Source: Arenicola marina
Taxonomy: Eukaryota; Annelida; Polychaeta; Arenicolidae
DNA: 64,000 nucleotides
Direction of reading: 5' to 3'
Assembly: GCA_964019135.1 (NCBI GenBank)
Contig: OZ025248.1
Span: forward strand, 10,919,574-10,983,573
The notes below the pieces were generated by a model. That model saw nothing but the letters and a program-made list of their open reading frames with translations. It made no database searches and was not told the DNA's origin. The stretch's first letter is position 1, and each line of letters starts with the position of its first letter. Below, one piece after another: positions 1 through 64,000 of the stretch. Both the position numbers and the translations under genes were made by a program.

Positions 1-21
1 AGCATGAATATATACACTCAC

Positions 22-186
22 CAAAACCACAGGTCTGCCACCATTGGATATCGAAGTGACTTGGGGCTTAGTAACGGGAGGCTGACACGTGATGATGTTG
101 GTGTAGAGTTCAGAGATGTTGCAGACCCCTCTGCCGACCTCAATAAGGTAGTCCTTCACCTCGCAGCCGTAATTCAATCTCTCTCC
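22..186 (-). CDS. Copy L exon 16: third IPT/TIG domain
   Basis: The exon is 165 bp, phase 0-0, with acceptor gtgtag and donor GTGAGT. It reads GERLNYGCEVKDYLIEVGR, then a VCNISELYTNIITCQPP segment. This is the classic plexin IPT pattern: (K)GxxLN, a cysteine in the second strand, CNI-x-L, then a C-x-PP end. It joins exon 15 in phase 0 to give an LLTIKGERLN junction, like the plexin ILKGRNL motif. It is the last exon visible, and its open donor shows that the gene continues beyond the left edge. Confidence 0.8.
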
Positions 187-298
187 CTACACCGAGAGGC
201 AACGATTCCTATCAAACACATGTCTACATGCCTACCGCTAATATGATAGGTTCAGCTGTAAAAATGCTAAATTGTGGCCGAACGTAGACCGTGGATCA

Positions 299-320
299 AC
301 TATATATATATATATATAAT
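299..320. repeat. (AT)n microsatellite
   Basis: Simple ta repeats; similar runs lie at 932-951 and 63240-63260. Confidence 0.9.
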
Positions 321-1024
321 ACATATCCGCTGGTGATCTGGGATGATATATGCATATAATAATGATATAGGAAAAGTGGGGGGAAAGTGAGGCAAAATGG
401 TGAACGCTAAGCTCTTTTTGTAACTGCAATCAGTAAGACAGAAACAAGAGTTACCACGTTTTATTGGACCATTAAACATTTAAATGTGACGTTGTAAGCC
501 GACTAGCATGTCTTAACAAGGACAAATTAGAAAATAAGAATACAATTAAAGTCAAGCATTCATTGCGCCGTTTTACCCCATAGATGGGACAATTTGGGGT
601 CAGATTTGGGCAACATGGGATCATGGAGTTCATGGCTATCCGTTGGTCGCCCGTTTCACTGGCTGAATAAACATTGTTTCCCACGTCCTTGGGACTTGAA
701 GATCAAGGTGTACGCATTTTGTGTCATATAGCATTAAGGGGAGCTGTGAAATTGGATCAAAAGTGAGAAAAAGATCTTAATTCATACTCGCATATTGTCA
801 CCTACCGGCATCCCGCTTCGTATTGCGGGTGCCAAATGACGTAAGCTGCTGGTATAAAAGTGTTCTCCAGACGGCAGCTCGGAGATATTACAATGGAGAT
901 ATTACCCCACCCCGTTATGCCCCGCGTGCCCATATATATATATATATATATAGTTAGTGTGTCTACATAGTGAGTGCATACATTACATATATATGATGTA
1001 GATCTGGCCTGGGGAAAACCTCAC

Positions 1025-1330
1025 CTTAATGGTCAATAGCTGGGAGCCCTTGTACGCGCGGTACGGTCGGATCAGGTCTTCTTCCTCGAATGTATCTATG
1101 TCGGGATCATAGAACACGTCGATTATACCGTATTCAGGAAGCACCTGGCTCACGTTCTTGTAGGTAAGCAACCCATCAAACTCGAAGCCCAGGTAAAACT
1201 GGAAATCATCCCTATTGATGCGATGAGCGTTGTCTGCCAATTGTCGTTTTTTGCGCCCCTGGATAGTCGGTATGTTGTTGACAGTCGGCGTAGGGCAAAT
1301 CATCAAAGTGCTGTTGAGAACCTCACACAG
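1025..1330 (-). CDS. Copy L exon 15: end of TIG2 and start of TIG3
   Basis: The exon is 306 bp (102 codons), phase 0-0, with acceptor ttattccag and donor AAG|GTGAGG. It opens LCEVLNSTLMICPTP, matching the plexin IPT end (C-x-V-x-NST-x-x-x-CP-x-P). It then carries a variable loop with an RKKR basic site (candidate furin cleavage), the F-Y-D-P-D strand, and YKGSQLLTIK that opens TIG3. The two TIG domains share this exon, as expected for abutting IPT repeats. Confidence 0.85.
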
Positions 1331-1513
1331 CTGGAATAATAAAGCATTAGATGATAGGTTATCTAGTAATAAAGCATAGGATTCATGACAACGTTCAAAT
1401 CTTGCGAACGCGTGCGTCTAACGTTACATATAAATGTACACTTATCGCGGGTTCTATGCACCGGTTTAGGTCCTTTGGGGACCAACAAAAAAACACATGC
1501 TCTTAGAATGAGG

Positions 1514-2218
1514 GCGCATCACGCTGGTGCCTTGGTAGAGTCGTGACTGCGAGACTCGTGGGAGCGTTTCTTTGGGACAGGACCGGGGGGCCGCCCGGTA
1601 TACTCGATGTTCTTCCGGGCCTGCCGGTCGGGTTATGCCGAATGTCAATGAAATGTTCACACCGGTCATGTCCGGTTCACTTAGGGGGTAATGGAACCAG
1701 CCTTGACAGTCACTTTTCAATCACTTTTCAATCAGCCGCCATCTTCTCCCGAATGTCCCGTGCTGTTCTGAACGGGGCACATCGGCATACCGAATGAATG
1801 CGTGCGCATCCGACCGGGATGAAAGAAGTGTCGAGCGGTAAACCGATGCGTAATGTGCGTATTCGGTCCACTTTGGGGATACACCCGGGTTACCAAAGAA
1901 ATGCGCCCATTGTAGTCAACGTTTGAGTGTTGACCGGCTGGCTGCGTGGTTTGTGCGTAATAAATCGAGTGGGTGTGAACATATTTTTTGTTTGCTTTGA
2001 TCCAGGCATTCCTAACAATAAAATCATAATACAATTACAGATAAGACATTCATCTCTCGATAATGCATGAGGTCCTTTCGATGAAACCGTAGGAAGCGTT
2101 GCATTTTAAGGCAAATCATCGATGTTTACATATCTGCGACAAACGGAACACCATTGTCCTCGCCTGGTCAGTCCATATGAGGAGCGTTGTTACGTAACCA
2201 TAGATACCGCGCAGAAAA
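1514..2218 (+). repeat. Dispersed repeat A, copy 1
   Basis: The stretch shares its start (gcgcatcacgctggtgcctt) and, from about 1924 to 2218, most of its sequence with 43497-43842 in the same orientation. It has about 400 bp that the second copy lacks. It lies in intron 14 of copy L just before the LTR element at 2232. No coding potential was recognised and the family is unknown. Confidence 0.6.
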
Positions 2219-2231
2219 ATGCTGCTGATAT

Positions 2232-2415
2232 TAGAGCATTATCAACTCTGTGACTGTAAGGTGTCGCCCCCTGTGGGTAACTACTACATCGTGTAGGGCA
2301 GAGTGCTGCCCTCTGTTGATTACTCAAGGACTCATTGTTATCAGTGTAAACGTGTTGTACCAATACGGACAATAAACCAAGTTTGGATGTAAAAAATGGA
2401 AGTTGTTCCTATCTA
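2232..2415 (+). repeat. 5' LTR of the 2.2-7.2 kb element
   Basis: The sequence begins tagagcattatcaactctg and ends ttgttcctatcta; it is repeated directly at 7034-7217. It holds an aataaa motif near its end. It is short for a gypsy LTR. Confidence 0.85.
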
Positions 2416-2629
2416 TGATAACAATGAGTCAACCACAAGAGCCCAAACCAGTCATGGGCGTCCGACACTGTCAACAGCGCCGTATCAAGACAGTGTAACC
2501 AGGGCCAAAGATAACACCCCTATCATCGCTCAAGCACCAACAACTACCACAGCCACGACAACGGAACATTCGAGGTCAGTTGAACTCTTCTAAAGCTCCA
2601 AAATGGTTAAAGTGAGGTGTCCTTTCCCC

Positions 2630-3560
2630 GGCTGTGCCTATGAGACCGCTGACGCCGAGGATGGTGCTGTCGTTACTGCCCTTCTGAACATACATGCGCA
2701 AGCTCACGCCCCAACTGCTACTGGGCCCGCAAAGGCGGAAAAGCTGTATCTCGGCAGCCGGGACCGGTGAAGAGTGGGCGTACTTCGTGACACGGTGGAA
2801 GGAGTACCGCGAGGGAACCAGGCTGACCGGCCGAGATGTAGTGTCACAACTACTGGAATGCTGCGATGACCAGCTCCGGAAGGACCTGACCCGTGCTGCA
2901 GGAGGCACATTCGCGGCCAAAACAGAGAAGGAGGTACTCACAGGCATGGAGGCACAGGCGGTGCGCAGAAAAAAACATCATGGTAGCCCGCGTCACCCTA
3001 CACAATATGTCACAAGACCGTGATGAGCCCATTCGGTCATTTGGTGCTCGAATCAAACGCCAGGCCGGCACGTGCAAGTATGTGACAAACTGCTTGGCCG
3101 ACGACTGCGGAGCTGACGTGGACTTCACAGAGGCGATATTGCGTGACGTGCTTGCCCGTGGCATAGCAGACCAGGATATCCAGCTGGATCTCCTTGGGGA
3201 TCAAAATCAGGACATGTCACTGGAAGAGATGCTCTCATTCGTCGAAGCCAAGGAGTCTGGGAAGAGGTCGGCCTCCAGACTGTTAGATGCGCAGGGTGCC
3301 AATGCTATGAATAGTGCCTACCGCCGCTTCAAGATGCAATAATGGAGTGGTAAACGGTGGAATCCTAAAGTGGACCAGCCAGGGAGGCAGCAACTCACCT
3401 GCTCGTATTGCGGAGGCCGTGGTCATGGCAACCGTGCCCCGCCCCACGTGAGGGCAAAGCAGTGCCCGGCGTACAACCATAAATGTAAACTGTGCAACAG
3501 AGACCACCACACCGAAGGCCTTTGTCGCAGTAAGGACAACCCAAAGCCCAGCAGTAAAGC
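2630..3560 (+). pseudogene. gag-like region of the first LTR element (fossil)
   Basis: Residues typical of gypsy gag appear, with a C-x2-C-x-G-x-GH type knuckle near 3400-3510 (CSYCGGRGHG, then CKLCNRDHH). Fossil, broken. Confidence 0.7.
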
Positions 3561-3779
3561 CACCAATGCCGGTGACCAGGAAGCGGCGGCCTTCAGCGAA
3601 TTCTCCGAGCTATGCACCGTTCAGGCCATTGGTCGCCGCGGGGGAGGCCCCATCGCCATGAACCACCACCTGTACAACAACCAACGTGACATGTGGATAA
3701 GGGGACCATCGCAGGCCCAGCCCTACATTCGTCTGAACGTCGCAGCCAACAAACAAGACTACAGGGAGCTTGGCTTCGA

Positions 3780-3900
3780 ATTACTAACCCCCACGAGATC
3801 CCTTTCTCTGGCGGCGATGGCTGACACAGGTTGCCAGAGCTGTCTCGTCGGGCTGCAGGTGATCAACCGCCTAGGTTTACGGCGCAACGACCTGATACCC
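3780..3900 (+). pseudogene. Retroviral-type aspartic protease region (fossil)
   Basis: AMADTGCQSCLVGLQV carries the DTG active-site signature and lies between the gag-like and reverse transcriptase regions, as in Ty3/gypsy elements. Fossil. Confidence 0.7.
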
Positions 3901-4329
3901 GTCACCATGAAAATGCACGCTGCCAATGAGTAGGGGATGAACATCCTCGGGGCCGTCATCCTCCGATTCTCTGGATCGGGCAAGCCAGGTCACCTGCTTG
4001 AGACGCGACAAATCACGTAGGTCACAGACAACTCTGACAAACTCTTCCTCAGTCGCGAGGCATGTGAGCAGCTCGGCATGATCTCCAAATCATTGCCTAC
4101 CATTGGTGATGTCCACGTCCGTGCTACGCGACAATCCCCTGGTGAGTCGATGCACACTGCACACCCCGCGGACACCACTGCCCCATTCGACTGCCCCAAG
4201 CCCAAGCTGCCCCCACCCGTGTCGACGGAAATACCGTTCCCAGCAACCCCCGCCAACAGGGAAAAACTACAAGCGTTCTGGGTTAACCACTACAAGGACA
4301 GCACGTTCAACACGTAGGAACATCAGCCA

Positions 4330-5700
4330 CTCCCCATGATGACAGGCCCTCCGATCAAACTCATGATTGACCCCGACGCCTTCCCTGTAGCCTACCACAC
4401 CCCGATCTCAGTCCCATTACACTGGCAGGAGGAAGAGAAACCTGGGCTCGACCAAGACGTGAGGCTGGCAGTAATCGAATCCGTTCCTATAGGGACACCG
4501 GTCACTTGGTGTCATCGTAGGGTGATCTGCGCCAAGAAAACTGGGAAGCCACGGCGTATCGTTGACTTTCAGCCCCTTAATGCCCATGCTACCCGAGAAA
4601 CCCATCACACACAATCTCCTTTCCACCAGGCTCGTACCGCCCAACACGGGAAATAGAAAACCGTGTTCGACGCCTGGAACGGATACCACAGCGTGGCATT
4701 GGACCCCGAGGACAGGCACTACACCACCTTCATAACACCATGGGGCCGCTACCGATACTGTACAGCACCCCAAGGCTACATTGCCTCGGGGGATGGGTAC
4801 TCTCGCCGTTATGATGAAATCGTTGCCGACATCCCCCAGAAAACGAAATGCAGCGACGATGCCCTGCTATGGGCCGGCAGGATTGAAGGTAGCTTCTACC
4901 AGCACAGTGGCTGGACATCTGTGGCAGGAACGGCATTACTCTGAACCCAGACAAGTTCGTAGTCTGCCAAGAGGAGGTAGATTTCGCTGGCTTCACAATG
5001 ACCATGGACAGTGTGCGCCCTTGCGCAAAGTGCCTGAGGGCCATACATGACTTCCCCACCCCCCGCAACATCACGGACATTCGGTCTTGGTTCGGCCTTG
5101 TGAACCAGGTATCATACGCCTTCAGCATGGCCGACCGCATGCTGCCGTTCCGCGAACTCATCAAGCCAGGTAACACCTTCACCTGGAACGCAAGTCTCGA
5201 GGAGGCCTTCCAAGCATCGAAGCAGGTTATCACAAAGGAAATCGAGACTGGGGTAAAGATCTTCGACAAGACCAAACCGATCTGCATCGCCACTGACTGG
5301 TCAAAGGACGGTATCGGCTTCTGGATGTTCCAAAAACATTGTGAATGCCTGGGCACGACACCGTTCTGCTGCAAATATTGCTGGAAGATTACACTCGTGG
5401 GAAGCCGCTTCACCCATTCAGCCGAATCTAGATATGCCCCAATCGAAAGAGAGGCCCTAGCTGTGGCGGATGCCCTGGATAAAGCAAGATTCTTCGCACT
5501 TGGTTGTACAGAACTCATTGTAGCGGTCGACCACAAGCCGCTACTCAAGATCCTTGGGGACCGCTCGCTTGAGGATATATGCAACGGCCGCCTCAGGAAC
5601 CTCAAAGAGAGAACCCTCCGATACAGATTCCGAATCGTCCATATACCTGGCGTCCGAAACAGGGTGGCGGATGCGGTTCTCGCGCCACCCATCGGGGGAG
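4330..5700 (+). pseudogene. Reverse transcriptase and RNase H region (fossil)
   Basis: Gypsy-type polymerase fragments are seen over 4.3-5.1 kb, followed by RNase H with CIATDWSKDGIGFWM, SAESRYAPIEREALAVADAL and VAVDHKPLLKILGDRS. Fossil, broken. Confidence 0.75.
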
Positions 5701-5749
5701 AGGGAACCGCCAATGCTCCATCTACCCGATGATGTCGCCTGCACTTGGG

Positions 5750-6940
5750 ACCCTCAGGCCGCTCGACACAACTTCTTGGCAGGCACACGGACCCCACACG
5801 TCGACCAGAAGGATCTCAATCCCAAGACCAGGCCTGGGATGGCGGCTATATCCTCCCTTGCTACACTACACTGCGTCACCTGGGACCGTGTTCGGGAGGC
5901 CACATCCAGCGATGAGGATATGCACCTCCTCGTAACACGTATTGAGGACGGCCTTCCTCAGTCTCATCATGAGTTGCCACCCCCGCTTCGGCCTTACTAT
6001 CAATACCGTGAACACCTGCACTCAACAGACGGTGTGATTCTATACAGGGGCCGTGGCGTGATTCCCCCATGCCTCCGCCAGGAAGTCCAATCCGCGCTCC
6101 ACTCTGCCCACCAGGGCACAACCTCAATGATTGCGCGAGCAGAATCTTCCGTTTTCTGGCCCGGGATCACCTCAGCCATCAACCAGACCCGCACCGACTG
6201 CTCACAATGCAAAGCGGATGGCACCATCCCGACCCAACGCGCCACCAGCACCCCTCACTCTGCCGATATACCCTTTCCAATGCGTATGCGCTGATTTCTT
6301 CCGCTAAAAGGGCACCACCTATCTGTTCATCGTGGACCGCTATTCTAACTGGCCCATCGTCGAGAGGACGAAAGGTGGAGCTGCGGGTCTGATTGACTGC
6401 TTTAGAAGGTGATTCGCCACATACGGGATCCCTGACGAACTCTCCTCGGACGGTGGCCCAGAGTTCACAGCCGCTGCCACTCGCCAATACCTCCGTACTT
6501 GGGGCGTCCACCATCGCCTCTCATCGGTGGCATTCCCTCACAGCAACCGCCGTGCCGAGATCGGGGTAAAGACAGTCAAGCGTCTCATCACAGACAATAC
6601 CGATGCCAATGGTGCCCTAGACACAGACGCCACACAACGGGCAGTCCTCCAGTACCGCAACACCCCTGATCCAGACACCAAGCTGTCACCCACCATGTGT
6701 GTCTTTGGAAGCCCCATCAGGGACTTTATCCCTATACTGCCTGGTAGATATCAACCTCACGACACTTGGAAAGAAACCCTCGCGGCCCACGAAGAGGCGC
6801 TCCGAAACAGGCACATGCGAGACGCTGAACGATGGACGGAGCACACAAAACGCCTCCCCCCGTTGTCTGTCGGTGACTTCGTTAGGATCCAAAACCAGAC
6901 CGGCCCGCATCCCAACAAGTGGGACAAAACTTGACGAGTC
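5750..6940 (+). pseudogene. Integrase region (fossil)
   Basis: An HHCC-type zinc segment lies near 6.0-6.2 kb and catalytic-core-like fragments follow to about 6.9 kb. Fossil, broken. Confidence 0.65.
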
Positions 6941-7033
6941 TTAGAGGTGAGGCAGTTTGACCAGTATGTAAAATTGACGGCTCCGGTAGGATGAGACTTC
7001 GGAACAGGAAGTTCCTACGGAAGTACACTCCGA

Positions 7034-7217
7034 TAGAGCATTATCAACTCTGTGACTGTAAGGTGTCGCCCCCTGTGGGTAACTACTACATCGTGTAGGG
7101 CAGAGTGCTGCCCTCTGTTGATTACTCAAGGACTGATTGTTATCATTGTAAACGTGTTGTACTAATACGGACAATAAACCAAGCTTGGATGTAACAAATG
7201 GAAGTTGTTCCTATCTA
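7034..7217 (+). repeat. 3' LTR of the first LTR element
   Basis: Direct repeat of 2232-2415 with about five differences. The host flank after it resumes the intron-derived segment that begins just before the 5' LTR. Confidence 0.85.
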
Positions 7218-7221
7218 GATC

Positions 7222-7545
7222 TAATTTAGTCCTTTTCATAATAGCATTTTAGAACCTTCGTGCACTTGTGTCCGTATTTCGATAATTGACCCAGCATAAC
7301 GTATACTGTCCGGAGGTCTGTAAAGTGCAAATAGGTTCACTGGTGATATGTTAATTGTGGTTTTTATATGATAATGTTCAATGGCATCACTGGTAAATCG
7401 CCTTCAGGAGGTATTTTGTACGGTCCAAAAGGCCAACATTCAAAGTACGGCTTGCTCAATGAGCGCGTGTTATATTTCTAAATAATTGACGTTGTTGGTT
7501 ATTTTGTATCAATACAGATTTAATAGTTTATATTACTGACTTTCT
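7222..7545 (+). repeat. Inverted partial copy of copy L intron 10
   Basis: The segment is the reverse complement of about 10668-10985 with modest divergence (shared words include gacctccggacagtatacg and ttggtcaacaac-like runs). Its first few bases lie on the other side of the LTR element, at about 2218-2231, so the LTR element landed in it. The copy R intron at 63470-63860 shows that the 10.7-kb position is the original one. Confidence 0.75.
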
Positions 7546-7556
7546 TCCTTTACGTA

Positions 7557-7640
7557 GAGCATTGATGTAGATACGTATCCCTGTCTCGTAGGGTCTCGAT
7601 CAGATCCCATAGTGACTGTAAAGCCCTATGGCACGATATA
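7557..7640 (+). repeat. Dispersed repeat B, copy 1
   Basis: Matches 44652-44735 in the same orientation (tatccctgtctcgt-gggtctcgat-agatccc-atagtgactgta). Unknown family. Confidence 0.5.
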
Positions 7641-8075
7641 TAGCCTTACAGGTTGCAAGTGCCGTAAAACCAATGAAGATGCAACGCTATAGTGACTTCA
7701 GGGAATTAGCGTGATCTAAATCCGATTGCGCCAATGGTAAGTAACTCGGCGTCGAGGAATATTGAGGCTGGTATCGCGGCATCGGTTACGATATGTAACC
7801 TCCAACAACAATAGACAGCAACGCCAGGCAATATGAATGAAAATGAATAGGCATCATTGTATCTAAACTCTGCTTATATCTGCTACAGTGACGATGGTCT
7901 GGAAATATTAAGGGTGAAAAATCGAGATCGAAACTCGAGATCGAGGATAGATACAGAACTAATACATTTTTAAACTAGAGATCAAGTTACGCTAAATCAT
8001 TTGTTTAAACCATTCGTGTTACATCAGGATTATGCCAAAATAGCTTCAGGTGGGAGGGGCAGAGTGAGAACTCAC

Positions 8076-8187
8076 CGATCTATCCGGGTCGTATGTGAAC
8101 TGATGGAAGGATAGAACAGTGACGATCATGTAGGGTTTGTACACTGAGTCCAGGTGTCGACCGACCACAGTTTGGTTGATCCCGCCT
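8076..8187 (-). CDS. Copy L exon 14: middle of TIG2
   Basis: The exon is 112 bp, with acceptor ctgtccag and donor TCG|GTGAG. With two bases from exon 13 it reads RGGINQTVVGRHLDSVYKP, then YMIVTVLSFHQFTYDPDRS. The GGI-x-x-TV-x-G-x-x-LD signature is that of plexin IPT domains. It is too short to stand out as an ORF; it was found by translating between exons 13 and 15. Phase fits both neighbours (2 in, 0 out). Confidence 0.85.
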
Positions 8188-8453
8188 CTGGACAGTAATA
8201 AGAAAGCCAGAGCAATAAATGGCTCGAATCTATGACTAACCAGCTGGACTCGGGAAGTGTCCCGGGAAGGCCAGTCAAATACTCATGGTCATGTCATAGG
8301 TGATGTTTTATTTCGCATTTTATTTCTTGTATTTTAACCTTATATAAAAAAATGAATGGTGATAATGGGCATGGATACTAGAAAATCCAGCAACTTGTAA
8401 ATGATATTTACAAGTCAACGGTTCTCTATGCCAACAGTTAGTGTTGTACTTAC

Positions 8454-8648
8454 CGTACGAATGTTGAAAGCGGTTCGATGGATTCGATGACTGGGTCCTC
8501 CTTGAAGGTGAATTTCTGCCTCGTTTTCAAAACGTACTGCTCACTGCTGCCATTGTAGAGAGTGATTTCAAAGCTAGAGGGCGCCTCGAGTGCGGCAGGT
8601 CCGAGCGTTGTCACATTGGGGGACTCGGCGCTAATGTATGTGTAGTTG
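8454..8648 (-). CDS. Copy L exon 13: end of TIG1, start of TIG2
   Basis: The exon is 195 bp, phase 2-2, with acceptor ttttcttctag and donor CG|GTAAGT. It encodes the later strands of TIG1 (NYTYISAESPNVTTLGPAA, then a FEITLYNGSSEQYVL segment and FTFKEDP). The start of TIG2 follows (VIESIEPLSTFVR). The xFxYxxDPxIxxIxP linker is typical of adjoining IPT/TIG repeats. Two N-glycosylation sequons are visible (NYT, NVT). Confidence 0.85.
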
Positions 8649-8873
8649 CTAGAAGAAAATCGAAAAAAAAATAGCACTATAAAAACAAGATAAGAAACAA
8701 TAGCCGCTGTCCTATACTAGAATTAATTCTGATAGCGGCCATGTCATATATTATGTCCAATGATTTATAATGAGTTAATGTACGGGATTGTCATTACAAG
8801 TGGTAATTACGATTACCACCCGTCTATTTCCCTTGTAATACAAAAATATAGTTATATTTAACAAGTTTTAATG

Positions 8874-9626
8874 TAAGTATACATTAGCCCTGTTGCATGC
8901 CCATCCCTGGCTTGTCCGCTCTGAGGAGCGGGCCGGAGGGCCATGAAGTAAACATTCAAATTTAGCGTTGATTAAAAAATGTGCACTCTTCGGGCGGCGA
9001 TTACAGAAAAGTAGACAAATAAACGGTCCTTATCGATGTGTCAAGTTGTTCTTCATACCTTACTAGTTCCGTCGGCAAAGTGATTGAATACACACCAATG
9101 TGATCACTTTTCGTACTTGCTAAACTTTCCAACAACAATTTTTTACAACTTCTCCTCACGGCCCTGTTGCTGTTACGTCACAGTTCTCGTCGATCTCCCG
9201 GCAGACGGAGCTCGTTCCTCACATCGATCTCGAGGCAGAGGGCGTTACGCTTACGCCATAGTCCTAGGGACAAGTGTGATGTGAGGAACGAGCTTCGTCT
9301 GCCGGGAGATCGATGAGAACTGTGACGTAACAGCAACAGGGCCGTGAGGAGAAGTTGTAAAAAATTGTTGTTGGAAAGTTTTGCAAGTACGAAAAGTGAT
9401 CACATTGGTGTGTATTCAATCACTTTGCCGACGGAACTATAAAGGTATGAAGAACAACTTGACACATCGATAAGGACCGTTTATTTGTCTACTTTTCTGT
9501 AATCGCCGCCCGAAGAGTGCACATTTTTTAATCAACGCTAAATTTGAATGTTTACTTCATGGCCCTCCGGCCCGCTCCCAAGAGCGGATAAGCCAGGGAG
9601 GGGCATGCAACAGGGCTAAGTATACA
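8874..9626. mobile_element. Foldback (long-TIR) DNA transposon, non-autonomous
   Basis: Two arms of about 340 bp (8884-9225 and 9278-9619) are near-perfect inverted repeats around a 52-bp loop. The ends are TTAGCCCTGTTG / CAACAGGGCTAA. The direct flank taagtataca (8874-8883 and 9617-9626, overlapping the terminal TAA) gives a target duplication of 7 to 10 bp depending on where the end is placed, as in Mutator- or hAT-like elements. No transposase is encoded. It lies in intron 12 of copy L. Confidence 0.8.
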
Positions 9627-9784
9627 TATGATCTAAGGTGACATATGTTCAGGTGAAATGGTCAAAACTTACATATGTTCCCACACACTTTTATGCATAA
9701 AAGAATAATCGTTTATTGATTTTACTATAGGGCTCGGCGCCCATGGTTTGGTACATATTATATATAGCAGCAAACGTAACACAC

Positions 9785-9921
9785 CTGTTAGAAACTTTAA
9801 ATGAAGTAACTGCATGATTCAAGATGGCTGTCACATTTCCAAGGTAACCACCAATAAATGTTACAACGGTGCCGCCGGACTTTGGTCCGTATGTGGGTTC
9901 GACGGAGAAGACGTACGGGAA
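9785..9921 (-). CDS. Copy L exon 12: start of TIG1
   Basis: The exon is 137 bp, phase 0 in and 2 out, with acceptor ctgtttttag and donor AG|GTGTGT. It encodes FPYVFSVEPTYGPKSGGT, then VVTFIGGYLGNVTAILN. P-x-x-GP-x-SGGT-x-V-x-x-x-G is the canonical IPT/TIG opening seen in MET, plexins and fibrocystin. It follows the LE/EGF-like exon directly, so no Sema or PSI domain separates laminin-type from TIG-type modules here. Confidence 0.85.
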
Positions 9922-10405
9922 CTAAAAACAGGACAGAACCAAAACGTGTAAGACCACGATAGCCGCCGATGTTACGGTTATCGCGAAATGAATTAAATAT
10001 GAATAAAAATGAAAATAGATAAATATCAATATAACAACTCTTTTGTCTGTAAATTTCACCGAATGGTAGAAACAACACGTGTTGGAGTAGCCGTTCTGGA
10101 CTGGTGATGGCATATGAGAATGCGTATATATAGCTCTATGCATAGTATGACACAGTAAGTGCCAACTAGAAGCATATCACGATATATAAATTATGACACG
10201 TGTTGTATTTCCATGGCAGATTCCAGACACAACGTACCCATCATAATATGGCTATCATGTAACCCACAATATGGATCTGCGATAAGATAAAATGGATTTA
10301 TCCGCGAATAATAGAATATGTGAGGGGGAGGGGCCAGTTTACAGGGAAACACTGGTTTAGCGTGTTTATTTTAAGCTGTTGTATATCATTGGGTACGTTA
10401 CGTAC

Positions 10406-10541
10406 ACAGGTTTGTTGTGAGTCTGCGGGGCTGCCCTGTCCCGGCAGACACTGACACTTGGCGCCCACACACACAGGGAACCCGCCTCTGTCACGCCGAG
10501 TCGCGCCGCTGAAACACTTACACTCCGTCTCATTGGCCAAC
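10406..10541 (-). CDS. Copy L exon 11: end of laminin-NT domain and short LE/EGF-like segment
   Basis: The exon is 136 bp, with acceptor ctgttgcag and donor TGT|GTACGT. It reads LANETECKCFSGATRRD, then GGFPVCVGAKCQCLPG and a final QTC. C-x-C at the entry resembles the CxCxGHA start of laminin EGF repeats after domain VI, and the spacing C-x-C...C...C-x-C...C is EGF-like but shorter than a full LE repeat. The matching exon in copy R starts at 63935. Both the acceptor and the preceding intron are conserved there. Confidence 0.8.
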
Positions 10542-10667
10542 CTGCAACAGACACGTGATCATAGTGCTGCAGTAAATACAAAGATAAACCAGTGGTAACT
10601 GATGCGCAGCCGCGTAAGGAGCGCTAAACAAAACAAAATATATAGATAAAATATTAGAAAAGTGACA

Positions 10668-10998
10668 AGAAAGTCAGTAATATAAACTATTAAATCTATA
10701 TTGATACAAAATAACCAACAACATCAATTATTTAGAAATATAACACGCGCTCATTGAGCAAGCCGTAATTTGAATGTTGGCCTTTTGGACCGTACAAAAT
10801 ACCTCCTAAATGCGATTTACCAGTGATGCCATTGAACATTATCATATAAAAAACACAATTAACATATCACCAGTGAACCTATTTGCACTTTACAGACCTC
10901 CGGACAGTATACGTTATGCTGGGTCGGTTTTCGAAATATGGACACAAGTGCACGAAGGTTCTAAAATGCTATTTTTAAAAGGACTATATTATATCAGC
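10668..10998 (-). repeat. Conserved intron 10 segment, source of the inverted copy at 7.2 kb
   Basis: Alignable with 63470-63860 at the same intron position of copy R and with 7222-7545 in inverted orientation. No coding frame is supported. Confidence 0.65.
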
Positions 10999-10999
10999 A

Positions 11000-12250
11000 G
11001 CAATGGGCCACTCGCAAAGGTAAGTTATAGATGCTATTATAGATGCCAGCTGATGCTTCATATTTCATTGAGCCAATGTCAAGGAAGCAACACATGGTAC
11101 GGGCGAATAAAGCTGCTACTACAGATATTATCTACCTATGTGATCAAGCAGTTTCGGTTGAGAAATTAACTTAATTTTTTTTTTTTTTTTCAATTCCAAC
11201 AGATAGAATCCAAGTACATGAAAGTCATAAAGAGTATAAATCGTAAACAAGCTTATATAGACATCGGTAAACGTTGTACGGGCTCCTACTTGGCTTTGAT
11301 ACATTTATAAGACAATGTTATTGGAGATTTCATGACATGTTCTTCGATATTATAATGGTATCGCAGAAAAAAAAGCACCGTGACAAGAAATTCTGGTGTT
11401 ACAGCATTTGCTAATGTGTATATTTCTCTTGACAATTAAAATGATGTGGTTTTTCAATATTTTGTTCCCAGTGGGTGTGAAAAGTTATTCACAAAAAACA
11501 AAGAAGCCCAAACAGATATTGAAAGCGATAATTCACCCAGCTTCACATAAGCACATTGAGACAAAATATAAGAGGCTAACCGACATCAGACAGACACAAT
11601 GTAAGCATTACGCTAAGCTTCCACTAACGCTTAAGCGGTCGTCAATATTGAGATGGCTCGCTTAAAGAAAACCGCCAGCCTGGCCTCTAACGCCGCTTTC
11701 CCGATTCATATAATACACTATATAAGTGTCTATCCTCCAAATTAACGAAATTCTGTCCTGAGTGAAGCTCACAATAAAATTCAGAAGTGATGGCCAGCCA
11801 CGATTTCGCTGATTAACTAGGCGGCAGCCCTTTTTGGAGTTGTGTCCGCGATTGACCAATCAGCAGACGATACTCTAATTATATTCAAGCCGGAATGACG
11901 CCTACTGTGTGGGCAAAGCAAGAGCGCGTGAACATCCCAAATATACAAATAGCTGCGATTCTAACTCCAATCATGGTTTTTTTACGGAAAACGTTGCAAG
12001 AGATATATCAATATGTTTGGATGGTATTTTTCCATGAAACACTAAATCATGATCTATGATCTAAGATCATTTAATAAGATCACGTCACTTGCTCCGGCAA
12101 AATGGCGCGCTGCTCGACATTGACGAAGGCGGGTTGGCTTAATTTTGTTCTCCTTACCAGTCGGCCAAAACGAAACGTTAACACTCGCCAAATTAATTTT
12201 TAAGAAGTAAACATTCGGTGCAGATTGCGATTAGATTAGGTCGGAGACCC
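11000..12250. other. Copy L intron 10, no gene seen
   Basis: Contains a T run near 11172-11190 and low-complexity G/A sequence near 12340-12400. Short ORFs here have no paralogue or motif support. Confidence 0.5.
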
Positions 12251-12258
12251 GCTTTAAC

Positions 12259-12315
12259 CGCGTGTTTTCGCGGCCATGAGCGTTCCATCTGAGCACGTGA
12301 TCGTGATTAACTGGC
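12259..12315 (-). CDS. Copy L exon 10: 57-bp exon of the laminin-NT domain
   Basis: The acceptor is ttctcctacag and the donor is GCG|GTTAAA, a weak donor. The sequence is identical to 62680-62736 in copy R. Phase 2-2 in context gives W-PVNHDHVLRWNAHGRENTR, leading into exon 11 (LANETEC). Another open frame (QLITITCSDGT) exists but breaks phase with exons 9 and 11. In laminin-NT domains this is where the last strands before the first LE repeat lie. Exact conservation of a tiny exon between copies is the main support. Confidence 0.7.
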
Positions 12316-12954
12316 CTGTAGGAGAAGCAGCGGTAATGTTACACCAAGGAGGGGGAGGAGGGGGAAGGTGAGGAGGGATGGGCATGAGGGGGGTGGCAGC
12401 GTTCCACCCAAGAGCGCCCACACATGTTAATACTTCACTCTTATAATAACGCCGATACTAATCATCCACTCGTACAGGAGTGCTTGTATATACGCAGTGA
12501 TTAATACAGCACATATTTAATTTATGATTAGACAAGGGCAGTAAGTCCAGAATATTTCGAGTTCTGGCTACATGAGACCATTTGAGAACAAAATGCCAGA
12601 TGTTTCTTGGGGAAACGCCTTGGCTTGGAAGGCTTGGACGGAATTTGGAGGAATTTAGATGAAGGTTTAACGCACGTCAAGGATTCTGTCTGTTGCCATC
12701 TCAATCCTCCAAATGCCACAGCGCACTCCCCAAAAAGCTAATAACAAATAATAACGTTGACCGCTTAAGGGAAAAACCTTAAGGATATTCGAAATATTTG
12801 AGGTCTTGAAAAAGTGCCTTCTTAGCAGTTGGGCACTGTTTTGGCCTAACGTCTGGCCAGCCAATGCTAAAGCGATCGACCAGTAGATATATTTACATCT
12901 CTAGAACTATGTGAAGACAGGTTCGACTATCACAGTACATATCTTCTATTATTT

Positions 12955-13112
12955 GCAGATATCCTGAATTCAATTGCAGGTATAACCAATTTAGTCATAG
13001 ATATCCTCAGCTTAATTGAAGATATCCTTAATTCAATTGCAGATATCAGCAATTTATTCGCAAATATCTTCAATTTATTTGCAAATAGCTTCAATTTATT
13101 CTATTAGAGATA
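12955..13112. repeat. AT-rich tandem repeat (about 22-bp unit) in copy L intron 9
   Basis: Successive variants of gatatcctcaattcaattgca. The matching intron of copy R has the same kind of array at 61605-61705, so the repeat predates the duplication. Confidence 0.65.
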
Positions 13113-13418
13113 TCCGACTGGGGTCACAGGTTCGACAACGGTTAGAAAGTAAACAATAGACGACTTCCCTAGTAGGGGTCTGGAAGGGGGTAAATGGCGA
13201 CACGTTTGACGCACTATTCGAAAATTAATTTGTGGTCATTTAGGTTTGTGTATTGAGCTCCATGTCACATCCATGTCCTGTCGCATGTTCATCGACCAGT
13301 CGTCGAGAGAAAATAACCTTTGGGATGCGTCCATTATAGCCCGCTATATAACCATCGAAATCCCGAAACGACTGCATGATAGTTATGAGGACACGCTTTA
13401 CGTGGAGTATCCACATAC

Positions 13419-13595
13419 CAGCCATATGCCTCCAGGTCCGTCAGGCTGTGAACGCTCGTGTTGGAACTGCCGCGTAACGTCACCCTCAGGGCATCCCCCG
13501 TCAGGAATTCCCTCACGTAGGGATGAATGACGTAATCAGGGTAGGCCTCACTGACTAAGTCGCGGCTGCCAAGCAACGTGATCGACAAATACAGA
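13419..13595 (-). CDS. Copy L exon 9: C-terminal part of laminin-NT (domain VI)
   Basis: The exon is 177 bp, phase 2-2, with acceptor tcctttcag and donor CTG|GTATGT. It encodes LYLSITLLGSRDLVSEAYPD, then YVIHPYVREFLTGDALRVTLRG. The P-x-V-REF-x-x-x-x-LR-x-x-LRG pattern matches the laminin-NT strand LQEFVxATxIRxxxxG that I know from usherin and laminins. The copy R exon differs mainly at its first dozen residues. Confidence 0.8.
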
Positions 13596-13925
13596 CTGAA
13601 AGGATAAGCATGCAACTCAAATTATATGAAACATTAAAGATAAATTCGTAACCAAACCCTCCCCGGCGAAGATTATATCATGATTGCATGTGTTCAAACA
13701 GGTTGTGTATATTCAACACTGCGAAAGGCTAAATGCGGGGCTAAATGATCCATATGGATAATGGAGTAACGAGATTCGTAGGCCTACTCTGGCAGTATGA
13801 TGTCCGATGGGTGTATTCCGGACGCTTTCGGAGACGATTAATATCATACTCCGTCATTGATACAATTCCATGCATTATCCAGACCAATGTTAATACCCAA
13901 CGACCCGATACCCACAATGTCGTAC

Positions 13926-14107
13926 CTGTCCCCACCGTCCCGACATCCAACCTCATCAAAAGCCAAATCGCCACTTGACGTCATATTCCGTAACGCGCAG
14001 TTGGTCACGTGGTATATGTCGTGCCACTCGGAGTCGCTCCGTATGGCGAACGTTGCTTGACTTCCGTCAGGACTTTTCGATTTCAAATTCATCGTAAAAT
14101 TGTAGAG
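13926..14107 (-). CDS. Copy L exon 8: central laminin-NT domain
   Basis: The exon is 182 bp, phase 0 in and 2 out, with acceptor gcttatag and donor CAG|GTACGA. It encodes LYNFTMNLKSKSP, then ATFAIRSDSEWHDIYHVTNC. The xxIxRxxD-x-x-W-x-x-x-x-xxxxC element is the domain VI signature (W followed by a tyrosine and a cysteine before GxxxxxxGD). Copy R differs by 1 codon in length and by a patch right at the N-terminal side (KSKSPDGSQ versus ESRSAGGP). Confidence 0.8.
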
Positions 14108-14653
14108 CTATAAGCAACATGACAGAGATATAAGTGAATGATTGCATCCATAAACCCATATCACGTATATAAGGTAGCTCAGATGTTGAGATGTCTTCCG
14201 CAATGATGCTCTCTACCTTTAAGATTTAGCCATTGTGAATAGCGGTGAGAGTAACTACAGTTGTCACAATATGTATACGCGAATACCTGTTCCGGGTGAC
14301 AAATATAGTTCATATTTAAACAAAATGTAAACGGGCAAACCAGCGGGGATTAAACGCACAACCCTACGACCGACCAGAAGTCTATCGACTGAGTATGACG
14401 GGCTTGATACGAACTACGTCGTTTGAATGCGCCTGCTTTTAAACTTATGAAACCCTCCCCGCCAAACGTACAATGTTGACCTTCTTTTTAAATGGTAACT
14501 TAAACTAGTTGGGGTTCTCTGAAATAGATATAGAAGAGAAATGGAAGAAGTGTATATATGTTCGTTATATCCGGAACTGAGATAAATGTTTGTCATAAAC
14601 GGGGAACAAAACAGGGATACTATGTGAAGTGCCTTGCGAGGGCGAGAACATAC

Positions 14654-15001
14654 CAGCACGGGTTCCCGCATCTCTATGGTGATGCCCACAGGGTCGACAC
14701 CGGGTTCACCGAACCAGCTCGTAGGCAGTAGGCCCTGGCCGTGCTTGTCGTTGATGGCTTCGGGGACAAACATAAAGGACCGGCCACTTGGGTACAAATT
14801 CTCGACAGAGAATCTATTCGCCTCATCGAGTGCCCTGCAGATCAGGGTGTTGTCTGGGTCGACTTCTGGGTACCCCTCGGGACAGAGGCATTCGCTGCGA
14901 GGGGCGACCTCGGGTAGTTTGCCAAACATCTCGGCGACCACCTCTCTGTCAAGGATGACGTCATATGTACGACCAATCTCTGCCTTCATTTAAAGACACG
15001 G
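14654..15001 (-). CDS. Copy L exon 7: end of LamG-like domain and start of laminin-NT; disrupted at 5' end
   Basis: It encodes SECLCPEGYPEVDPDNTLIC, then FMFVPEAINDKHGQGLLPTSW and GITIEMREPVL. C-x-CP-x-x-x-P-x-V-x-P...C and the ND-x-x-x-TSW segment match usherin at the LamG/laminin-NT border. The donor is CTG|GTATGT. Compared with copy R, L lacks one base near 14990 (tttaaatg versus tttgaaatg), so the frame entering from exon 6 meets a stop within about five codons. L also has two extra codons inside the exon. Either L is losing function, a different acceptor is used, or the base is a sequencing error. Confidence 0.75.
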
Positions 15002-15304
15002 CTGTGCGCTGGGAGTGTAATATGCCAAGCCACTTGTATCATATTGATGCAACCGTAATATTCCTCACTAAATCTATATTAGCAAAACCAGGTGTTCCGC
15101 CATGTGATAAATTACGTGATTTTTTCGTTAAGTTTTTCTGTTTTTAATGTTTTGCCTTTAAATACAACTGGCTTGCCATTGACCTATTTACAATGTTACA
15201 TTGTTTTTGGTTTAGGCGGTGATAGCGATGGTGATAGCGGAGCTGGATAGCTGACATCCACATCCCCCGGCGCCACCACGCTCCACTTGTTCCAGAGAAC
15301 TTAC

Positions 15305-15368
15305 CTTTGCGTCAAGGCACTTTCATAATATCGAACATCCTTCACCATACCGTGGAAATATCGGTATT
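15305..15368 (-). CDS. Copy L exon 6: last strand of LamG-like domain
   Basis: The exon is 64 bp, phase 1 in and 2 out, with acceptor tatttccag and donor AAG|GTAAGT. It encodes EYRYFHGMVKDVRYYESALTQ. GxxxDVRxYxxAL is the end signature of LamG_3/pentraxin-like jelly rolls and aligns with the usherin segment GRMQDFRLYQVALT. Removing the two preceding Frizzled exons would bring this strand in frame next to exon 3. Confidence 0.85.
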
Positions 15369-15581
15369 CTGGAAATACATATAAATGCGGGTTATCATAT
15401 TATTACTGAAGTCATATTACCTTATTTAGATCATTATAAGGCTGATCTGAATCCACCTCATGAATTCATTTTCTTCGGGTTGTAGCCTACCGTATGTGTG
15501 ATTTTAAACTGCTTAACCACCTCGAAATAATTTGTTGACATTGTCTCCCCAAAGTAAGGTACATGATATCAACACGCATAC

Positions 15582-15683
15582 CTGGTGTGTACTGTGCGTC
15601 GATACAATTCAGATTCAGTCCTTTGGATGGGAACAGTGAACAATTGTATTTAAATCCGCCATCTCCGCATGTCAGTTCAGTAG
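15582..15683 (-). CDS. Copy L exon 5: C-terminal part of inserted Frizzled CRD
   Basis: The exon is 102 bp, phase 1-1, with acceptor ttttacag and donor CAG|GTATGC. It encodes ATELTCGDGGFKYNCSLFP, then KGLNLNCIDAQYTP. The C...GF-x-Y-x-C-x-x-FP...C spacing fits the tail of Frizzled domains, where a GF-x-WP-x-x-L-x-C-x-x-FP stretch follows the PCRxLCE helix. The homologous donor in copy R is the seed of a 53-bp tandem repeat. Confidence 0.75.
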
Positions 15684-15966
15684 CTGTAAAACCAATAATA
15701 ACAATTCAGTGTCAGGCTCTATAAACATTATCGCTGGAGAAAGTAAAAATGATCTGTTTATCCTATATACTTTACTTCGTAGTAATACCAAAATGAACAA
15801 ATATTCAATCAGGAGGCGGATTTTTAGGATTCGGAAGTGTCAAAATAGTATTAAATATAATTTGTGGATGATTAATTCCCCCACTACAAGTTGGGGAAGC
15901 TAAGACGGAAAGTCAATCTTCGTGCCTAATTGGCGCCATTGTGGCGTAACAATTTGTTGGCCTTAC

Positions 15967-16194
15967 CTTCGCAGAGAGACCGACACGGGCTGACCGAGTG
16001 CTGAAAAGGGTGACAAGCTGGGGCGTCCACCGCACAGAAGAATAACGTTGCCAAGGCAATAGCAGAGTCGTTGCCTCGACACTGGTGCAGAGCGTTGACG
16101 ATGACGTCATTGTTTGGTTCCTTTGCCACATAAGCGCTGTAACCTATGCCCTTGCATACTTCGGCTTCCAACAATGTGCACGGCTCCTCCAGAG
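15967..16194 (-). CDS. Copy L exon 4: Frizzled cysteine-rich domain core
   Basis: The exon is 228 bp, phase 1-1, with acceptor gttgcag and donor AAG|GTAAGG. It encodes CTLLEAEVCKGIGYSAYV, then ALHQC...ALATLFFCAVDAPAC and SVSPCRSLCEG. The pattern C-x(6)-C-x-GIGY, x-FFC-x(5)-C and PCRxLCE is diagnostic of the Frizzled CRD, a domain that in other proteins binds Wnt lipids. Compared with copy R the framework is unchanged, but AKEPN, AVD and HPFQH patches are replaced. Confidence 0.9.
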
Positions 16195-16603
16195 CTGCAA
16201 CGGTTAACATCACAGGGCATAATTTAATGCATTGCATAATATGCATCATTATTAATACAGACCGGTTGTTCAACAGAAATGATAGTAATCAACAGTGTAT
16301 CTCTCCAACAGATATGTATAAATAGTATACCATTGGAAACCTTGGCAGACTGGCAAAATGGTAGTGTATATCGGGGAATACGGTAAAAAGCGTAGATGGC
16401 GGGGTTGGGGGGGTTGGGGGGGCTAGTATGGACTTAAAACAACCAGGCAAGGGGATATATATATATCAAATAATTATCATAAATGTTTTCCCCAAACTCC
16501 CCGAAAGATCATCCTGAAACTCTCAAAAAATACCTTCCATTTATCGGAGAGATCATACTACCCAAACAGACGTCCCCTTTTTCACACTTGGGAGATCACC
16601 TAC

Positions 16604-16757
16604 CATTTGCGGCAGAGACGCCCATGAACACGGTACCCAGGCCGTCGACTTCCCCAATGGCTCGCTTGCGGCGGCTCGGCATGTTAAAGTAAGTCGGGGA
16701 CCCATCGTTCACCATTACCATGGTGTAGCTGTTATAGGACTGCGGGGGCGTGTAGAT
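16604..16757 (-). CDS. Copy L exon 3: middle strands of LamG-like domain with RRKR site
   Basis: The exon is 154 bp, phase 0 in and 1 out, with acceptor ctctgtgcag and donor ATG|GTAGGT. It encodes IYTPPQSYNSYTMVMVNDG, then YFNMPSRRKRAIGEV and TVFMGVSA. It corresponds to the usherin LamG strands ending TVQIG. RRKR|A is a strong furin-type motif in the loop just before the Frizzled insertion. It is 21 bp shorter than the copy R exon, the length difference lying right after that site. It lies immediately 5' of the giant minisatellite on the plus strand. Confidence 0.8.
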
Positions 16758-16811
16758 CTGCACAGAGGAAGAGAAAACAAGGACTCCAATTCACATTTGA
16801 CATCCAAGGCA

Positions 16812-19800
16812 CGGACCCGTCGTTACTCACTGTAACATACGTTGAAAGATCAGTAAATCTTCAGACATGGACCCGTCCTTACTCACTATCACATACGTTG
16901 AAAGATCAGTAAGCCTTAAGACATGGACCCGTCGTTACTCACTATCACATACGTTGAAAGATCAGTAAGCCTTAAGACATGGACCCGTCGTTACTCACTA
17001 TCACATACGTTGAAAGATCAGTAAGCCTTAAGACATGGACCCGTCGTTACTCACTATCACATACGTTGAATGGTCAGTAAGCCTTAAGACATGGACCCGT
17101 CGTTACTCACTTTCACACACGTTGAATGGTCAGTAAGCCTTAAGACATGGACCCGTCGTTACTCACTATCACATACGTTGAATGGTCAGTAAGCCATAAG
17201 ACACCGACCCGTCGTCACTCACTATCACATACGTTGAATGGTCAGTAAGCCTGAAGACATGGACCCGTCACTCACTATCAAATACGTTGAATTGTCAGTA
17301 AGCCTTCAGACATGGACCCGTCGTTACTCATTATCACATACGTTAAATGGTCAGTGAGCCTTAAGACATGGACCTGTCACTCACTATCACATACGTTGAA
17401 TGGTCAGTAAGCCTTAAGACATGGACCCGTCGTTACTCACTATCACATACGTTAAATGGTCAGTGAGCCTTAAGACATGGACCTGTCACTCACTAACACA
17501 TACGTTGAATGGTCAGTAAGCCTTAAGACACCGACCCGTCGTTACACACTATCACATACGTTGAATGGTCAGTAAGCCTTAAGACATGGACCCGTCGTTA
17601 CTCACTATCACATACGTTGAATGGTCAGTAAGCCTTAAGACATGGACCCGTCGTTACTCACTATCACATACGCTAAATGGTCAGTGAGCCTTAAGACATG
17701 GACCTGTCACTCACTAACACATACGTTGAATAATCAGTAAGCCTTAAGACATGGACCCGTCGTTACTCACTATCACATACGTTGAATGGTCAGTAAGCCT
17801 TAAGACACCGACCCGTCGTTACACACTATCACATACGTTGAATGGTCAGTAAGCCTGAAGACATGGACCCGTCACTCACTATCACATACGTTAAATGGTC
17901 AGTAAGCCTTAAGACATGGACCCGTCACTCACTATCACATACGTTGAATGGTGAGTAAGCCTGAAGACATGGACCCGTCACTCACTATCACATACGTTGA
18001 ATGGTCAGTAAGCCCGAAGACATGGACCCGTCGTTACTCACTATCACATACGTTGAATGGTCAGTAAGCCGTAAGACATGGACCCGTCGTTACTCACTTT
18101 CACACACGTTGAATGGTCAGTAAGCCTTAAGACATGGACCCGTCACTCACTATCACATACGTTGAATGGTCAGTAAGCCATAAGACATGGACCCGTCACT
18201 CACTATCGCATACGTTGAATGGTCAGTAAGTCATAAGATATGGCCCCGTCGTTACTCACTATCACATACGTTGAATGGTCAGCAAGCCTTAAGACATGGA
18301 CCCGTCGTTACTCACTATCACATACGTTAAATGGCCAGTAAGCCTTAAGACATGGACCCGTGGTTACTCACTATCACATACGTTAAATGGCCAGTAAGCC
18401 TTAAGACATGGACCCGTCGTTACACACTATCACATACGTTGAATGGTCAGTAAGCCTTAAGACATGGACCCGTCGTTACTCACTATCACATACGTTGAAT
18501 GGTCAGTAAGCCTTAAGACATGGACCCGTCGTTACTCACTATCACATACGTTAAATGGCCAGTAAGCCTTAAAACACGGACCCGTGGTTACTCACTATAA
18601 CATACGTTGAATGGTCAGTGAGCCTGAAGACATTGACCCGTCGTTACTCACTATCACATACGTTGAATGGTCAGTAAGCCTTAAGACATGGACCCGTCGT
18701 TACTCACTATCACATACGTTGAATGGTCAGCAAGCCTTAAGACATGGACCCGTCGTTACTCACTATCACATACGTTGAATGGTCAGCAAGCCTTAAGACA
18801 TGGACCCGTCGTTACTCACTATCACATACGTTAAATGGCCAGTAAGCCTTAAGACATGGACCCGTCGTTACTCACTATCACATACGTTGAATGGTCAGCA
18901 AGCCTTAAGACATGGACCCGTCGTTACTCACTATCACATACGTTGAATGGTCAGCAAGCCTTAAGACATGGACCCGTCGTTACTCACTATCACATACGTT
19001 GAATGGTCAGTAAGCCTTAAGACATGGACCCGTCGTTACTCACTATCACATACGTTGAATGGTCAGTAAGCCTTAAGATATGGACCCGTCGTTACTCACT
19101 ATCACATACGTTGAATGGTCAGCAAGCCTTAAGACATGGACCCGTCGTTACTCACTATCACATACGTTAAATAGCCAGTAAGCCTTAAAACATGGACCCG
19201 TCGTTACTCACTATCACATACGTTGAATGGTCAGTAAGCCTTAAGACATGGACCCGTCGTTACTCACTATCACATACGTTGAATGGTCAGTAAGCCTTAA
19301 GACATGGACCCGTCGTTACTCACTATCACATACGTTAAATGGTCAGCAGGCCTTACAACATGGACCCGTCGTTACTCACTATCTCATACGTTGAATGGTC
19401 AGTAAGCCTTAAGACATGGACCCGTCGTTACTCACTATCACATACGTCGAATGGTCAGTAAGCCTTAAGACATGGACCCTTCGTTACTCACTATCACATA
19501 CGTTAAATGGTCAGTAGGCCTTAAAACATGGACCCGTCGTTACTCACTATCACATACGTTGAATGGTCAGTAAGCCTTAAAACACGGACCCGAAGTTACT
19601 CACTATCACATACGTTGAATGGTCAGTAAGCCTTAAGACATGGACCCGTCGTTACTCACTATCACATACGTTAAATGGCCAGTAAGCCTTAAGACATGGA
19701 CCCGTCGTTACTCACTATCACATACCTTGAATGGTCAGTAAGCCTTAAGACATGGACCCGTCGTTACTCACTATCACATACGTTGAATGGTCAGTAAGCC

Positions 19801-22800
19801 TTAAGACACGGACCCGTCGTTACTCACTATCACATACGTTGAATGGTCAGTAAGCCTTAAGACATGGACCCGTCGTTACTCACTATCACATACGTTAAAT
19901 GGTCAGTAGGCCTTAAAACATGGACCCGTCGTTACTCACTATCACATACGTTGAATGGTCAGTAAGCCTTAAAACACGGACCCGACGTTACTCACTATCA
20001 CATACGTTGAATGGTCAGTAAGCCTTAAGACATGGACCCGTCGTTACTCACTATCACATACGTTAAATGGTCAGTGAGCCTTAAGACATGGACCTGTCAC
20101 TCACTAACACATACGTTGAATGGTCAGTAAGCGTTAAGACACCGACCCGTCGTTACACACTATCACATACGTTGAATGGTCAGTAAGCCTGAAGACATGG
20201 ACCCGTCACTCACTATCACATACGTTGAATGGCCAGTAAGCTTTAAGACATGGACCCGTCGCTACTCACTATCACATACGTTGAATGGTCAGTAAGCATT
20301 AAGACATGGACCCGTCGTTACGCACTATCACATACGTTGAATGGTCAGTAAGCCTTAAGACATAGACCTGTCGTTACTCACTTTCACACACGTTGAATGG
20401 TCAGTAAGCCTTAAGACATGGACCCGTCGTTACTCACTATCACATACGTTGAATGGTCAGTAAGCCATAAGACACCGACCCGTCGTCACTCACTATCACA
20501 TACGTTGAATGGTCAGTAAGCCTGAAGACATGGACCCGTCACTCACTATCAAATACGTTGAATTGTCAGTAAGCCTTAAGACATGGACCCGTCGTTACTC
20601 ATTATCACATACGTTAAATGGTCAGTGAGCCTTAAGACATGGACCTGTCACTCACTATCACATACGTTGAATGGTCAGTAAGCCTTAAGACATGGACCCG
20701 TCGTTACTCACTATCACATACGTTAAATGGTCAGTGAGCCTTAAGACATGGACCTGTCACTCACTAACACATACGTTGAATGGTCAGTAAGCCTTAAGAC
20801 ACCGACCCGTCGTTACACACTATCACATACGTTGAATGGTCAGTAAGCCTGAAGACATGGACCCGTCACTCACTATCACATACGTTGAATGGTCAGTAAG
20901 CCTTAAGACATGGACCCGTCGTTACTCACTATCACATACGTTAAATGGTCAGTGAGCCTCAAGACATGGACCTGTCACTCACTAACACATACGTTGAATG
21001 GTCAGTAAGCCTTAAGACACCGACCCGTCGTTACACACTATCACATACGTTGAATGGTCAGTAAGCCTGAAGACATGGACCCGTCACTCACTATCACATA
21101 CGTTAAATGGTCAGTAAGCCTTAAGACATGGACCCGTCACTCACTATCACATACGTTGAATGGTCAGTAAGCCATAAGACATGGACCCGTCACTCACTAT
21201 CACATACGTTGAATGGTCAGTAAGTCATAAGATATGGACCCGTCGTTACTCACTATCACATACGTTGAATGGTCAGTAAGCCTTAAAACACGGACCCGTC
21301 GTTACTCACTATCACATACGTTGAATGGTCAGTAAGCCTTAAGACATGGACCCGTCGTTACTCACTATCACATACCTTGAATGGTCAGTAAGCCTTAAGA
21401 CATGGACCCGTCGTTACTCACTATCACATACCTTGAATGGTCAGTAAGCCTTAAGACATGGACCCGTCGTTACTCACTATCACATACCTTGAATGGTCAG
21501 TAAGCCTTAAGACATGGACCCGTTGTTACTCACTATCACATACCTTGAATGGTCAGTAAGCCTTAAGACATGGACCCGTCGTTACTCACTATCACATACG
21601 TTGAATGGTCAGTAAGCCTTAAGACACGGACCCGAAGTTACTCACTATCACATACGTTGAATGGTCAGTAAGCCTTAAGACATGGACCCGTCGTTACTCA
21701 CTATCACATACCTTGAATGGTCAGTAAGCCTTAAGACATGGACCCGTCGTTACTCACTATCACATACCTTGAATGGTCAGTAAGCCTTAGACATGGACCC
21801 GTTGTTACTCACTATCACATACGTTGAATGGTCAGTAAGCCTTAAGACATGGACCCGTCGTTACTGACTATCAGATACGTTGAATGGTCAGTAAGCCTTA
21901 AGACATGGACCCGTTGTTACTCACTATCACATACGTTGAATGGTCAGTAAGCCTTAAGACATGGACCCGTCACTCACTATCACATACGTTGAACGGTCAG
22001 TAAGCCTTAAGACATGGACCCGTCGTTACTCACTATCACATACGTTGAATGGTCAGCAAGCCTTAAGACATGGACCCGTCACTCACTATCACATACGTTG
22101 AATGGTCAGTAAGCCTGAAGACATGGACCCGTCGTTACTCACTATCACATACGTTGAATGGTCAGTAAGCCGTAAGACATGGACCCGTCGTTACTCACTT
22201 TCACACACGTTGAATGGTCAGTAAGCCTTAAGACATGGACCCGTCACTCACTATCACATACGTTGAATGGTCAGTAAGCCATAAGACATGGACCCGTCAC
22301 TCACTATCACATACGTTGAATGGTCAGCAAGCCTTAAGACATGGACCCGTCGTTACTCACTATCACATACGTTAAATGGCCAGTAAGCCTTAAAACATGG
22401 ACCCGTCGTTACTCACTATCACATACGTTGAATGGTCAGTAAGCCTTAAGACATGGACCCGTCGTTACTCACTATCACATACGTTGAATGGTCAGTAAGC
22501 CTTAAGACATGGACCCGTCGTTACTCACTATCACATACGTTAAATGGTCAGCAGGCCTTAAAACATGGACCCGTCGTTACTCACTATCACATACGTTGAA
22601 TGGTCAGTAAGCCTTAAGACATGGACCCGTCGTTACTCACTATCACATACGTCGAATGGTCAGTAAGCCTTAAGACATGGACCCTTCGTTACTCACTATC
22701 ACATACGTTAAATGGTCAGTAGGCCTTAAAACATGGACCCGTCGTTACTCACTATCACATACGTTAAATGGTCAGTAAGCCTTAAGACACGGACCCGAAG

Positions 22801-25800
22801 TTACTCACTATCACATACGTTGAATGGTCAGTAAGCCTTAAAACACGGACCCGAAGTTACTCACTATCACATACGTTGAATGGTCAGTAAGCCTTAAGAC
22901 ATGGACCCGTTGTTACTCACTATCACGTACCTTGAATGGTCAGTAAGCCTTAAGACATGGACCCGTCGTTACTCACTATCACATACCTTGAATGGTCAGT
23001 AAGCCTTAAGACATGGACCCGTCGTTACTCACTATCACATACGTTGAATGGTCAGTAAGCCTTAAGACACGGACCCGTCGTTACTCACTATCACATACGT
23101 TGAATGGTCAGTAAGCCTTAAGACATGGACCCGTCGTCTCTCACTATCACATACGTTAAATGGTCAGTAGGCCTTAAAACATGGACCCGTCGTTACTCAC
23201 TATCACATACGTTAAATGGTCAGTAAGCCTTAAGACACGGACCCGAAGTTACTCACTATCACATACGTTGAATGGTCAGTAAGCCTTAAAACACGGACCC
23301 GAAGTTAGTCACTATCACATACGTTGAATGGTCAGTAAACCTTAAGACATGGACCCGTCGTTACTCACTATCACATACCTTGAATGGTCAGTAAGCCTTA
23401 AGACATGGACCCGTCGTTACTCACTATCACATACCTTGAATGGTCAGTAAGCCTTAGACATGGACCCGTTGTTACTCACTATCACATACGTTGAATGGTC
23501 AGTAAGCCTTAAGACATGGACCCGTCGTTACTGACTATCACATACGTTGAATGGTCAGTAAGCCTTAAGACATGGACCCTTTGGTACTCACTATCACATA
23601 CGTTGAATGGTCAGTAAGCCTTAAGACATGGACCCGTCACTCACTATCACATACGTTGAATGGTCAGTAAGCCTTAAGACATGGACCCGTCGTTACTCAC
23701 TATCACATACGTTGAATGGTCAGTAAGCCTTAAGACATGGACCCGTCGTTACTCACTATCACATACGTTAAATGGTCAGTGAGCCTTAAGACATGGACCT
23801 GTCACTCACTAACACATGCGTTGAATGGTCAGTAAGCCTTAAGACACCGACCCGTCGTTACACACTATCACATACGTTGAATGGTCAGTAAGCCTTAAGA
23901 CATGGACCCGTCGTTACTCACTATCACATACGTTGAATGGTCAGTAAGCCTTAAGACATGGACCCGTCGTTACTCACTATCACATACGTTGAATGGTCAG
24001 TAAGCCTTAAGACATGGACCCGTCGTTACTCACTATCACATACGTTGAATGTTCAGTAAGCCATAAGACCCCGACCCGTCGTCACTCACTATCACATACG
24101 TTGAATGGTCAGTAAGCCTGAAGACATGGACCCGTCACTCACTATCACATACGTTGAATGGTCAGTAAGCCTTAACAATGGACCCGTCGTTACTCACTAT
24201 CACATACGTTAAATGGTCAGTGAGCCTTAAGACATGGACCTGTCACTCACTAACACATACGTTGAATTGTCAGTAAGCCTTAAGACATGGACCCGTCGTT
24301 ACTCACTATCACAGACGTTAAATGGTCAGTAAGCCTTAAGACATGGACCTGTCACTCACTAACACATACGTGGAATTGTCAGTAAGCCTTAAAACATGGA
24401 CCCGTCGTTACTCACTATCACATACGTTAAATGGTCAGTGAGCCTTAAGACATGGACCTGTCACTCACTAACACATACGTTGAATGGTCAGTAAGCCTTA
24501 AGACATGGACCCGTCGTTACTCACTATCACATACGTTGAATGGTCAGTAAGCCTTAAGACATGGACCCGTCGTTACTCACTATCACATACGTTGAATGGT
24601 TAGTAAGCCTTAAGACATGGACCCGTCGTTACTCACTTTCACACACGTTGAATGGTCAGTAAGCATTAAGACATGGACCCGTCACTCACTATCACATACG
24701 TTGAATGGTCAGTAAGCCATAAGACATGGACCCGTCGTTACTCACTATCACATACGTTAAATGGTCAGTGAGCCTTAAGACATGGACCTGTCACTCACTA
24801 ACACATACGTTGAATGGTCAGTAAGCCTTAAGACACCGACCCGTCGTTACACACTATCACATACGTTGAATGGTCAGTAAGCCTTAAGACATGGACCCGT
24901 CGTTACTCACTATCACATACGTTGAATGGTCAGTAAGCCTTAAGACATGGACCCGTCGTTACTCACTTTCACACACGTTGAATGGTCAGTAAGCCTTAAG
25001 ACATGGACCCGTCACTCACTATCACATACGTTGAATGGTCAGTAAGCCATAAGACATGGACCCGTCGTTACTCACTTTCACACACGTTGAATGGTCGGTA
25101 AGCCTTAGGACATGGACCCGTCACTCACTATCACATACGTTGAATGGTCAGTCCGCCGTAAGACATGGACCCGTCGTTACTCACTATCACATACCTTGAA
25201 TGGTCAGTAAGCCTTAAGACATGGACCCGTCGTTACTCACTATCACATACCTTGAATGGTCAGTAAGCCTTAGACATGGACCCGTTGTTACTCACTATCA
25301 CATACGTTGAATGGTCAGCAAGCCTTAAGACATGGACCCGTCGTCACTCACTATCACATACGTTGAATGGTCAGTAAGCCTTAAAACATGGACCCGTCGT
25401 TACTCACTATCACATACGTTAAATGGTCAGTAAGCCTTAAAACATGGACCCGTCGTTACTCACTATCACATACGTTAAATGGTCAGTAAGCCTTAAAACA
25501 TGGACCCGTCGTTACTCACTATCACATACGTTGAATGGTCAGTAAGCCTTAAGACATGGACCCGTCACTCACTATCACATACGTTGAATGGTCAGTAAGC
25601 ATTGAGACATGGACCCGTCGTTACTCACTATCACATACGTTGAATGGTCAGTAAGCCTTAAGACATGGACCCGTGGTTACTCACTATCACATACGTTGAA
25701 TGGTCAGTAAGCCTTAAGATATGGACCCGTCGTTACTCACTATCACATACGTTGAATGGTCAGTAAGCCTTAAGACATGGACCCGTCGTTACTCACTATC

Positions 25801-28626
25801 ACATACGTTGAATGGTCAGTAAGCCTTAAAACATGGACCCGTCGTTACTCACTATCACATACGTTGAATGGTCAGTAAGCCTTAAGACATGGACCCGTCA
25901 CTCACTATCACATACGTTGAATGGTCAGTAAGCATTGAGACATGGACCCGTCGTTACTCACTATCACATACGTTGAATGGTCAGTAAGCCTTAAGACATG
26001 GACCCGTGGTTACTCACTATCACATACGTTGAATGGTCAGTAAGCCTTAAGACATGGACCCGTGGTTACTCACTATCACATACGTTGAATGGTCAGTAAG
26101 CCTTAAGATATGGACCCGTCGTTACTCACTTTCACACATTTTGAATGGTCAGTAAGCCTTAAGACAGTGACCCATCGTTACTCACTATCACATACGTTAA
26201 ATGGTCAGCAAGCCTTAAAACATGGACCCGTCGTTACTCACTATCACATACGTTGAATGGTCAGTAAGCCTTAAGACATGGACCCGTCGTTAATCACTAT
26301 CACACACGTTGAATGGTCAGCAAGCCTTAAGACATGGACCCGTCGTTAATCACTATCACACACGTTGAATGGTCAGCAAGCCTTAAGACATGGACCCGTC
26401 GTTACTCACTATCACATACCTTGAATGGTCAGTAAGCCTTAAGACATGGACCCGTCGTTACTCACTATCACATACGTTGAATGGTCAGTAAGCCTTAAGA
26501 CATGGACCCGTCGTTACTCACTATCACATACGTTGAATGGTCAGTAAGCCTTAAGACATGGACCCGTCGTTACTCACTATCACATACCTTGAATGGTCAG
26601 TAAGCCTTAAGACATGGACCCGTCGTTACTCACTATCACATACGTTAAATGGTCAGTGAGCCTTAAGACATGGACCTGTCACTCACTAACACATACGTTG
26701 AATGGTCAGTAAGCCTTAAGACACCGACCCGTCGTTACACACTATCACATACGTTGAATGGTCAGTAAGCCTTAAGACATGGACCCGTCGTTACTCACTA
26801 TCACATACGTTGAATGGTCAGTAAGCCTTAAGACATGGACCCGTCGTTACTCACTTTCACACACGTTGAATGGTCAGTAAGCCTTAAGACATGGACCCGT
26901 CACTCACTATCACATACGTTGAATGGTCAGTAAGCCATAAGACATGGACCCGTCGTTACTCACTTTCACACACGTTGAATGGTCGGTAAGCCTTAGGACA
27001 TGGACCCGTCACTCACTATCACATACGTTGAATGGTCAGTCCGCCGTAAGACATGGACCCGTCGTTACTCACTATCACATACCTTGAATGGTCAGTAAGC
27101 CTTAAGACATGGACCCGTCGTTACTCACTATCACATACCTTGAATGGTCAGTAAGCCTTAGACATGGACCCGTTGTTACTCACTATCACATACGTTGAAT
27201 GGTCAGCAAGCCTTAAGACATGGACCCGTCGTCACTCACTATCACATACGTTGAATGGTCAGTAAGCCTTAAAACATGGACCCGTCGTTACTCACTATCA
27301 CATACGTTAAATGGTCAGTAAGCCTTAAAACATGGACCCGTCGTTACTCACTATCACATACGTTAAATGGTCAGTAAGCCTTAAAACATGGACCCGTCGT
27401 TACTCACTATCACATACGTTGAATGGTCAGTAAGCCTTAAGACATGGACCCGTCACTCACTATCACATACGTTGAATGGTCAGTAAGCATTGAGACATGG
27501 ACCCGTCGTTACTCACTATCACATACGTTGAATGGTCAGTAAGCCTTAAGACATGGACCCGTGGTTACTCACTATCACATACGTTGAATGGTCAGTAAGC
27601 CTTAAGATATGGACCCGTCGTTACTCACTATCACATACGTTGAATGGTCAGTAAGCCTTAAGACATGGACCCGTCGTTACTCACTATCACATACGTTGAA
27701 TGGTCAGTAAGCCTTAAAACATGGACCCGTCGTTACTCACTATCACATACGTTGAATGGTCAGTAAGCCTTAAGACATGGACCCGTCACTCACTATCACA
27801 TACGTTGAATGGTCAGTAAGCATTGAGACATGGACCCGTCGTTACTCACTATCACATACGTTGAATGGTCAGTAAGCCTTAAGACATGGACCCGTGGTTA
27901 CTCACTATCACATACGTTGAATGGTCAGTAAGCCTTAAGACATGGACCCGTGGTTACTCACTATCACATACGTTGAATGGTCAGTAAGCCTTAAGATATG
28001 GACCCGTCGTTACTCACTTTCACACATTTTGAATGGTCAGTAAGCCTTAAGACAGTGACCCATCGTTACTCACTATCACATACGTTAAATGGTCAGCAAG
28101 CCTTAAAACATGGACCCGTCGTTACTCACTATCACATACGTTGAATGGTCAGTAAGCCTTAAGACATGGACCCGTCGTTAATCACTATCACACACGTTGA
28201 ATGGTCAGCAAGCCTTAAGACATGGACCCGTCGTTAATCACTATCACACACGTTGAATGGTCAGCAAGCCTTAAGACATGGACCCGTCGTTACTCACTAT
28301 CACATACCTTGAATGGTCAGTAAGCCTTAAGACATGGACCCGTCGTTACTCACTATCACATACGTTGAATGGTCAGTAAGCCTTAAGACATGGACCCGTC
28401 GTTACTCACTATCACATACGTTGAATGGTCAGTAAGCCTTAAGACATGGACCCGTCGTTACTCACTATCACATACCTTGAATGGTCAGTAAGCCTTAAGA
28501 CATGGACCCGTCGTTACTCACTATCACATACGTTGAATGGTCAGTAAGCCTTAAGACATGGACCCGTCGTTACTCACTATCGCATACGTTGAATGGTCAG
28601 TAAGCCTTAAGACATGGACCCGTCGT
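16812..28626 (-). repeat. Giant 56-bp minisatellite in copy L intron 2
   Basis: About 11.8 kb and roughly 210 copies of a 56-bp unit (53-bp variants lack gtt in cccgtcgttactcac). Plus-strand core: ggacccgtcgttactcac, tatcacatacgttgaatggt, cagtaagccttaagacat. Variants occur in recurring blocks, including two adjacent 1,888-bp blocks (about 24730-26617 and 26618-28505). The homologous intron of copy R has only about 0.9 kb of the same unit in the same orientation relative to the gene. No gene lies inside. Confidence 0.95.
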
Positions 28627-28807
28627 TTGACATGTATTCTGTAAGTCATACGATTATACGAGCCAACCGAACTGCGACAACGCTTATGGATTGTCGTCCT
28701 CGACCTATGGTCGAATATCTCTTGTTATAATTGTTGTTGTGTAACAAATAGCTTCCAGTGTTTCAAGGAAAGCCAGACTTCGCGGTAGTGTCGGACCTGA
28801 AGCTCAC

Positions 28808-28979
28808 CTGTATTGTGATGAGCGTCCAACTGTTGAGCGGCACGCTGGTCTCCAGCGTCCTCGTGTACCCAAAGGCACGCACGGACAGTCTCGGGGCAGC
28901 GCCTTGGTCCGACGGCGTCAGGTACACCTCTACGTCGTTAAGTACTTGTGTTGCACCATGTCGGAATTGCATTATCGTC
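28808..28979 (-). CDS. Copy L exon 2: first half of LamG-like domain
   Basis: The exon is 172 bp, phase 2 in and 0 out, with acceptor ttcttcacag and donor CAG|GTGAGC. It encodes TIMQFRHGATQVLNDVEVYL, then RAFGYTRTLETSVPL and SWTLITIQ. The V-x-L...W-x-x-IxIQ ending is the usual mid-sheet strand pair of LamG-like domains. The copy R exon has the same length and only two amino-acid differences, the best conserved exon of the pair. Confidence 0.85.
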
Positions 28980-29224
28980 CTGTGAAGAAAAACGAATAAG
29001 GAATGCGTTACATAGCTCAAGAACGAAACGGTTCTCGGTAGAAGGAAATCTTTCCGGGGAAAAAAGTTGTTTATCAGTAGGATACATTTATAGTATACTA
29101 TCACTGCCCCGATCCAGGGACACGAAGATCTATTCTCGAGGGACCACCATCCACAATCCGAACAGCGGGACAGTTCGGGACGTTTACCCGAGCGATTGGA
29201 ATCCTCCCGCCTAATCATTCAGAT

Positions 29225-29860
29225 CCACCCAACTTTTCTGATTTTGCTGATTTCTGTTTTTCCAAACAATTGTATGTATTCTGGATCTACTCAATTGTAT
29301 GTATTCTGGATCTACTCAATTGTATGTATTCTGGATCTACTTAATTGTATGAATTCTAGATCCAAGGAATTGTATAAATTCTAATTCCAAACAAGTATAT
29401 CAATTCTGATTTCAAACAAGTATACCAATTCTGGATCCAAACAATCGTATGCAGTCTGAATCCACATAAACATTCAAATCCACAGAATCATATGCATTTC
29501 AACTCCACTCAATTGTATGTATTCTCGATCTATCCAATCATTCAGATCCACCGAATTGTATGCATTCCAGATCCGCCCAATCGTTCAGATCCACTGAATC
29601 TTACGCATTCAGGACCTACTAAATCATTCAGATCCACCCAATGGTATGCATTCCGGATCCGCCCAATCACTTAGATCCACCCAAGTTTATGCATTCCAGA
29701 TCCGCCCAATAATTCAGATCCACTCAATATTTTGCATTCAGGATCCACTCAATCTTCTGTATTCAGGATCCACTTAATCTTATGCATTCAGGATCCACTC
29801 AACCTTATGCATTCAGGATCCACCCAATCATTCAGATCCACTCAATCATATGGGATCGAT
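29225..29860 (-). repeat. Degenerate 18-bp-type array in copy L intron 1
   Basis: Irregular repeats of attcagatccacccaat and longer forms with tatgcattccggatcc. They correspond to the 18-bp array of copy R intron 1, much shorter and more diverged. Confidence 0.8.
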
Positions 29861-29891
29861 CTTGATGGGAGTTATGATCGGCTGCACTCAC

Positions 29892-30463
29892 CCGTATGTC
29901 CTGTTAGGTTGGACCCAGAACGTGTAAGTCTCATTTGGTTGGGCTTCGCGATCAAATGAGCTGAGGCAATAATCCCCACCTATCTGTCTCGTGCTTCTAC
30001 TTGAGTTGATTCCGTAGTAACCATCATTATCGAAGCATCCAATCGATCCCAGGTTGACGGGGGATGCGAAGGGAATGCTGGGATTAAGCCGCCGAGGATA
30101 TTTCCGTGGACAGTCAGTCAGACAGATGACGCCATTGATATTCCGTTCCGTGCCTCTGGCGCCACACGTGGCGTCCGGTGGATCCAGAGACACCTGGCGG
30201 CCGACCAGGACACTCCTGGTGGTGGAGACACTGAAGGCTGACAAGTCCTGTGTCTGGGCTGCTCCAGACAAGACGTGCCAAAAGGTGAACTGGAGCAGGG
30301 CAAAAGTCACTGAGATTCTGACATCCATATTGCTGATTGTTACTCCTGTTACAGCAGGAGAATACGTCCATCCACTGAAATATCCTTGTTATGGATGGAT
30401 ACCAGCATATTACGAAGAGCCCCTCACGTAAACTTCTCGGTGTTGTAGGCTATCAGGTACAAA
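29892..30463 (-). CDS. Copy L exon 1 (first coding): 5'UTR, signal peptide and cysteine-rich leader
   Basis: The ATG is at 30328; the coding part is 437 bp and ends in phase 2 at donor CGG|GTGAGT. The acceptor tctttttacag sits before 30463, so a non-coding exon should lie upstream. MDVRISVTFALLQFTF... is a signal peptide with a probable cut near SGAA/QT. The leader has ATCGARG, VICLTDCPRKYP and a later SIGCF, matching the usherin N-terminal pattern C...FCIQDCPYRSSHP. It lacks the RKKR motif present in copy R at the equivalent place (RSTR instead). Confidence 0.85.
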
Positions 30464-30596
30464 CTGTAAAAAGAGAAATAAATACACATTTTTCAATGCC
30501 GAACAAACATTAGAACACCAGCCAGGCACAACATAGCATGCAGGGATGAGACCTTCCAAAGTCAAATAACTTGGCATTGGTCGGCTGTTAGATCCA

Positions 30597-30960
30597 TACG
30601 TCACCGTTCGTCACGATAACATTTGAGACTGATGTGCATAGCAATTCACAATAACCGCAATGTTATGTACTGTCGAACTCTCTCGCTGGTGGCACCAATG
30701 CCTCTTAATTCATTCATACGTCAGTTACATGCGTGTACAGCAGAATTCGACTGTCAGGTCGCCCGGATTTTGATCAGAACCGCGAGAGTCAGTGTCGGCG
30801 AGCGACTGTGTGAGAGTGCCTTTCCCGTGACAGTACCTCCTTACCTACCAACCAGCTAGCTCTCTCGGCCCGGCGTCTGGATATCCGGTAAACTTTTAAC
30901 AGCAACTGGCTGGCTGCTGACAACACGGCCGCTCTGGTCCGCCTTGCGCCCCCCTCCCCC
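30597..30960 (-). promoter_or_regulatory. Copy L conserved upstream/5' leader region
   Basis: Reading leftward, this block is recognisably the same as 46575-46820 upstream of copy R. Shared words are ggaccagagcggc, gggccgagagagctagctgg, gctgtacacgcatgtaac and gaattgctatgcacatcag. A GTAAGG-type donor lies near 30839-30844 and could end a non-coding first exon. Conservation flanking both first exons argues that the duplication included the promoter, but no core promoter element is decisive. Confidence 0.45.
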
Positions 30961-30989
30961 CGATAGCACCTCGCCTGGCTTGAGAGCGA

Positions 30990-32787
30990 GTCAACAGGAT
31001 GCTAGAGTGTATTCGCGCACTCGCCCACTCCCGGATCCAACCTCCGGTTATTCACTCACTGGTAGACTGACCGTGTAGCCTTGGCTACAGTCTGACCGAG
31101 AACGAGGGTGGGTGTGTGGGTCGGCGGTTGGAGTAGGGGGGAAGTGGGGCGGGGCGTGGGAGAGTGGTTATGTTGTGGCATGGGGGCCGGGGCGGGAGTG
31201 GGGCGGAGGCGGGAGAGGCGGGCGAGGAGTGACCGCGCAATATGAATTTGGCTATCAGTATTATAATTAAACTGAATAAGTAATATCAATTATGATGACA
31301 TGTATACCTACCATCACATGAGATTCTTGTGCTTGTGTGTGTGTGGGGGGGGGGGGGAGGGAAGTGGGGTAACCATTTTCTGAGCCGCTTTGCGGACGCC
31401 CCTAGCACCACCACCACTCCACCGTTACGTGGCCCGGGTTGATGCACAGAGAAAGCCGAATGTTATACACAAGTATATATCGCGAGAGTATCGCGAGAGT
31501 ATCGCGCCTGTATAAAGGATCTGGAAGGGATAAATGGCCACACAAGCATATTCGAAAAATCGATATTCGACACTGACCCCCATATTCCGACACTGGGGAT
31601 CTGACCCTCCCCCCCCCCACGCCCTTCCAGACCCCTTCTTGGTGGTATGTATCACATATAATTGAAATAATAAGAAATAATAAGAAAATGAGGCAGCCAG
31701 CTGTTATCGGTAAATACTAAACACATTTTTGTTGCTAATTGGTTTACATATCAATATACAGTGGGATGTATCACATGGCCTTGCTGTCGCCGTGGTGAGG
31801 CGCTGATTGAGCCACATACTGGGTAATTTCGACTATTTATTTAATATGTTGACCAAGTGGCACAATGTTGACCAAACTACTCCTTTAATACGTTGACCAA
31901 GCGGCGTGACAAGCCGTACCGTTTATAAATAATGCTAAATAATGCTGCCGTACGACATGGGAGGTGCGGGCGAATGGGTTAGAATTATGCAGAGCTATAC
32001 TGCGCACTGCCAATGAGGTATGTTTTATGTCTTTTTCTGATACTGTTGTGGTGGCAGATTTCAGGATTCAGGGAACTTTTGTTTCGCCATTGCTAACATG
32101 AAACTGATCTGTTGTGCAGGGTATTGGCCAGAATAGTACCAGCTAAACTTTTAGCTGGTAAACAAAAGTATTCAGTGTACACAAACATCATAGCGCCAGC
32201 CAATCAGGTTGTCACATTTTGAGCTCGCAATTAACAACAGTAATTCTCAGGGTCATATAAGCAGTTGTAACTTTGCTTCTAGACCTCATGACCAAAATGC
32301 CCTTTTTTGGGGCGGGCGCCTGTCTGATAAATTGCCTGCCCAAATTAAAACTGTCGGACCACCAGGCGGGGGCTATATGTGGGTCTCTGGCTAATACAGT
32401 GCTGTGTCAATCACTCGCTCAAATGACGGTCTATAGCTTCACAAACCTCATGATTGATAGCGACTTCATGGCGTTTTGAAAACAAATGTTAAAGCTACTT
32501 ACCTAAATATGTTCCTCCAATTAATAAACATTTGCATAGTAATTTGAAATAACAGATTACCAGAGTGTTCACAGTTGTTTAAAAACGTCATGGTTGACAG
32601 CTGATCGTAAAGTTGGAAACTACGTTCACTACCTCACACTCTTTGTGAGCTGGTTTATAGCACCATTTTAGGGATGCTGAGCAGGCTCCATTCAATGATT
32701 TTAGTGATAATGCTTGCCCTAATAAGACCCAAAAAAGTAGCAATTGTTGTATCCTGTCAATTGTATCCATTTCGAAATCGGTAATAC
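30990..32787. other. Spacer between inner edge of copy L and the second LTR element
   Basis: Holds a G-rich strip (31100-31220), a poly-G run (31346-31359), a short tandem atatcgcgagagt (31478-31505) and a gttgaccaa-type short repeat (31850-31900). No coding sequence was recognised. Confidence 0.5.
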
Positions 32788-32791
32788 CGTG

Positions 32792-33266
32792 TGAAGCAGG
32801 TGTGGGCTGCTTATTGTTCGTATGTCACAGTAATCTGCATACAACCCGTTTCGGTGAATGGTCAGTGGCAAATGCCATTTATTCAATAATGATAAAATTG
32901 ACAAAATATACAATAATACAATATTACATAAGTATCAAGTTATATTACTGCTACATTGGAATATGTGGGTAAGGAATATCCAAGTTTATAGTCTTTAATA
33001 TATAGGGAGAAACAAAAGCTTACCTGCAAACAACCCGTTTCGGTGAATGGTCAGTGGCAAATGCACAGATTTAAGTTAGGGCATTTGCCACGACAACTTT
33101 GCAATGGCCAATACCAGCCAATCAGAGGGTTGTAAAGCTTGAGTTAATCAAACCAAGCACGAGATGACAAACCGAATACGAGATAATCAAAGTAAGTGAT
33201 GTATGGACGGCTATTGTTATAATTATTGTGATTAAGTTGGTATAAACTGATTTTCACACGGTTACA
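32792..33266 (-). repeat. 3' LTR of the 32.8-41.2 kb element
   Basis: 475 bp, shared with 40617-41244. It has two copies of the aacaacccgtttcggt-containing subrepeat, against three in the other LTR. Confidence 0.9.
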
Positions 33267-33531
33267 TACTCCCCTTGGTTTAAAAAATGTCGTCCCTTGA
33301 CATTTAAATAAAATATTGTTACCGTTACAATGCAGGAACCATATCACACTGCTAATTATATGAAAATCAGGTTACTATAAAACAAGTTCATGTCTACTCT
33401 TCATATTGTTATTATGAAGGCGTTATACAATAAATTTTATATGCTCTCTTTTACACAATAGTATGATAAGAAAGTCGTCGTGTATCTCACACATGTATCA
33501 TAATTTATATATATCTATACGTTCCTGTTAT

Positions 33532-36139
33532 TCATACATCATGGATTTGACCTGTTTTCGAGCGAGACATTAGGCCCGACAGCATGTTTGTAACACCAAC
33601 AAAATTTCTAACCCAACTATCATTATATACAGGTTGGCTAGTTGAGGTGACATACTGTCCATCCTCCATCCACGCTGGACGCTTTCGCATCCGCGTCGAC
33701 CGCCTGGGGCGCTCTGGAGTTACAGGGCTATGAGGCAGGGCTAATGGGTCCTGCTCACTACACAGTGGGCTAACCACTAGCGGTGCAGGGGATAATGCGT
33801 CCTGCTCACTACACCGCGGGCTAACTACTAGCGGTGCAGGGGATAACGCGCCTTGTTCACTACACCGCGGGCTAACCACAAGTGGTGCGGGGGATAGTGC
33901 GTCCTGCTCTCTACACCGTGGGCTAACCACTAGCGGTGCAGGGGTTAACGCGCCTTGTTCACTACACCGCGGGCTAACCACAAGTGGTGCGGGGGATAGT
34001 GCGTCCTGCTCACTACACAGTGGGCTAACCATTAGCGGTGCGGGGGATAACGCGCCTTGTTCACTACACCGCGGGCTAACCACAAGTGGTGCGGGGGATA
34101 GTGCGTCCTGCTCACTACACAGTGGGCTAACCACTAGCGGTGCAGGGGTTAACGCGCCTTGTTCACTACACCGCGGGCTAACCACAAGTGGTGCGGGGGA
34201 TAGTGCGTCCTGCTCACTACACAGTGGGCTAACCACTAGCGGTGCAGGGGTTAACGCGCCTTGTTCACTACACCGCGGGCTAACCACAAGTGGTGCGGGG
34301 GATAGTGCGTCCTGCTCACTACACAGTGGGCTAACCATTAGCGGTGCGGGGGATAACGCGTCCTGCTCTGAGGCAGGACACTCATGGGGATCGTCACTGT
34401 TAGGTGGGGTACTACACAAATCATGCGACTCTGCGACTTGGGGGGGTATCACAGGAGTGTCATCCACTGTCGGTAAGACGTGGCCTGCATGTGGGGAATC
34501 GGAAACAGACGGTATAGCGGATGGCGCCCCCGGTTCCACACAATTCAGGATGGCTTTTACCGCGGACTCTTCAGCCGGCGGAAAGTTATGCGGTGCTCTT
34601 GGCACGCGGACTCTACACGCCTCCATGGAATCAGAGTCGGAAGTCAGAGATTCTTCGGATCGATAAGATTCGGTCTCTGTCTGTTTCCTAACACGTCTCG
34701 TTTTCTTTTCCCTTTTTGCAGTTAGTTCCTGTGATATGTCGTTGAACGGCAGTAACATGTTTCTATGTAGGGTACGAACAGGCCCTGTTTTGTCTTCTCT
34801 CTGTACACGATACACAGGTAAGTCTTTGACTTGTTCGATAAGAACATAAACGTCCTCGCACCATGTATTTGAGAGTTTATGGGGCCCTTTATGGCCAACG
34901 ACTCTGACAAGCACGCGATCGCCTTTCGAGAGGGTGGCCCCTCGGACTCTTACGTCATAAATAGCTTTATTCCGCCCTTGTGACTTAGTCACAGACGACA
35001 AAGCGAGGCGATACGCTTCTTGTAGCGTGTCTCTTAGGCCTTCCACATAGGTTTGGTACTCTACTCTTTCTTGTTCTACCTCTTTTGAGGAGGCCAAAAC
35101 CAAGTCTATAGGGAGACGTGGTGGCCTGCCGAACATAAGGAAAAACGGCGAAAATCCAGTACTGTCGTGTTTGGTACTATTGTAAGCGTGGGCAATTGAA
35201 CTTATATGTTTCTTCCAGTTCTGCTTTTCTGTCGGGTTACATGTCCCCAACATATTGAGCAACGTTCGATTTAGTCTTTCACACTGGCCGTTTCCCATTG
35301 CATGATAGGGCGTAGTGTGGCTCTTGTATTTTGGTCAGTTTACAAAGCTGTCTTATAATAGCTGATTCAAAGTTTCGGCCTTGGTCACTGTGGATCCGAG
35401 ACGGAAAGCCGTACGGACATATGAAATTATTAAACAAGGCGTCAGCTGTTGTTTTGGCTGTTTGATTCTTCGTTGGTATTACGACGGCGTATCGCGTAAA
35501 ATGGTCTGTTATAACCAGTAAGTTTGATACTCCGCCTTTCGACTCTTCGAGTGATAGATAGTCCATACAGACCAGTTTGAGGGATTGGCACGTCTGTATA
35601 GATACGAGAGGGGCATTGTGGGGTAGGCGTTTTCGTCGTATACACCGGCCACAACGTTTGACATAGTTCTCTACGTCTTTGGTCATACCAGGCCAATAGA
35701 ACCTTTCTCGCATGAGATCCAGGGTACGATCACGCCCCAAGTGGCCTAAATCGTCATGCAGGCCTTTTAGAGCTGTCTGACGAAGACTCTCAGGGAGCAC
35801 ATACTGCGTCAGGTTATTACGTTGTCCGTACAGGACACCGTCCTTGAGAATAAGTTGTGGGGATTGACGGAGAAGTGCACGCAGTTCGTCGCGGCAGTTT
35901 TCCGAGAGGTCAACGACATCACCTTTGAGGTGTTTTACACAATTGGAAATACAAGCGTCTTCAGACTGTCTCTGTAGCCAATCGTTAGTTGTCATTCCGG
36001 TTATTTTAGTGTTTGAGAAAGTAACGTCTTTTAATTTGTGGTTTAAGCATAACGTATGTACCAGGGGTATAGCCTGCTGAGAGTTTGCGATAGCCGCAAC
36101 AACGTCAGAGCCTAATTCTGGCCTTGGAAGTCTAGACAA
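33532..36139 (-). pseudogene. Integrase region and proline-rich tail of the second LTR element
   Basis: The HHCC zinc segment is visible (HLGRDRTLDLMRERFYWPGM, then C-x2-C), with core motifs (ITDHFTRYAV, HSDQGRNFES). The tail includes a long 17-residue repeat array (separate entry). Broken element. Confidence 0.85.
33745..34372 (-). repeat. 51-bp coding tandem repeat in the tail of the second LTR element
   Basis: About 12 copies of a 51-bp unit encoding CSEQDALSPAPLVVSPR with alternating variants (SEQD...R / SEQG...L), which suggests that a 102-bp dimer was amplified. Confidence 0.9.
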
Positions 36140-36179
36140 CGCGTCGGCGTCGACATTAGACTTTCCGGATCTTTACGTG

Positions 36180-37668
36180 ATGCTGAAGTCGAAGGTGGCT
36201 AATTCGGCCAACCACCGGTGACCAGTCGCGTCTAGCTTAGCAGTTTTCAGTGCGTACGTTAGTGGATTATTATCCGTCAGCACACTGAATTTCTGACCGT
36301 AGAGATTATCTCTAGTCACAAACGCTCCATTTGAGTGCTAAAAACTCTAGTTTGTGCGCCGGATAGTTTCTTTCTGAACGAGAGACTTCGACTTGCATAA
36401 GCGATGACGCGCTGATGGCCGTCTTGTTATTGGTACAACACGGCACCGAGTCCCTCTAGGGACGCATCGATGGTAGCGACAAACGGGAGGCGGTAATCCG
36501 CATATCCGAGAACCGGGGAAGAGGTCAGGGCCCGAATGAGGCGGTCAAATGATCTTTGAGCGGATTCAGTCCACTGAAATTTTCGTGTGGATCGGTCAGT
36601 CCCAGCCTTACGCTTACCTTTGGAATCAACGTCTTTGAGCAGGTCGTACAGGGGTTTGGCCATTTTGGAGTAGTCTTTGACGAATCCCCGGTAGTACCCC
36701 GTGAAACCAAGGAATTTGCGCAAGTCTTTAACGTTAACGGGTATAGGCCAGTCCTGGACAACAAGGATCTTTTCCGGATCTGTCATTATCCCGTCTGCGG
36801 ATATTATATGCCCCAGGTAAGTTACACTCTCCTGAAACAGGTGGCACTTTGATGGTCGCAAGCGCAGACCATGTTGTCTCAGACGCTCAAAGATGTTTTT
36901 TAAGCGTTTTAGGTGTTCGTCATAAGTTTTTGAGAAAACGATAATGTCGTCTAAGTAAATGAGGCATTCTGTCAAGTTTAGGTCACCCATACAGCGCTCC
37001 ATCAGGCGCTGAAACGTACTGGGAGCATTGGTTAACCCAAATGCTAGGCGATTAAACTCGTAGAAGCCAAGGGGTCCGACTGTAAAAGCAGTCTTAGCCT
37101 TTGCCTCTTCACTTAATGGAACCTGATAGTATCCAGAACGTAAGTCAAGGACAGAAAACCACTTTGAACCTGCTAGAGCGTCGAAGGCTTCCTCCGCTCG
37201 GGGGAAAGATTTTGCATTTTTGACTGTTCGTTCGTTTAATTTGCGATAGTCAATGCAGAAACGTAGTGATCCGTTTTTCTTTCGGACCAGAACCACCGGG
37301 GACACGTACGGACTCTCACTCAGGCGGATGACGCCAAGGCCTAGGAGGCCCTTTAAAGGAGTCCGTACCTCGTCGTACATGTTGGGTGGTATTCGTCTGT
37401 GACGTTCTTTAAACGGTTTGTTGTCGGTTAGTTGAATGTCGTGTTTCACGGTGTCTGTGCAACCTAACTCTTGGTCAGTTATGACGAATGTGGATCTGTG
37501 TTTACTTAACAAAGACTGGGCTTCTTCTCGTTGACCGTCGGTCAGCAATGAGTCACTTAACTTAAATTCTCTGAGAAAGTCTTCAGTCACATCAAGTTGG
37601 TTTATGTGCTGTTGTGATTGTGATTGATTGTGGGTAGTTTCATACACCGGTGACACTTCCTTTAACAC
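36180..37668 (-). pseudogene. Reverse transcriptase and RNase H region of the second LTR element
   Basis: RT motifs RFCIDYRKLNE, FSVLDLRSGYYQV, FGLTNAPSTFQRLM and CLIYLDDIIVFS are clear; RNase H starts after LPFVATIDASLEGLGAVLYQ. The region belongs to a broken element. Confidence 0.9.
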
Positions 37669-38079
37669 ACATTATTGTGTTTTAGCAGGAATATTGATTG
37701 TTTTAGTTGTCAGGTTGTGAATTTGCACGGCGATTCGGGAACTGGAGCTTGAACTGCTCGATAGAAATTGTAACGAGGAGACAATGCGCAGACCATTTGG
37801 GAGTGTGGAAAATTCGCCTTCATCCGTCATCGTTAAGACTTTTCCAACAGGCCCAGCACGGCTGGATCCGTGAAAAATGGTTGGGCATTGGGAAAAACAG
37901 AAACCTGGTTGAAACTCTTGATTATACCAAGCTTATCATCGTCAGAGACGGTGGTCTGGCAAGCTGCAATTGAGTTTACAGCGCTCTTCCATACTTGGTC
38001 AACACATGCCTTCACATTTGGGATTAGCTCTTTTAGTACGTTGCTTCCAATTAGCAGTGGGACACGTGCCCGATTAGGT

Positions 38080-38350
38080 GTGTCTGGCACCACTAGTACA
38101 GGAGTAACAATCACTTGAGCTTTTCCAAGTACATGTTCTGGTATGGTTATATCCAAATCGATTACACCAATTATTGTTCAATTTATGACCAGATCCCACT
38201 TCAACGTGCAGGAAAGAGTCTAATGACTCGATTTCCAGTGAAGCATCCTTAACAAAAAACTCAGTAACATTACTGATTTGGGACCCAGAATCTAAAAGAG
38301 CGGTCACGTGGTTTGTACCGATCGGAATTTGCACCTCATTGGCACATATT
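38080..38350 (-). pseudogene. Aspartic protease region of the second LTR element
   Basis: ALLDSGSQISNVTEFFV carries the D-S-G active-site type. It lies directly after gag. Confidence 0.75.
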
Positions 38351-38351
38351 A

Positions 38352-39221
38352 TCAATTTGGCCTTCCTGAGTCTGGTGGGCTCGCGACTATTGGGGCATCC
38401 GTCTGTGATTCGGCCCTTCCCATCACAGACGCCTGCGTGTTTAAATGGAGTGGATGTCCTTTGACGTGGGTTTTAGCGTGACATTTAGCCACCTCATGTC
38501 CCGGGCGACTGCATCGGCTACAGTAAACCGATTTGCGTCGGGACAGGGGAGAATCACGCTTGGGCGGAACCGCACGTTTCTCAAGACCCGCAACCCTATT
38601 GCTTAGATTACACATCGACTGTTCGATGTTTGCTACTTTGGACAGAAGCAAATCTAACTTGTCGGGAGGAGTGTTCTGCATGCTTTGCTGGGGATAGCTG
38701 TGTAGGGGTTTTGAAGTTATTAATTCCTGTTCTACCGTTCGGACGGCTTTAAACAACTCCTCAAAATTGTCCCCATCATCAAATTTATGCCTAGTGGCAA
38801 GCCTCAACCGGTCATCCCTGAGCCCTGTGCAGAAGACACTACGCAGCATGTGATTGTCGGTATCAATCGTCATACTGCTTGACTCAATTTGTTTTATTTG
38901 GCATAAGATGTTCTCCAGTCTGCAAGACCAGTCTGGCACTGTCTCAGCCGGCTGTTGTTTAGCCCCATAAAAGTTTTTATACAATTGCTGCAGGGATAAT
39001 ATGTTTCCAAAGACCGAGTCAAATTTTAGGCATATCTGATCAAAAGCAGCGGTTGGACCAAGATATTGTAGCATTGCGGCCGCTGTCCCTCGCACCGATC
39101 TCCTTATAGCATGGAGAAGGCTCTGACCATCGTGACCCTCATTGATAAGACATTTCAGCTCATATTGCCACTGGGAGTACGTCAATTCCCTTTTGTTTCC
39201 GTCGCCAGAAAACAGTGGCAA
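38352..39221 (-). pseudogene. gag region of the second LTR element
   Basis: The region includes a retrotransposon gag core (Y-x-Q-W...L-x-x-L-x-x-F-Y) and a CCHC knuckle (CSRCSRPGHEVAKC) near its C-terminal part. Part of a broken element. Confidence 0.8.
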
Positions 39222-40616
39222 ACTTAATATAACAGGCTGTGTCTGGAAGGGGTTGTGGTGGGGTGATAGACAGGCGATTAGAAGAAGGAAAGGATGTCGA
39301 AGAGGGTTCTTCTTGACTGTGGCTAAACCGGTTAAATAACTCAGTTAATTCTTGAGGTCTGAGTTGATTTAACTTTTCTTCAAGTTCCTCCATTTCTATC
39401 ACACTAAAGAGCAAAAACACGATACTGTTGCTATTTAGGTACAATTGATAATGATCAACACCCGTATGCTACTTATTTAAAAGAGGCTAGGATAATAAAC
39501 ACACCTGTCTAGTAATATTTCAAGTCAATTCAAACCACATATCATACCACACAACAGAAAGGGCAACTAGCACCTTTCATAGTCCAGCTACTATGTTAAC
39601 TACGATGTGTCCAAAACGTGCGAAAGGCAACTGGTATTACACAAGTGACAAGAAATTCAAGTTTATCCGATATTGCTAACTTAAATGACAATTTATCTCA
39701 TGCTCTATTGTCAGGAGGTAGACATGACAATAAAAGTAAAGATAAGAGTCCGATATTTAATATTACTATGAGATAACAAAGTTAATTTATCAACCCTTAT
39801 CGTGTTTGTTTTCTTAGAAGATGAACTCACTGAAGGGTGGTATGCCGCTTGATTCTTGCTGTTCACTGTGTTGTCTCGCAGAATGATGTAAAGGGCTGGA
39901 TCACTAGTAGAGGTGCGATGAGCTGCGGCCCAAGGGGTTGATTCGCATCAGCTGTTGTTGGGTCGGTCTGTGATGACGCTGTTCAGATGATCAGCTCTGA
40001 CGTACAACCGGTGAAGGCATGTGACGTCCGATGAACTCAAGATGGCGTCACGGCAATTACCAATGGGTCTAATGTTGTCGGTTTCATCAGTTCTTTAATT
40101 TTGTCCAAAGGCTATAAGCGAGCCGAAATTTTTACCTGAGTGATATTTAGCGGTTAAATAAAAAAGTCTGGTCCTTGGTTGACCTTGGGAGTTCAAACTA
40201 CTTTCTGCATTAAAGCATACTGGCAGCTGTCGGCCCAAAAGCGCTCGCCTGTCAACGGTGATGAGTTGTTCAATAAGACGGTGTGATAAACAGCGCCTAG
40301 ACTTTTCGGGTAGTTCCAGTAGAAAAGCCTTACGATAGCCAAGTTTCACCTGAGCGAAAACTGTAGGCTAAAACATACAACTGTAGCAGTACCTGCGGAC
40401 GGCAACGGCAAACCGTGGAAATGTCGCCGTTGAGTCAAATGTCCATTACAGGCAGCGAGCAGTCGGGAATAAGCCAAGATGTCCGTATTTAACACAGGTG
40501 TGTGTTGTGACGCCAGTTTTTAGCGTCGTACACTCGCCGGCTGTTGATCCCCGGGATGACCACTGTAGTGCCGGCTCTTCCAGATTAACAAAGTGACATC
40601 CCGTTCATGACGCCAT

Positions 40617-41244
40617 TGAAGCAGGTGTGGGCTGCTTATTGTTCGTATGTCACAGTAATCTGCAAACAACCCGTTTCGGTGAATGGTCAGTGGCAAATGC
40701 CATTTATTCAATAATGATAAAATTGACATATTACATAAGTATCAAGTTATATTACTGCTACATTGGAATATGTGGGTAAGGAATATCCAAGTTTATAGTC
40801 TTTAATATATAGGGAGAAACAAAAGCTTACCTGCAAACAACCCGTTTCGGTGAATGGTCAGTGGCAAATGCCATTTATTCAATAATGATAAAATTGACAT
40901 ATTACATAAGTATCAAGTTATATTACTGCTACATTGGAATATGTGGGTAAGGAATATCCAAGTTTATAGTCTTTAATATATAGGGAGAAACAAAAGCTTA
41001 CCTGCAAACAACCCGTTTCGGTAAATGGTCAGTGGCAAATGCACAGATTTAAGTTAGGGCATTTGCCACGACAACTTTGCAATGGCCAATACCAGCCAAT
41101 CAGAGGGTTGTAAAGCCTGAGTTAATCAAAGCAAGCACGAGATGACAAACCGAATACGAGATAATCAAGGTAAGTGATGTATGGACGGCTATTGTTATAA
41201 TTATTGTGATTAAGTTGGTACAAACTGATTTTCACACGGTTACA
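40617..41244 (-). repeat. 5' LTR of the second LTR element, with internal 171-bp tandem repeats
   Basis: 628 bp; tgcaaacaac starts at 40661, 40832 and 41003, giving a 171-bp period. The difference from the other LTR is mainly this repeat number. A TGG-starting primer-binding-site candidate begins one base inside the internal region. Confidence 0.9.
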
Positions 41245-41263
41245 CGTGGAAGACATTTATTAT

Positions 41264-41690
41264 TATTACTTTTTTTTTTTTAATATAATAATCAGTTTAT
41301 TGTGCACTGTAGGCTCACAGCCTCAAAGTACAAATATATGTATATACAAATAACATCAAGTAAATAAGGTAACATTTTGAATCAGTTTTTCCCTTAATTT
41401 GTACGCATCGCGGAGAAATAGCACGATGTTATATAGGGTGGGGGTATCTATTGACATCATCAAAAAGGTAAATTCCCAACTCAAGTTCTGCTTCTGGTCT
41501 ATGACTTCAGGTAGGTATTTTTTTTCTTGACGCTTGATACAAAGGGCAAAAACAGATTAGGTGTATCTCATCTTCTATAACACTTTCACCATTACTTTTA
41601 CAATACATACACAGTCTTTCTTCCCTAGGGATTCCTAAATGTCTGCCTTTTATTATTATTAGGCAGTAATAGACTTAGAGTTATCACCCG
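41264..41690 (-). mobile_element. LINE 3' end, 5'-truncated
   Basis: The minus strand ends in cacaataaactgattattat plus an A run, typical of a polyadenylated retrocopy. Upstream it reads GRHLGIPREERLCMYCKSNG, then EDEIHLICFCPLY, the C-terminal zinc motif (R-x-C-x-x-C...EDE-x-H...C-P-x-Y) found after the RT in several invertebrate LINE clades. The frame shifts in an A run at about 41520, so it is dead. Sequence from 41700 to 42240 could be further degenerate LINE but I cannot support it. Confidence 0.65.
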
Positions 41691-42347
41691 GAAGACTAGA
41701 AATGATATTCCATATGCCAGCAGATGCCCGTGTAAGATGCAACAGTGCAAGCCGTGAAGACTTTTCTGACGATCTTGCCTCTTTTATAACGACGATTTCC
41801 ATGGCCCAGGTCTTCAAGTCAGCCTGGTATTATTAGCGTGCAACATTAACAACGCTAGCCTCATAGGTACATGTGCAGTTAACTTTATGCGACACTTTCC
41901 GACATTTTCATGTATTGTCAATCTCTTACCGAAGGCCAACGAAATCTGATGCCATTAAAAATTTTAATTAGTTTTAGTGCCTGACACCACTGCCACGAGC
42001 AAACAGTATCGAATATGTCCCGATGGAGAGTTCATTCTCAAACATTCATGTCTTAACATGCCTTTTTGTGGCGATTCCTGGTAATATATTTAAAGCGTGT
42101 TTCATTTATCCAGTGTGACCATAGCTAGGGTGCAGAATTTCGATTATTAGAAACCTTCTCATTGTCATTCTTATATTGTCTTAAACTAAAAGTTCAGTTT
42201 GCGTATCAATGTATTGTTTACAAGGTAAATCGGTCACATTATTATGGTATCCCTTTGTTTCCCCTTATTAGCGACACTGTGCCTAATGGTCTTAACAACT
42301 GAATATGATAACCTCAACCCATTTGAATTTGTGCACTTCGATATATA

Positions 42348-42425
42348 CAGTGGAACCCCGCTACTAGGCCCACCTGCGGGATTGAGCAAAATTGGTCTCA
42401 TTAGCAGGGTGTTCTCATTAGCGAA
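42348..42425 (+). mobile_element. Pogo/Tigger-like terminal fragment
   Basis: TA followed by cagtggaaccccgctactag and later tctcattagcagggtgttc resembles the CAGTGGAACCxCG terminal sequence of Tc1/mariner-pogo elements. Only one end was recognised. Confidence 0.4.
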
Positions 42426-42429
42426 ACTT

Positions 42430-43490
42430 GCCCCAATAGCAAGTCAGTGTGATTACCACTGGCGCCAACAATGGGGCGGTGAGATGCAGTGAGGGGTGGG
42501 GGGAGGGGGTGGATGGCGGTGGAGGGCGGTGAGGGTGATGACGGTCATGTAACCCTATTCGGAGCAGTTTAGCGGGCTCCCCCAACCCGCGTTACCCCCC
42601 TCCCCCTCCCCCTTCCCCCTACCACTCCCTGCACAAACACCTAAACGCCTAGATAAACTATTACAGCAAGTGTTTCTTACGTTGATTGATTGGTGTGTGG
42701 GGAATGGTCTTCGCCCACCGTTTGTAAATATGCTTGGAAACGTGGAATATTTTGTAGATTCTCGATCTTGTCGCAAAACTTCATCGGTATGTTCAATAAA
42801 CAAACTTTCTGCTGGAAAAGAATAACTGGCCTTTCCTCTGTGGCTTTCAATAGCCTGCATGGTTCACTTAATTTAGACGACAGAAGATTAACTGTAGTGA
42901 ACAGTGGATCACTTGCTTCTGGACTGGTTTTGAGTCTTCAATTTAAATTACACGCTTAGGATTTTATGCATTGTGCAAACAGTTAAAACTGGGTCAGGAA
43001 TCATATTAAGGGAATAAATGATATTTCATTTTGCGGTCTGTACAAACCTGTACAAAGCTGTTTACCAACTATCTGATATCAATTAAGGACTCGACAAGCC
43101 ACCCAGACCCCTAAGTCCGCTCTTTTCAGAGGAGTATGCGGTCGTCTTTGAATGGGACGTTATGACGCTATGAATTCTATCGCACAGCTACCGCCACGTC
43201 CCAGCTCCGCTGATGAATTACCCGCCCCCCGGGGTGGGGGGGGGAGGGGTACTAAATACATGCACATTGCGGGGTTAGGGGGGGATTACTTAATTTACTC
43301 CAAAGCCAGCTCGCAAGGGGCGTTTTGTATCGAAATCCGCTTGAAAGGGGCGTTTTCCCGGCAAAATCCGCTCGGAAGCGGTATGTTTTTTCCGTTGACC
43401 AACTCTATGTCGCAGTTCCATGCAGACCTGTTCGGTTTACTCTTTTTCACAGCAGCAAACCCGCTCTGTGAACGCCGATCTGTGACCGCC
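42430..43490. other. Spacer, no gene recognised
   Basis: G-rich and C-rich strips (42490-42530, 42595-42625, 43220-43245). ORFs are short and lack recognisable motifs. Confidence 0.45.
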
Positions 43491-43496
43491 GATTCC

Positions 43497-43842
43497 GCGC
43501 ATCACGCTGGTGCCTTGCTGCAGCTGCGTGACGCGCACTCATTGAAGTCATCGTGTGAGTGTTGGGAACCGGCCAGCTGCGCGGTTTGTGCATGAAGAAT
43601 CAAGTGGGTGTGAATCTATTTTGTTTGCTTCGGTCCAGGCATTGCTAACTATATAATCATAATATAGTTAAAGATAAGACATTTATCTCTCCATAATGCA
43701 TGTGGTCCGTTCGATGATACTGTTGGCAGCGTTGTATTCTGAGGCAAATCACCGACGTTTACAGTTCTGCGACAAACGGAACGTCTTCGCCTGGTCAATC
43801 CATATAAGGAGCGTTGTTAGGTAACAATAGATACCGCGCCCA
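43497..43842 (+). repeat. Dispersed repeat A, copy 2
   Basis: Shorter version of the repeat at 1514-2218, with shared words such as aagtgggtgtgaa, gataagacatttatctctc and tctgcgacaaacggaac. It sits in the spacer between the two genes. Confidence 0.6.
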
Positions 43843-44651
43843 GACAGGCGAGTCATGATGATTATTCCGTCATACGACATGGAAAACCCCGCGCAACACA
43901 TTAGGGCCTAGTTCGCAAGCGACCGCTAGTCGACTAATGGTTGACGATTTGACTGCCGAACGGTGACTTGTCCGACCATCTAGTCGACCAGAACGACATG
44001 CCGGTACCCACGGTTCCTCTGGTCGATTGTCGTCCAAGATGGCGGAGGGAAATGAGCAGTAAGTGGTTTTCGCGTCATTTTTGCTAATTTATCATGTTTT
44101 CGTGCTAAATGTTCACATGATCGAACTAACTGTGCGCTCGTTCACAGCACCGGGACCCTTATCTCCACGGTTTAGATTTTTTTTTTGGGTGGGGGGGGGG
44201 GGGGGCGGCGGTGTCAGAGAACACGGGGTGAAATGTTCTCTGTAATACATTTCTTATCTGAGTAGCCACCGCATCGCCTTCACTGTCAAATAATTCCCAC
44301 AGGAACACAAAAGTTTTTATTTCCACCATGAGACAGATTGTAAACCCTTTTCGACTATCCTGCGTTCGGCTGCGTTCGGCTGTGGTTAAAGCTGTAATGC
44401 GCAGGCGCAATGGCGAAATCTAGGTCAAGAAATAGTCGACTAGCAGTCACTCATGAGACAACCGCATTCTGGTGTATCAACTGTCTAATTAACCACTCAT
44501 ATACTACATAAATCTACTCGGATGGTTATAATTCTGATATGCGCAAAACTTCAGTGGTTAGTTGTGCATCCAAGGACAGCTTTAGCCGATCTTGTGTGTG
44601 AGGCGAGTGAAGGCGAACAACCGGAAGGTATGCAGCTAGTACAGGCCGTTG

Positions 44652-44735
44652 ATGCTAGGCATTGACGTAGATCACAAGTATCCCTGTCTCGTGGGGTCTC
44701 GATGAGATCCCGTATAGTGACTGTACAACCCTAGA
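44652..44735 (+). repeat. Dispersed repeat B, copy 2
   Basis: Matches 7557-7640. It lies about 0.8 kb downstream of the second copy of repeat A, whereas near copy L repeats A and B flank the inverted intron segment and the LTR element. Confidence 0.5.
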
Positions 44736-44739
44736 CTGT

Positions 44740-44842
44740 ACAACCCTATACTCTTCCACAGCCCCACCTCCGCTCGCTCCATGTGATCTGAGTGAGCTGG
44801 CCACGCAGCGGGGGGCTGTGGAGGAGACTATACAACCCTATT
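44740..44842. repeat. Short hairpin flanked by direct repeats
   Basis: actcttccacagcccc (about 44751-44766) and ggggctgtggaggagact (about 44812-44830) are inverted around a short loop, and tacaaccctat flanks both sides. This could be a tiny inserted element or local duplication. Confidence 0.45.
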
Positions 44843-46574
44843 TCTACCTCGCCTCATGTAACGTGTAGGCCTGATGCACTACCACTATTTCCGCCTTCGT
44901 CACCACCCCCACACTCCCCTATTCACTACGCCTGTATGGGACCCTTTGCCTATCGTTATAAGTATTGCGTAGTGACTTTTGTGTTGGAGACCTGCGCAGA
45001 CGGGGGGGGGGCGTGAACTGGTGAATCACCTGTAGTGTGTCGGTCTCGCGAGTCAGGATGTAAGCCTTGCCTCCAGTGCACCCCCCCCCCATACCCCGTC
45101 ACGCACCACCCTCTCATCGTGCGTGGTTGGCACTTACCGCGTTCCACTCAAGTGACTCCGGGCGTCACCGCTCCCCCCTCGACTGGTGGGGTCGCGCGGT
45201 GTCGTGCGTGTCCTCAGGCATATCACTCTCTGCCTTCGACTCACTCCGCTAGGGCTCCATTATATCTCTGTTGTCGCCTACGGCATTTTCACACTCGTTC
45301 GCCAGGGCGGCGCTGCGCAGATTGATAGGAAAAATGCGTCGCGCACTTTTACAAATTAGTGCTGGGACCCAACCTAAGCCTAATAACGCCTGAAATCAGG
45401 TGATGAAAAGAAAGAGTTCTGTCACAATCATAACTCTTTCGAAAGGGTACAAAATGTGTTTTGCTATATTAAATACGCAAAGCTCGTTATTTTGATGCTT
45501 GATTGTTGAAAACTATAATGTTGCACAAAATTACAGCTGATTTGACCGTTTTTCAAGAATCTTGAAATTTGCCCCCGGCCGACAGCAGCGGTAAAAGCGG
45601 AGCTTGCGTAGCGCCACCGTGCGGGGAGCTTGAAGGCATAGATGACATTGGTGTCCATTCCACTTACTCCGCGCATATAAAGTGCATGTACCCACATCGC
45701 TGTGGATCGAACACTGACACAACAGAAGACACAACACGAGAACATTCACTGCCACCTGAGAGTATACAGTTACACAAGAGGAAACACAACAGGAAACACT
45801 GTCTCTCCACATGTATATATATGTTCGACGACGGGAAGATCTATAAACCGATGGGTTATTGAGCTGCTTCTTGGTGAGTAACTCGTACACATACAGATCG
45901 ATGGGATAGATTTCCTTCTCGAAGTTGTTTTCCTTAATTTCTGTATGACTATCACATTGAATACTTGGTCTCACCTGCTAATTAAAGAGTCAGATTCGCT
46001 CATCTTCCCTATGAGAGCCCACGAAATCACGGATTATTGTAGTAACTGGTATAGGCGTGAGTCATACGTGACCTATGCTTAAACTATGGGTCTATGGATA
46101 TGCTATTGCACGCTTGTGCACGCTTGTGCAACCCAAATGTCTATCATATGTGTACAATGTTCCAATATAAATACATATTGTAAATGTAGGCTATATCAAT
46201 GTACACGAAGTACAATCATTGGATGCAGGTACTAGCCTCCCAAACATGTTCATTAGCGTCTATCTCGGTGGACAAATGTCATTCCCCTCACACCAGTCAA
46301 CGTAAGAACCAACCAATACAACGTATGCGTTGCTGTAATAGTTTATCTGTGCCTGTAAATACGGAACGGCGCGGGCCGAATAGTCGCCGAGCGCCACGCT
46401 AATGTCCTATAAGTGGGCAGGATTTTTTTTAGGTATGTGTGTGTGTGGGCGGGGGGGGGGGGGGATATATGACTCATTTATATATATGAATAATTTTATT
46501 GCGAGCTACTAATGAAACGACGAGTGGCTATCGGGGGGCGGGGGGGGGGGGGTGTACCAGGCCAGGGGGTCAAA

Positions 46575-46820
46575 ACGGACCAGAGCGGCTGTGTCAGCCA
46601 GCCAGCTACTGTAGGTTCACCAGATCTCTGGACGTCGGGCCGAGAGAGCTAGCTGGTTGGTAAAAAGAAAGGCGCTCTCACAGTCACCCTAGTTCTGCTG
46701 TACACGCATGTAACACACGCATGAATGAATTAAGAAGCCTTAGTGCCACTGGCGAGAAAGTTGGAAAGTTGTGAATTGCTATGCACATCAGTCACAAACG
46801 TTATCGTGACGTATGGAGGT
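46575..46820 (+). promoter_or_regulatory. Copy R conserved upstream/5' leader region
   Basis: This is the counterpart of the block upstream of copy L in inverted orientation. Homology ends at roughly 46570, beside two long G runs, and this marks the inner edge of the inverted duplication. GT donors at about 46660 (TTG|GTAAAA) or 46819 (GAG|GTAACG) could join a non-coding exon to exon 1. Confidence 0.45.
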
Positions 46821-46942
46821 AACGGGCGGCCAACGTTAGCTGACTTTGGAAGGTCTCCTTCCTGCATGTCATGTTATGTGGTGCCTGAGCTGGTGTTCTG
46901 GAAGTTTGTTCTGCATTGAAAAACGTATTTCTGTCTTTGCAG

Positions 46943-47527
46943 TTTGTACAACAGCTCGAATTTCCACGTGAAGGACCCATCGTAATACGCCAATGCTGGT
47001 ATCCATCCATAACAAGGATTCTTCAGTGGATGGACGTATTATGCTGCTGTAACAGGAGTAACAATCAGTAATATGGATGTCAGAATCTCAGTGACCTTTG
47101 CCCTGCTCCAGTTCACCTTTTTGCACGTCTTGTCTGGAGCAGCCCAGACACAGGAATTGTCAGCCTTTAGTGTCTCCACCACCAGGAGTGTTCTGGTCGG
47201 CCGCCAGGTGTCTCTGGATCCACCGGACGCCACGTGTGGCGCCAGAGGCGCGGAACGGAATATCAATGGCGTCATCTGTCTGACTGACTGTCCACGGAAA
47301 TATCCTCGGCGGCTTAATCCCAGCATTCCCTTCGCATCCCCCGTCAACCTGGGATCCATTGGATGCTTCGATAATGACGGTATGTTCGGGGACGTTTCTC
47401 CGAGTCCACAATCTCCAGGTAGAAAGAAGAGGCAGATAGCCGGGGAGGATTGCTTGAATTCATTTTCTCGAGTGGCTCAACCAAATGAGACTTACACGTT
47501 CTGGGTCAAACCTGACAGGACATATGG
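46943..47527 (+). CDS. Copy R exon 1 (first coding): 5'UTR, signal peptide, cysteine-rich leader
   Basis: The ATG is at 47073; the coding part is 455 bp and ends in phase 2 at TGG|GTGAGT. The acceptor is ctgtctttgcag. The signal peptide MDVRISVTFALLQFTF is shared with copy L, followed by the same CGARG and VICLTDCPRKYP pattern. It is 18 bp longer than L; the difference is a patch after GCFDNDG that in R includes GRKKRQ, a furin-type site. The N-linked sequon PNETY is kept in both copies. Confidence 0.85.
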
Positions 47528-47559
47528 GTGAGTGCAGCCGGTCATCACTCTCAACCAGA

Positions 47560-50500
47560 GCGATCCCATCAAGATCGATCCCATCTGATTGGGTGGATCT
47601 GAGTGTTTGGGTGGATCGGAATGTTTGGAGGGATCTGAATGATTGGGTGGATAGAGTATGTTTTGGTGGATCTGAATGATTGGGTGGATCTGAATGATTG
47701 GGTGGATCTGAATGATTGGGTGGATCTGAATGTTTGGGTGGATCTGAATGATTGGGTGGATCTGAATGATTAGGTGGATCTGAATGATTGGGTGGATCTG
47801 AATGATTAGGTGGATCTGAATGATTGGGTGGATCTGAATGATTGGGTGGATCTGAATGATTAGGTGGATCTGAATGTTTGGGTGGATCTGAATGATTGGG
47901 TGGATACAGAATGTTTGGGTGGATACAGAATGTTTGGGTGGATCTGAATGATTGGGTGGATCTGAATGATTAGGTTGATCTGAATGATTGGGTGGATCTG
48001 AATCATTAGATGGATCAGAATTATTTTTTGGATCTGAGTGATTGGGTGGATACAGAATGATTGGGTAGATCTGAATGATTGGGTGATCTGACTGTTTGGG
48101 TAGATCTGAATGATTGGGTGGATACAGAACGTTTGGGTGGATCTGAATTATTGGGTGGATATAGAATGTTTGGGTGAATCTGAATGATTGGGTGGATACA
48201 GAATGTTTGGGTGGATCTGAATGATTGGGTGGATCTGAATGTTTGGGTGGATCTGAATGTTTGGGTGGATCTGAATGATTGGGTGGATCAGAATGATTTG
48301 GTGGATCAAAATGATTGGGTGGATCTGAATGATTGGGTGGATCTGAATGTTTGGGGGGATCTGAATGATTTGGTGGATCAAAATGATTTGGTGGATCTGA
48401 ATGATTAGGTGGATCTGAATGATTGGGTGGATCTGAATGATTGGGTGGATCTGAATGGTTGAGTGGATCTGAATGATTAGGTGGATCTGAATGATTGGGT
48501 GGATCTGAATGATTGGGTGGATCAGAATGATTTGGTGGATCTAAATGATTGGGTGGATCTGAATGATTGGGTGGATCTGAATGATTGGGTGGATCTGAAT
48601 GATTGGGTGGATCTGAATGATTGGGTGGATCTGAATGATTGGATGGATCAGAATGATTGGGTGGATCTGAATGATTGGGTGGATCTGAATGATTGGGTGG
48701 ATCTGAATGATTGAGTGGATCTGAATGATTGGGTGGATACAGAATGTTTGGGTGGATCTGAATGATTTGGTGGATCAGAATGATTTGGTGGATCAAAATG
48801 ATTGGGTGGATCTGAATGATTGGGTGGATCTGAATGATTGGGTGGATCTGAATGATTGGGTGGATCTGAGTGTTTGGGTGGATCTGAATGATTGGGGGGT
48901 TCTGAATGATTGGGTGGATCTGAATGATTGGGTGGATCTGAATGATTGGGGGGTTCTGAATGATTGGGTGGATCTGAATGATTGGGTGGATCTGAATGAT
49001 TGGGTGGATCTAAATGATTGGGTGGATATGAATGATTGGGTGGATCTGAATGATTGGGTGGATCTGAGTGTTTGGGTGGATCTGAATGATTGGGTGGGTA
49101 CAGAATGTTTGGGTGGACCTGAATGATTGGGTGGATCTGAATGATTGGGGGGTTCTGAATGATTGGGTGGATCTGAATGATTGGGTGGATCTGAATGATT
49201 GGGGGGTTCTGAATGATTGGGTGGATCTGAATGATTGGGTGGATCTGAATGATTGGGTGGATCTGAATGATTTGGTGGATCTGAATGATTGGGTGGATCT
49301 GAATGATTGGGTGGATCTGAGTGTTTGGGTGGATCTGAATGATTGGGTGGGTACAGAATGTTTGGGTGGATCTGAATGATTGGGTGGATCTGAATGATTA
49401 GGTGGATCTGAATGATTAGGTGGATCTGAATGATTGGGTGGATCTGAATGATTGGGTGGATCAGAATGATTTGGTGGATCAAAATGATTGGGTGGATCTG
49501 AATGATTGGGTGGATCTGAATGATTGGGTGGATCTGAATGATTGGGTGGATCTGAATGATTGGATGGATCAGAATGATTGGGTGGATCTGAATGATTGGG
49601 TGGATCTGAATGATTGGGTGGATCTGAATGATTGGGTGGATCTGAATGATTGGGTGGATCTGAATGATTGGATGGATCTGAATGATTGGGTGGATCTGAA
49701 TGATTTGGTGGATCTGAATGATTGGGTGGATCTGAATGATTGGGTGGATCTGAATGATTGGGTGGATCTGAATGATTGGGTGGATCTGAATGATTGGGTG
49801 GATCTGAATGATTGGGTGGATACAGAATGTTTGGGTGGATCTGAATGATTTGGTGGATCAGAATGATTAGGTGGATCTGAATGATTAGGTGGATCTGAAT
49901 GATTGGGTGGATCTGAATGATTAGATGGATCAGAATTATTTTTTGGATCTGAGTGATTGGGTGGATACAGAATGATTGGGTGGATCTGAATGATTGGGTG
50001 GATACAGAACGTTTGGGTGGATCTGAATTATTGGGTGGATATAGAATGTTTGGGTGAATCTGAATGATTGGGTGGATACAGAATGTTTGGGTGGATCTGA
50101 ATGATTGGGTGGATCTGAATGTTTGGGTGGATCTGAATGTTTGGGTGGATCTGAATGATTGGGTGGATCAGAATGATTTGGTGGATCAAAATGATTGGGT
50201 GGATCTGAATGATTGGGTGGATCTGAATGTTTGGGGGGATCTGAATGATTTGGTGGATCAAAATGATTTGGTGGATCTGAATGATTAGGTGGATCTGAAT
50301 GATTGGGTGGATCTGAATGATTGGGTGGATCAGAATGATTTGGTGGATCAAAATGATTGGGTGGATCTGAATGATTGGGTGGATCTGAATGATTGGGTGG
50401 ATCTGAATGATTGGGTGGATCTGAATGATTGGATGGATCAGAATGATTGGGTGGATCTGAATGATTGGGTGGATCTGAATGATTGGGTGGATCTGAATGA

Positions 50501-52740
50501 TTGGGTGGATCTGAATGATTGGGTGGATCTGAATGATTGGGTGGATCTGAATGATTGGGTGGATCAGAATGATTGGGTGGATCTGAATGATTGGGTGGAT
50601 CTGAATGATTGGGTGGATCTGAATGATTGGGTGGATCTGAATGATTGGGTGGATACAGAATGTTTGGGTGGATCTGAATGATTTAATGGATCAGAATGAT
50701 TTGGTGGATCAAAATGATTGGGTGGATCTGAATGATTGGGTGGATCTGAATGATTGGGTGGATCTGAATGATCGGGTGGATCTGAGTGTTTGGGTGGATC
50801 TGAATGATTGGGGGGTTCTGAATGATTGGGTGGATCTGAATGATTGGGTGGATCTGAATGATTGGGGGGTTCTGAATGATTGGGTGGATCTGAATGATTG
50901 GGTGGATCTGAATTATTGGGTGGATCTAAATGATTGGGTGGATATGAATGATTGGGTGGATCTGAATGATTGGGTGGATCTGAGTGTTTGGGTGGATCTG
51001 AATGATTGGGTGGGTACAGAATGTTTGGGTGGATCTGAATGATTGGGTGGATCTGAATGATTGGGGGGTTCTGAATGATTGGGTGGATCTGAATGATTGG
51101 GTGGATCTGAATGATTGGGGGGTTCTGAATGATTGGGTGGATCTGAATGATTGGATGGATCTGAATGATTGGGTGGATCTGAATGATTTGGTGGATCTGA
51201 ATGATTGGGTGGATCTGAATGATTGGGTGGATCTGAGTGTTTGGGTGGATCTAAATGATTGGGTGGGTACAGAATGTTTGGGTGGATCTGAATGATTGGA
51301 TGGATCTGAATGATTAGGTGGATCTGAATGATTAGGTGGATCTGAATGATTAGGTGGATCTGAATGATTGGGTGGATCTGAATGATTGGGTGGATCAGAA
51401 TGATTTGGTGGATCAAAATGATTGGGTGGATCTGAATGATTGGGTGGATCTGAATGATTGGGTGGATCTGAATGATTGGGTGGATCTGAATGATTGGATG
51501 GATCTGAATGATTGGGTGGATCTGAATGATTTGGTGGATCTGAATGATTGGGTGGATCTGAATGATTGGGTGGATCTGAGTGTTTGGGTGGATCTAAATG
51601 ATTGGGTGGGTACAGAATGTTTGGGTGGATCTGAATGATTGGATGGATCTGAATGATTAGGTGGATCTGAATGATTAGGTGGATCTGAATGATTGGGTGG
51701 ATCTGAATGATTGGGTGGATCAGAATGATTTGGTGGATCAAAATGATTGGGTGGATCTGAATGATTGGGTGGATCTGAATGATTGGGTGGATCTGAATGA
51801 TTGGGTGGATCTGAATGATTGGATGGATCAGAATGATTGGGTGGATCTGAATGATTGGGTGGATCTGAATGATTGGGTGGATCTGAATGATTGGGTGGAT
51901 CTGAATGATTGGGTGGATCTGAATGATTGGGTGGATCAGAATGATTTGGTGGATCAAAATGATTGGGTGGATCTGAATGATTGGGTGGATCTGAATGATT
52001 GGGTGGATCTGAATGATTGGGTGGATCTGAATGATTGGGTGGATCTGAATGATTGGATGGATCAGAATGATTGGGTGGATCTGAATGATTGGGTGGATCT
52101 GAATGATTGGGTGGATCTGAATGATTGGGTGGATCTGAATGATTGGGTGGATACAGAATGTTTGGGTGGATCTGAATGATTTGGTGGATCAGAATGATTA
52201 GGTGGATCTGAATGATTAGGTGGATCTGAATGATTGGGTGGATCTGAATGATTGGGTGGATCAGAATGATTTGGTGGATCAAAATGATTGGGTGGATCTG
52301 AATGATTGGGTGGATCTGAATGATTGGGTGGATCTGAATGATTGGGTGGATCTGAATGATTGGATGGATCAGAATGATTGGGTGGATCTGAATGATTGGG
52401 TGGATCTGAATGATTGGGTGGATCTGAATGATTGGGTGGATCTGAATGATTGGGTGGATCTGAATGATTGGGTGGATCAGAATGATTTGGTGGATCAAAA
52501 TGATTGGGTGGATCTGAATGATTGGGTGGATCTGAATGATTGGGTGGATCTGAATGATTGGGTGGATCTGAATGATTGGATGGATCAGAATGATTGGGTG
52601 GATCTGAATGATTGGGTGGATCTGAATGATTGGGTGGATCTGAATGATTTGGTGGATCTGAATGATTGGGTGGATACAGAATGTTTGGGTGGATCTGAAT
52701 GATTTGGTGGATCAGAATGATTTGGTGGATCCTGAATGCA
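47560..52740 (+). repeat. 18-bp satellite-like array in copy R intron 1
   Basis: About 5.2 kb, roughly 285 copies of gattgggtggatctgaat with few variants. It has higher-order structure: a 541-bp period (for example 51413, 51956, 52497) and a larger repeat of about 1.9 kb (around 48006 and 49921). Because 18 is a multiple of three, both strands are open over hundreds of codons (VDLNDW on plus, DPPNHS on minus); these are not taken as genes. Confidence 0.95.
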
Positions 52741-53008
52741 TAAGATTGAGTAGTTCTGAATGTTTGTGTGTGTCCGGAATGCATAGAATTGGGTGGATCT
52801 AAATGATTAGGTGGACGTTCGGATTGTGGATTGTGGTCCCGCGAAAATAGATCTTCGTTTCCCTGGATTGGGGCAGTGATAGTATACTATAAATAAGTCC
52901 TTCTGATAAATGATCCTTTTGACTTTTCCCCAAGAAATATTTCCTCCTACCGGGAACGGTTTCGTTCTTGAGCAATGTAATGTATTCCTTATTCGTTCTT
53001 CCTCACAG

Positions 53009-53180
53009 GACGATAATGCAATTCCAACATGGTGCAACACAAGTACTTAACGACGTAGAGGTGTACCTGACGCCATCGGACCAAGGCGCTGCCCCGAGAC
53101 TGTCCGTGCGTGCCTTTGGGTACACGAGGACGCTGGAGACAAGCGTGCCGCTCGACAGTTGGACGCTCATCACAATACAG
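53009..53180 (+). CDS. Copy R exon 2: first half of LamG-like domain
   Basis: The exon is 172 bp, with acceptor ttcttcctcacag and donor CAG|GTGAGC, phase 2 in and 0 out. It encodes TIMQFQHGATQVLNDVEVYL and ends DSWTLITIQ. It joins exon 1 as GG|G = Gly. It differs from copy L by Q/R and D/N only. It follows the 18-bp array that fills intron 1. Confidence 0.85.
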
Positions 53181-53519
53181 GTGAGCTTCAGGTCCGACTT
53201 TACCGCGGAGCCTGGTTTTCCTTGAAACACTGGAAGTTATTTGTTAAGCAGGGGCGTGGATGGCCAAACAACAACAATAATAACAAGAGATATTCGACCA
53301 TAGGTCGAGGACGAAAATACATAACTACGTTTGGAAGCTGTATTAATGGCGACGTTACGAGTCGTCAGGGCCAACTTTGGCTAAAGGGCCTTATAGGGGC
53401 AATTTGGGCTAAATGCTGCCTTCGACAGGCAGTGTGGCACTGTAGGCGGAGCTTAATTGGACATCCAGTTTGAAGCCAAGGCGCTTCTCTTGAAGCAATA
53501 TTAACGGTACTTTCGTATC

Positions 53520-54130
53520 TTTTATTTATTATGTCTTCGTGACTTCACGAACTTCATTTGACGATCACGACAATATTCGCGATGGCTTCTATTTTGTTAA
53601 GTATACCTACTTACGAAATCATGGGTGAACTCATGAACTTGTGGGTGATGGTAGCTATTGCCAAATTAGCTGAACATCAAGCAGGCCCAAACTTTCGTAG
53701 GCGCACGTAAGCTATGACGTTGACGCACACTTAGCCCCCTCGCCATAGGTGTCTCTGAAGACGACGTGTTTAAGTGAACATGAAATTTTGTTCTCAAGAG
53801 CGATTGCTTGACTCATTATGAATGGCGCTACGAATTTTACTTTTTATCTAATAATACGTCATCGTGACGTGACATGACGTCATTTGACGTTCGCGCAAAT
53901 GCTCAAGATGGCTTCTATTTCTTTAATATGTCTACTTATCAACTCGGGTTATGACAGCTATTGCCAAAGTGGCTAAAAGTAAAGCAAACCCAACATTTCG
54001 TAGGGGCACGTTAGCTATGACGTCATTTTTGACGCATACTTATCCCCTGCGCCAAAACAGTTACACACGGCACAAACTGTCCCTGAACACGACCTGCAAC
54101 GTAAAGCGACCCGAAAGTCGCCATACTTTA
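53520..54130. repeat. Two diverged tandem copies of a ~330-bp unit in copy R intron 2
   Basis: 53.52-53.77 kb and 53.85-54.13 kb share atggcttctattt, agctattgccaaa and taggggcacgttagctatg with drift. Several TGACGTCA octamers lie in and beyond it. The family is unknown. Confidence 0.5.
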
Positions 54131-54199
54131 TAATAACTGAGTCATAGCTTACGTACGATGTGTGACGTCATGACGTCATAGTGACGTTATGACGTGACG

Positions 54200-55980
54200 C
54201 ACGAAAACGTCCAAGTGGCAATACGCCAAGATTTACTGCCACAACTTATTCGATTGAAGAGCTAGGCGATAGAAAGAATAGTCCTTCAGCTATGGCTTGA
54301 CGAAATGGCCAAAAGTTGCATTAGTTCATCATTGCGGAGACGCGGAGACCTAGGACAAGAACAAAGAACACTGCATGCGATGTGACATAGCAACTCATTT
54401 GTTTCTTTTACTAGTTCTCTGCCGATCGATGGTCCCTACCATTTGGCGTAAAGATCACAGCTCTGGCATGTTTTTCTTAATTTTGACGTTGTTTTAAAAA
54501 TAGACATAATCTCTATTCACTCATCATTGGTGGCCCCGCAAAGATGTCGTCCCAATTTGAAGCACTCTAGCGCCATAACTGAGCAACATCCGCCTGATTG
54601 AAGCATTAAGTGATCTGTAGATGCTTATTGGCCACTAGTTGGCGAAAAGAATGCAATTTTAGCATTTTTATCTGATTTTTGACGATTTTTCTTTCAATGG
54701 CAAGAATCTGTATGTTTATCATTAGGCCAGTGGCTTCGTTGCCATGGAAACAAAAAGTAATACAGATATCGCCGTGTTTTTCTTATAACTTGCTTTAAGG
54801 TGATATTACCTCACTGTGTGGCGAAGGCGACTGAAATAGCTTGATCGGAAGTAGGTCATATTCGATCAAGTTCATTTTTCCCCATAGGATCCCATGTTAA
54901 ACGATTTCGACTATATACCGAAAAGTAATGTGGCTATGGAACCATGTTGACAGATTATGACTCAGCTTAGTATTATCCATCCACAGGTGCAAGCATTGAG
55001 TGATGGCTTGAATAGGACACCCGTGGGAGCCTCTGCTAACACCCAAAAGCCGTATCTTTCACCATTGGCCAAATTTCAAAAAAATCCTGTGACGTCACTA
55101 TTTGCTCCAATCGCATGCGATAAGCACTGAGGCTACTATGTATCATGTTTAACTAAGAAAAAAATGCCGGTGTCGCTTGATGGAGGCACTTGTGAAATAC
55201 ACGACAAAACATTTTTCCCAGCCTAAAGATACAGCGCTTTAACATGGGGAGTCCCATAGAGAACTGCCGTCGGCCCTGGAACCGGAAGTAAGATAGGAAC
55301 ATATTGATTTTAGTTTGCAGCTATACGAGGAACTACGTTTCCTACAACATGCTGCTACTCACTCATTTTTGGGATTTTTTCCTGATTTTTGACGATTTTT
55401 TTAAAGTACCAAAGGTGACGTCATCGTGACGTCACGTGACGCATCAGAGAACTCTAACATTCGACACAACTCCTCTCAATTCATATTTCTATGGCATATT
55501 AGAACATCATAGCGATAGCTTGATGGCAAATGTGCCCAAAAGCGAGAAAACTGACAGAGGTAATTTAGTGCGTTTTCCGCAAAACGTACGACCTCATTTT
55601 ACTCAAAATGACTATTACGCATCAAAAAGCGAACAATACTCGAAAACTGCGCCTTAAAGGGTAGCACATTTTGCAACGAATCCGGGATCTCTAGCTTTAA
55701 TATTAACGGAGATATATGCATTCTTAGGTGTTTTTTTTTTTTTAAATCGCTGTGACCTTGACCTTTTATCTTTTGACCTGGGTGACGAGTATGTTCTAGC
55801 CCTACTGCGTGGCTATAAGGTACTGAAGACTGCGAACCGATGCATGCAGTTGTTAGGCCATAAGAAGACTTCCCGTTTTTGCGTGAAACAGACGTACATA
55901 CATACATATATATATAGAAACAGACACGACCGACCGACATATGACGAAAATTGAAAATTTTCGTCATAACAAGTGATCAA
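54200..55980. other. Copy R intron 2, unassigned sequence
   Basis: No exon has paralogue support here. The stretch ends with a near-perfect 27-bp palindrome (atgacgaaaattgaaaattt and tcgtcat, about 55939-55965) just before the minisatellite. Words such as gtgaccttgacctttt suggest decayed transposon sequence. Confidence 0.4.
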
Positions 55981-55984
55981 CCAC

Positions 55985-56912
55985 GAAAATGGTGAGTAAC
56001 GATGGGTTCATGTCTTAAGGGTTACCGACCATTCAAGGTATGTGATAGTGAGTGACGGGTCCATGTCTTATGGCTTACTGACCATTCAACGTATGTGATA
56101 GCGAGTAACGACGGGTCCATGTCTTAAGGGTTACCGACCATTCAACGTATGTGATAGTGAGTAACGACGGGTCCATGTCTTAGGGCTTACTGACCATTCA
56201 ACGTATGTGATAGTGAGTAACGACGGGTCCATGTCTAAAGGCTTACTGGCCATTCAACGTATGTGACAGTGAGTAACGACGGGTCCATGTCTTAAGGCTT
56301 ACTAACCATTCAACGTATGTGATAGTGAGTAACGACGGGTCCATGTCTTAAGGCTTACTGACCATTCAACGTATGTGATAGTGAGTAACGACGGGTCCAT
56401 GTCTAAAGGCTTACTGACCATTCAATGTATGTGATAGTGAGTAACGACGGGTCCGTATCCTAAGGCTTACCGAACATTCAACGTATGTGATAGTGAGTAA
56501 CGACGGGTCCATGTCTTAAGGCTTACTGACCATTCAACGTATGTGATAGTGCGTAACGACGGGTCCATGTCTTAAGGCTTACTGACCATTCAACGTATGT
56601 GATAGTGACTAACGACGGGTCGATGTCTTAAGGCTTACTGACCATTCAACGTATGTGATAGCAAGTAACGACGGGTCCATGTCTTAAGGCTTACTGACCA
56701 TTCAACGTATGTTATGGTGAGTAACGACGGGTCCATGTCTTAAGGCTTACTGACCATTCAACGTATGTGATAGTGACTAACGACGGGTCGATGTCTTAAG
56801 GCTTACTGACCATTCAACGTATGTGATAGTGAGTAACGACGGGTCGATGTCTTAAGGCTTACTGACCATTCAACGTATGTTACAGTGAGTAACGACGGGT
56901 CCGTGTCTTGGA
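55985..56912 (+). repeat. 56-bp minisatellite in copy R intron 2
   Basis: About 16 to 17 copies of the same unit as 16812-28626, reading gtgagtaacgacgggtccat, gtcttaaggcttactgacca, ttcaacgtatgtgata along the gene. It ends about 45 bp before exon 3, as in copy L. Confidence 0.95.
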
Positions 56913-56957
56913 TGTCGAATGTGAATTGGAGTCCTTGTTTTTTCTTCCTCTGTGCAG

Positions 56958-57132
56958 ATCTACACGCCCCCGCAGTTCTATAACGGTTACACCATGGTAA
57001 TGGTGGACGATGGGTCCCCGACATACTTATACATGCCGAGCCGCTTCAAGCGAGCCACTGAGGCAATGGCTGGGTCCGGACAGTTCACCGACGCCCTGGC
57101 AACCGTGTACATGGGCGTCTCTGCCACACCTG
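56958..57132 (+). CDS. Copy R exon 3: middle strands of LamG-like domain
   Basis: The exon is 175 bp, phase 0 in and 1 out, with acceptor ctctgtgcag and donor CTG|GTAGGT. It encodes IYTPPQFYNGYTMVMVDDG, MPSRFKRATEAMAG and TVYMGVSATP. RFKR keeps an R-x-K-R cleavage motif although the surrounding residues differ from L (RRKR). It is seven codons longer than L at the loop after the site. Confidence 0.85.
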
Positions 57133-57482
57133 GTAGGTGATCTGCCAAGTCTAAAAAAGGGGATGCTAATTTTGGTCGTATGATCTCTCCGATAAACGGG
57201 CGGCATTTTGAGGATGGGATGATGATCTTGGATACATACTTATTATACTATTATATATATATGTTATACATTTATACACGATATATACATGTTATACATT
57301 TATACACGATACATACATATACAGAGCTATACTGTTGATTACTATTTCTGTTGAATAATCGGCCTGAGTAGAGTGATGAGTATCAACACAATTTCTGCAA
57401 ATTGGACAAAAGTATATTATATTATATTAAGTATTAATAGTTATGCATATTATGCATGCATTAAATTATGTGATGTTTGCAG

Positions 57483-57710
57483 CTCTGGGGGGACGGTGCA
57501 CATTGTTGGAAGCCGAAGTATGCAAGGGCATAGGTTACAGCGCTTATGTGGAAAATGAATCGAACAGTGACGTCATCGTCAACGCTCTGCGCCAGTGTCG
57601 AGGCAACGACTCTGCGATTGCCTTGGCAACGTTGTTCTTCTGTGGGATCGGCGCTCCAGCTTGTAACGGTTATGAAAAGTCGGTCAGCCCGTGTCGGTCT
57701 CTCTGCGAAG
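57483..57710 (+). CDS. Copy R exon 4: Frizzled CRD core
   Basis: The exon is 228 bp, phase 1-1, with acceptor gatgtttgcag and donor AAG|GTAAGG. It encodes CTLLEAEVCKGIGYSAYV, ALRQC...ATLFFCGIGAPAC and SVSPCRSLCEG. All Frizzled-type cysteines of copy L are kept. Replacements versus L fall in four patches: EEP/GGR, AKEPN/ENESN, AVD/GIG and HPFQH/NGYEK. Confidence 0.9.
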
Positions 57711-58091
57711 GTAAGGCCAACAAATTGTTGCAGAACTATTATAAATGTTATAGAATGTCTTTGCTCTCCAGCCTTACAATATAATATAGGTCTTTAAATG
57801 AACGAGCAAACCTTACGAGCTTTTAGTGAAGCGATGGCTCTGGAAAGACTAAGCTAATTGGGTATCTTTCCATAAAGGTATTTAATATTTTATAGTATAA
57901 TTTTGTGCTCTGGATTATAAATTGCATAATGGCATATACGATGATCGCATTATAATGGCATATACCTTGCATTTTATGTTATTTTCCCTTACCTTACCTT
58001 CCCTTACCCCGATGAACAAACAGCATGTACACGTTGTGGTATCGTGGTAATTGTTATGAAGCGTGACATGGAATGTGTATCTGTCTAACAG

Positions 58092-58193
58092 CTGCTGAAC
58101 AGACATGCGGAGATGGCGGATTTAGATACGATTGTTCAGCGTTCCCACCCAAAGGAGGGAATCTGAATTGTATCGACATACAGTACACACCAG
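58092..58193 (+). CDS. Copy R exon 5: C-terminal Frizzled CRD part
   Basis: The exon is 102 bp, phase 1-1, with acceptor ctgtctaacag and donor CAG|GTATGA. It encodes AAEQTCGDGGFRYDCSAFP, then GGNLNCIDIQYTP. The last 23 bp of the exon together with the start of the intron are repeated six times in tandem (58171-58488), so five further copies of its donor follow. Confidence 0.8.
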
Positions 58194-58488
58194 GTATGAT
58201 TGTTGATATTATGGACCTGATGTTATCGACATACAGTACACACCAGGTATGATTGTTGATATTATGGACCTGATGTTATCGACATACAGTACACACCAGG
58301 TATGATTGTTGATATTATGGACCTGATGTTATCGACATACAGTACACACCAGGTATGATTGTTGATATTATGGACCTGATGTTATCGACATACAGTACAC
58401 ACCAGGTATGATTGTTGATATTATGGACCTGATGTTATCGACATACAGTACACACCAGGTATGATTGTTGATATTATGGACCTGATGT
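58171..58488 (+). repeat. Six 53-bp tandem copies of the exon 5 / intron 5 junction
   Basis: The unit starts tatcgacatacagtacacac, continues caggtatgattgttgatatt and ends atggacctgatgt; starts at 58171, 58224, 58277, 58330, 58383 and 58436. Each copy repeats the last 23 bp of exon 5 and its CAG|GTATGA donor. Copies are nearly identical, so the expansion is recent. Copy L has a single donor here. Confidence 0.95.
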
Positions 58489-58867
58489 TGGGAAGACAAT
58501 TACACCAATTATTTAAAGCGGTTGATTTGCACACGTGCGGTATGTGCGGTATGTACGGTATGTGTTACCTGAAGGTAACATACGAAATGAATTCGTGCGG
58601 TGGATACAGTCTTACTTATAAAACTCTAAATGAAATAATATTATTTTTACCTACTTATAATCGCTATATTGAGATTGGCCATCGGGGTATTAACTTATGT
58701 ATTATAGAGGCACGTTAAGGGTTGGTGGGGTGGGGGGGGGGCTCCCAAGGTCGACATGAAGATAATTCATGAAGAAAAGTGTGAAAGAATAATAATTGGG
58801 ACTACGGAAAGTCCATAGCTACGCGTCCTATGATCATGATAACCCGAATTTCCCTATTTCTTTTCAG

Positions 58868-58931
58868 AATACAGATATTTCCATGGTATGGTGAAGGATG
58901 TTCGATATTATGAAAGTGCCTTGACGCAAAG
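58868..58931 (+). CDS. Copy R exon 6: last LamG-like strand
   Basis: The exon is 64 bp, with acceptor ttcttttcag and donor AAG|GTAAGT. It encodes EYRYFHGMVKDVRYYESALTQ, identical in protein sequence to copy L. The intron just downstream is also alignable with L (58938-59050 versus about 15180-15300). Confidence 0.85.
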
Positions 58932-59327
58932 GTAAGTTCTCTGGAACAAGTGTAGCGTGGTGGCGCTGGGGGATGTGGATGTCAGCCAGCTCCGCTATCA
59001 CCGCCGCTATCACCGCCTAAACCAAAAACAATGCAACATTGTAAAGTAGGTCAATCATATCAAACCTTTAAAAAATGGGTTTTCTCCTACGAAGCGCAGT
59101 ATTGTTTTTACCGAAACAAAACGAGATTTATCACCTTTGGAACCGGTTTCTCTGACAGAAAACCTAGTTTCCAGCACTAAAGGCATAGATTCGGTGAGAG
59201 ATATTACGTTTGCAGCAATATGAGACAAATAGCTTGCCTTATTCGTCTTCCGGCATTTATTTAGATAAAGTGCGTTTCAAACAAATATGATGCAAGTGGC
59301 TTACCATATTACACTCCCAGCGCACAG

Positions 59328-59670
59328 CAGTGTCTTTGAAATGAAGGCAGAGTTTGGTCATACATATGACGTCATCATTGACAGAGAGGTGGTCGCCGAG
59401 ATGTTAGGCAAGCTACCCGAGGTAGCCCCTCACAGCGAGTGCCTCTGTCCCGAGGGGTACCCAGAGGTCGACCCAGACAACACCCTTATCTGCAGGGCAT
59501 TCGCGGAGGCGAATAGATTCTCTGTCGAGAACCCAAGTGGCCGGTCCTTTATGTTTGTCCCCGAAGCCATCAACGACAAGCACGGCCAGGGCCTACTGCC
59601 TACGAGCTGGTTCGGTGAACCCGGTGTCGACCCTGTGGTCATCACCATAGAGATGCGAGAACCCGTGCTG
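59328..59670 (+). CDS. Copy R exon 7: LamG/laminin-NT junction
   Basis: The acceptor is gcgcacag (59328) or cagcag (59331), which are NAGNAG alternatives that both keep frame; the donor is CTG|GTATGT. It encodes SVFEMKAEFGHTYDVI, SECLCPEGYPEVDPDNTLIC and NDKHGQGLLPTSWFG. The frame is intact here, unlike copy L. C-x-CP and the ND...TSW stretch are the usherin-like laminin-NT entry. Confidence 0.85.
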
Positions 59671-60157
59671 GTATGTTCTCGCCCTCGCAAGGCGCTTCAC
59701 ACATTACCCCTGTTTTGTTCCCCGTTTTGGGGACACATTTACCTCAGTACGCAATGAAACGAACACATAAACACTTCTTCCATTTTTCTTTCATATATAT
59801 TTCATAGAACCCTAACTTGTTACTGCAAGTTACTACTTCAACAGAAGGTTGAAACATGGGAAGAGTGGGGCCGCATCAGTTTGGTGGGGAGGTTTCTTTT
59901 AAGTAGTTCAGAAGCAGGTGCGTTGAAGCAGTGTAGTCCGTATTAAGCACTGCTCACTCGGTATCGGTATCGGTCGGTATCTTAGAGAGCGGCTGACTTG
60001 TTGTCATTGTGCGTTCAATTCGATTTTTTTGGTGGTATTTACTGTTCATATGATAATCGCTGTTAAAGAAATTTTTCAACCACGGTCCTTCTAAAGCTAA
60101 TAAGAAAACATATCAGTTGTTTATTTTCACCTTATTTCACCGTCATGTTGCTCATAG

Positions 60158-60336
60158 CTCTACAATATTACGGTGGAGCTTGAGTCGAGAAGTGCTGGAG
60201 GTCCAGCAACGTTCGCCATAAGGAGCGACTCCGAGTGGCACGACATATACCACGTGACCAACTGCGCGTTACGGAATATGACGTCAAGTGGGGATTTGGC
60301 TTTTGATGAGGTTGGATGTCTGGACGGTGTGGCCAG
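60158..60336 (+). CDS. Copy R exon 8: central laminin-NT domain
   Basis: The exon is 179 bp, phase 0 in and 2 out, with acceptor ttgctcatag and donor CAG|GTACGA. It encodes LYNITVELESRSAGG, then ATFAIRSDSEWHDIYHVTNC and SGDLAFDEVGC. Differences from L sit at the start and end of the exon; the middle 40 residues are the same. Confidence 0.85.
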
Positions 60337-60689
60337 GTACGACATTGTGGGTATCGGGTCGTTGGGTATTAACATTGGTAGAGAACGTCGTCTATAATAT
60401 CCGGCAAGTAAAAGGATACCCCCCCCCCCTCCTCACCAACCGAACTACAGAACAATAAGGTAGCGGAAGTACACATTTCACCTTCCTAGCTCCTGATTGA
60501 AGCTACCCACATCAATAATAATGAAATAATGAAATTGTATCGATGACCGCATTTAGCCTTTCGCAGTGTTGAATATACACAACCTGTTTCAACACATGCA
60601 ATCATGATATAATCTTTGCCGTGGAGGCTTTGGGTACGAATTTATTTTTAATTTTTATACTAAGTTCTTTGCACTGCTGATCCTTTCAG

Positions 60690-60866
60690 ACAATATTACT
60701 CGATCGCGTTGCTCAGGAACCGCGAGTTAGTCAGTGAGGCCTACCCTGATTACGTCATACATCCCTACGTGAGGGAATTCCTGACGGGGGATGCCCTGAG
60801 GGTGACGTTACGCGGCAGTTCCAGCACGAGCGTTCACAGCCTGACGAACCTGGAGGCATATGGCTG
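60690..60866 (+). CDS. Copy R exon 9: C-terminal laminin-NT part
   Basis: The exon is 177 bp, phase 2-2, with acceptor tcctttcag and donor CTG|GTATGT. It encodes RQYYSIALLRNRELVSEAYP, then YVIHPYVREFLTGDALRVTLRG. Same length as copy L. Confidence 0.85.
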
Positions 60867-62679
60867 GTATGTGGCTACTCCACGTAACGTGTGTATCATC
60901 ATGTCTTCCCACCAGTCATGCAGTTGTTTCGGCGATTTCGATGAATGCTTAAATAAGCGGGAGATTCGAAGTTCGGACGGTATCAAAATGTTCCTGGGTT
61001 GTTGGAGATCTTATTTTAGATATGTTATACATTGGTATCTGCAATTGAATTGATATATGTAATTGAATCGATGATATCTGCAATGGTCATAAATACCAAA
61101 CATCGTTTCTTTTTCTGATGTCATTTTCTTATCAACCAGCTTCTTTTATATTGTGTTTTACCTCACATACATCACTTTCTCACATACATTTTTAGCCAAG
61201 TTGCTTGTTTAAAAATAATTTATGGTGGTGTCTGGCTCATTACACACGCTGCATAAATGTTACTAAGTCATTCTCCATATTTGTAGATGACTTTTAGTTA
61301 GACAGCTAGTATGCAGTGTTTTCCATTGCAGCAAAATCAACCGTGTTTCCAAACTGACTAGAGAGGCTGGCTTCCAAATGCGTCTGTGCTAGTTTTGTTC
61401 CTACTATGAAGGCAATCTTTATTCAACATGAATATGCTGCAAAGCTTTCAAAATGCTTACGAAGATGATTCGTCGATATTGCATCTAAGGTCTTATTTAG
61501 AAACACAGTTGAACCACCTCTTGACATTAAAATGTCATTTCTTTCAACAGACGCAATGTCAATAGACAATATGTTTCGGCCGTCTCCCGGCGAAAGCCCA
61601 GTTGAATTGAGGATCTTTGCAGTTGAATTGAGGATCTTTGCAATTGAATTGAGGATCTTTGCAGTTGAATTTTGGATATTTGCAATTGTATTGAAGATAT
61701 ATGGAAGTAAATGGTTGGTTGGTTGGTTGGTTGTATATTCAGGACGCTTTAACCACTTTTGGTCATATCACGTCAATGCGAGAGGGATGAGAGAGTGGAG
61801 CCATGTCCCCGAGGGTAACCCTCTACTAGCGCGAACCACCAATCCACGTGCCGTTAGGCTTTCAGATGACCGGAAGTGAATAGAACATATCTGCAATTGA
61901 ATTTAAAGTTGAAGTCCGAATATGGGGTCACCCCGTGGCCTAGAAGGCAGCGAGTTCGATTATCGAGTGCGCCCAAGCGGCTGGTTCGTTTTTCAATGTT
62001 GTTGCTTTTCCTCGATGAATCGGGTAAATTTAATATTTGCCCTTTTTTGGGGTGGGGGGGGGTGGGGGGGGTGGTGTGGCATTGAAAGGTCTGGGAAAGC
62101 GACCGACAGAGGGAGGGAGAGGAGGGGCAGGGGGTCAATCCTGTAAGTGTCGGCCTTGATGGGCGTTAGACCCTCATGGCTTCCTGCCATGTGTACTATC
62201 AGTATATATAGTCAATACCCGGTTGGCAAACACGTTTTATACGCTGTTGATTGACTGATTGACATATCACAGCTATATGTGCATCTACCGGACGTATATT
62301 CTCCTCGTTCGCTAGGTCACGGACATTGCTTAAAGACCCCCCAAATGCCGCCCAAGCATCCCACGCCGAGATGTTCCAGTTTGTTCTTCGTGTGGTCTCA
62401 TTTAGCCTACGCGAGAAGACCCAAATGAGAAACGTCGCAATGTGGCCTTACTGTCCGTGTCTAATCGTCAATAACATATGTTTCTATGGTATACATTGTA
62501 TACGATAGAAATATATTCACTAAGCACTTTAACAAGTGATGCTTACTGACTCTTACCGGCGTTTTAAAGATAGAGCGATTGTAACTTGTGAGACCGCCCA
62601 TTTGTGGGGCGCCCCGTCCCCACTCCCTCCCCTCCTCCTCCCCGTCCGTGTTGTAACGTTACCGCTGCTTCTCCTACAG
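60867..62679. other. Copy R intron 9
   Basis: Contains the AT-rich tandem array and a G-rich strip (62044-62075). No extra exon is required by phase between exons 9 and 10. Confidence 0.5.
61605..61705. repeat. AT-rich tandem repeat (about 22-bp unit) in copy R intron 9
   Basis: Four to five copies of agttgaattgaggatctttgc, the counterpart of 12955-13112. It makes an open frame with VELRIFA repeats that is not a gene. Confidence 0.65.
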
Positions 62680-62736
62680 GCCAGTTAATCACGATCACGT
62701 GCTCAGATGGAACGCTCATGGCCGCGAAAACACGCG
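62680..62736 (+). CDS. Copy R exon 10: 57-bp laminin-NT exon
   Basis: All 57 bases equal the copy L exon. The acceptor is ttctcctacag and the donor GCG|GTCACA. The phase chosen (W-PVNHDHVLRWNAHG) joins exon 9 and exon 11 without a break. The donor is weak in both copies, so skipping, which would keep frame, is possible. Confidence 0.7.
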
Positions 62737-63934
62737 GTCACATGTGCGTGATATGCGGCGCATGCGCAGAGCGGTTAAGCGGGCCTCCTCCATATTGACG
62801 ACCGCTGAACCGTTAGTGGAAGCTTAGCGTAATCCTTCCATTGTGTTTGTCTGGTGTTGGTTATGCTGTCAGATTTTTTCTCAATAAAATATGCTTATGT
62901 GAATGGCTACACTTATATAATGAAGCTGGGTTAAATTATCGCGTTCACTATTTGTTCGGGCTTCCTTGTTGTTTGTGACATTGTTTTCATCTTTTATTGC
63001 TATTTTCTTGCCGTTACACGTTTGTTTCTATATATATATACGGAATACACATTTATGGTGGGGCAGTATGTTTAACATAGCTTTGTATATTGCCTTTCGA
63101 AATATTGGTGTCTCCGTTCCGTGTGGTACAAGGGACTGTCGGCACTAAGCTGAAATTCCACGGTTTCAAAGCTGTTCTTAAGGAAAGTAATACCCTGAGT
63201 CAAATTATAATATATTAAAGGTAATTGGTCCATGATTTGGTATATATATATATATATATAGCGTATAGTGAATAAAAAGGCATATGGTTGAAGGCACTTT
63301 TTCTCAGGCGTACACCAGATTGCAATGCGAACGACTGCAATTTTTAAGGAGTGACGGACAATATCTGTATCAGAACCTTTAATCGACCATGCCGTGTGCT
63401 TCCTTCACCTTCGTTCAGTTCAGTTAGACTGCCCCTAGCGTCAATAGCTTACCTTAACGAGTGGCACATTGTTCCTGATATAATTCAGTCCTAATCAGCC
63501 CTGGTGATATATTAATTGTATATGATCATATTCAATGGCGTCTCTGGCATTGATGATATATATATTTTACTGTCTTTTATAGATATATTCACAAGGCATG
63601 AACTAGTCATTGTAATGGTCGGAGCGTTGGGCCTAGATGCGAAAATTCAATACTTTATTTACGTTCGTGCCGTATATACGCCCAAAAATTTCTAGCACGT
63701 TCAAAGTTGCAATGTTCAAAGTACACAAACTTGTCAATGGGCGTGTCATTACTGCAGCAGACGTGCCTTGTAAGAAATGGACTATGTTGGCTATTGTTTA
63801 TCAGTACAGATTTAATACTTTGTTTACGTTCCTCAATTCTGTTCTAATATTATATATTTTGTTTTCTTTTGCACTCCTTCCTCCAGGTTTATCTTTGTAT
63901 TTACTGCAGCACTATGATCACGTGTCTGTTGCAG

Positions 63935-64000
63935 GTTGGCCAATGAGACGGAGTGTAAGTGTTTCAGCGGCGCGACTCGGCGTGACGGAGGCGGGTTCCC
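63935..64000 (+). CDS. Copy R exon 11 (cut by window end)
   Basis: After acceptor tctgttgcag it reads LANETECKCFSGATRRD, GGGF. It matches exon 11 of copy L and is truncated only by the window edge. Confidence 0.85.

Follow-up and report, generated by a model that had tools for sequence, protein, structure and literature searches.

A gene cluster in Arenicola marina probably encoding MET-family receptor kinases with an usherin-type head and an added Frizzled domain

A cluster of five gene copies in Arenicola marina very probably encodes a MET-family receptor kinase in which the Sema-PSI-IPT1 head was exchanged for an usherin-type block and, in four of the five copies, a Frizzled CRD was added. 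On the sequence evidence, this receptor architecture is real and new, and is a variant within the MET family. The L copy occupies the minus strand of the window, the whole 64,000-nucleotide stretch of DNA that was analysed, in which its 16 exons (30328 to 22) splice to a stop-free frame of 972 aa with every phase chaining; the domain order and coordinates proposed in the initial annotation were upheld. The L gene model is complete only beyond the window edge (24 exons, 30328 to -4386, minus strand, 1498 aa, stop-free), and encodes, in order, a LamG-like domain split by a ten-cysteine Frizzled CRD, a laminin-N-like part, a partial LE, three IPT domains, one TM helix and a kinase. The exons and further parts of L are as follows.

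L exon 1, 29892..30328, minus: signal peptide (by eye) and LamG-like N part, aa 1-146; R copy 91.5% identical
L exon 2, 28808..28979, minus: LamG-like strands, aa 146-203, phase 2 to 0
L exon 3, 16604..16757, minus: LamG-like strands, aa 204-255, phase 0 to 1; furin-like RRKR; phases match the usherin-like C17 gene
L exon 4 (FzA), 15967..16194, minus: first part of Frizzled CRD, 228 nt, symmetric phase 1-1; boundaries and phases as in the C9 Fz exon
L exon 5 (FzB), 15582..15683, minus: last part of Frizzled CRD, 102 nt, symmetric phase 1-1; LL is without any Fz exon
L exon 6, 15305..15368, minus: final LamG-like strands, 64 nt, phase 1 to 2; length and phases identical in LL and the usherin-like C17 gene
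L exon 7, 14654..14945, minus: laminin-N-like part 1, phase 2 to 0
L exon 8, 13926..14107, minus: laminin-N-like part 2, phase 0 to 2
L exon 9, 13419..13595, minus: laminin-N-like part 3, phase 2-2
L exon 10, 12259..12315, minus: 57-nt linker, phase 2-2; no counterpart found in LL
L exon 11, 10406..10541, minus: partial LE (LE1-like)
L exon 12, 9785..9921, minus: IPT a (MET IPT2-like), part 1
L exon 13, 8454..8648, minus: end of IPT a and start of IPT b (MET IPT3-like)
L exon 14, 8076..8187, minus: IPT b
L exon 15, 1025..1330, minus: end of IPT b, furin-like RKKR, start of IPT c (MET IPT4-like)
L exon 16, 22..186, minus: IPT c
L beyond the window, -262..-463, minus: TM
L beyond the window, -945..-1052, minus: JM
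L beyond the window, -1475..-4386, minus: kinase and tail

The R copy begins at 47073 on the plus strand. Its first 11 exons, listed below, lie within the window (the last of them in part), and 13 more follow beyond it, to 72125, the kinase coming last.

R exon 1, 47073..47527, plus: signal peptide (by eye) and LamG-like
R exon 2, 53009..53180, plus: LamG-like
R exon 3, 56958..57132, plus: LamG-like
R exon 4, 57483..57710, plus: FzA
R exon 5, 58092..58193, plus: FzB; its donor lies inside a six-fold 53-bp tandem duplication
R exon 6, 58868..58931, plus: LamG-like end
R exon 7, 59385..59670, plus: laminin-N-like 1
R exon 8, 60158..60336, plus: laminin-N-like 2
R exon 9, 60690..60866, plus: laminin-N-like 3
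R exon 10, 62680..62736, plus: linker
R exon 11, 63935..64000 in the window, running to 64070, plus: partial LE

The R and R2 models have an open frame of 1509 aa each. LL, a divergent paralogue with 62% identity that sits approximately 50 kb away, yields an open model of at least 1327 aa in which the CRD insertion site is empty, and the fifth copy, R3, is apparently damaged, its fit lacking exon 2 and leaving several other exons unfitted. All 89 introns in the models of L, R, R2 and LL are GT-AG; since this was a criterion during exon fitting of the four models, independent support comes from phases that chain, frames that stay open and exon lengths that are conserved. LL and L have apparently exchanged sequence by conversion. 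Rfam and tRNA scans found nothing, and retroelement ORFs, which were also scanned, have no bearing on the receptor question.

Residues 668-1328 of L aligned as one block to residues 660-1357 of MET from the horseshoe crab Tachypleus (33%, E 9e-87). Relative to MET, Sema and IPT1 are replaced, as PSI probably is, and the three IPTs correspond to MET IPT2-4, which agrees with the earlier proposal that an usherin-like laminin-type head plus a Frizzled module stands in place of Sema ahead of plexin/MET-type IPTs. The three IPT/TIG domains claimed there were recovered, the TIG profile matching the whole protein at 1.1e-11 over three stretches; a count of four IPTs was dropped, the alignment giving only those equivalent to MET IPT2-4. 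No Sema domain was found in Pfam scans of the cluster proteins, none of the seven Sema matches in the genome falls in the cluster, and Pfam PSI has no match in the full protein. A Sema match at C1:20505419 lies close to TIG matches. For the Cys-rich exon before the IPTs, weak alignments were obtained to two targets, the region preceding MET IPT1 (8.1 bits) and usherin LE1.

The 3′ part, for which a transmembrane helix, a kinase or a plexin GAP had been considered, encodes a TM segment and a MET-like tyrosine kinase. The single strong hydrophobic segment past the N-terminus falls within residues 991-1027, after the IPTs, and the Pfam PK_Tyr_Ser-Thr profile matches at 6e-94. In a PDB search with the kinase, among the best 60 of 508 rows, MET (1.5e-83) stood above RON, MER, TYRO3, AXL and IGF1R, the sole row above it was a chain with two EGFR kinases, and ROR and MuSK did not appear. 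The catalytic motifs are intact in L, R, R2 and LL. Pfam scans gave no RasGAP match in full L and LL and no Ig or kringle match in the full protein. The tail contains YLPM and YERM, which we take to be PI3K-type YxxM motifs. MET is processed into linked chains, and furin-like sites in L, R and R2 (none was seen in LL) suggest, by analogy, the same processing here.

In the head, the Pfam profile Laminin_G_3 matched L partially and below the cut-off (21.6 bits, best stretch profile positions 19-86 of 151; 20.3 bits on the full L protein), but the match became continuous when the two Fz exons were omitted (27.3 bits, cut-off 27.6) and, in LL, which lacks Fz, reached 34.7 bits (positions 132-270). 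The laminin-NT assignment gained nothing from Pfam Laminin_N, which did not match the laminin-N-like part even at E 10, or from a PDB search (best E 1.3, nothing credible), but was sustained by homology to the laminin-N domain of two usherin-like genes, C5 and C17, of the same genome. These two genes have no database name and are called usherin-like from their LamG-LN-LE layout and what we take to be the domains of usherin. The genome contains 15 Laminin_N matches, from which three loci were retrieved; C5 and C17 were used and the C8 locus was left out, the head being compared with these two of the genes behind the matches and not with laminins or netrins. The cluster head aligned to both genes with an hhalign value of 95.1%, E 3.1e-8 and a score of 61.8; the highest score among 100 column shuffles was 24.5. 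Intron phases agree with the head at five of five tested introns of C17 (three at exactly aligned residues, two within gapped stretches) and at three of three in C5. The LE-like piece corresponds to one partial LE at the position of usherin LE1, although by itself the match is weak (hhalign 18%); when the full protein was scanned against Pfam at E 1, the ten LE repeats, LG and FN3 of usherin were not found.

The Frizzled CRD falls below the Pfam Fz cut-off of 32.1 bits (L 23.6, R 28.1), and a genome-wide Fz search at E 0.001 returned 10 matches that did not include the cluster exons; nevertheless, a three-copy CRD profile finds Frizzled-8 structures (5e-7) and the ten cysteines are present, which supports the original identification. 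Every copy except LL encodes the CRD in two phase 1-1 exons within a phase-1 intron inside the LamG-like domain. As a possible donor of the Fz module, the C9 Fz exon, the sole one retrieved among the 10 genomic matches, shares the boundaries and phases of FzA but is distant.

The Fz exons may be an optional cassette, such that L, R and R2 each produce a Fz-less isoform with an intact LamG-like fold beside the Fz-bearing one; this is a possibility of some substance, if not the favoured one, as FzA (228 nt) and FzB (102 nt) are both symmetric, the continuous LamG match returns when they are skipped, and the R FzB donor lies within the tandem duplication noted above. However, L, R and R2 all retain the ten cysteines and the frame, suggesting at least occasional use of the Fz form. 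An origin of the CRD together with the head, followed by loss in LL and the usherin-like gene, is unlikely: the apparent conversion between LL and L could also have erased a Fz exon, but the CRD would have to have been lost cleanly twice, independently, from one and the same phase-1 intron, and the part of the source that lists human usherin domains names no Fz (PMC7317166). Since LL and one usherin-like gene are without the CRD at that intron, it is probably a later insertion into the LamG-like domain. Between L and R, dN/dS was 1.41 for Fz (a point estimate over 110 codons), 0.22 for the kinase, 0.08 for the LamG end and 0.53 overall; between R and R2, with few changes, it was 2.09 for laminin-N, 1.46 for the LamG N part and 0.91 for Fz. 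The CRD is the fastest-changing domain between L and R or R2, the highest R-R2 ratios lying elsewhere; relaxation could be the cause of the high Fz ratio.

The joined models are built from genomic sequence, and the partial LE marks the point at which an usherin fragment would fade out, as expected if two adjacent genes, one for an usherin-like protein (secreted or membrane-bound) and one for a MET-like kinase starting near the IPT exons, were wrongly fused in the models. Such a fusion is very unlikely, because all five clustered copies show the same order, four of them, including LL despite its divergence, in phase; the LE to IPT intron is GT-AG in L, R, R2 and LL, with phase 0 in each; the joined frame is stop-free; and past the N-terminus the sole strong hydrophobic segment comes after the IPTs. 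That the copies are recent pseudogenes of a decaying cluster, open by chance, is the least probable reading, for despite the incomplete R3 fit and the overall L-R dN/dS, there are three full-length open models (1498-1509 aa) plus LL, a kinase dN/dS of 0.22 and intact catalytic motifs in all four.

The cluster resembles MET and RON, and Met-LP (PMC6374515), in its IPT domains, single TM and MET-like kinase, and differs from MET and RON in lacking Sema and a recognisable PSI, in having three IPTs where MET has four, in a head from another protein family and in the added Frizzled CRD. With usherin (USH2A) it shares the order LamG-like, laminin-N and LE start, and with the usherin-like genes of the same genome the phases and places of head introns; unlike usherin, it has one partial LE in place of ten and no LG or FN3 was found, and it carries IPTs and an intracellular kinase instead. 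ROR and MuSK likewise combine a Frizzled CRD with a receptor tyrosine kinase, whereas in the cluster the kinase is MET-like, no Ig or kringle is matched and the CRD is inside a LamG-like domain. Plexins share the MET/plexin-type IPT domains; in contrast to them, the cluster is without Sema or a RasGAP match and has a tyrosine kinase.

No receptor of this architecture was found in the literature, a weak negative. Descriptions of MET and plexin receptors give them a Sema head, and the survey consulted searched by Sema, so that it would miss a member without one. In the protein database, one of 7993 scored candidates matched, a MET-like receptor from Tachypleus with 23% query coverage; another query gave none of 7992 at E 10; and 27 of 7990 matched without the cluster head at 12-21% coverage, and can be read as kinase matches from their Pfam labels and coverage. 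Because scoring was restricted to the candidates sharing most words with the query, absence of the head from the database is a weak negative. The earlier suggestion of an undescribed receptor class is retained for the architecture, which is new, and not for a wholly separate class, the receptor being a derived MET-family variant.

In the proposed origin, exon shuffling would have put the N-terminal part of an usherin-type gene, comprising LamG-like, laminin-N and the start of LE1, in place of Sema-PSI-IPT1, and the two symmetric Frizzled exons would then, probably later, have entered the phase-1 intron. The usherin-type head would bind extracellular matrix, and the CRD would stand out from a loop of the LamG sandwich and bind Wnt, lipid or another ligand; binding would bring kinases together for trans-phosphorylation of tail tyrosines. 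Ligand choice may vary among the copies, as the CRD is the domain that changes fastest when L is compared with R or R2. More tentatively, the sequences would be compatible with an undescribed class of receptor kinase in which a matrix-reading usherin-type head with a CRD in its LamG domain drives a MET kinase and the CRDs have diversified by ligand.

A receptor kinase has apparently exchanged its head as a single unit, with introns that still agree with those of the donor family, and has then acquired a second domain within a folded one, while the paralogue with the empty site lies nearby, so that stepwise receptor assembly by exon shuffling becomes readable within a single cluster. This raises the question of whether a MET kinase can be driven both by matrix and by a CRD ligand; if so, these receptors would provide a direct tyrosine-kinase readout of matrix plus a Wnt-like or lipid ligand.

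The minus-strand exons between 30463 and 22, initially annotated as a usherin-like N-terminus with an internal Frizzled CRD and plexin-type TIG domains in place of Sema, were rebuilt from the DNA as 16 stop-free exons encoding 972 amino acids. When spliced, this in-window part of the gene, termed L, had GT and AG at every intron and all phases chaining. A plus-strand copy, R, starts at 47073 and continues through 11 exons inside the window and then beyond its end; L and R lie head to head with ~17 kb between them, share 87% identity over the part then compared, and differ in length in a frame-preserving manner. The window occupies C1:10919574–10983573 of an 867 Mb assembly with 762 contigs; its sequence was extended by 100 kb in each direction, kinase exons were located past both genes by tblastn with a horseshoe-crab MET query, and completing the genes gave the following copies.

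Clustered receptor gene copies (window numbering; negative values and values above 64000 lie outside the window)
30328 to -4386, minus strand: L, complete genomic model, 24 exons, 1498 aa
47073 to 72125, plus strand: R, genomic model, 1509 aa, stop-free
83585 to 104208: R2, genomic model, 1509 aa, stop-free
-54762 to at least -70599, minus strand: LL, 1327+ aa, tail end outside the model
111274 to about 129 kb: R3, exon 2 missing from the fit

R3 is apparently a damaged copy, because exon 2 is missing from the fit, exons 12 and 15 could not be fitted to splice sites and the fit of the final two kinase exons is poor. All introns of the L, LL, R and R2 models are GT-AG (89/89), which is not independent evidence because GT-AG was used to place them. 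A genome-wide query consisting of the LamG end and the laminin-N (LN) part gave 19 matches, all within the cluster; therefore, at the sensitivity of that search, the family seems confined to the five clustered copies.

As to whether the gene ends in a transmembrane helix, a kinase or a plexin GAP, the completed L has a transmembrane segment (one strong hydrophobic segment within residues 991–1027) and a kinase (PK_Tyr_Ser-Thr, 6e-94 in Pfam) with intact GEGNFG, VAVK, HRDLAARN and DFG motifs. The TIG domains claimed initially were recovered by Pfam as three stretches (1.3e-10), and the signal peptide was assigned by eye, the hydropathy threshold being passed by R2 only among four N-termini. Among the best 60 of 508 PDB rows, the kinase is closest to MET (1.5e-83), a chain with two EGFR kinases scoring higher because both kinases are counted. 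Residues 668–1328 of L align with residues 660–1357 of Tachypleus MET in one continuous piece (33%, E 9e-87); therefore, the three IPT domains correspond to MET IPT2–4, and everything N-terminal to them, namely Sema, PSI and IPT1, has been replaced. Genome-wide, Sema gave 7 matches, none of them inside the cluster.

The laminin-NT assignment of the replacement head of L stood only through homology to the genome's own usherin-like genes: Laminin_N was absent from the LN exons in Pfam even at E 10, and no credible PDB match was obtained (best E 1.3). The genome contains 15 Laminin_N matches, including two in genes, spliced from DNA, which we take to be usherin-like from their LamG-LN-LE layout, the arrangement of usherin.

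Usherin-like genes and introns of the C17 gene compared with the head
C17:33312910: C17 gene, Laminin_N 1.5e-7
C5:32238828: C5 gene, Laminin_N 4.9e-10
C17 intron LamG3/LamG4: phase 1, exactly aligned residue
C17 intron LamG4/LN1: phase 2, exactly aligned residue
C17 intron LN1/LN2: phase 0, exactly aligned residue
C17 intron LN2/LN3: phase 2, gapped stretch of the alignment
C17 intron LN3/next: phase 2, gapped stretch of the alignment

Compared with these two genes out of those behind the 15 Laminin_N matches, a head profile of LL with Fz-free L and R matched from LamG exon 3 to LE (hhalign 95.1%, E 3.1e-8, 262 columns) at a score of 61.8 versus a maximum of 24.5 in 100 column shuffles. The LN part alone gave 85.8%, E 5.4e-6 and a score of 43.3 (100 shuffles ≤22.6). 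Intron phases agree at 5/5 tested positions in the C17 gene and introns at 3/3 in the C5 gene, and the LamG4 exon is 64 nt in the C17 gene, L and LL alike. Human usherin is described as containing LGL and LN domains, ten LE domains, two LG domains and 32 FN3 domains; in vitro, the LE region is a binding site for fibronectin and collagen IV (PMC7317166).

Two exons encode the Frizzled CRD in the copies other than LL.

Frizzled exons
FzA: 228 nt, phase 1-1, within the phase-1 intron that separates LamG exons 3 and 4
FzB: 102 nt, phase 1-1, in the same phase-1 intron

The CRD reading is favored by the ten cysteines of the segment and by a match of the L, R and R2 profile to Frizzled-8 structures (5e-7), but Fz was below the Pfam cut-off in full-length L (1.5e-4) and the cluster's exons were missed by a genome-wide Fz model search that gave 10 matches. 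Similarly, the LamG-like domain was below the cut-off in full-length L (Laminin_G_3, 6.6e-4) but above it in LL (2.4e-8, 34.7 bits), where it is unbroken over residues 132–270 and the protein has no Pfam Fz match. In the models, the LamG-like domain is interrupted by the putative Fz module, because the Laminin_G_3 match is unbroken both in LL and in L minus the two Fz exons (27.3 bits versus a cut-off of 27.6). LamG exons 3 and 4 are neighbors across a ~400 bp intron in LL and a ~0.9 kb intron in the C17 gene; tblastn found no Fz-like sequence in the former and only two chance-level matches (E 0.40 and 4.4) in the latter. Because the same intron lacks Fz in both, the simplest history would be that Fz was gained on the branch leading to L, R, R2 and R3. 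An Fz exon on C9, the one fetched of the 10 other matches, has the same boundaries and phases as those of the cluster; therefore, movable Fz exons exist in this genome. In R, six 53-bp tandem copies (58171–58489; 100% matches) duplicate the FzB exon end and splice donor, and could disturb or diversify splicing.

The L–R dN/dS (NG86) is 0.53 for the whole protein, 0.22 for the kinase, 0.47 for IPT, 0.08 for the LamG C-end and 1.41 for Fz; Fz gives 1.61 for L–R2 and 0.91 for the close pair R–R2, in which the LamG N part (1.46) and LN part (2.09) are higher, with few changes. The high Fz values, point estimates over 110 codons, may reflect diversifying or relaxed evolution. Parts of exons 1, 7 and 14 together with LE and kinase exons K2 and K3 are 92–98% identical between L and LL, and exon 13 is 90% identical; the remaining exons show 61–81% identity. 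Such high-identity tracts within otherwise diverged paralogues suggest gene conversion within the cluster. L has RxKR sites at 232 and 841, and both R and R2 have them at 117, 238 and 852; LL has none.

A 56-bp minisatellite occupies intron 2 of both L (16806–28627; 213 units, 11.8 kb) and R (55992–56909; 16 units), a large difference that has arisen since the L/R duplication. In intron 1 of R, an 18-bp unit is repeated in tandem about 285 times (47586–52738), coinciding with a GC skew of 0.74 at 48–52 kb, and related repeats occur in intron 1 of L. An LTR-type retroelement (33532–39344, minus strand; RVT_1 8e-37, Integrase_H2C2 7.9e-23, rve 1.6e-13), one ORF of which harbors a 51/102-bp tandem repeat, lies between L and R; exons 14 and 15 of L are separated by an intron that holds a second retroelement remnant (2890–6934, plus strand; RT_RNaseH 1.1e-13), and exons 12 and 13 by one with a long inverted repeat, hairpin-transposon-like by eye (9519–8920). 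Elsewhere, three similar TIG-rich exon blocks with 508-aa open frames, some 100–130 kb apart (C6:1.54–1.78 Mb), and further TIG matches on C621 are perhaps another duplicated TIG family.

In the available excerpt of PMC6374515, Met and Met-LP are described as having a plexin-type ectodomain that includes Sema, and Sema was used to search for them; that excerpt makes no mention of a Sema-less Met form and reports Met as absent in Ecdysozoa, although a chelicerate protein labelled with Sema, TIG and tyrosine kinase (P0001; NCBI protein, Tachypleus tridentatus) is named HGF-receptor-like. The accessible part of a tyrosine kinome study mentions extracellular domain shuffling and does not describe the usherin-head/Frizzled/MET-kinase combination (PMC8662651). 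No description of this receptor was found among the titles and abstract openings listed by searches of CC-licensed PMC papers, a set with few subscription journals, and no protein with this head was found in the protein database, a weak negative because only candidates sharing most words get scored.

The anatomy of the receptor and its intact catalytic motifs are seen directly in the sequence; regarding ligands, processing and signaling, we infer a scheme in which the usherin-type head would anchor the receptor to the matrix or a neighboring cell and the CRD would provide a second binding site. Clustering would then activate the MET-type kinase, and tail tyrosines in YxxM motifs, of which L, R and R2 have two each and the LL sequence, read without its tail end, has none, would recruit effectors.
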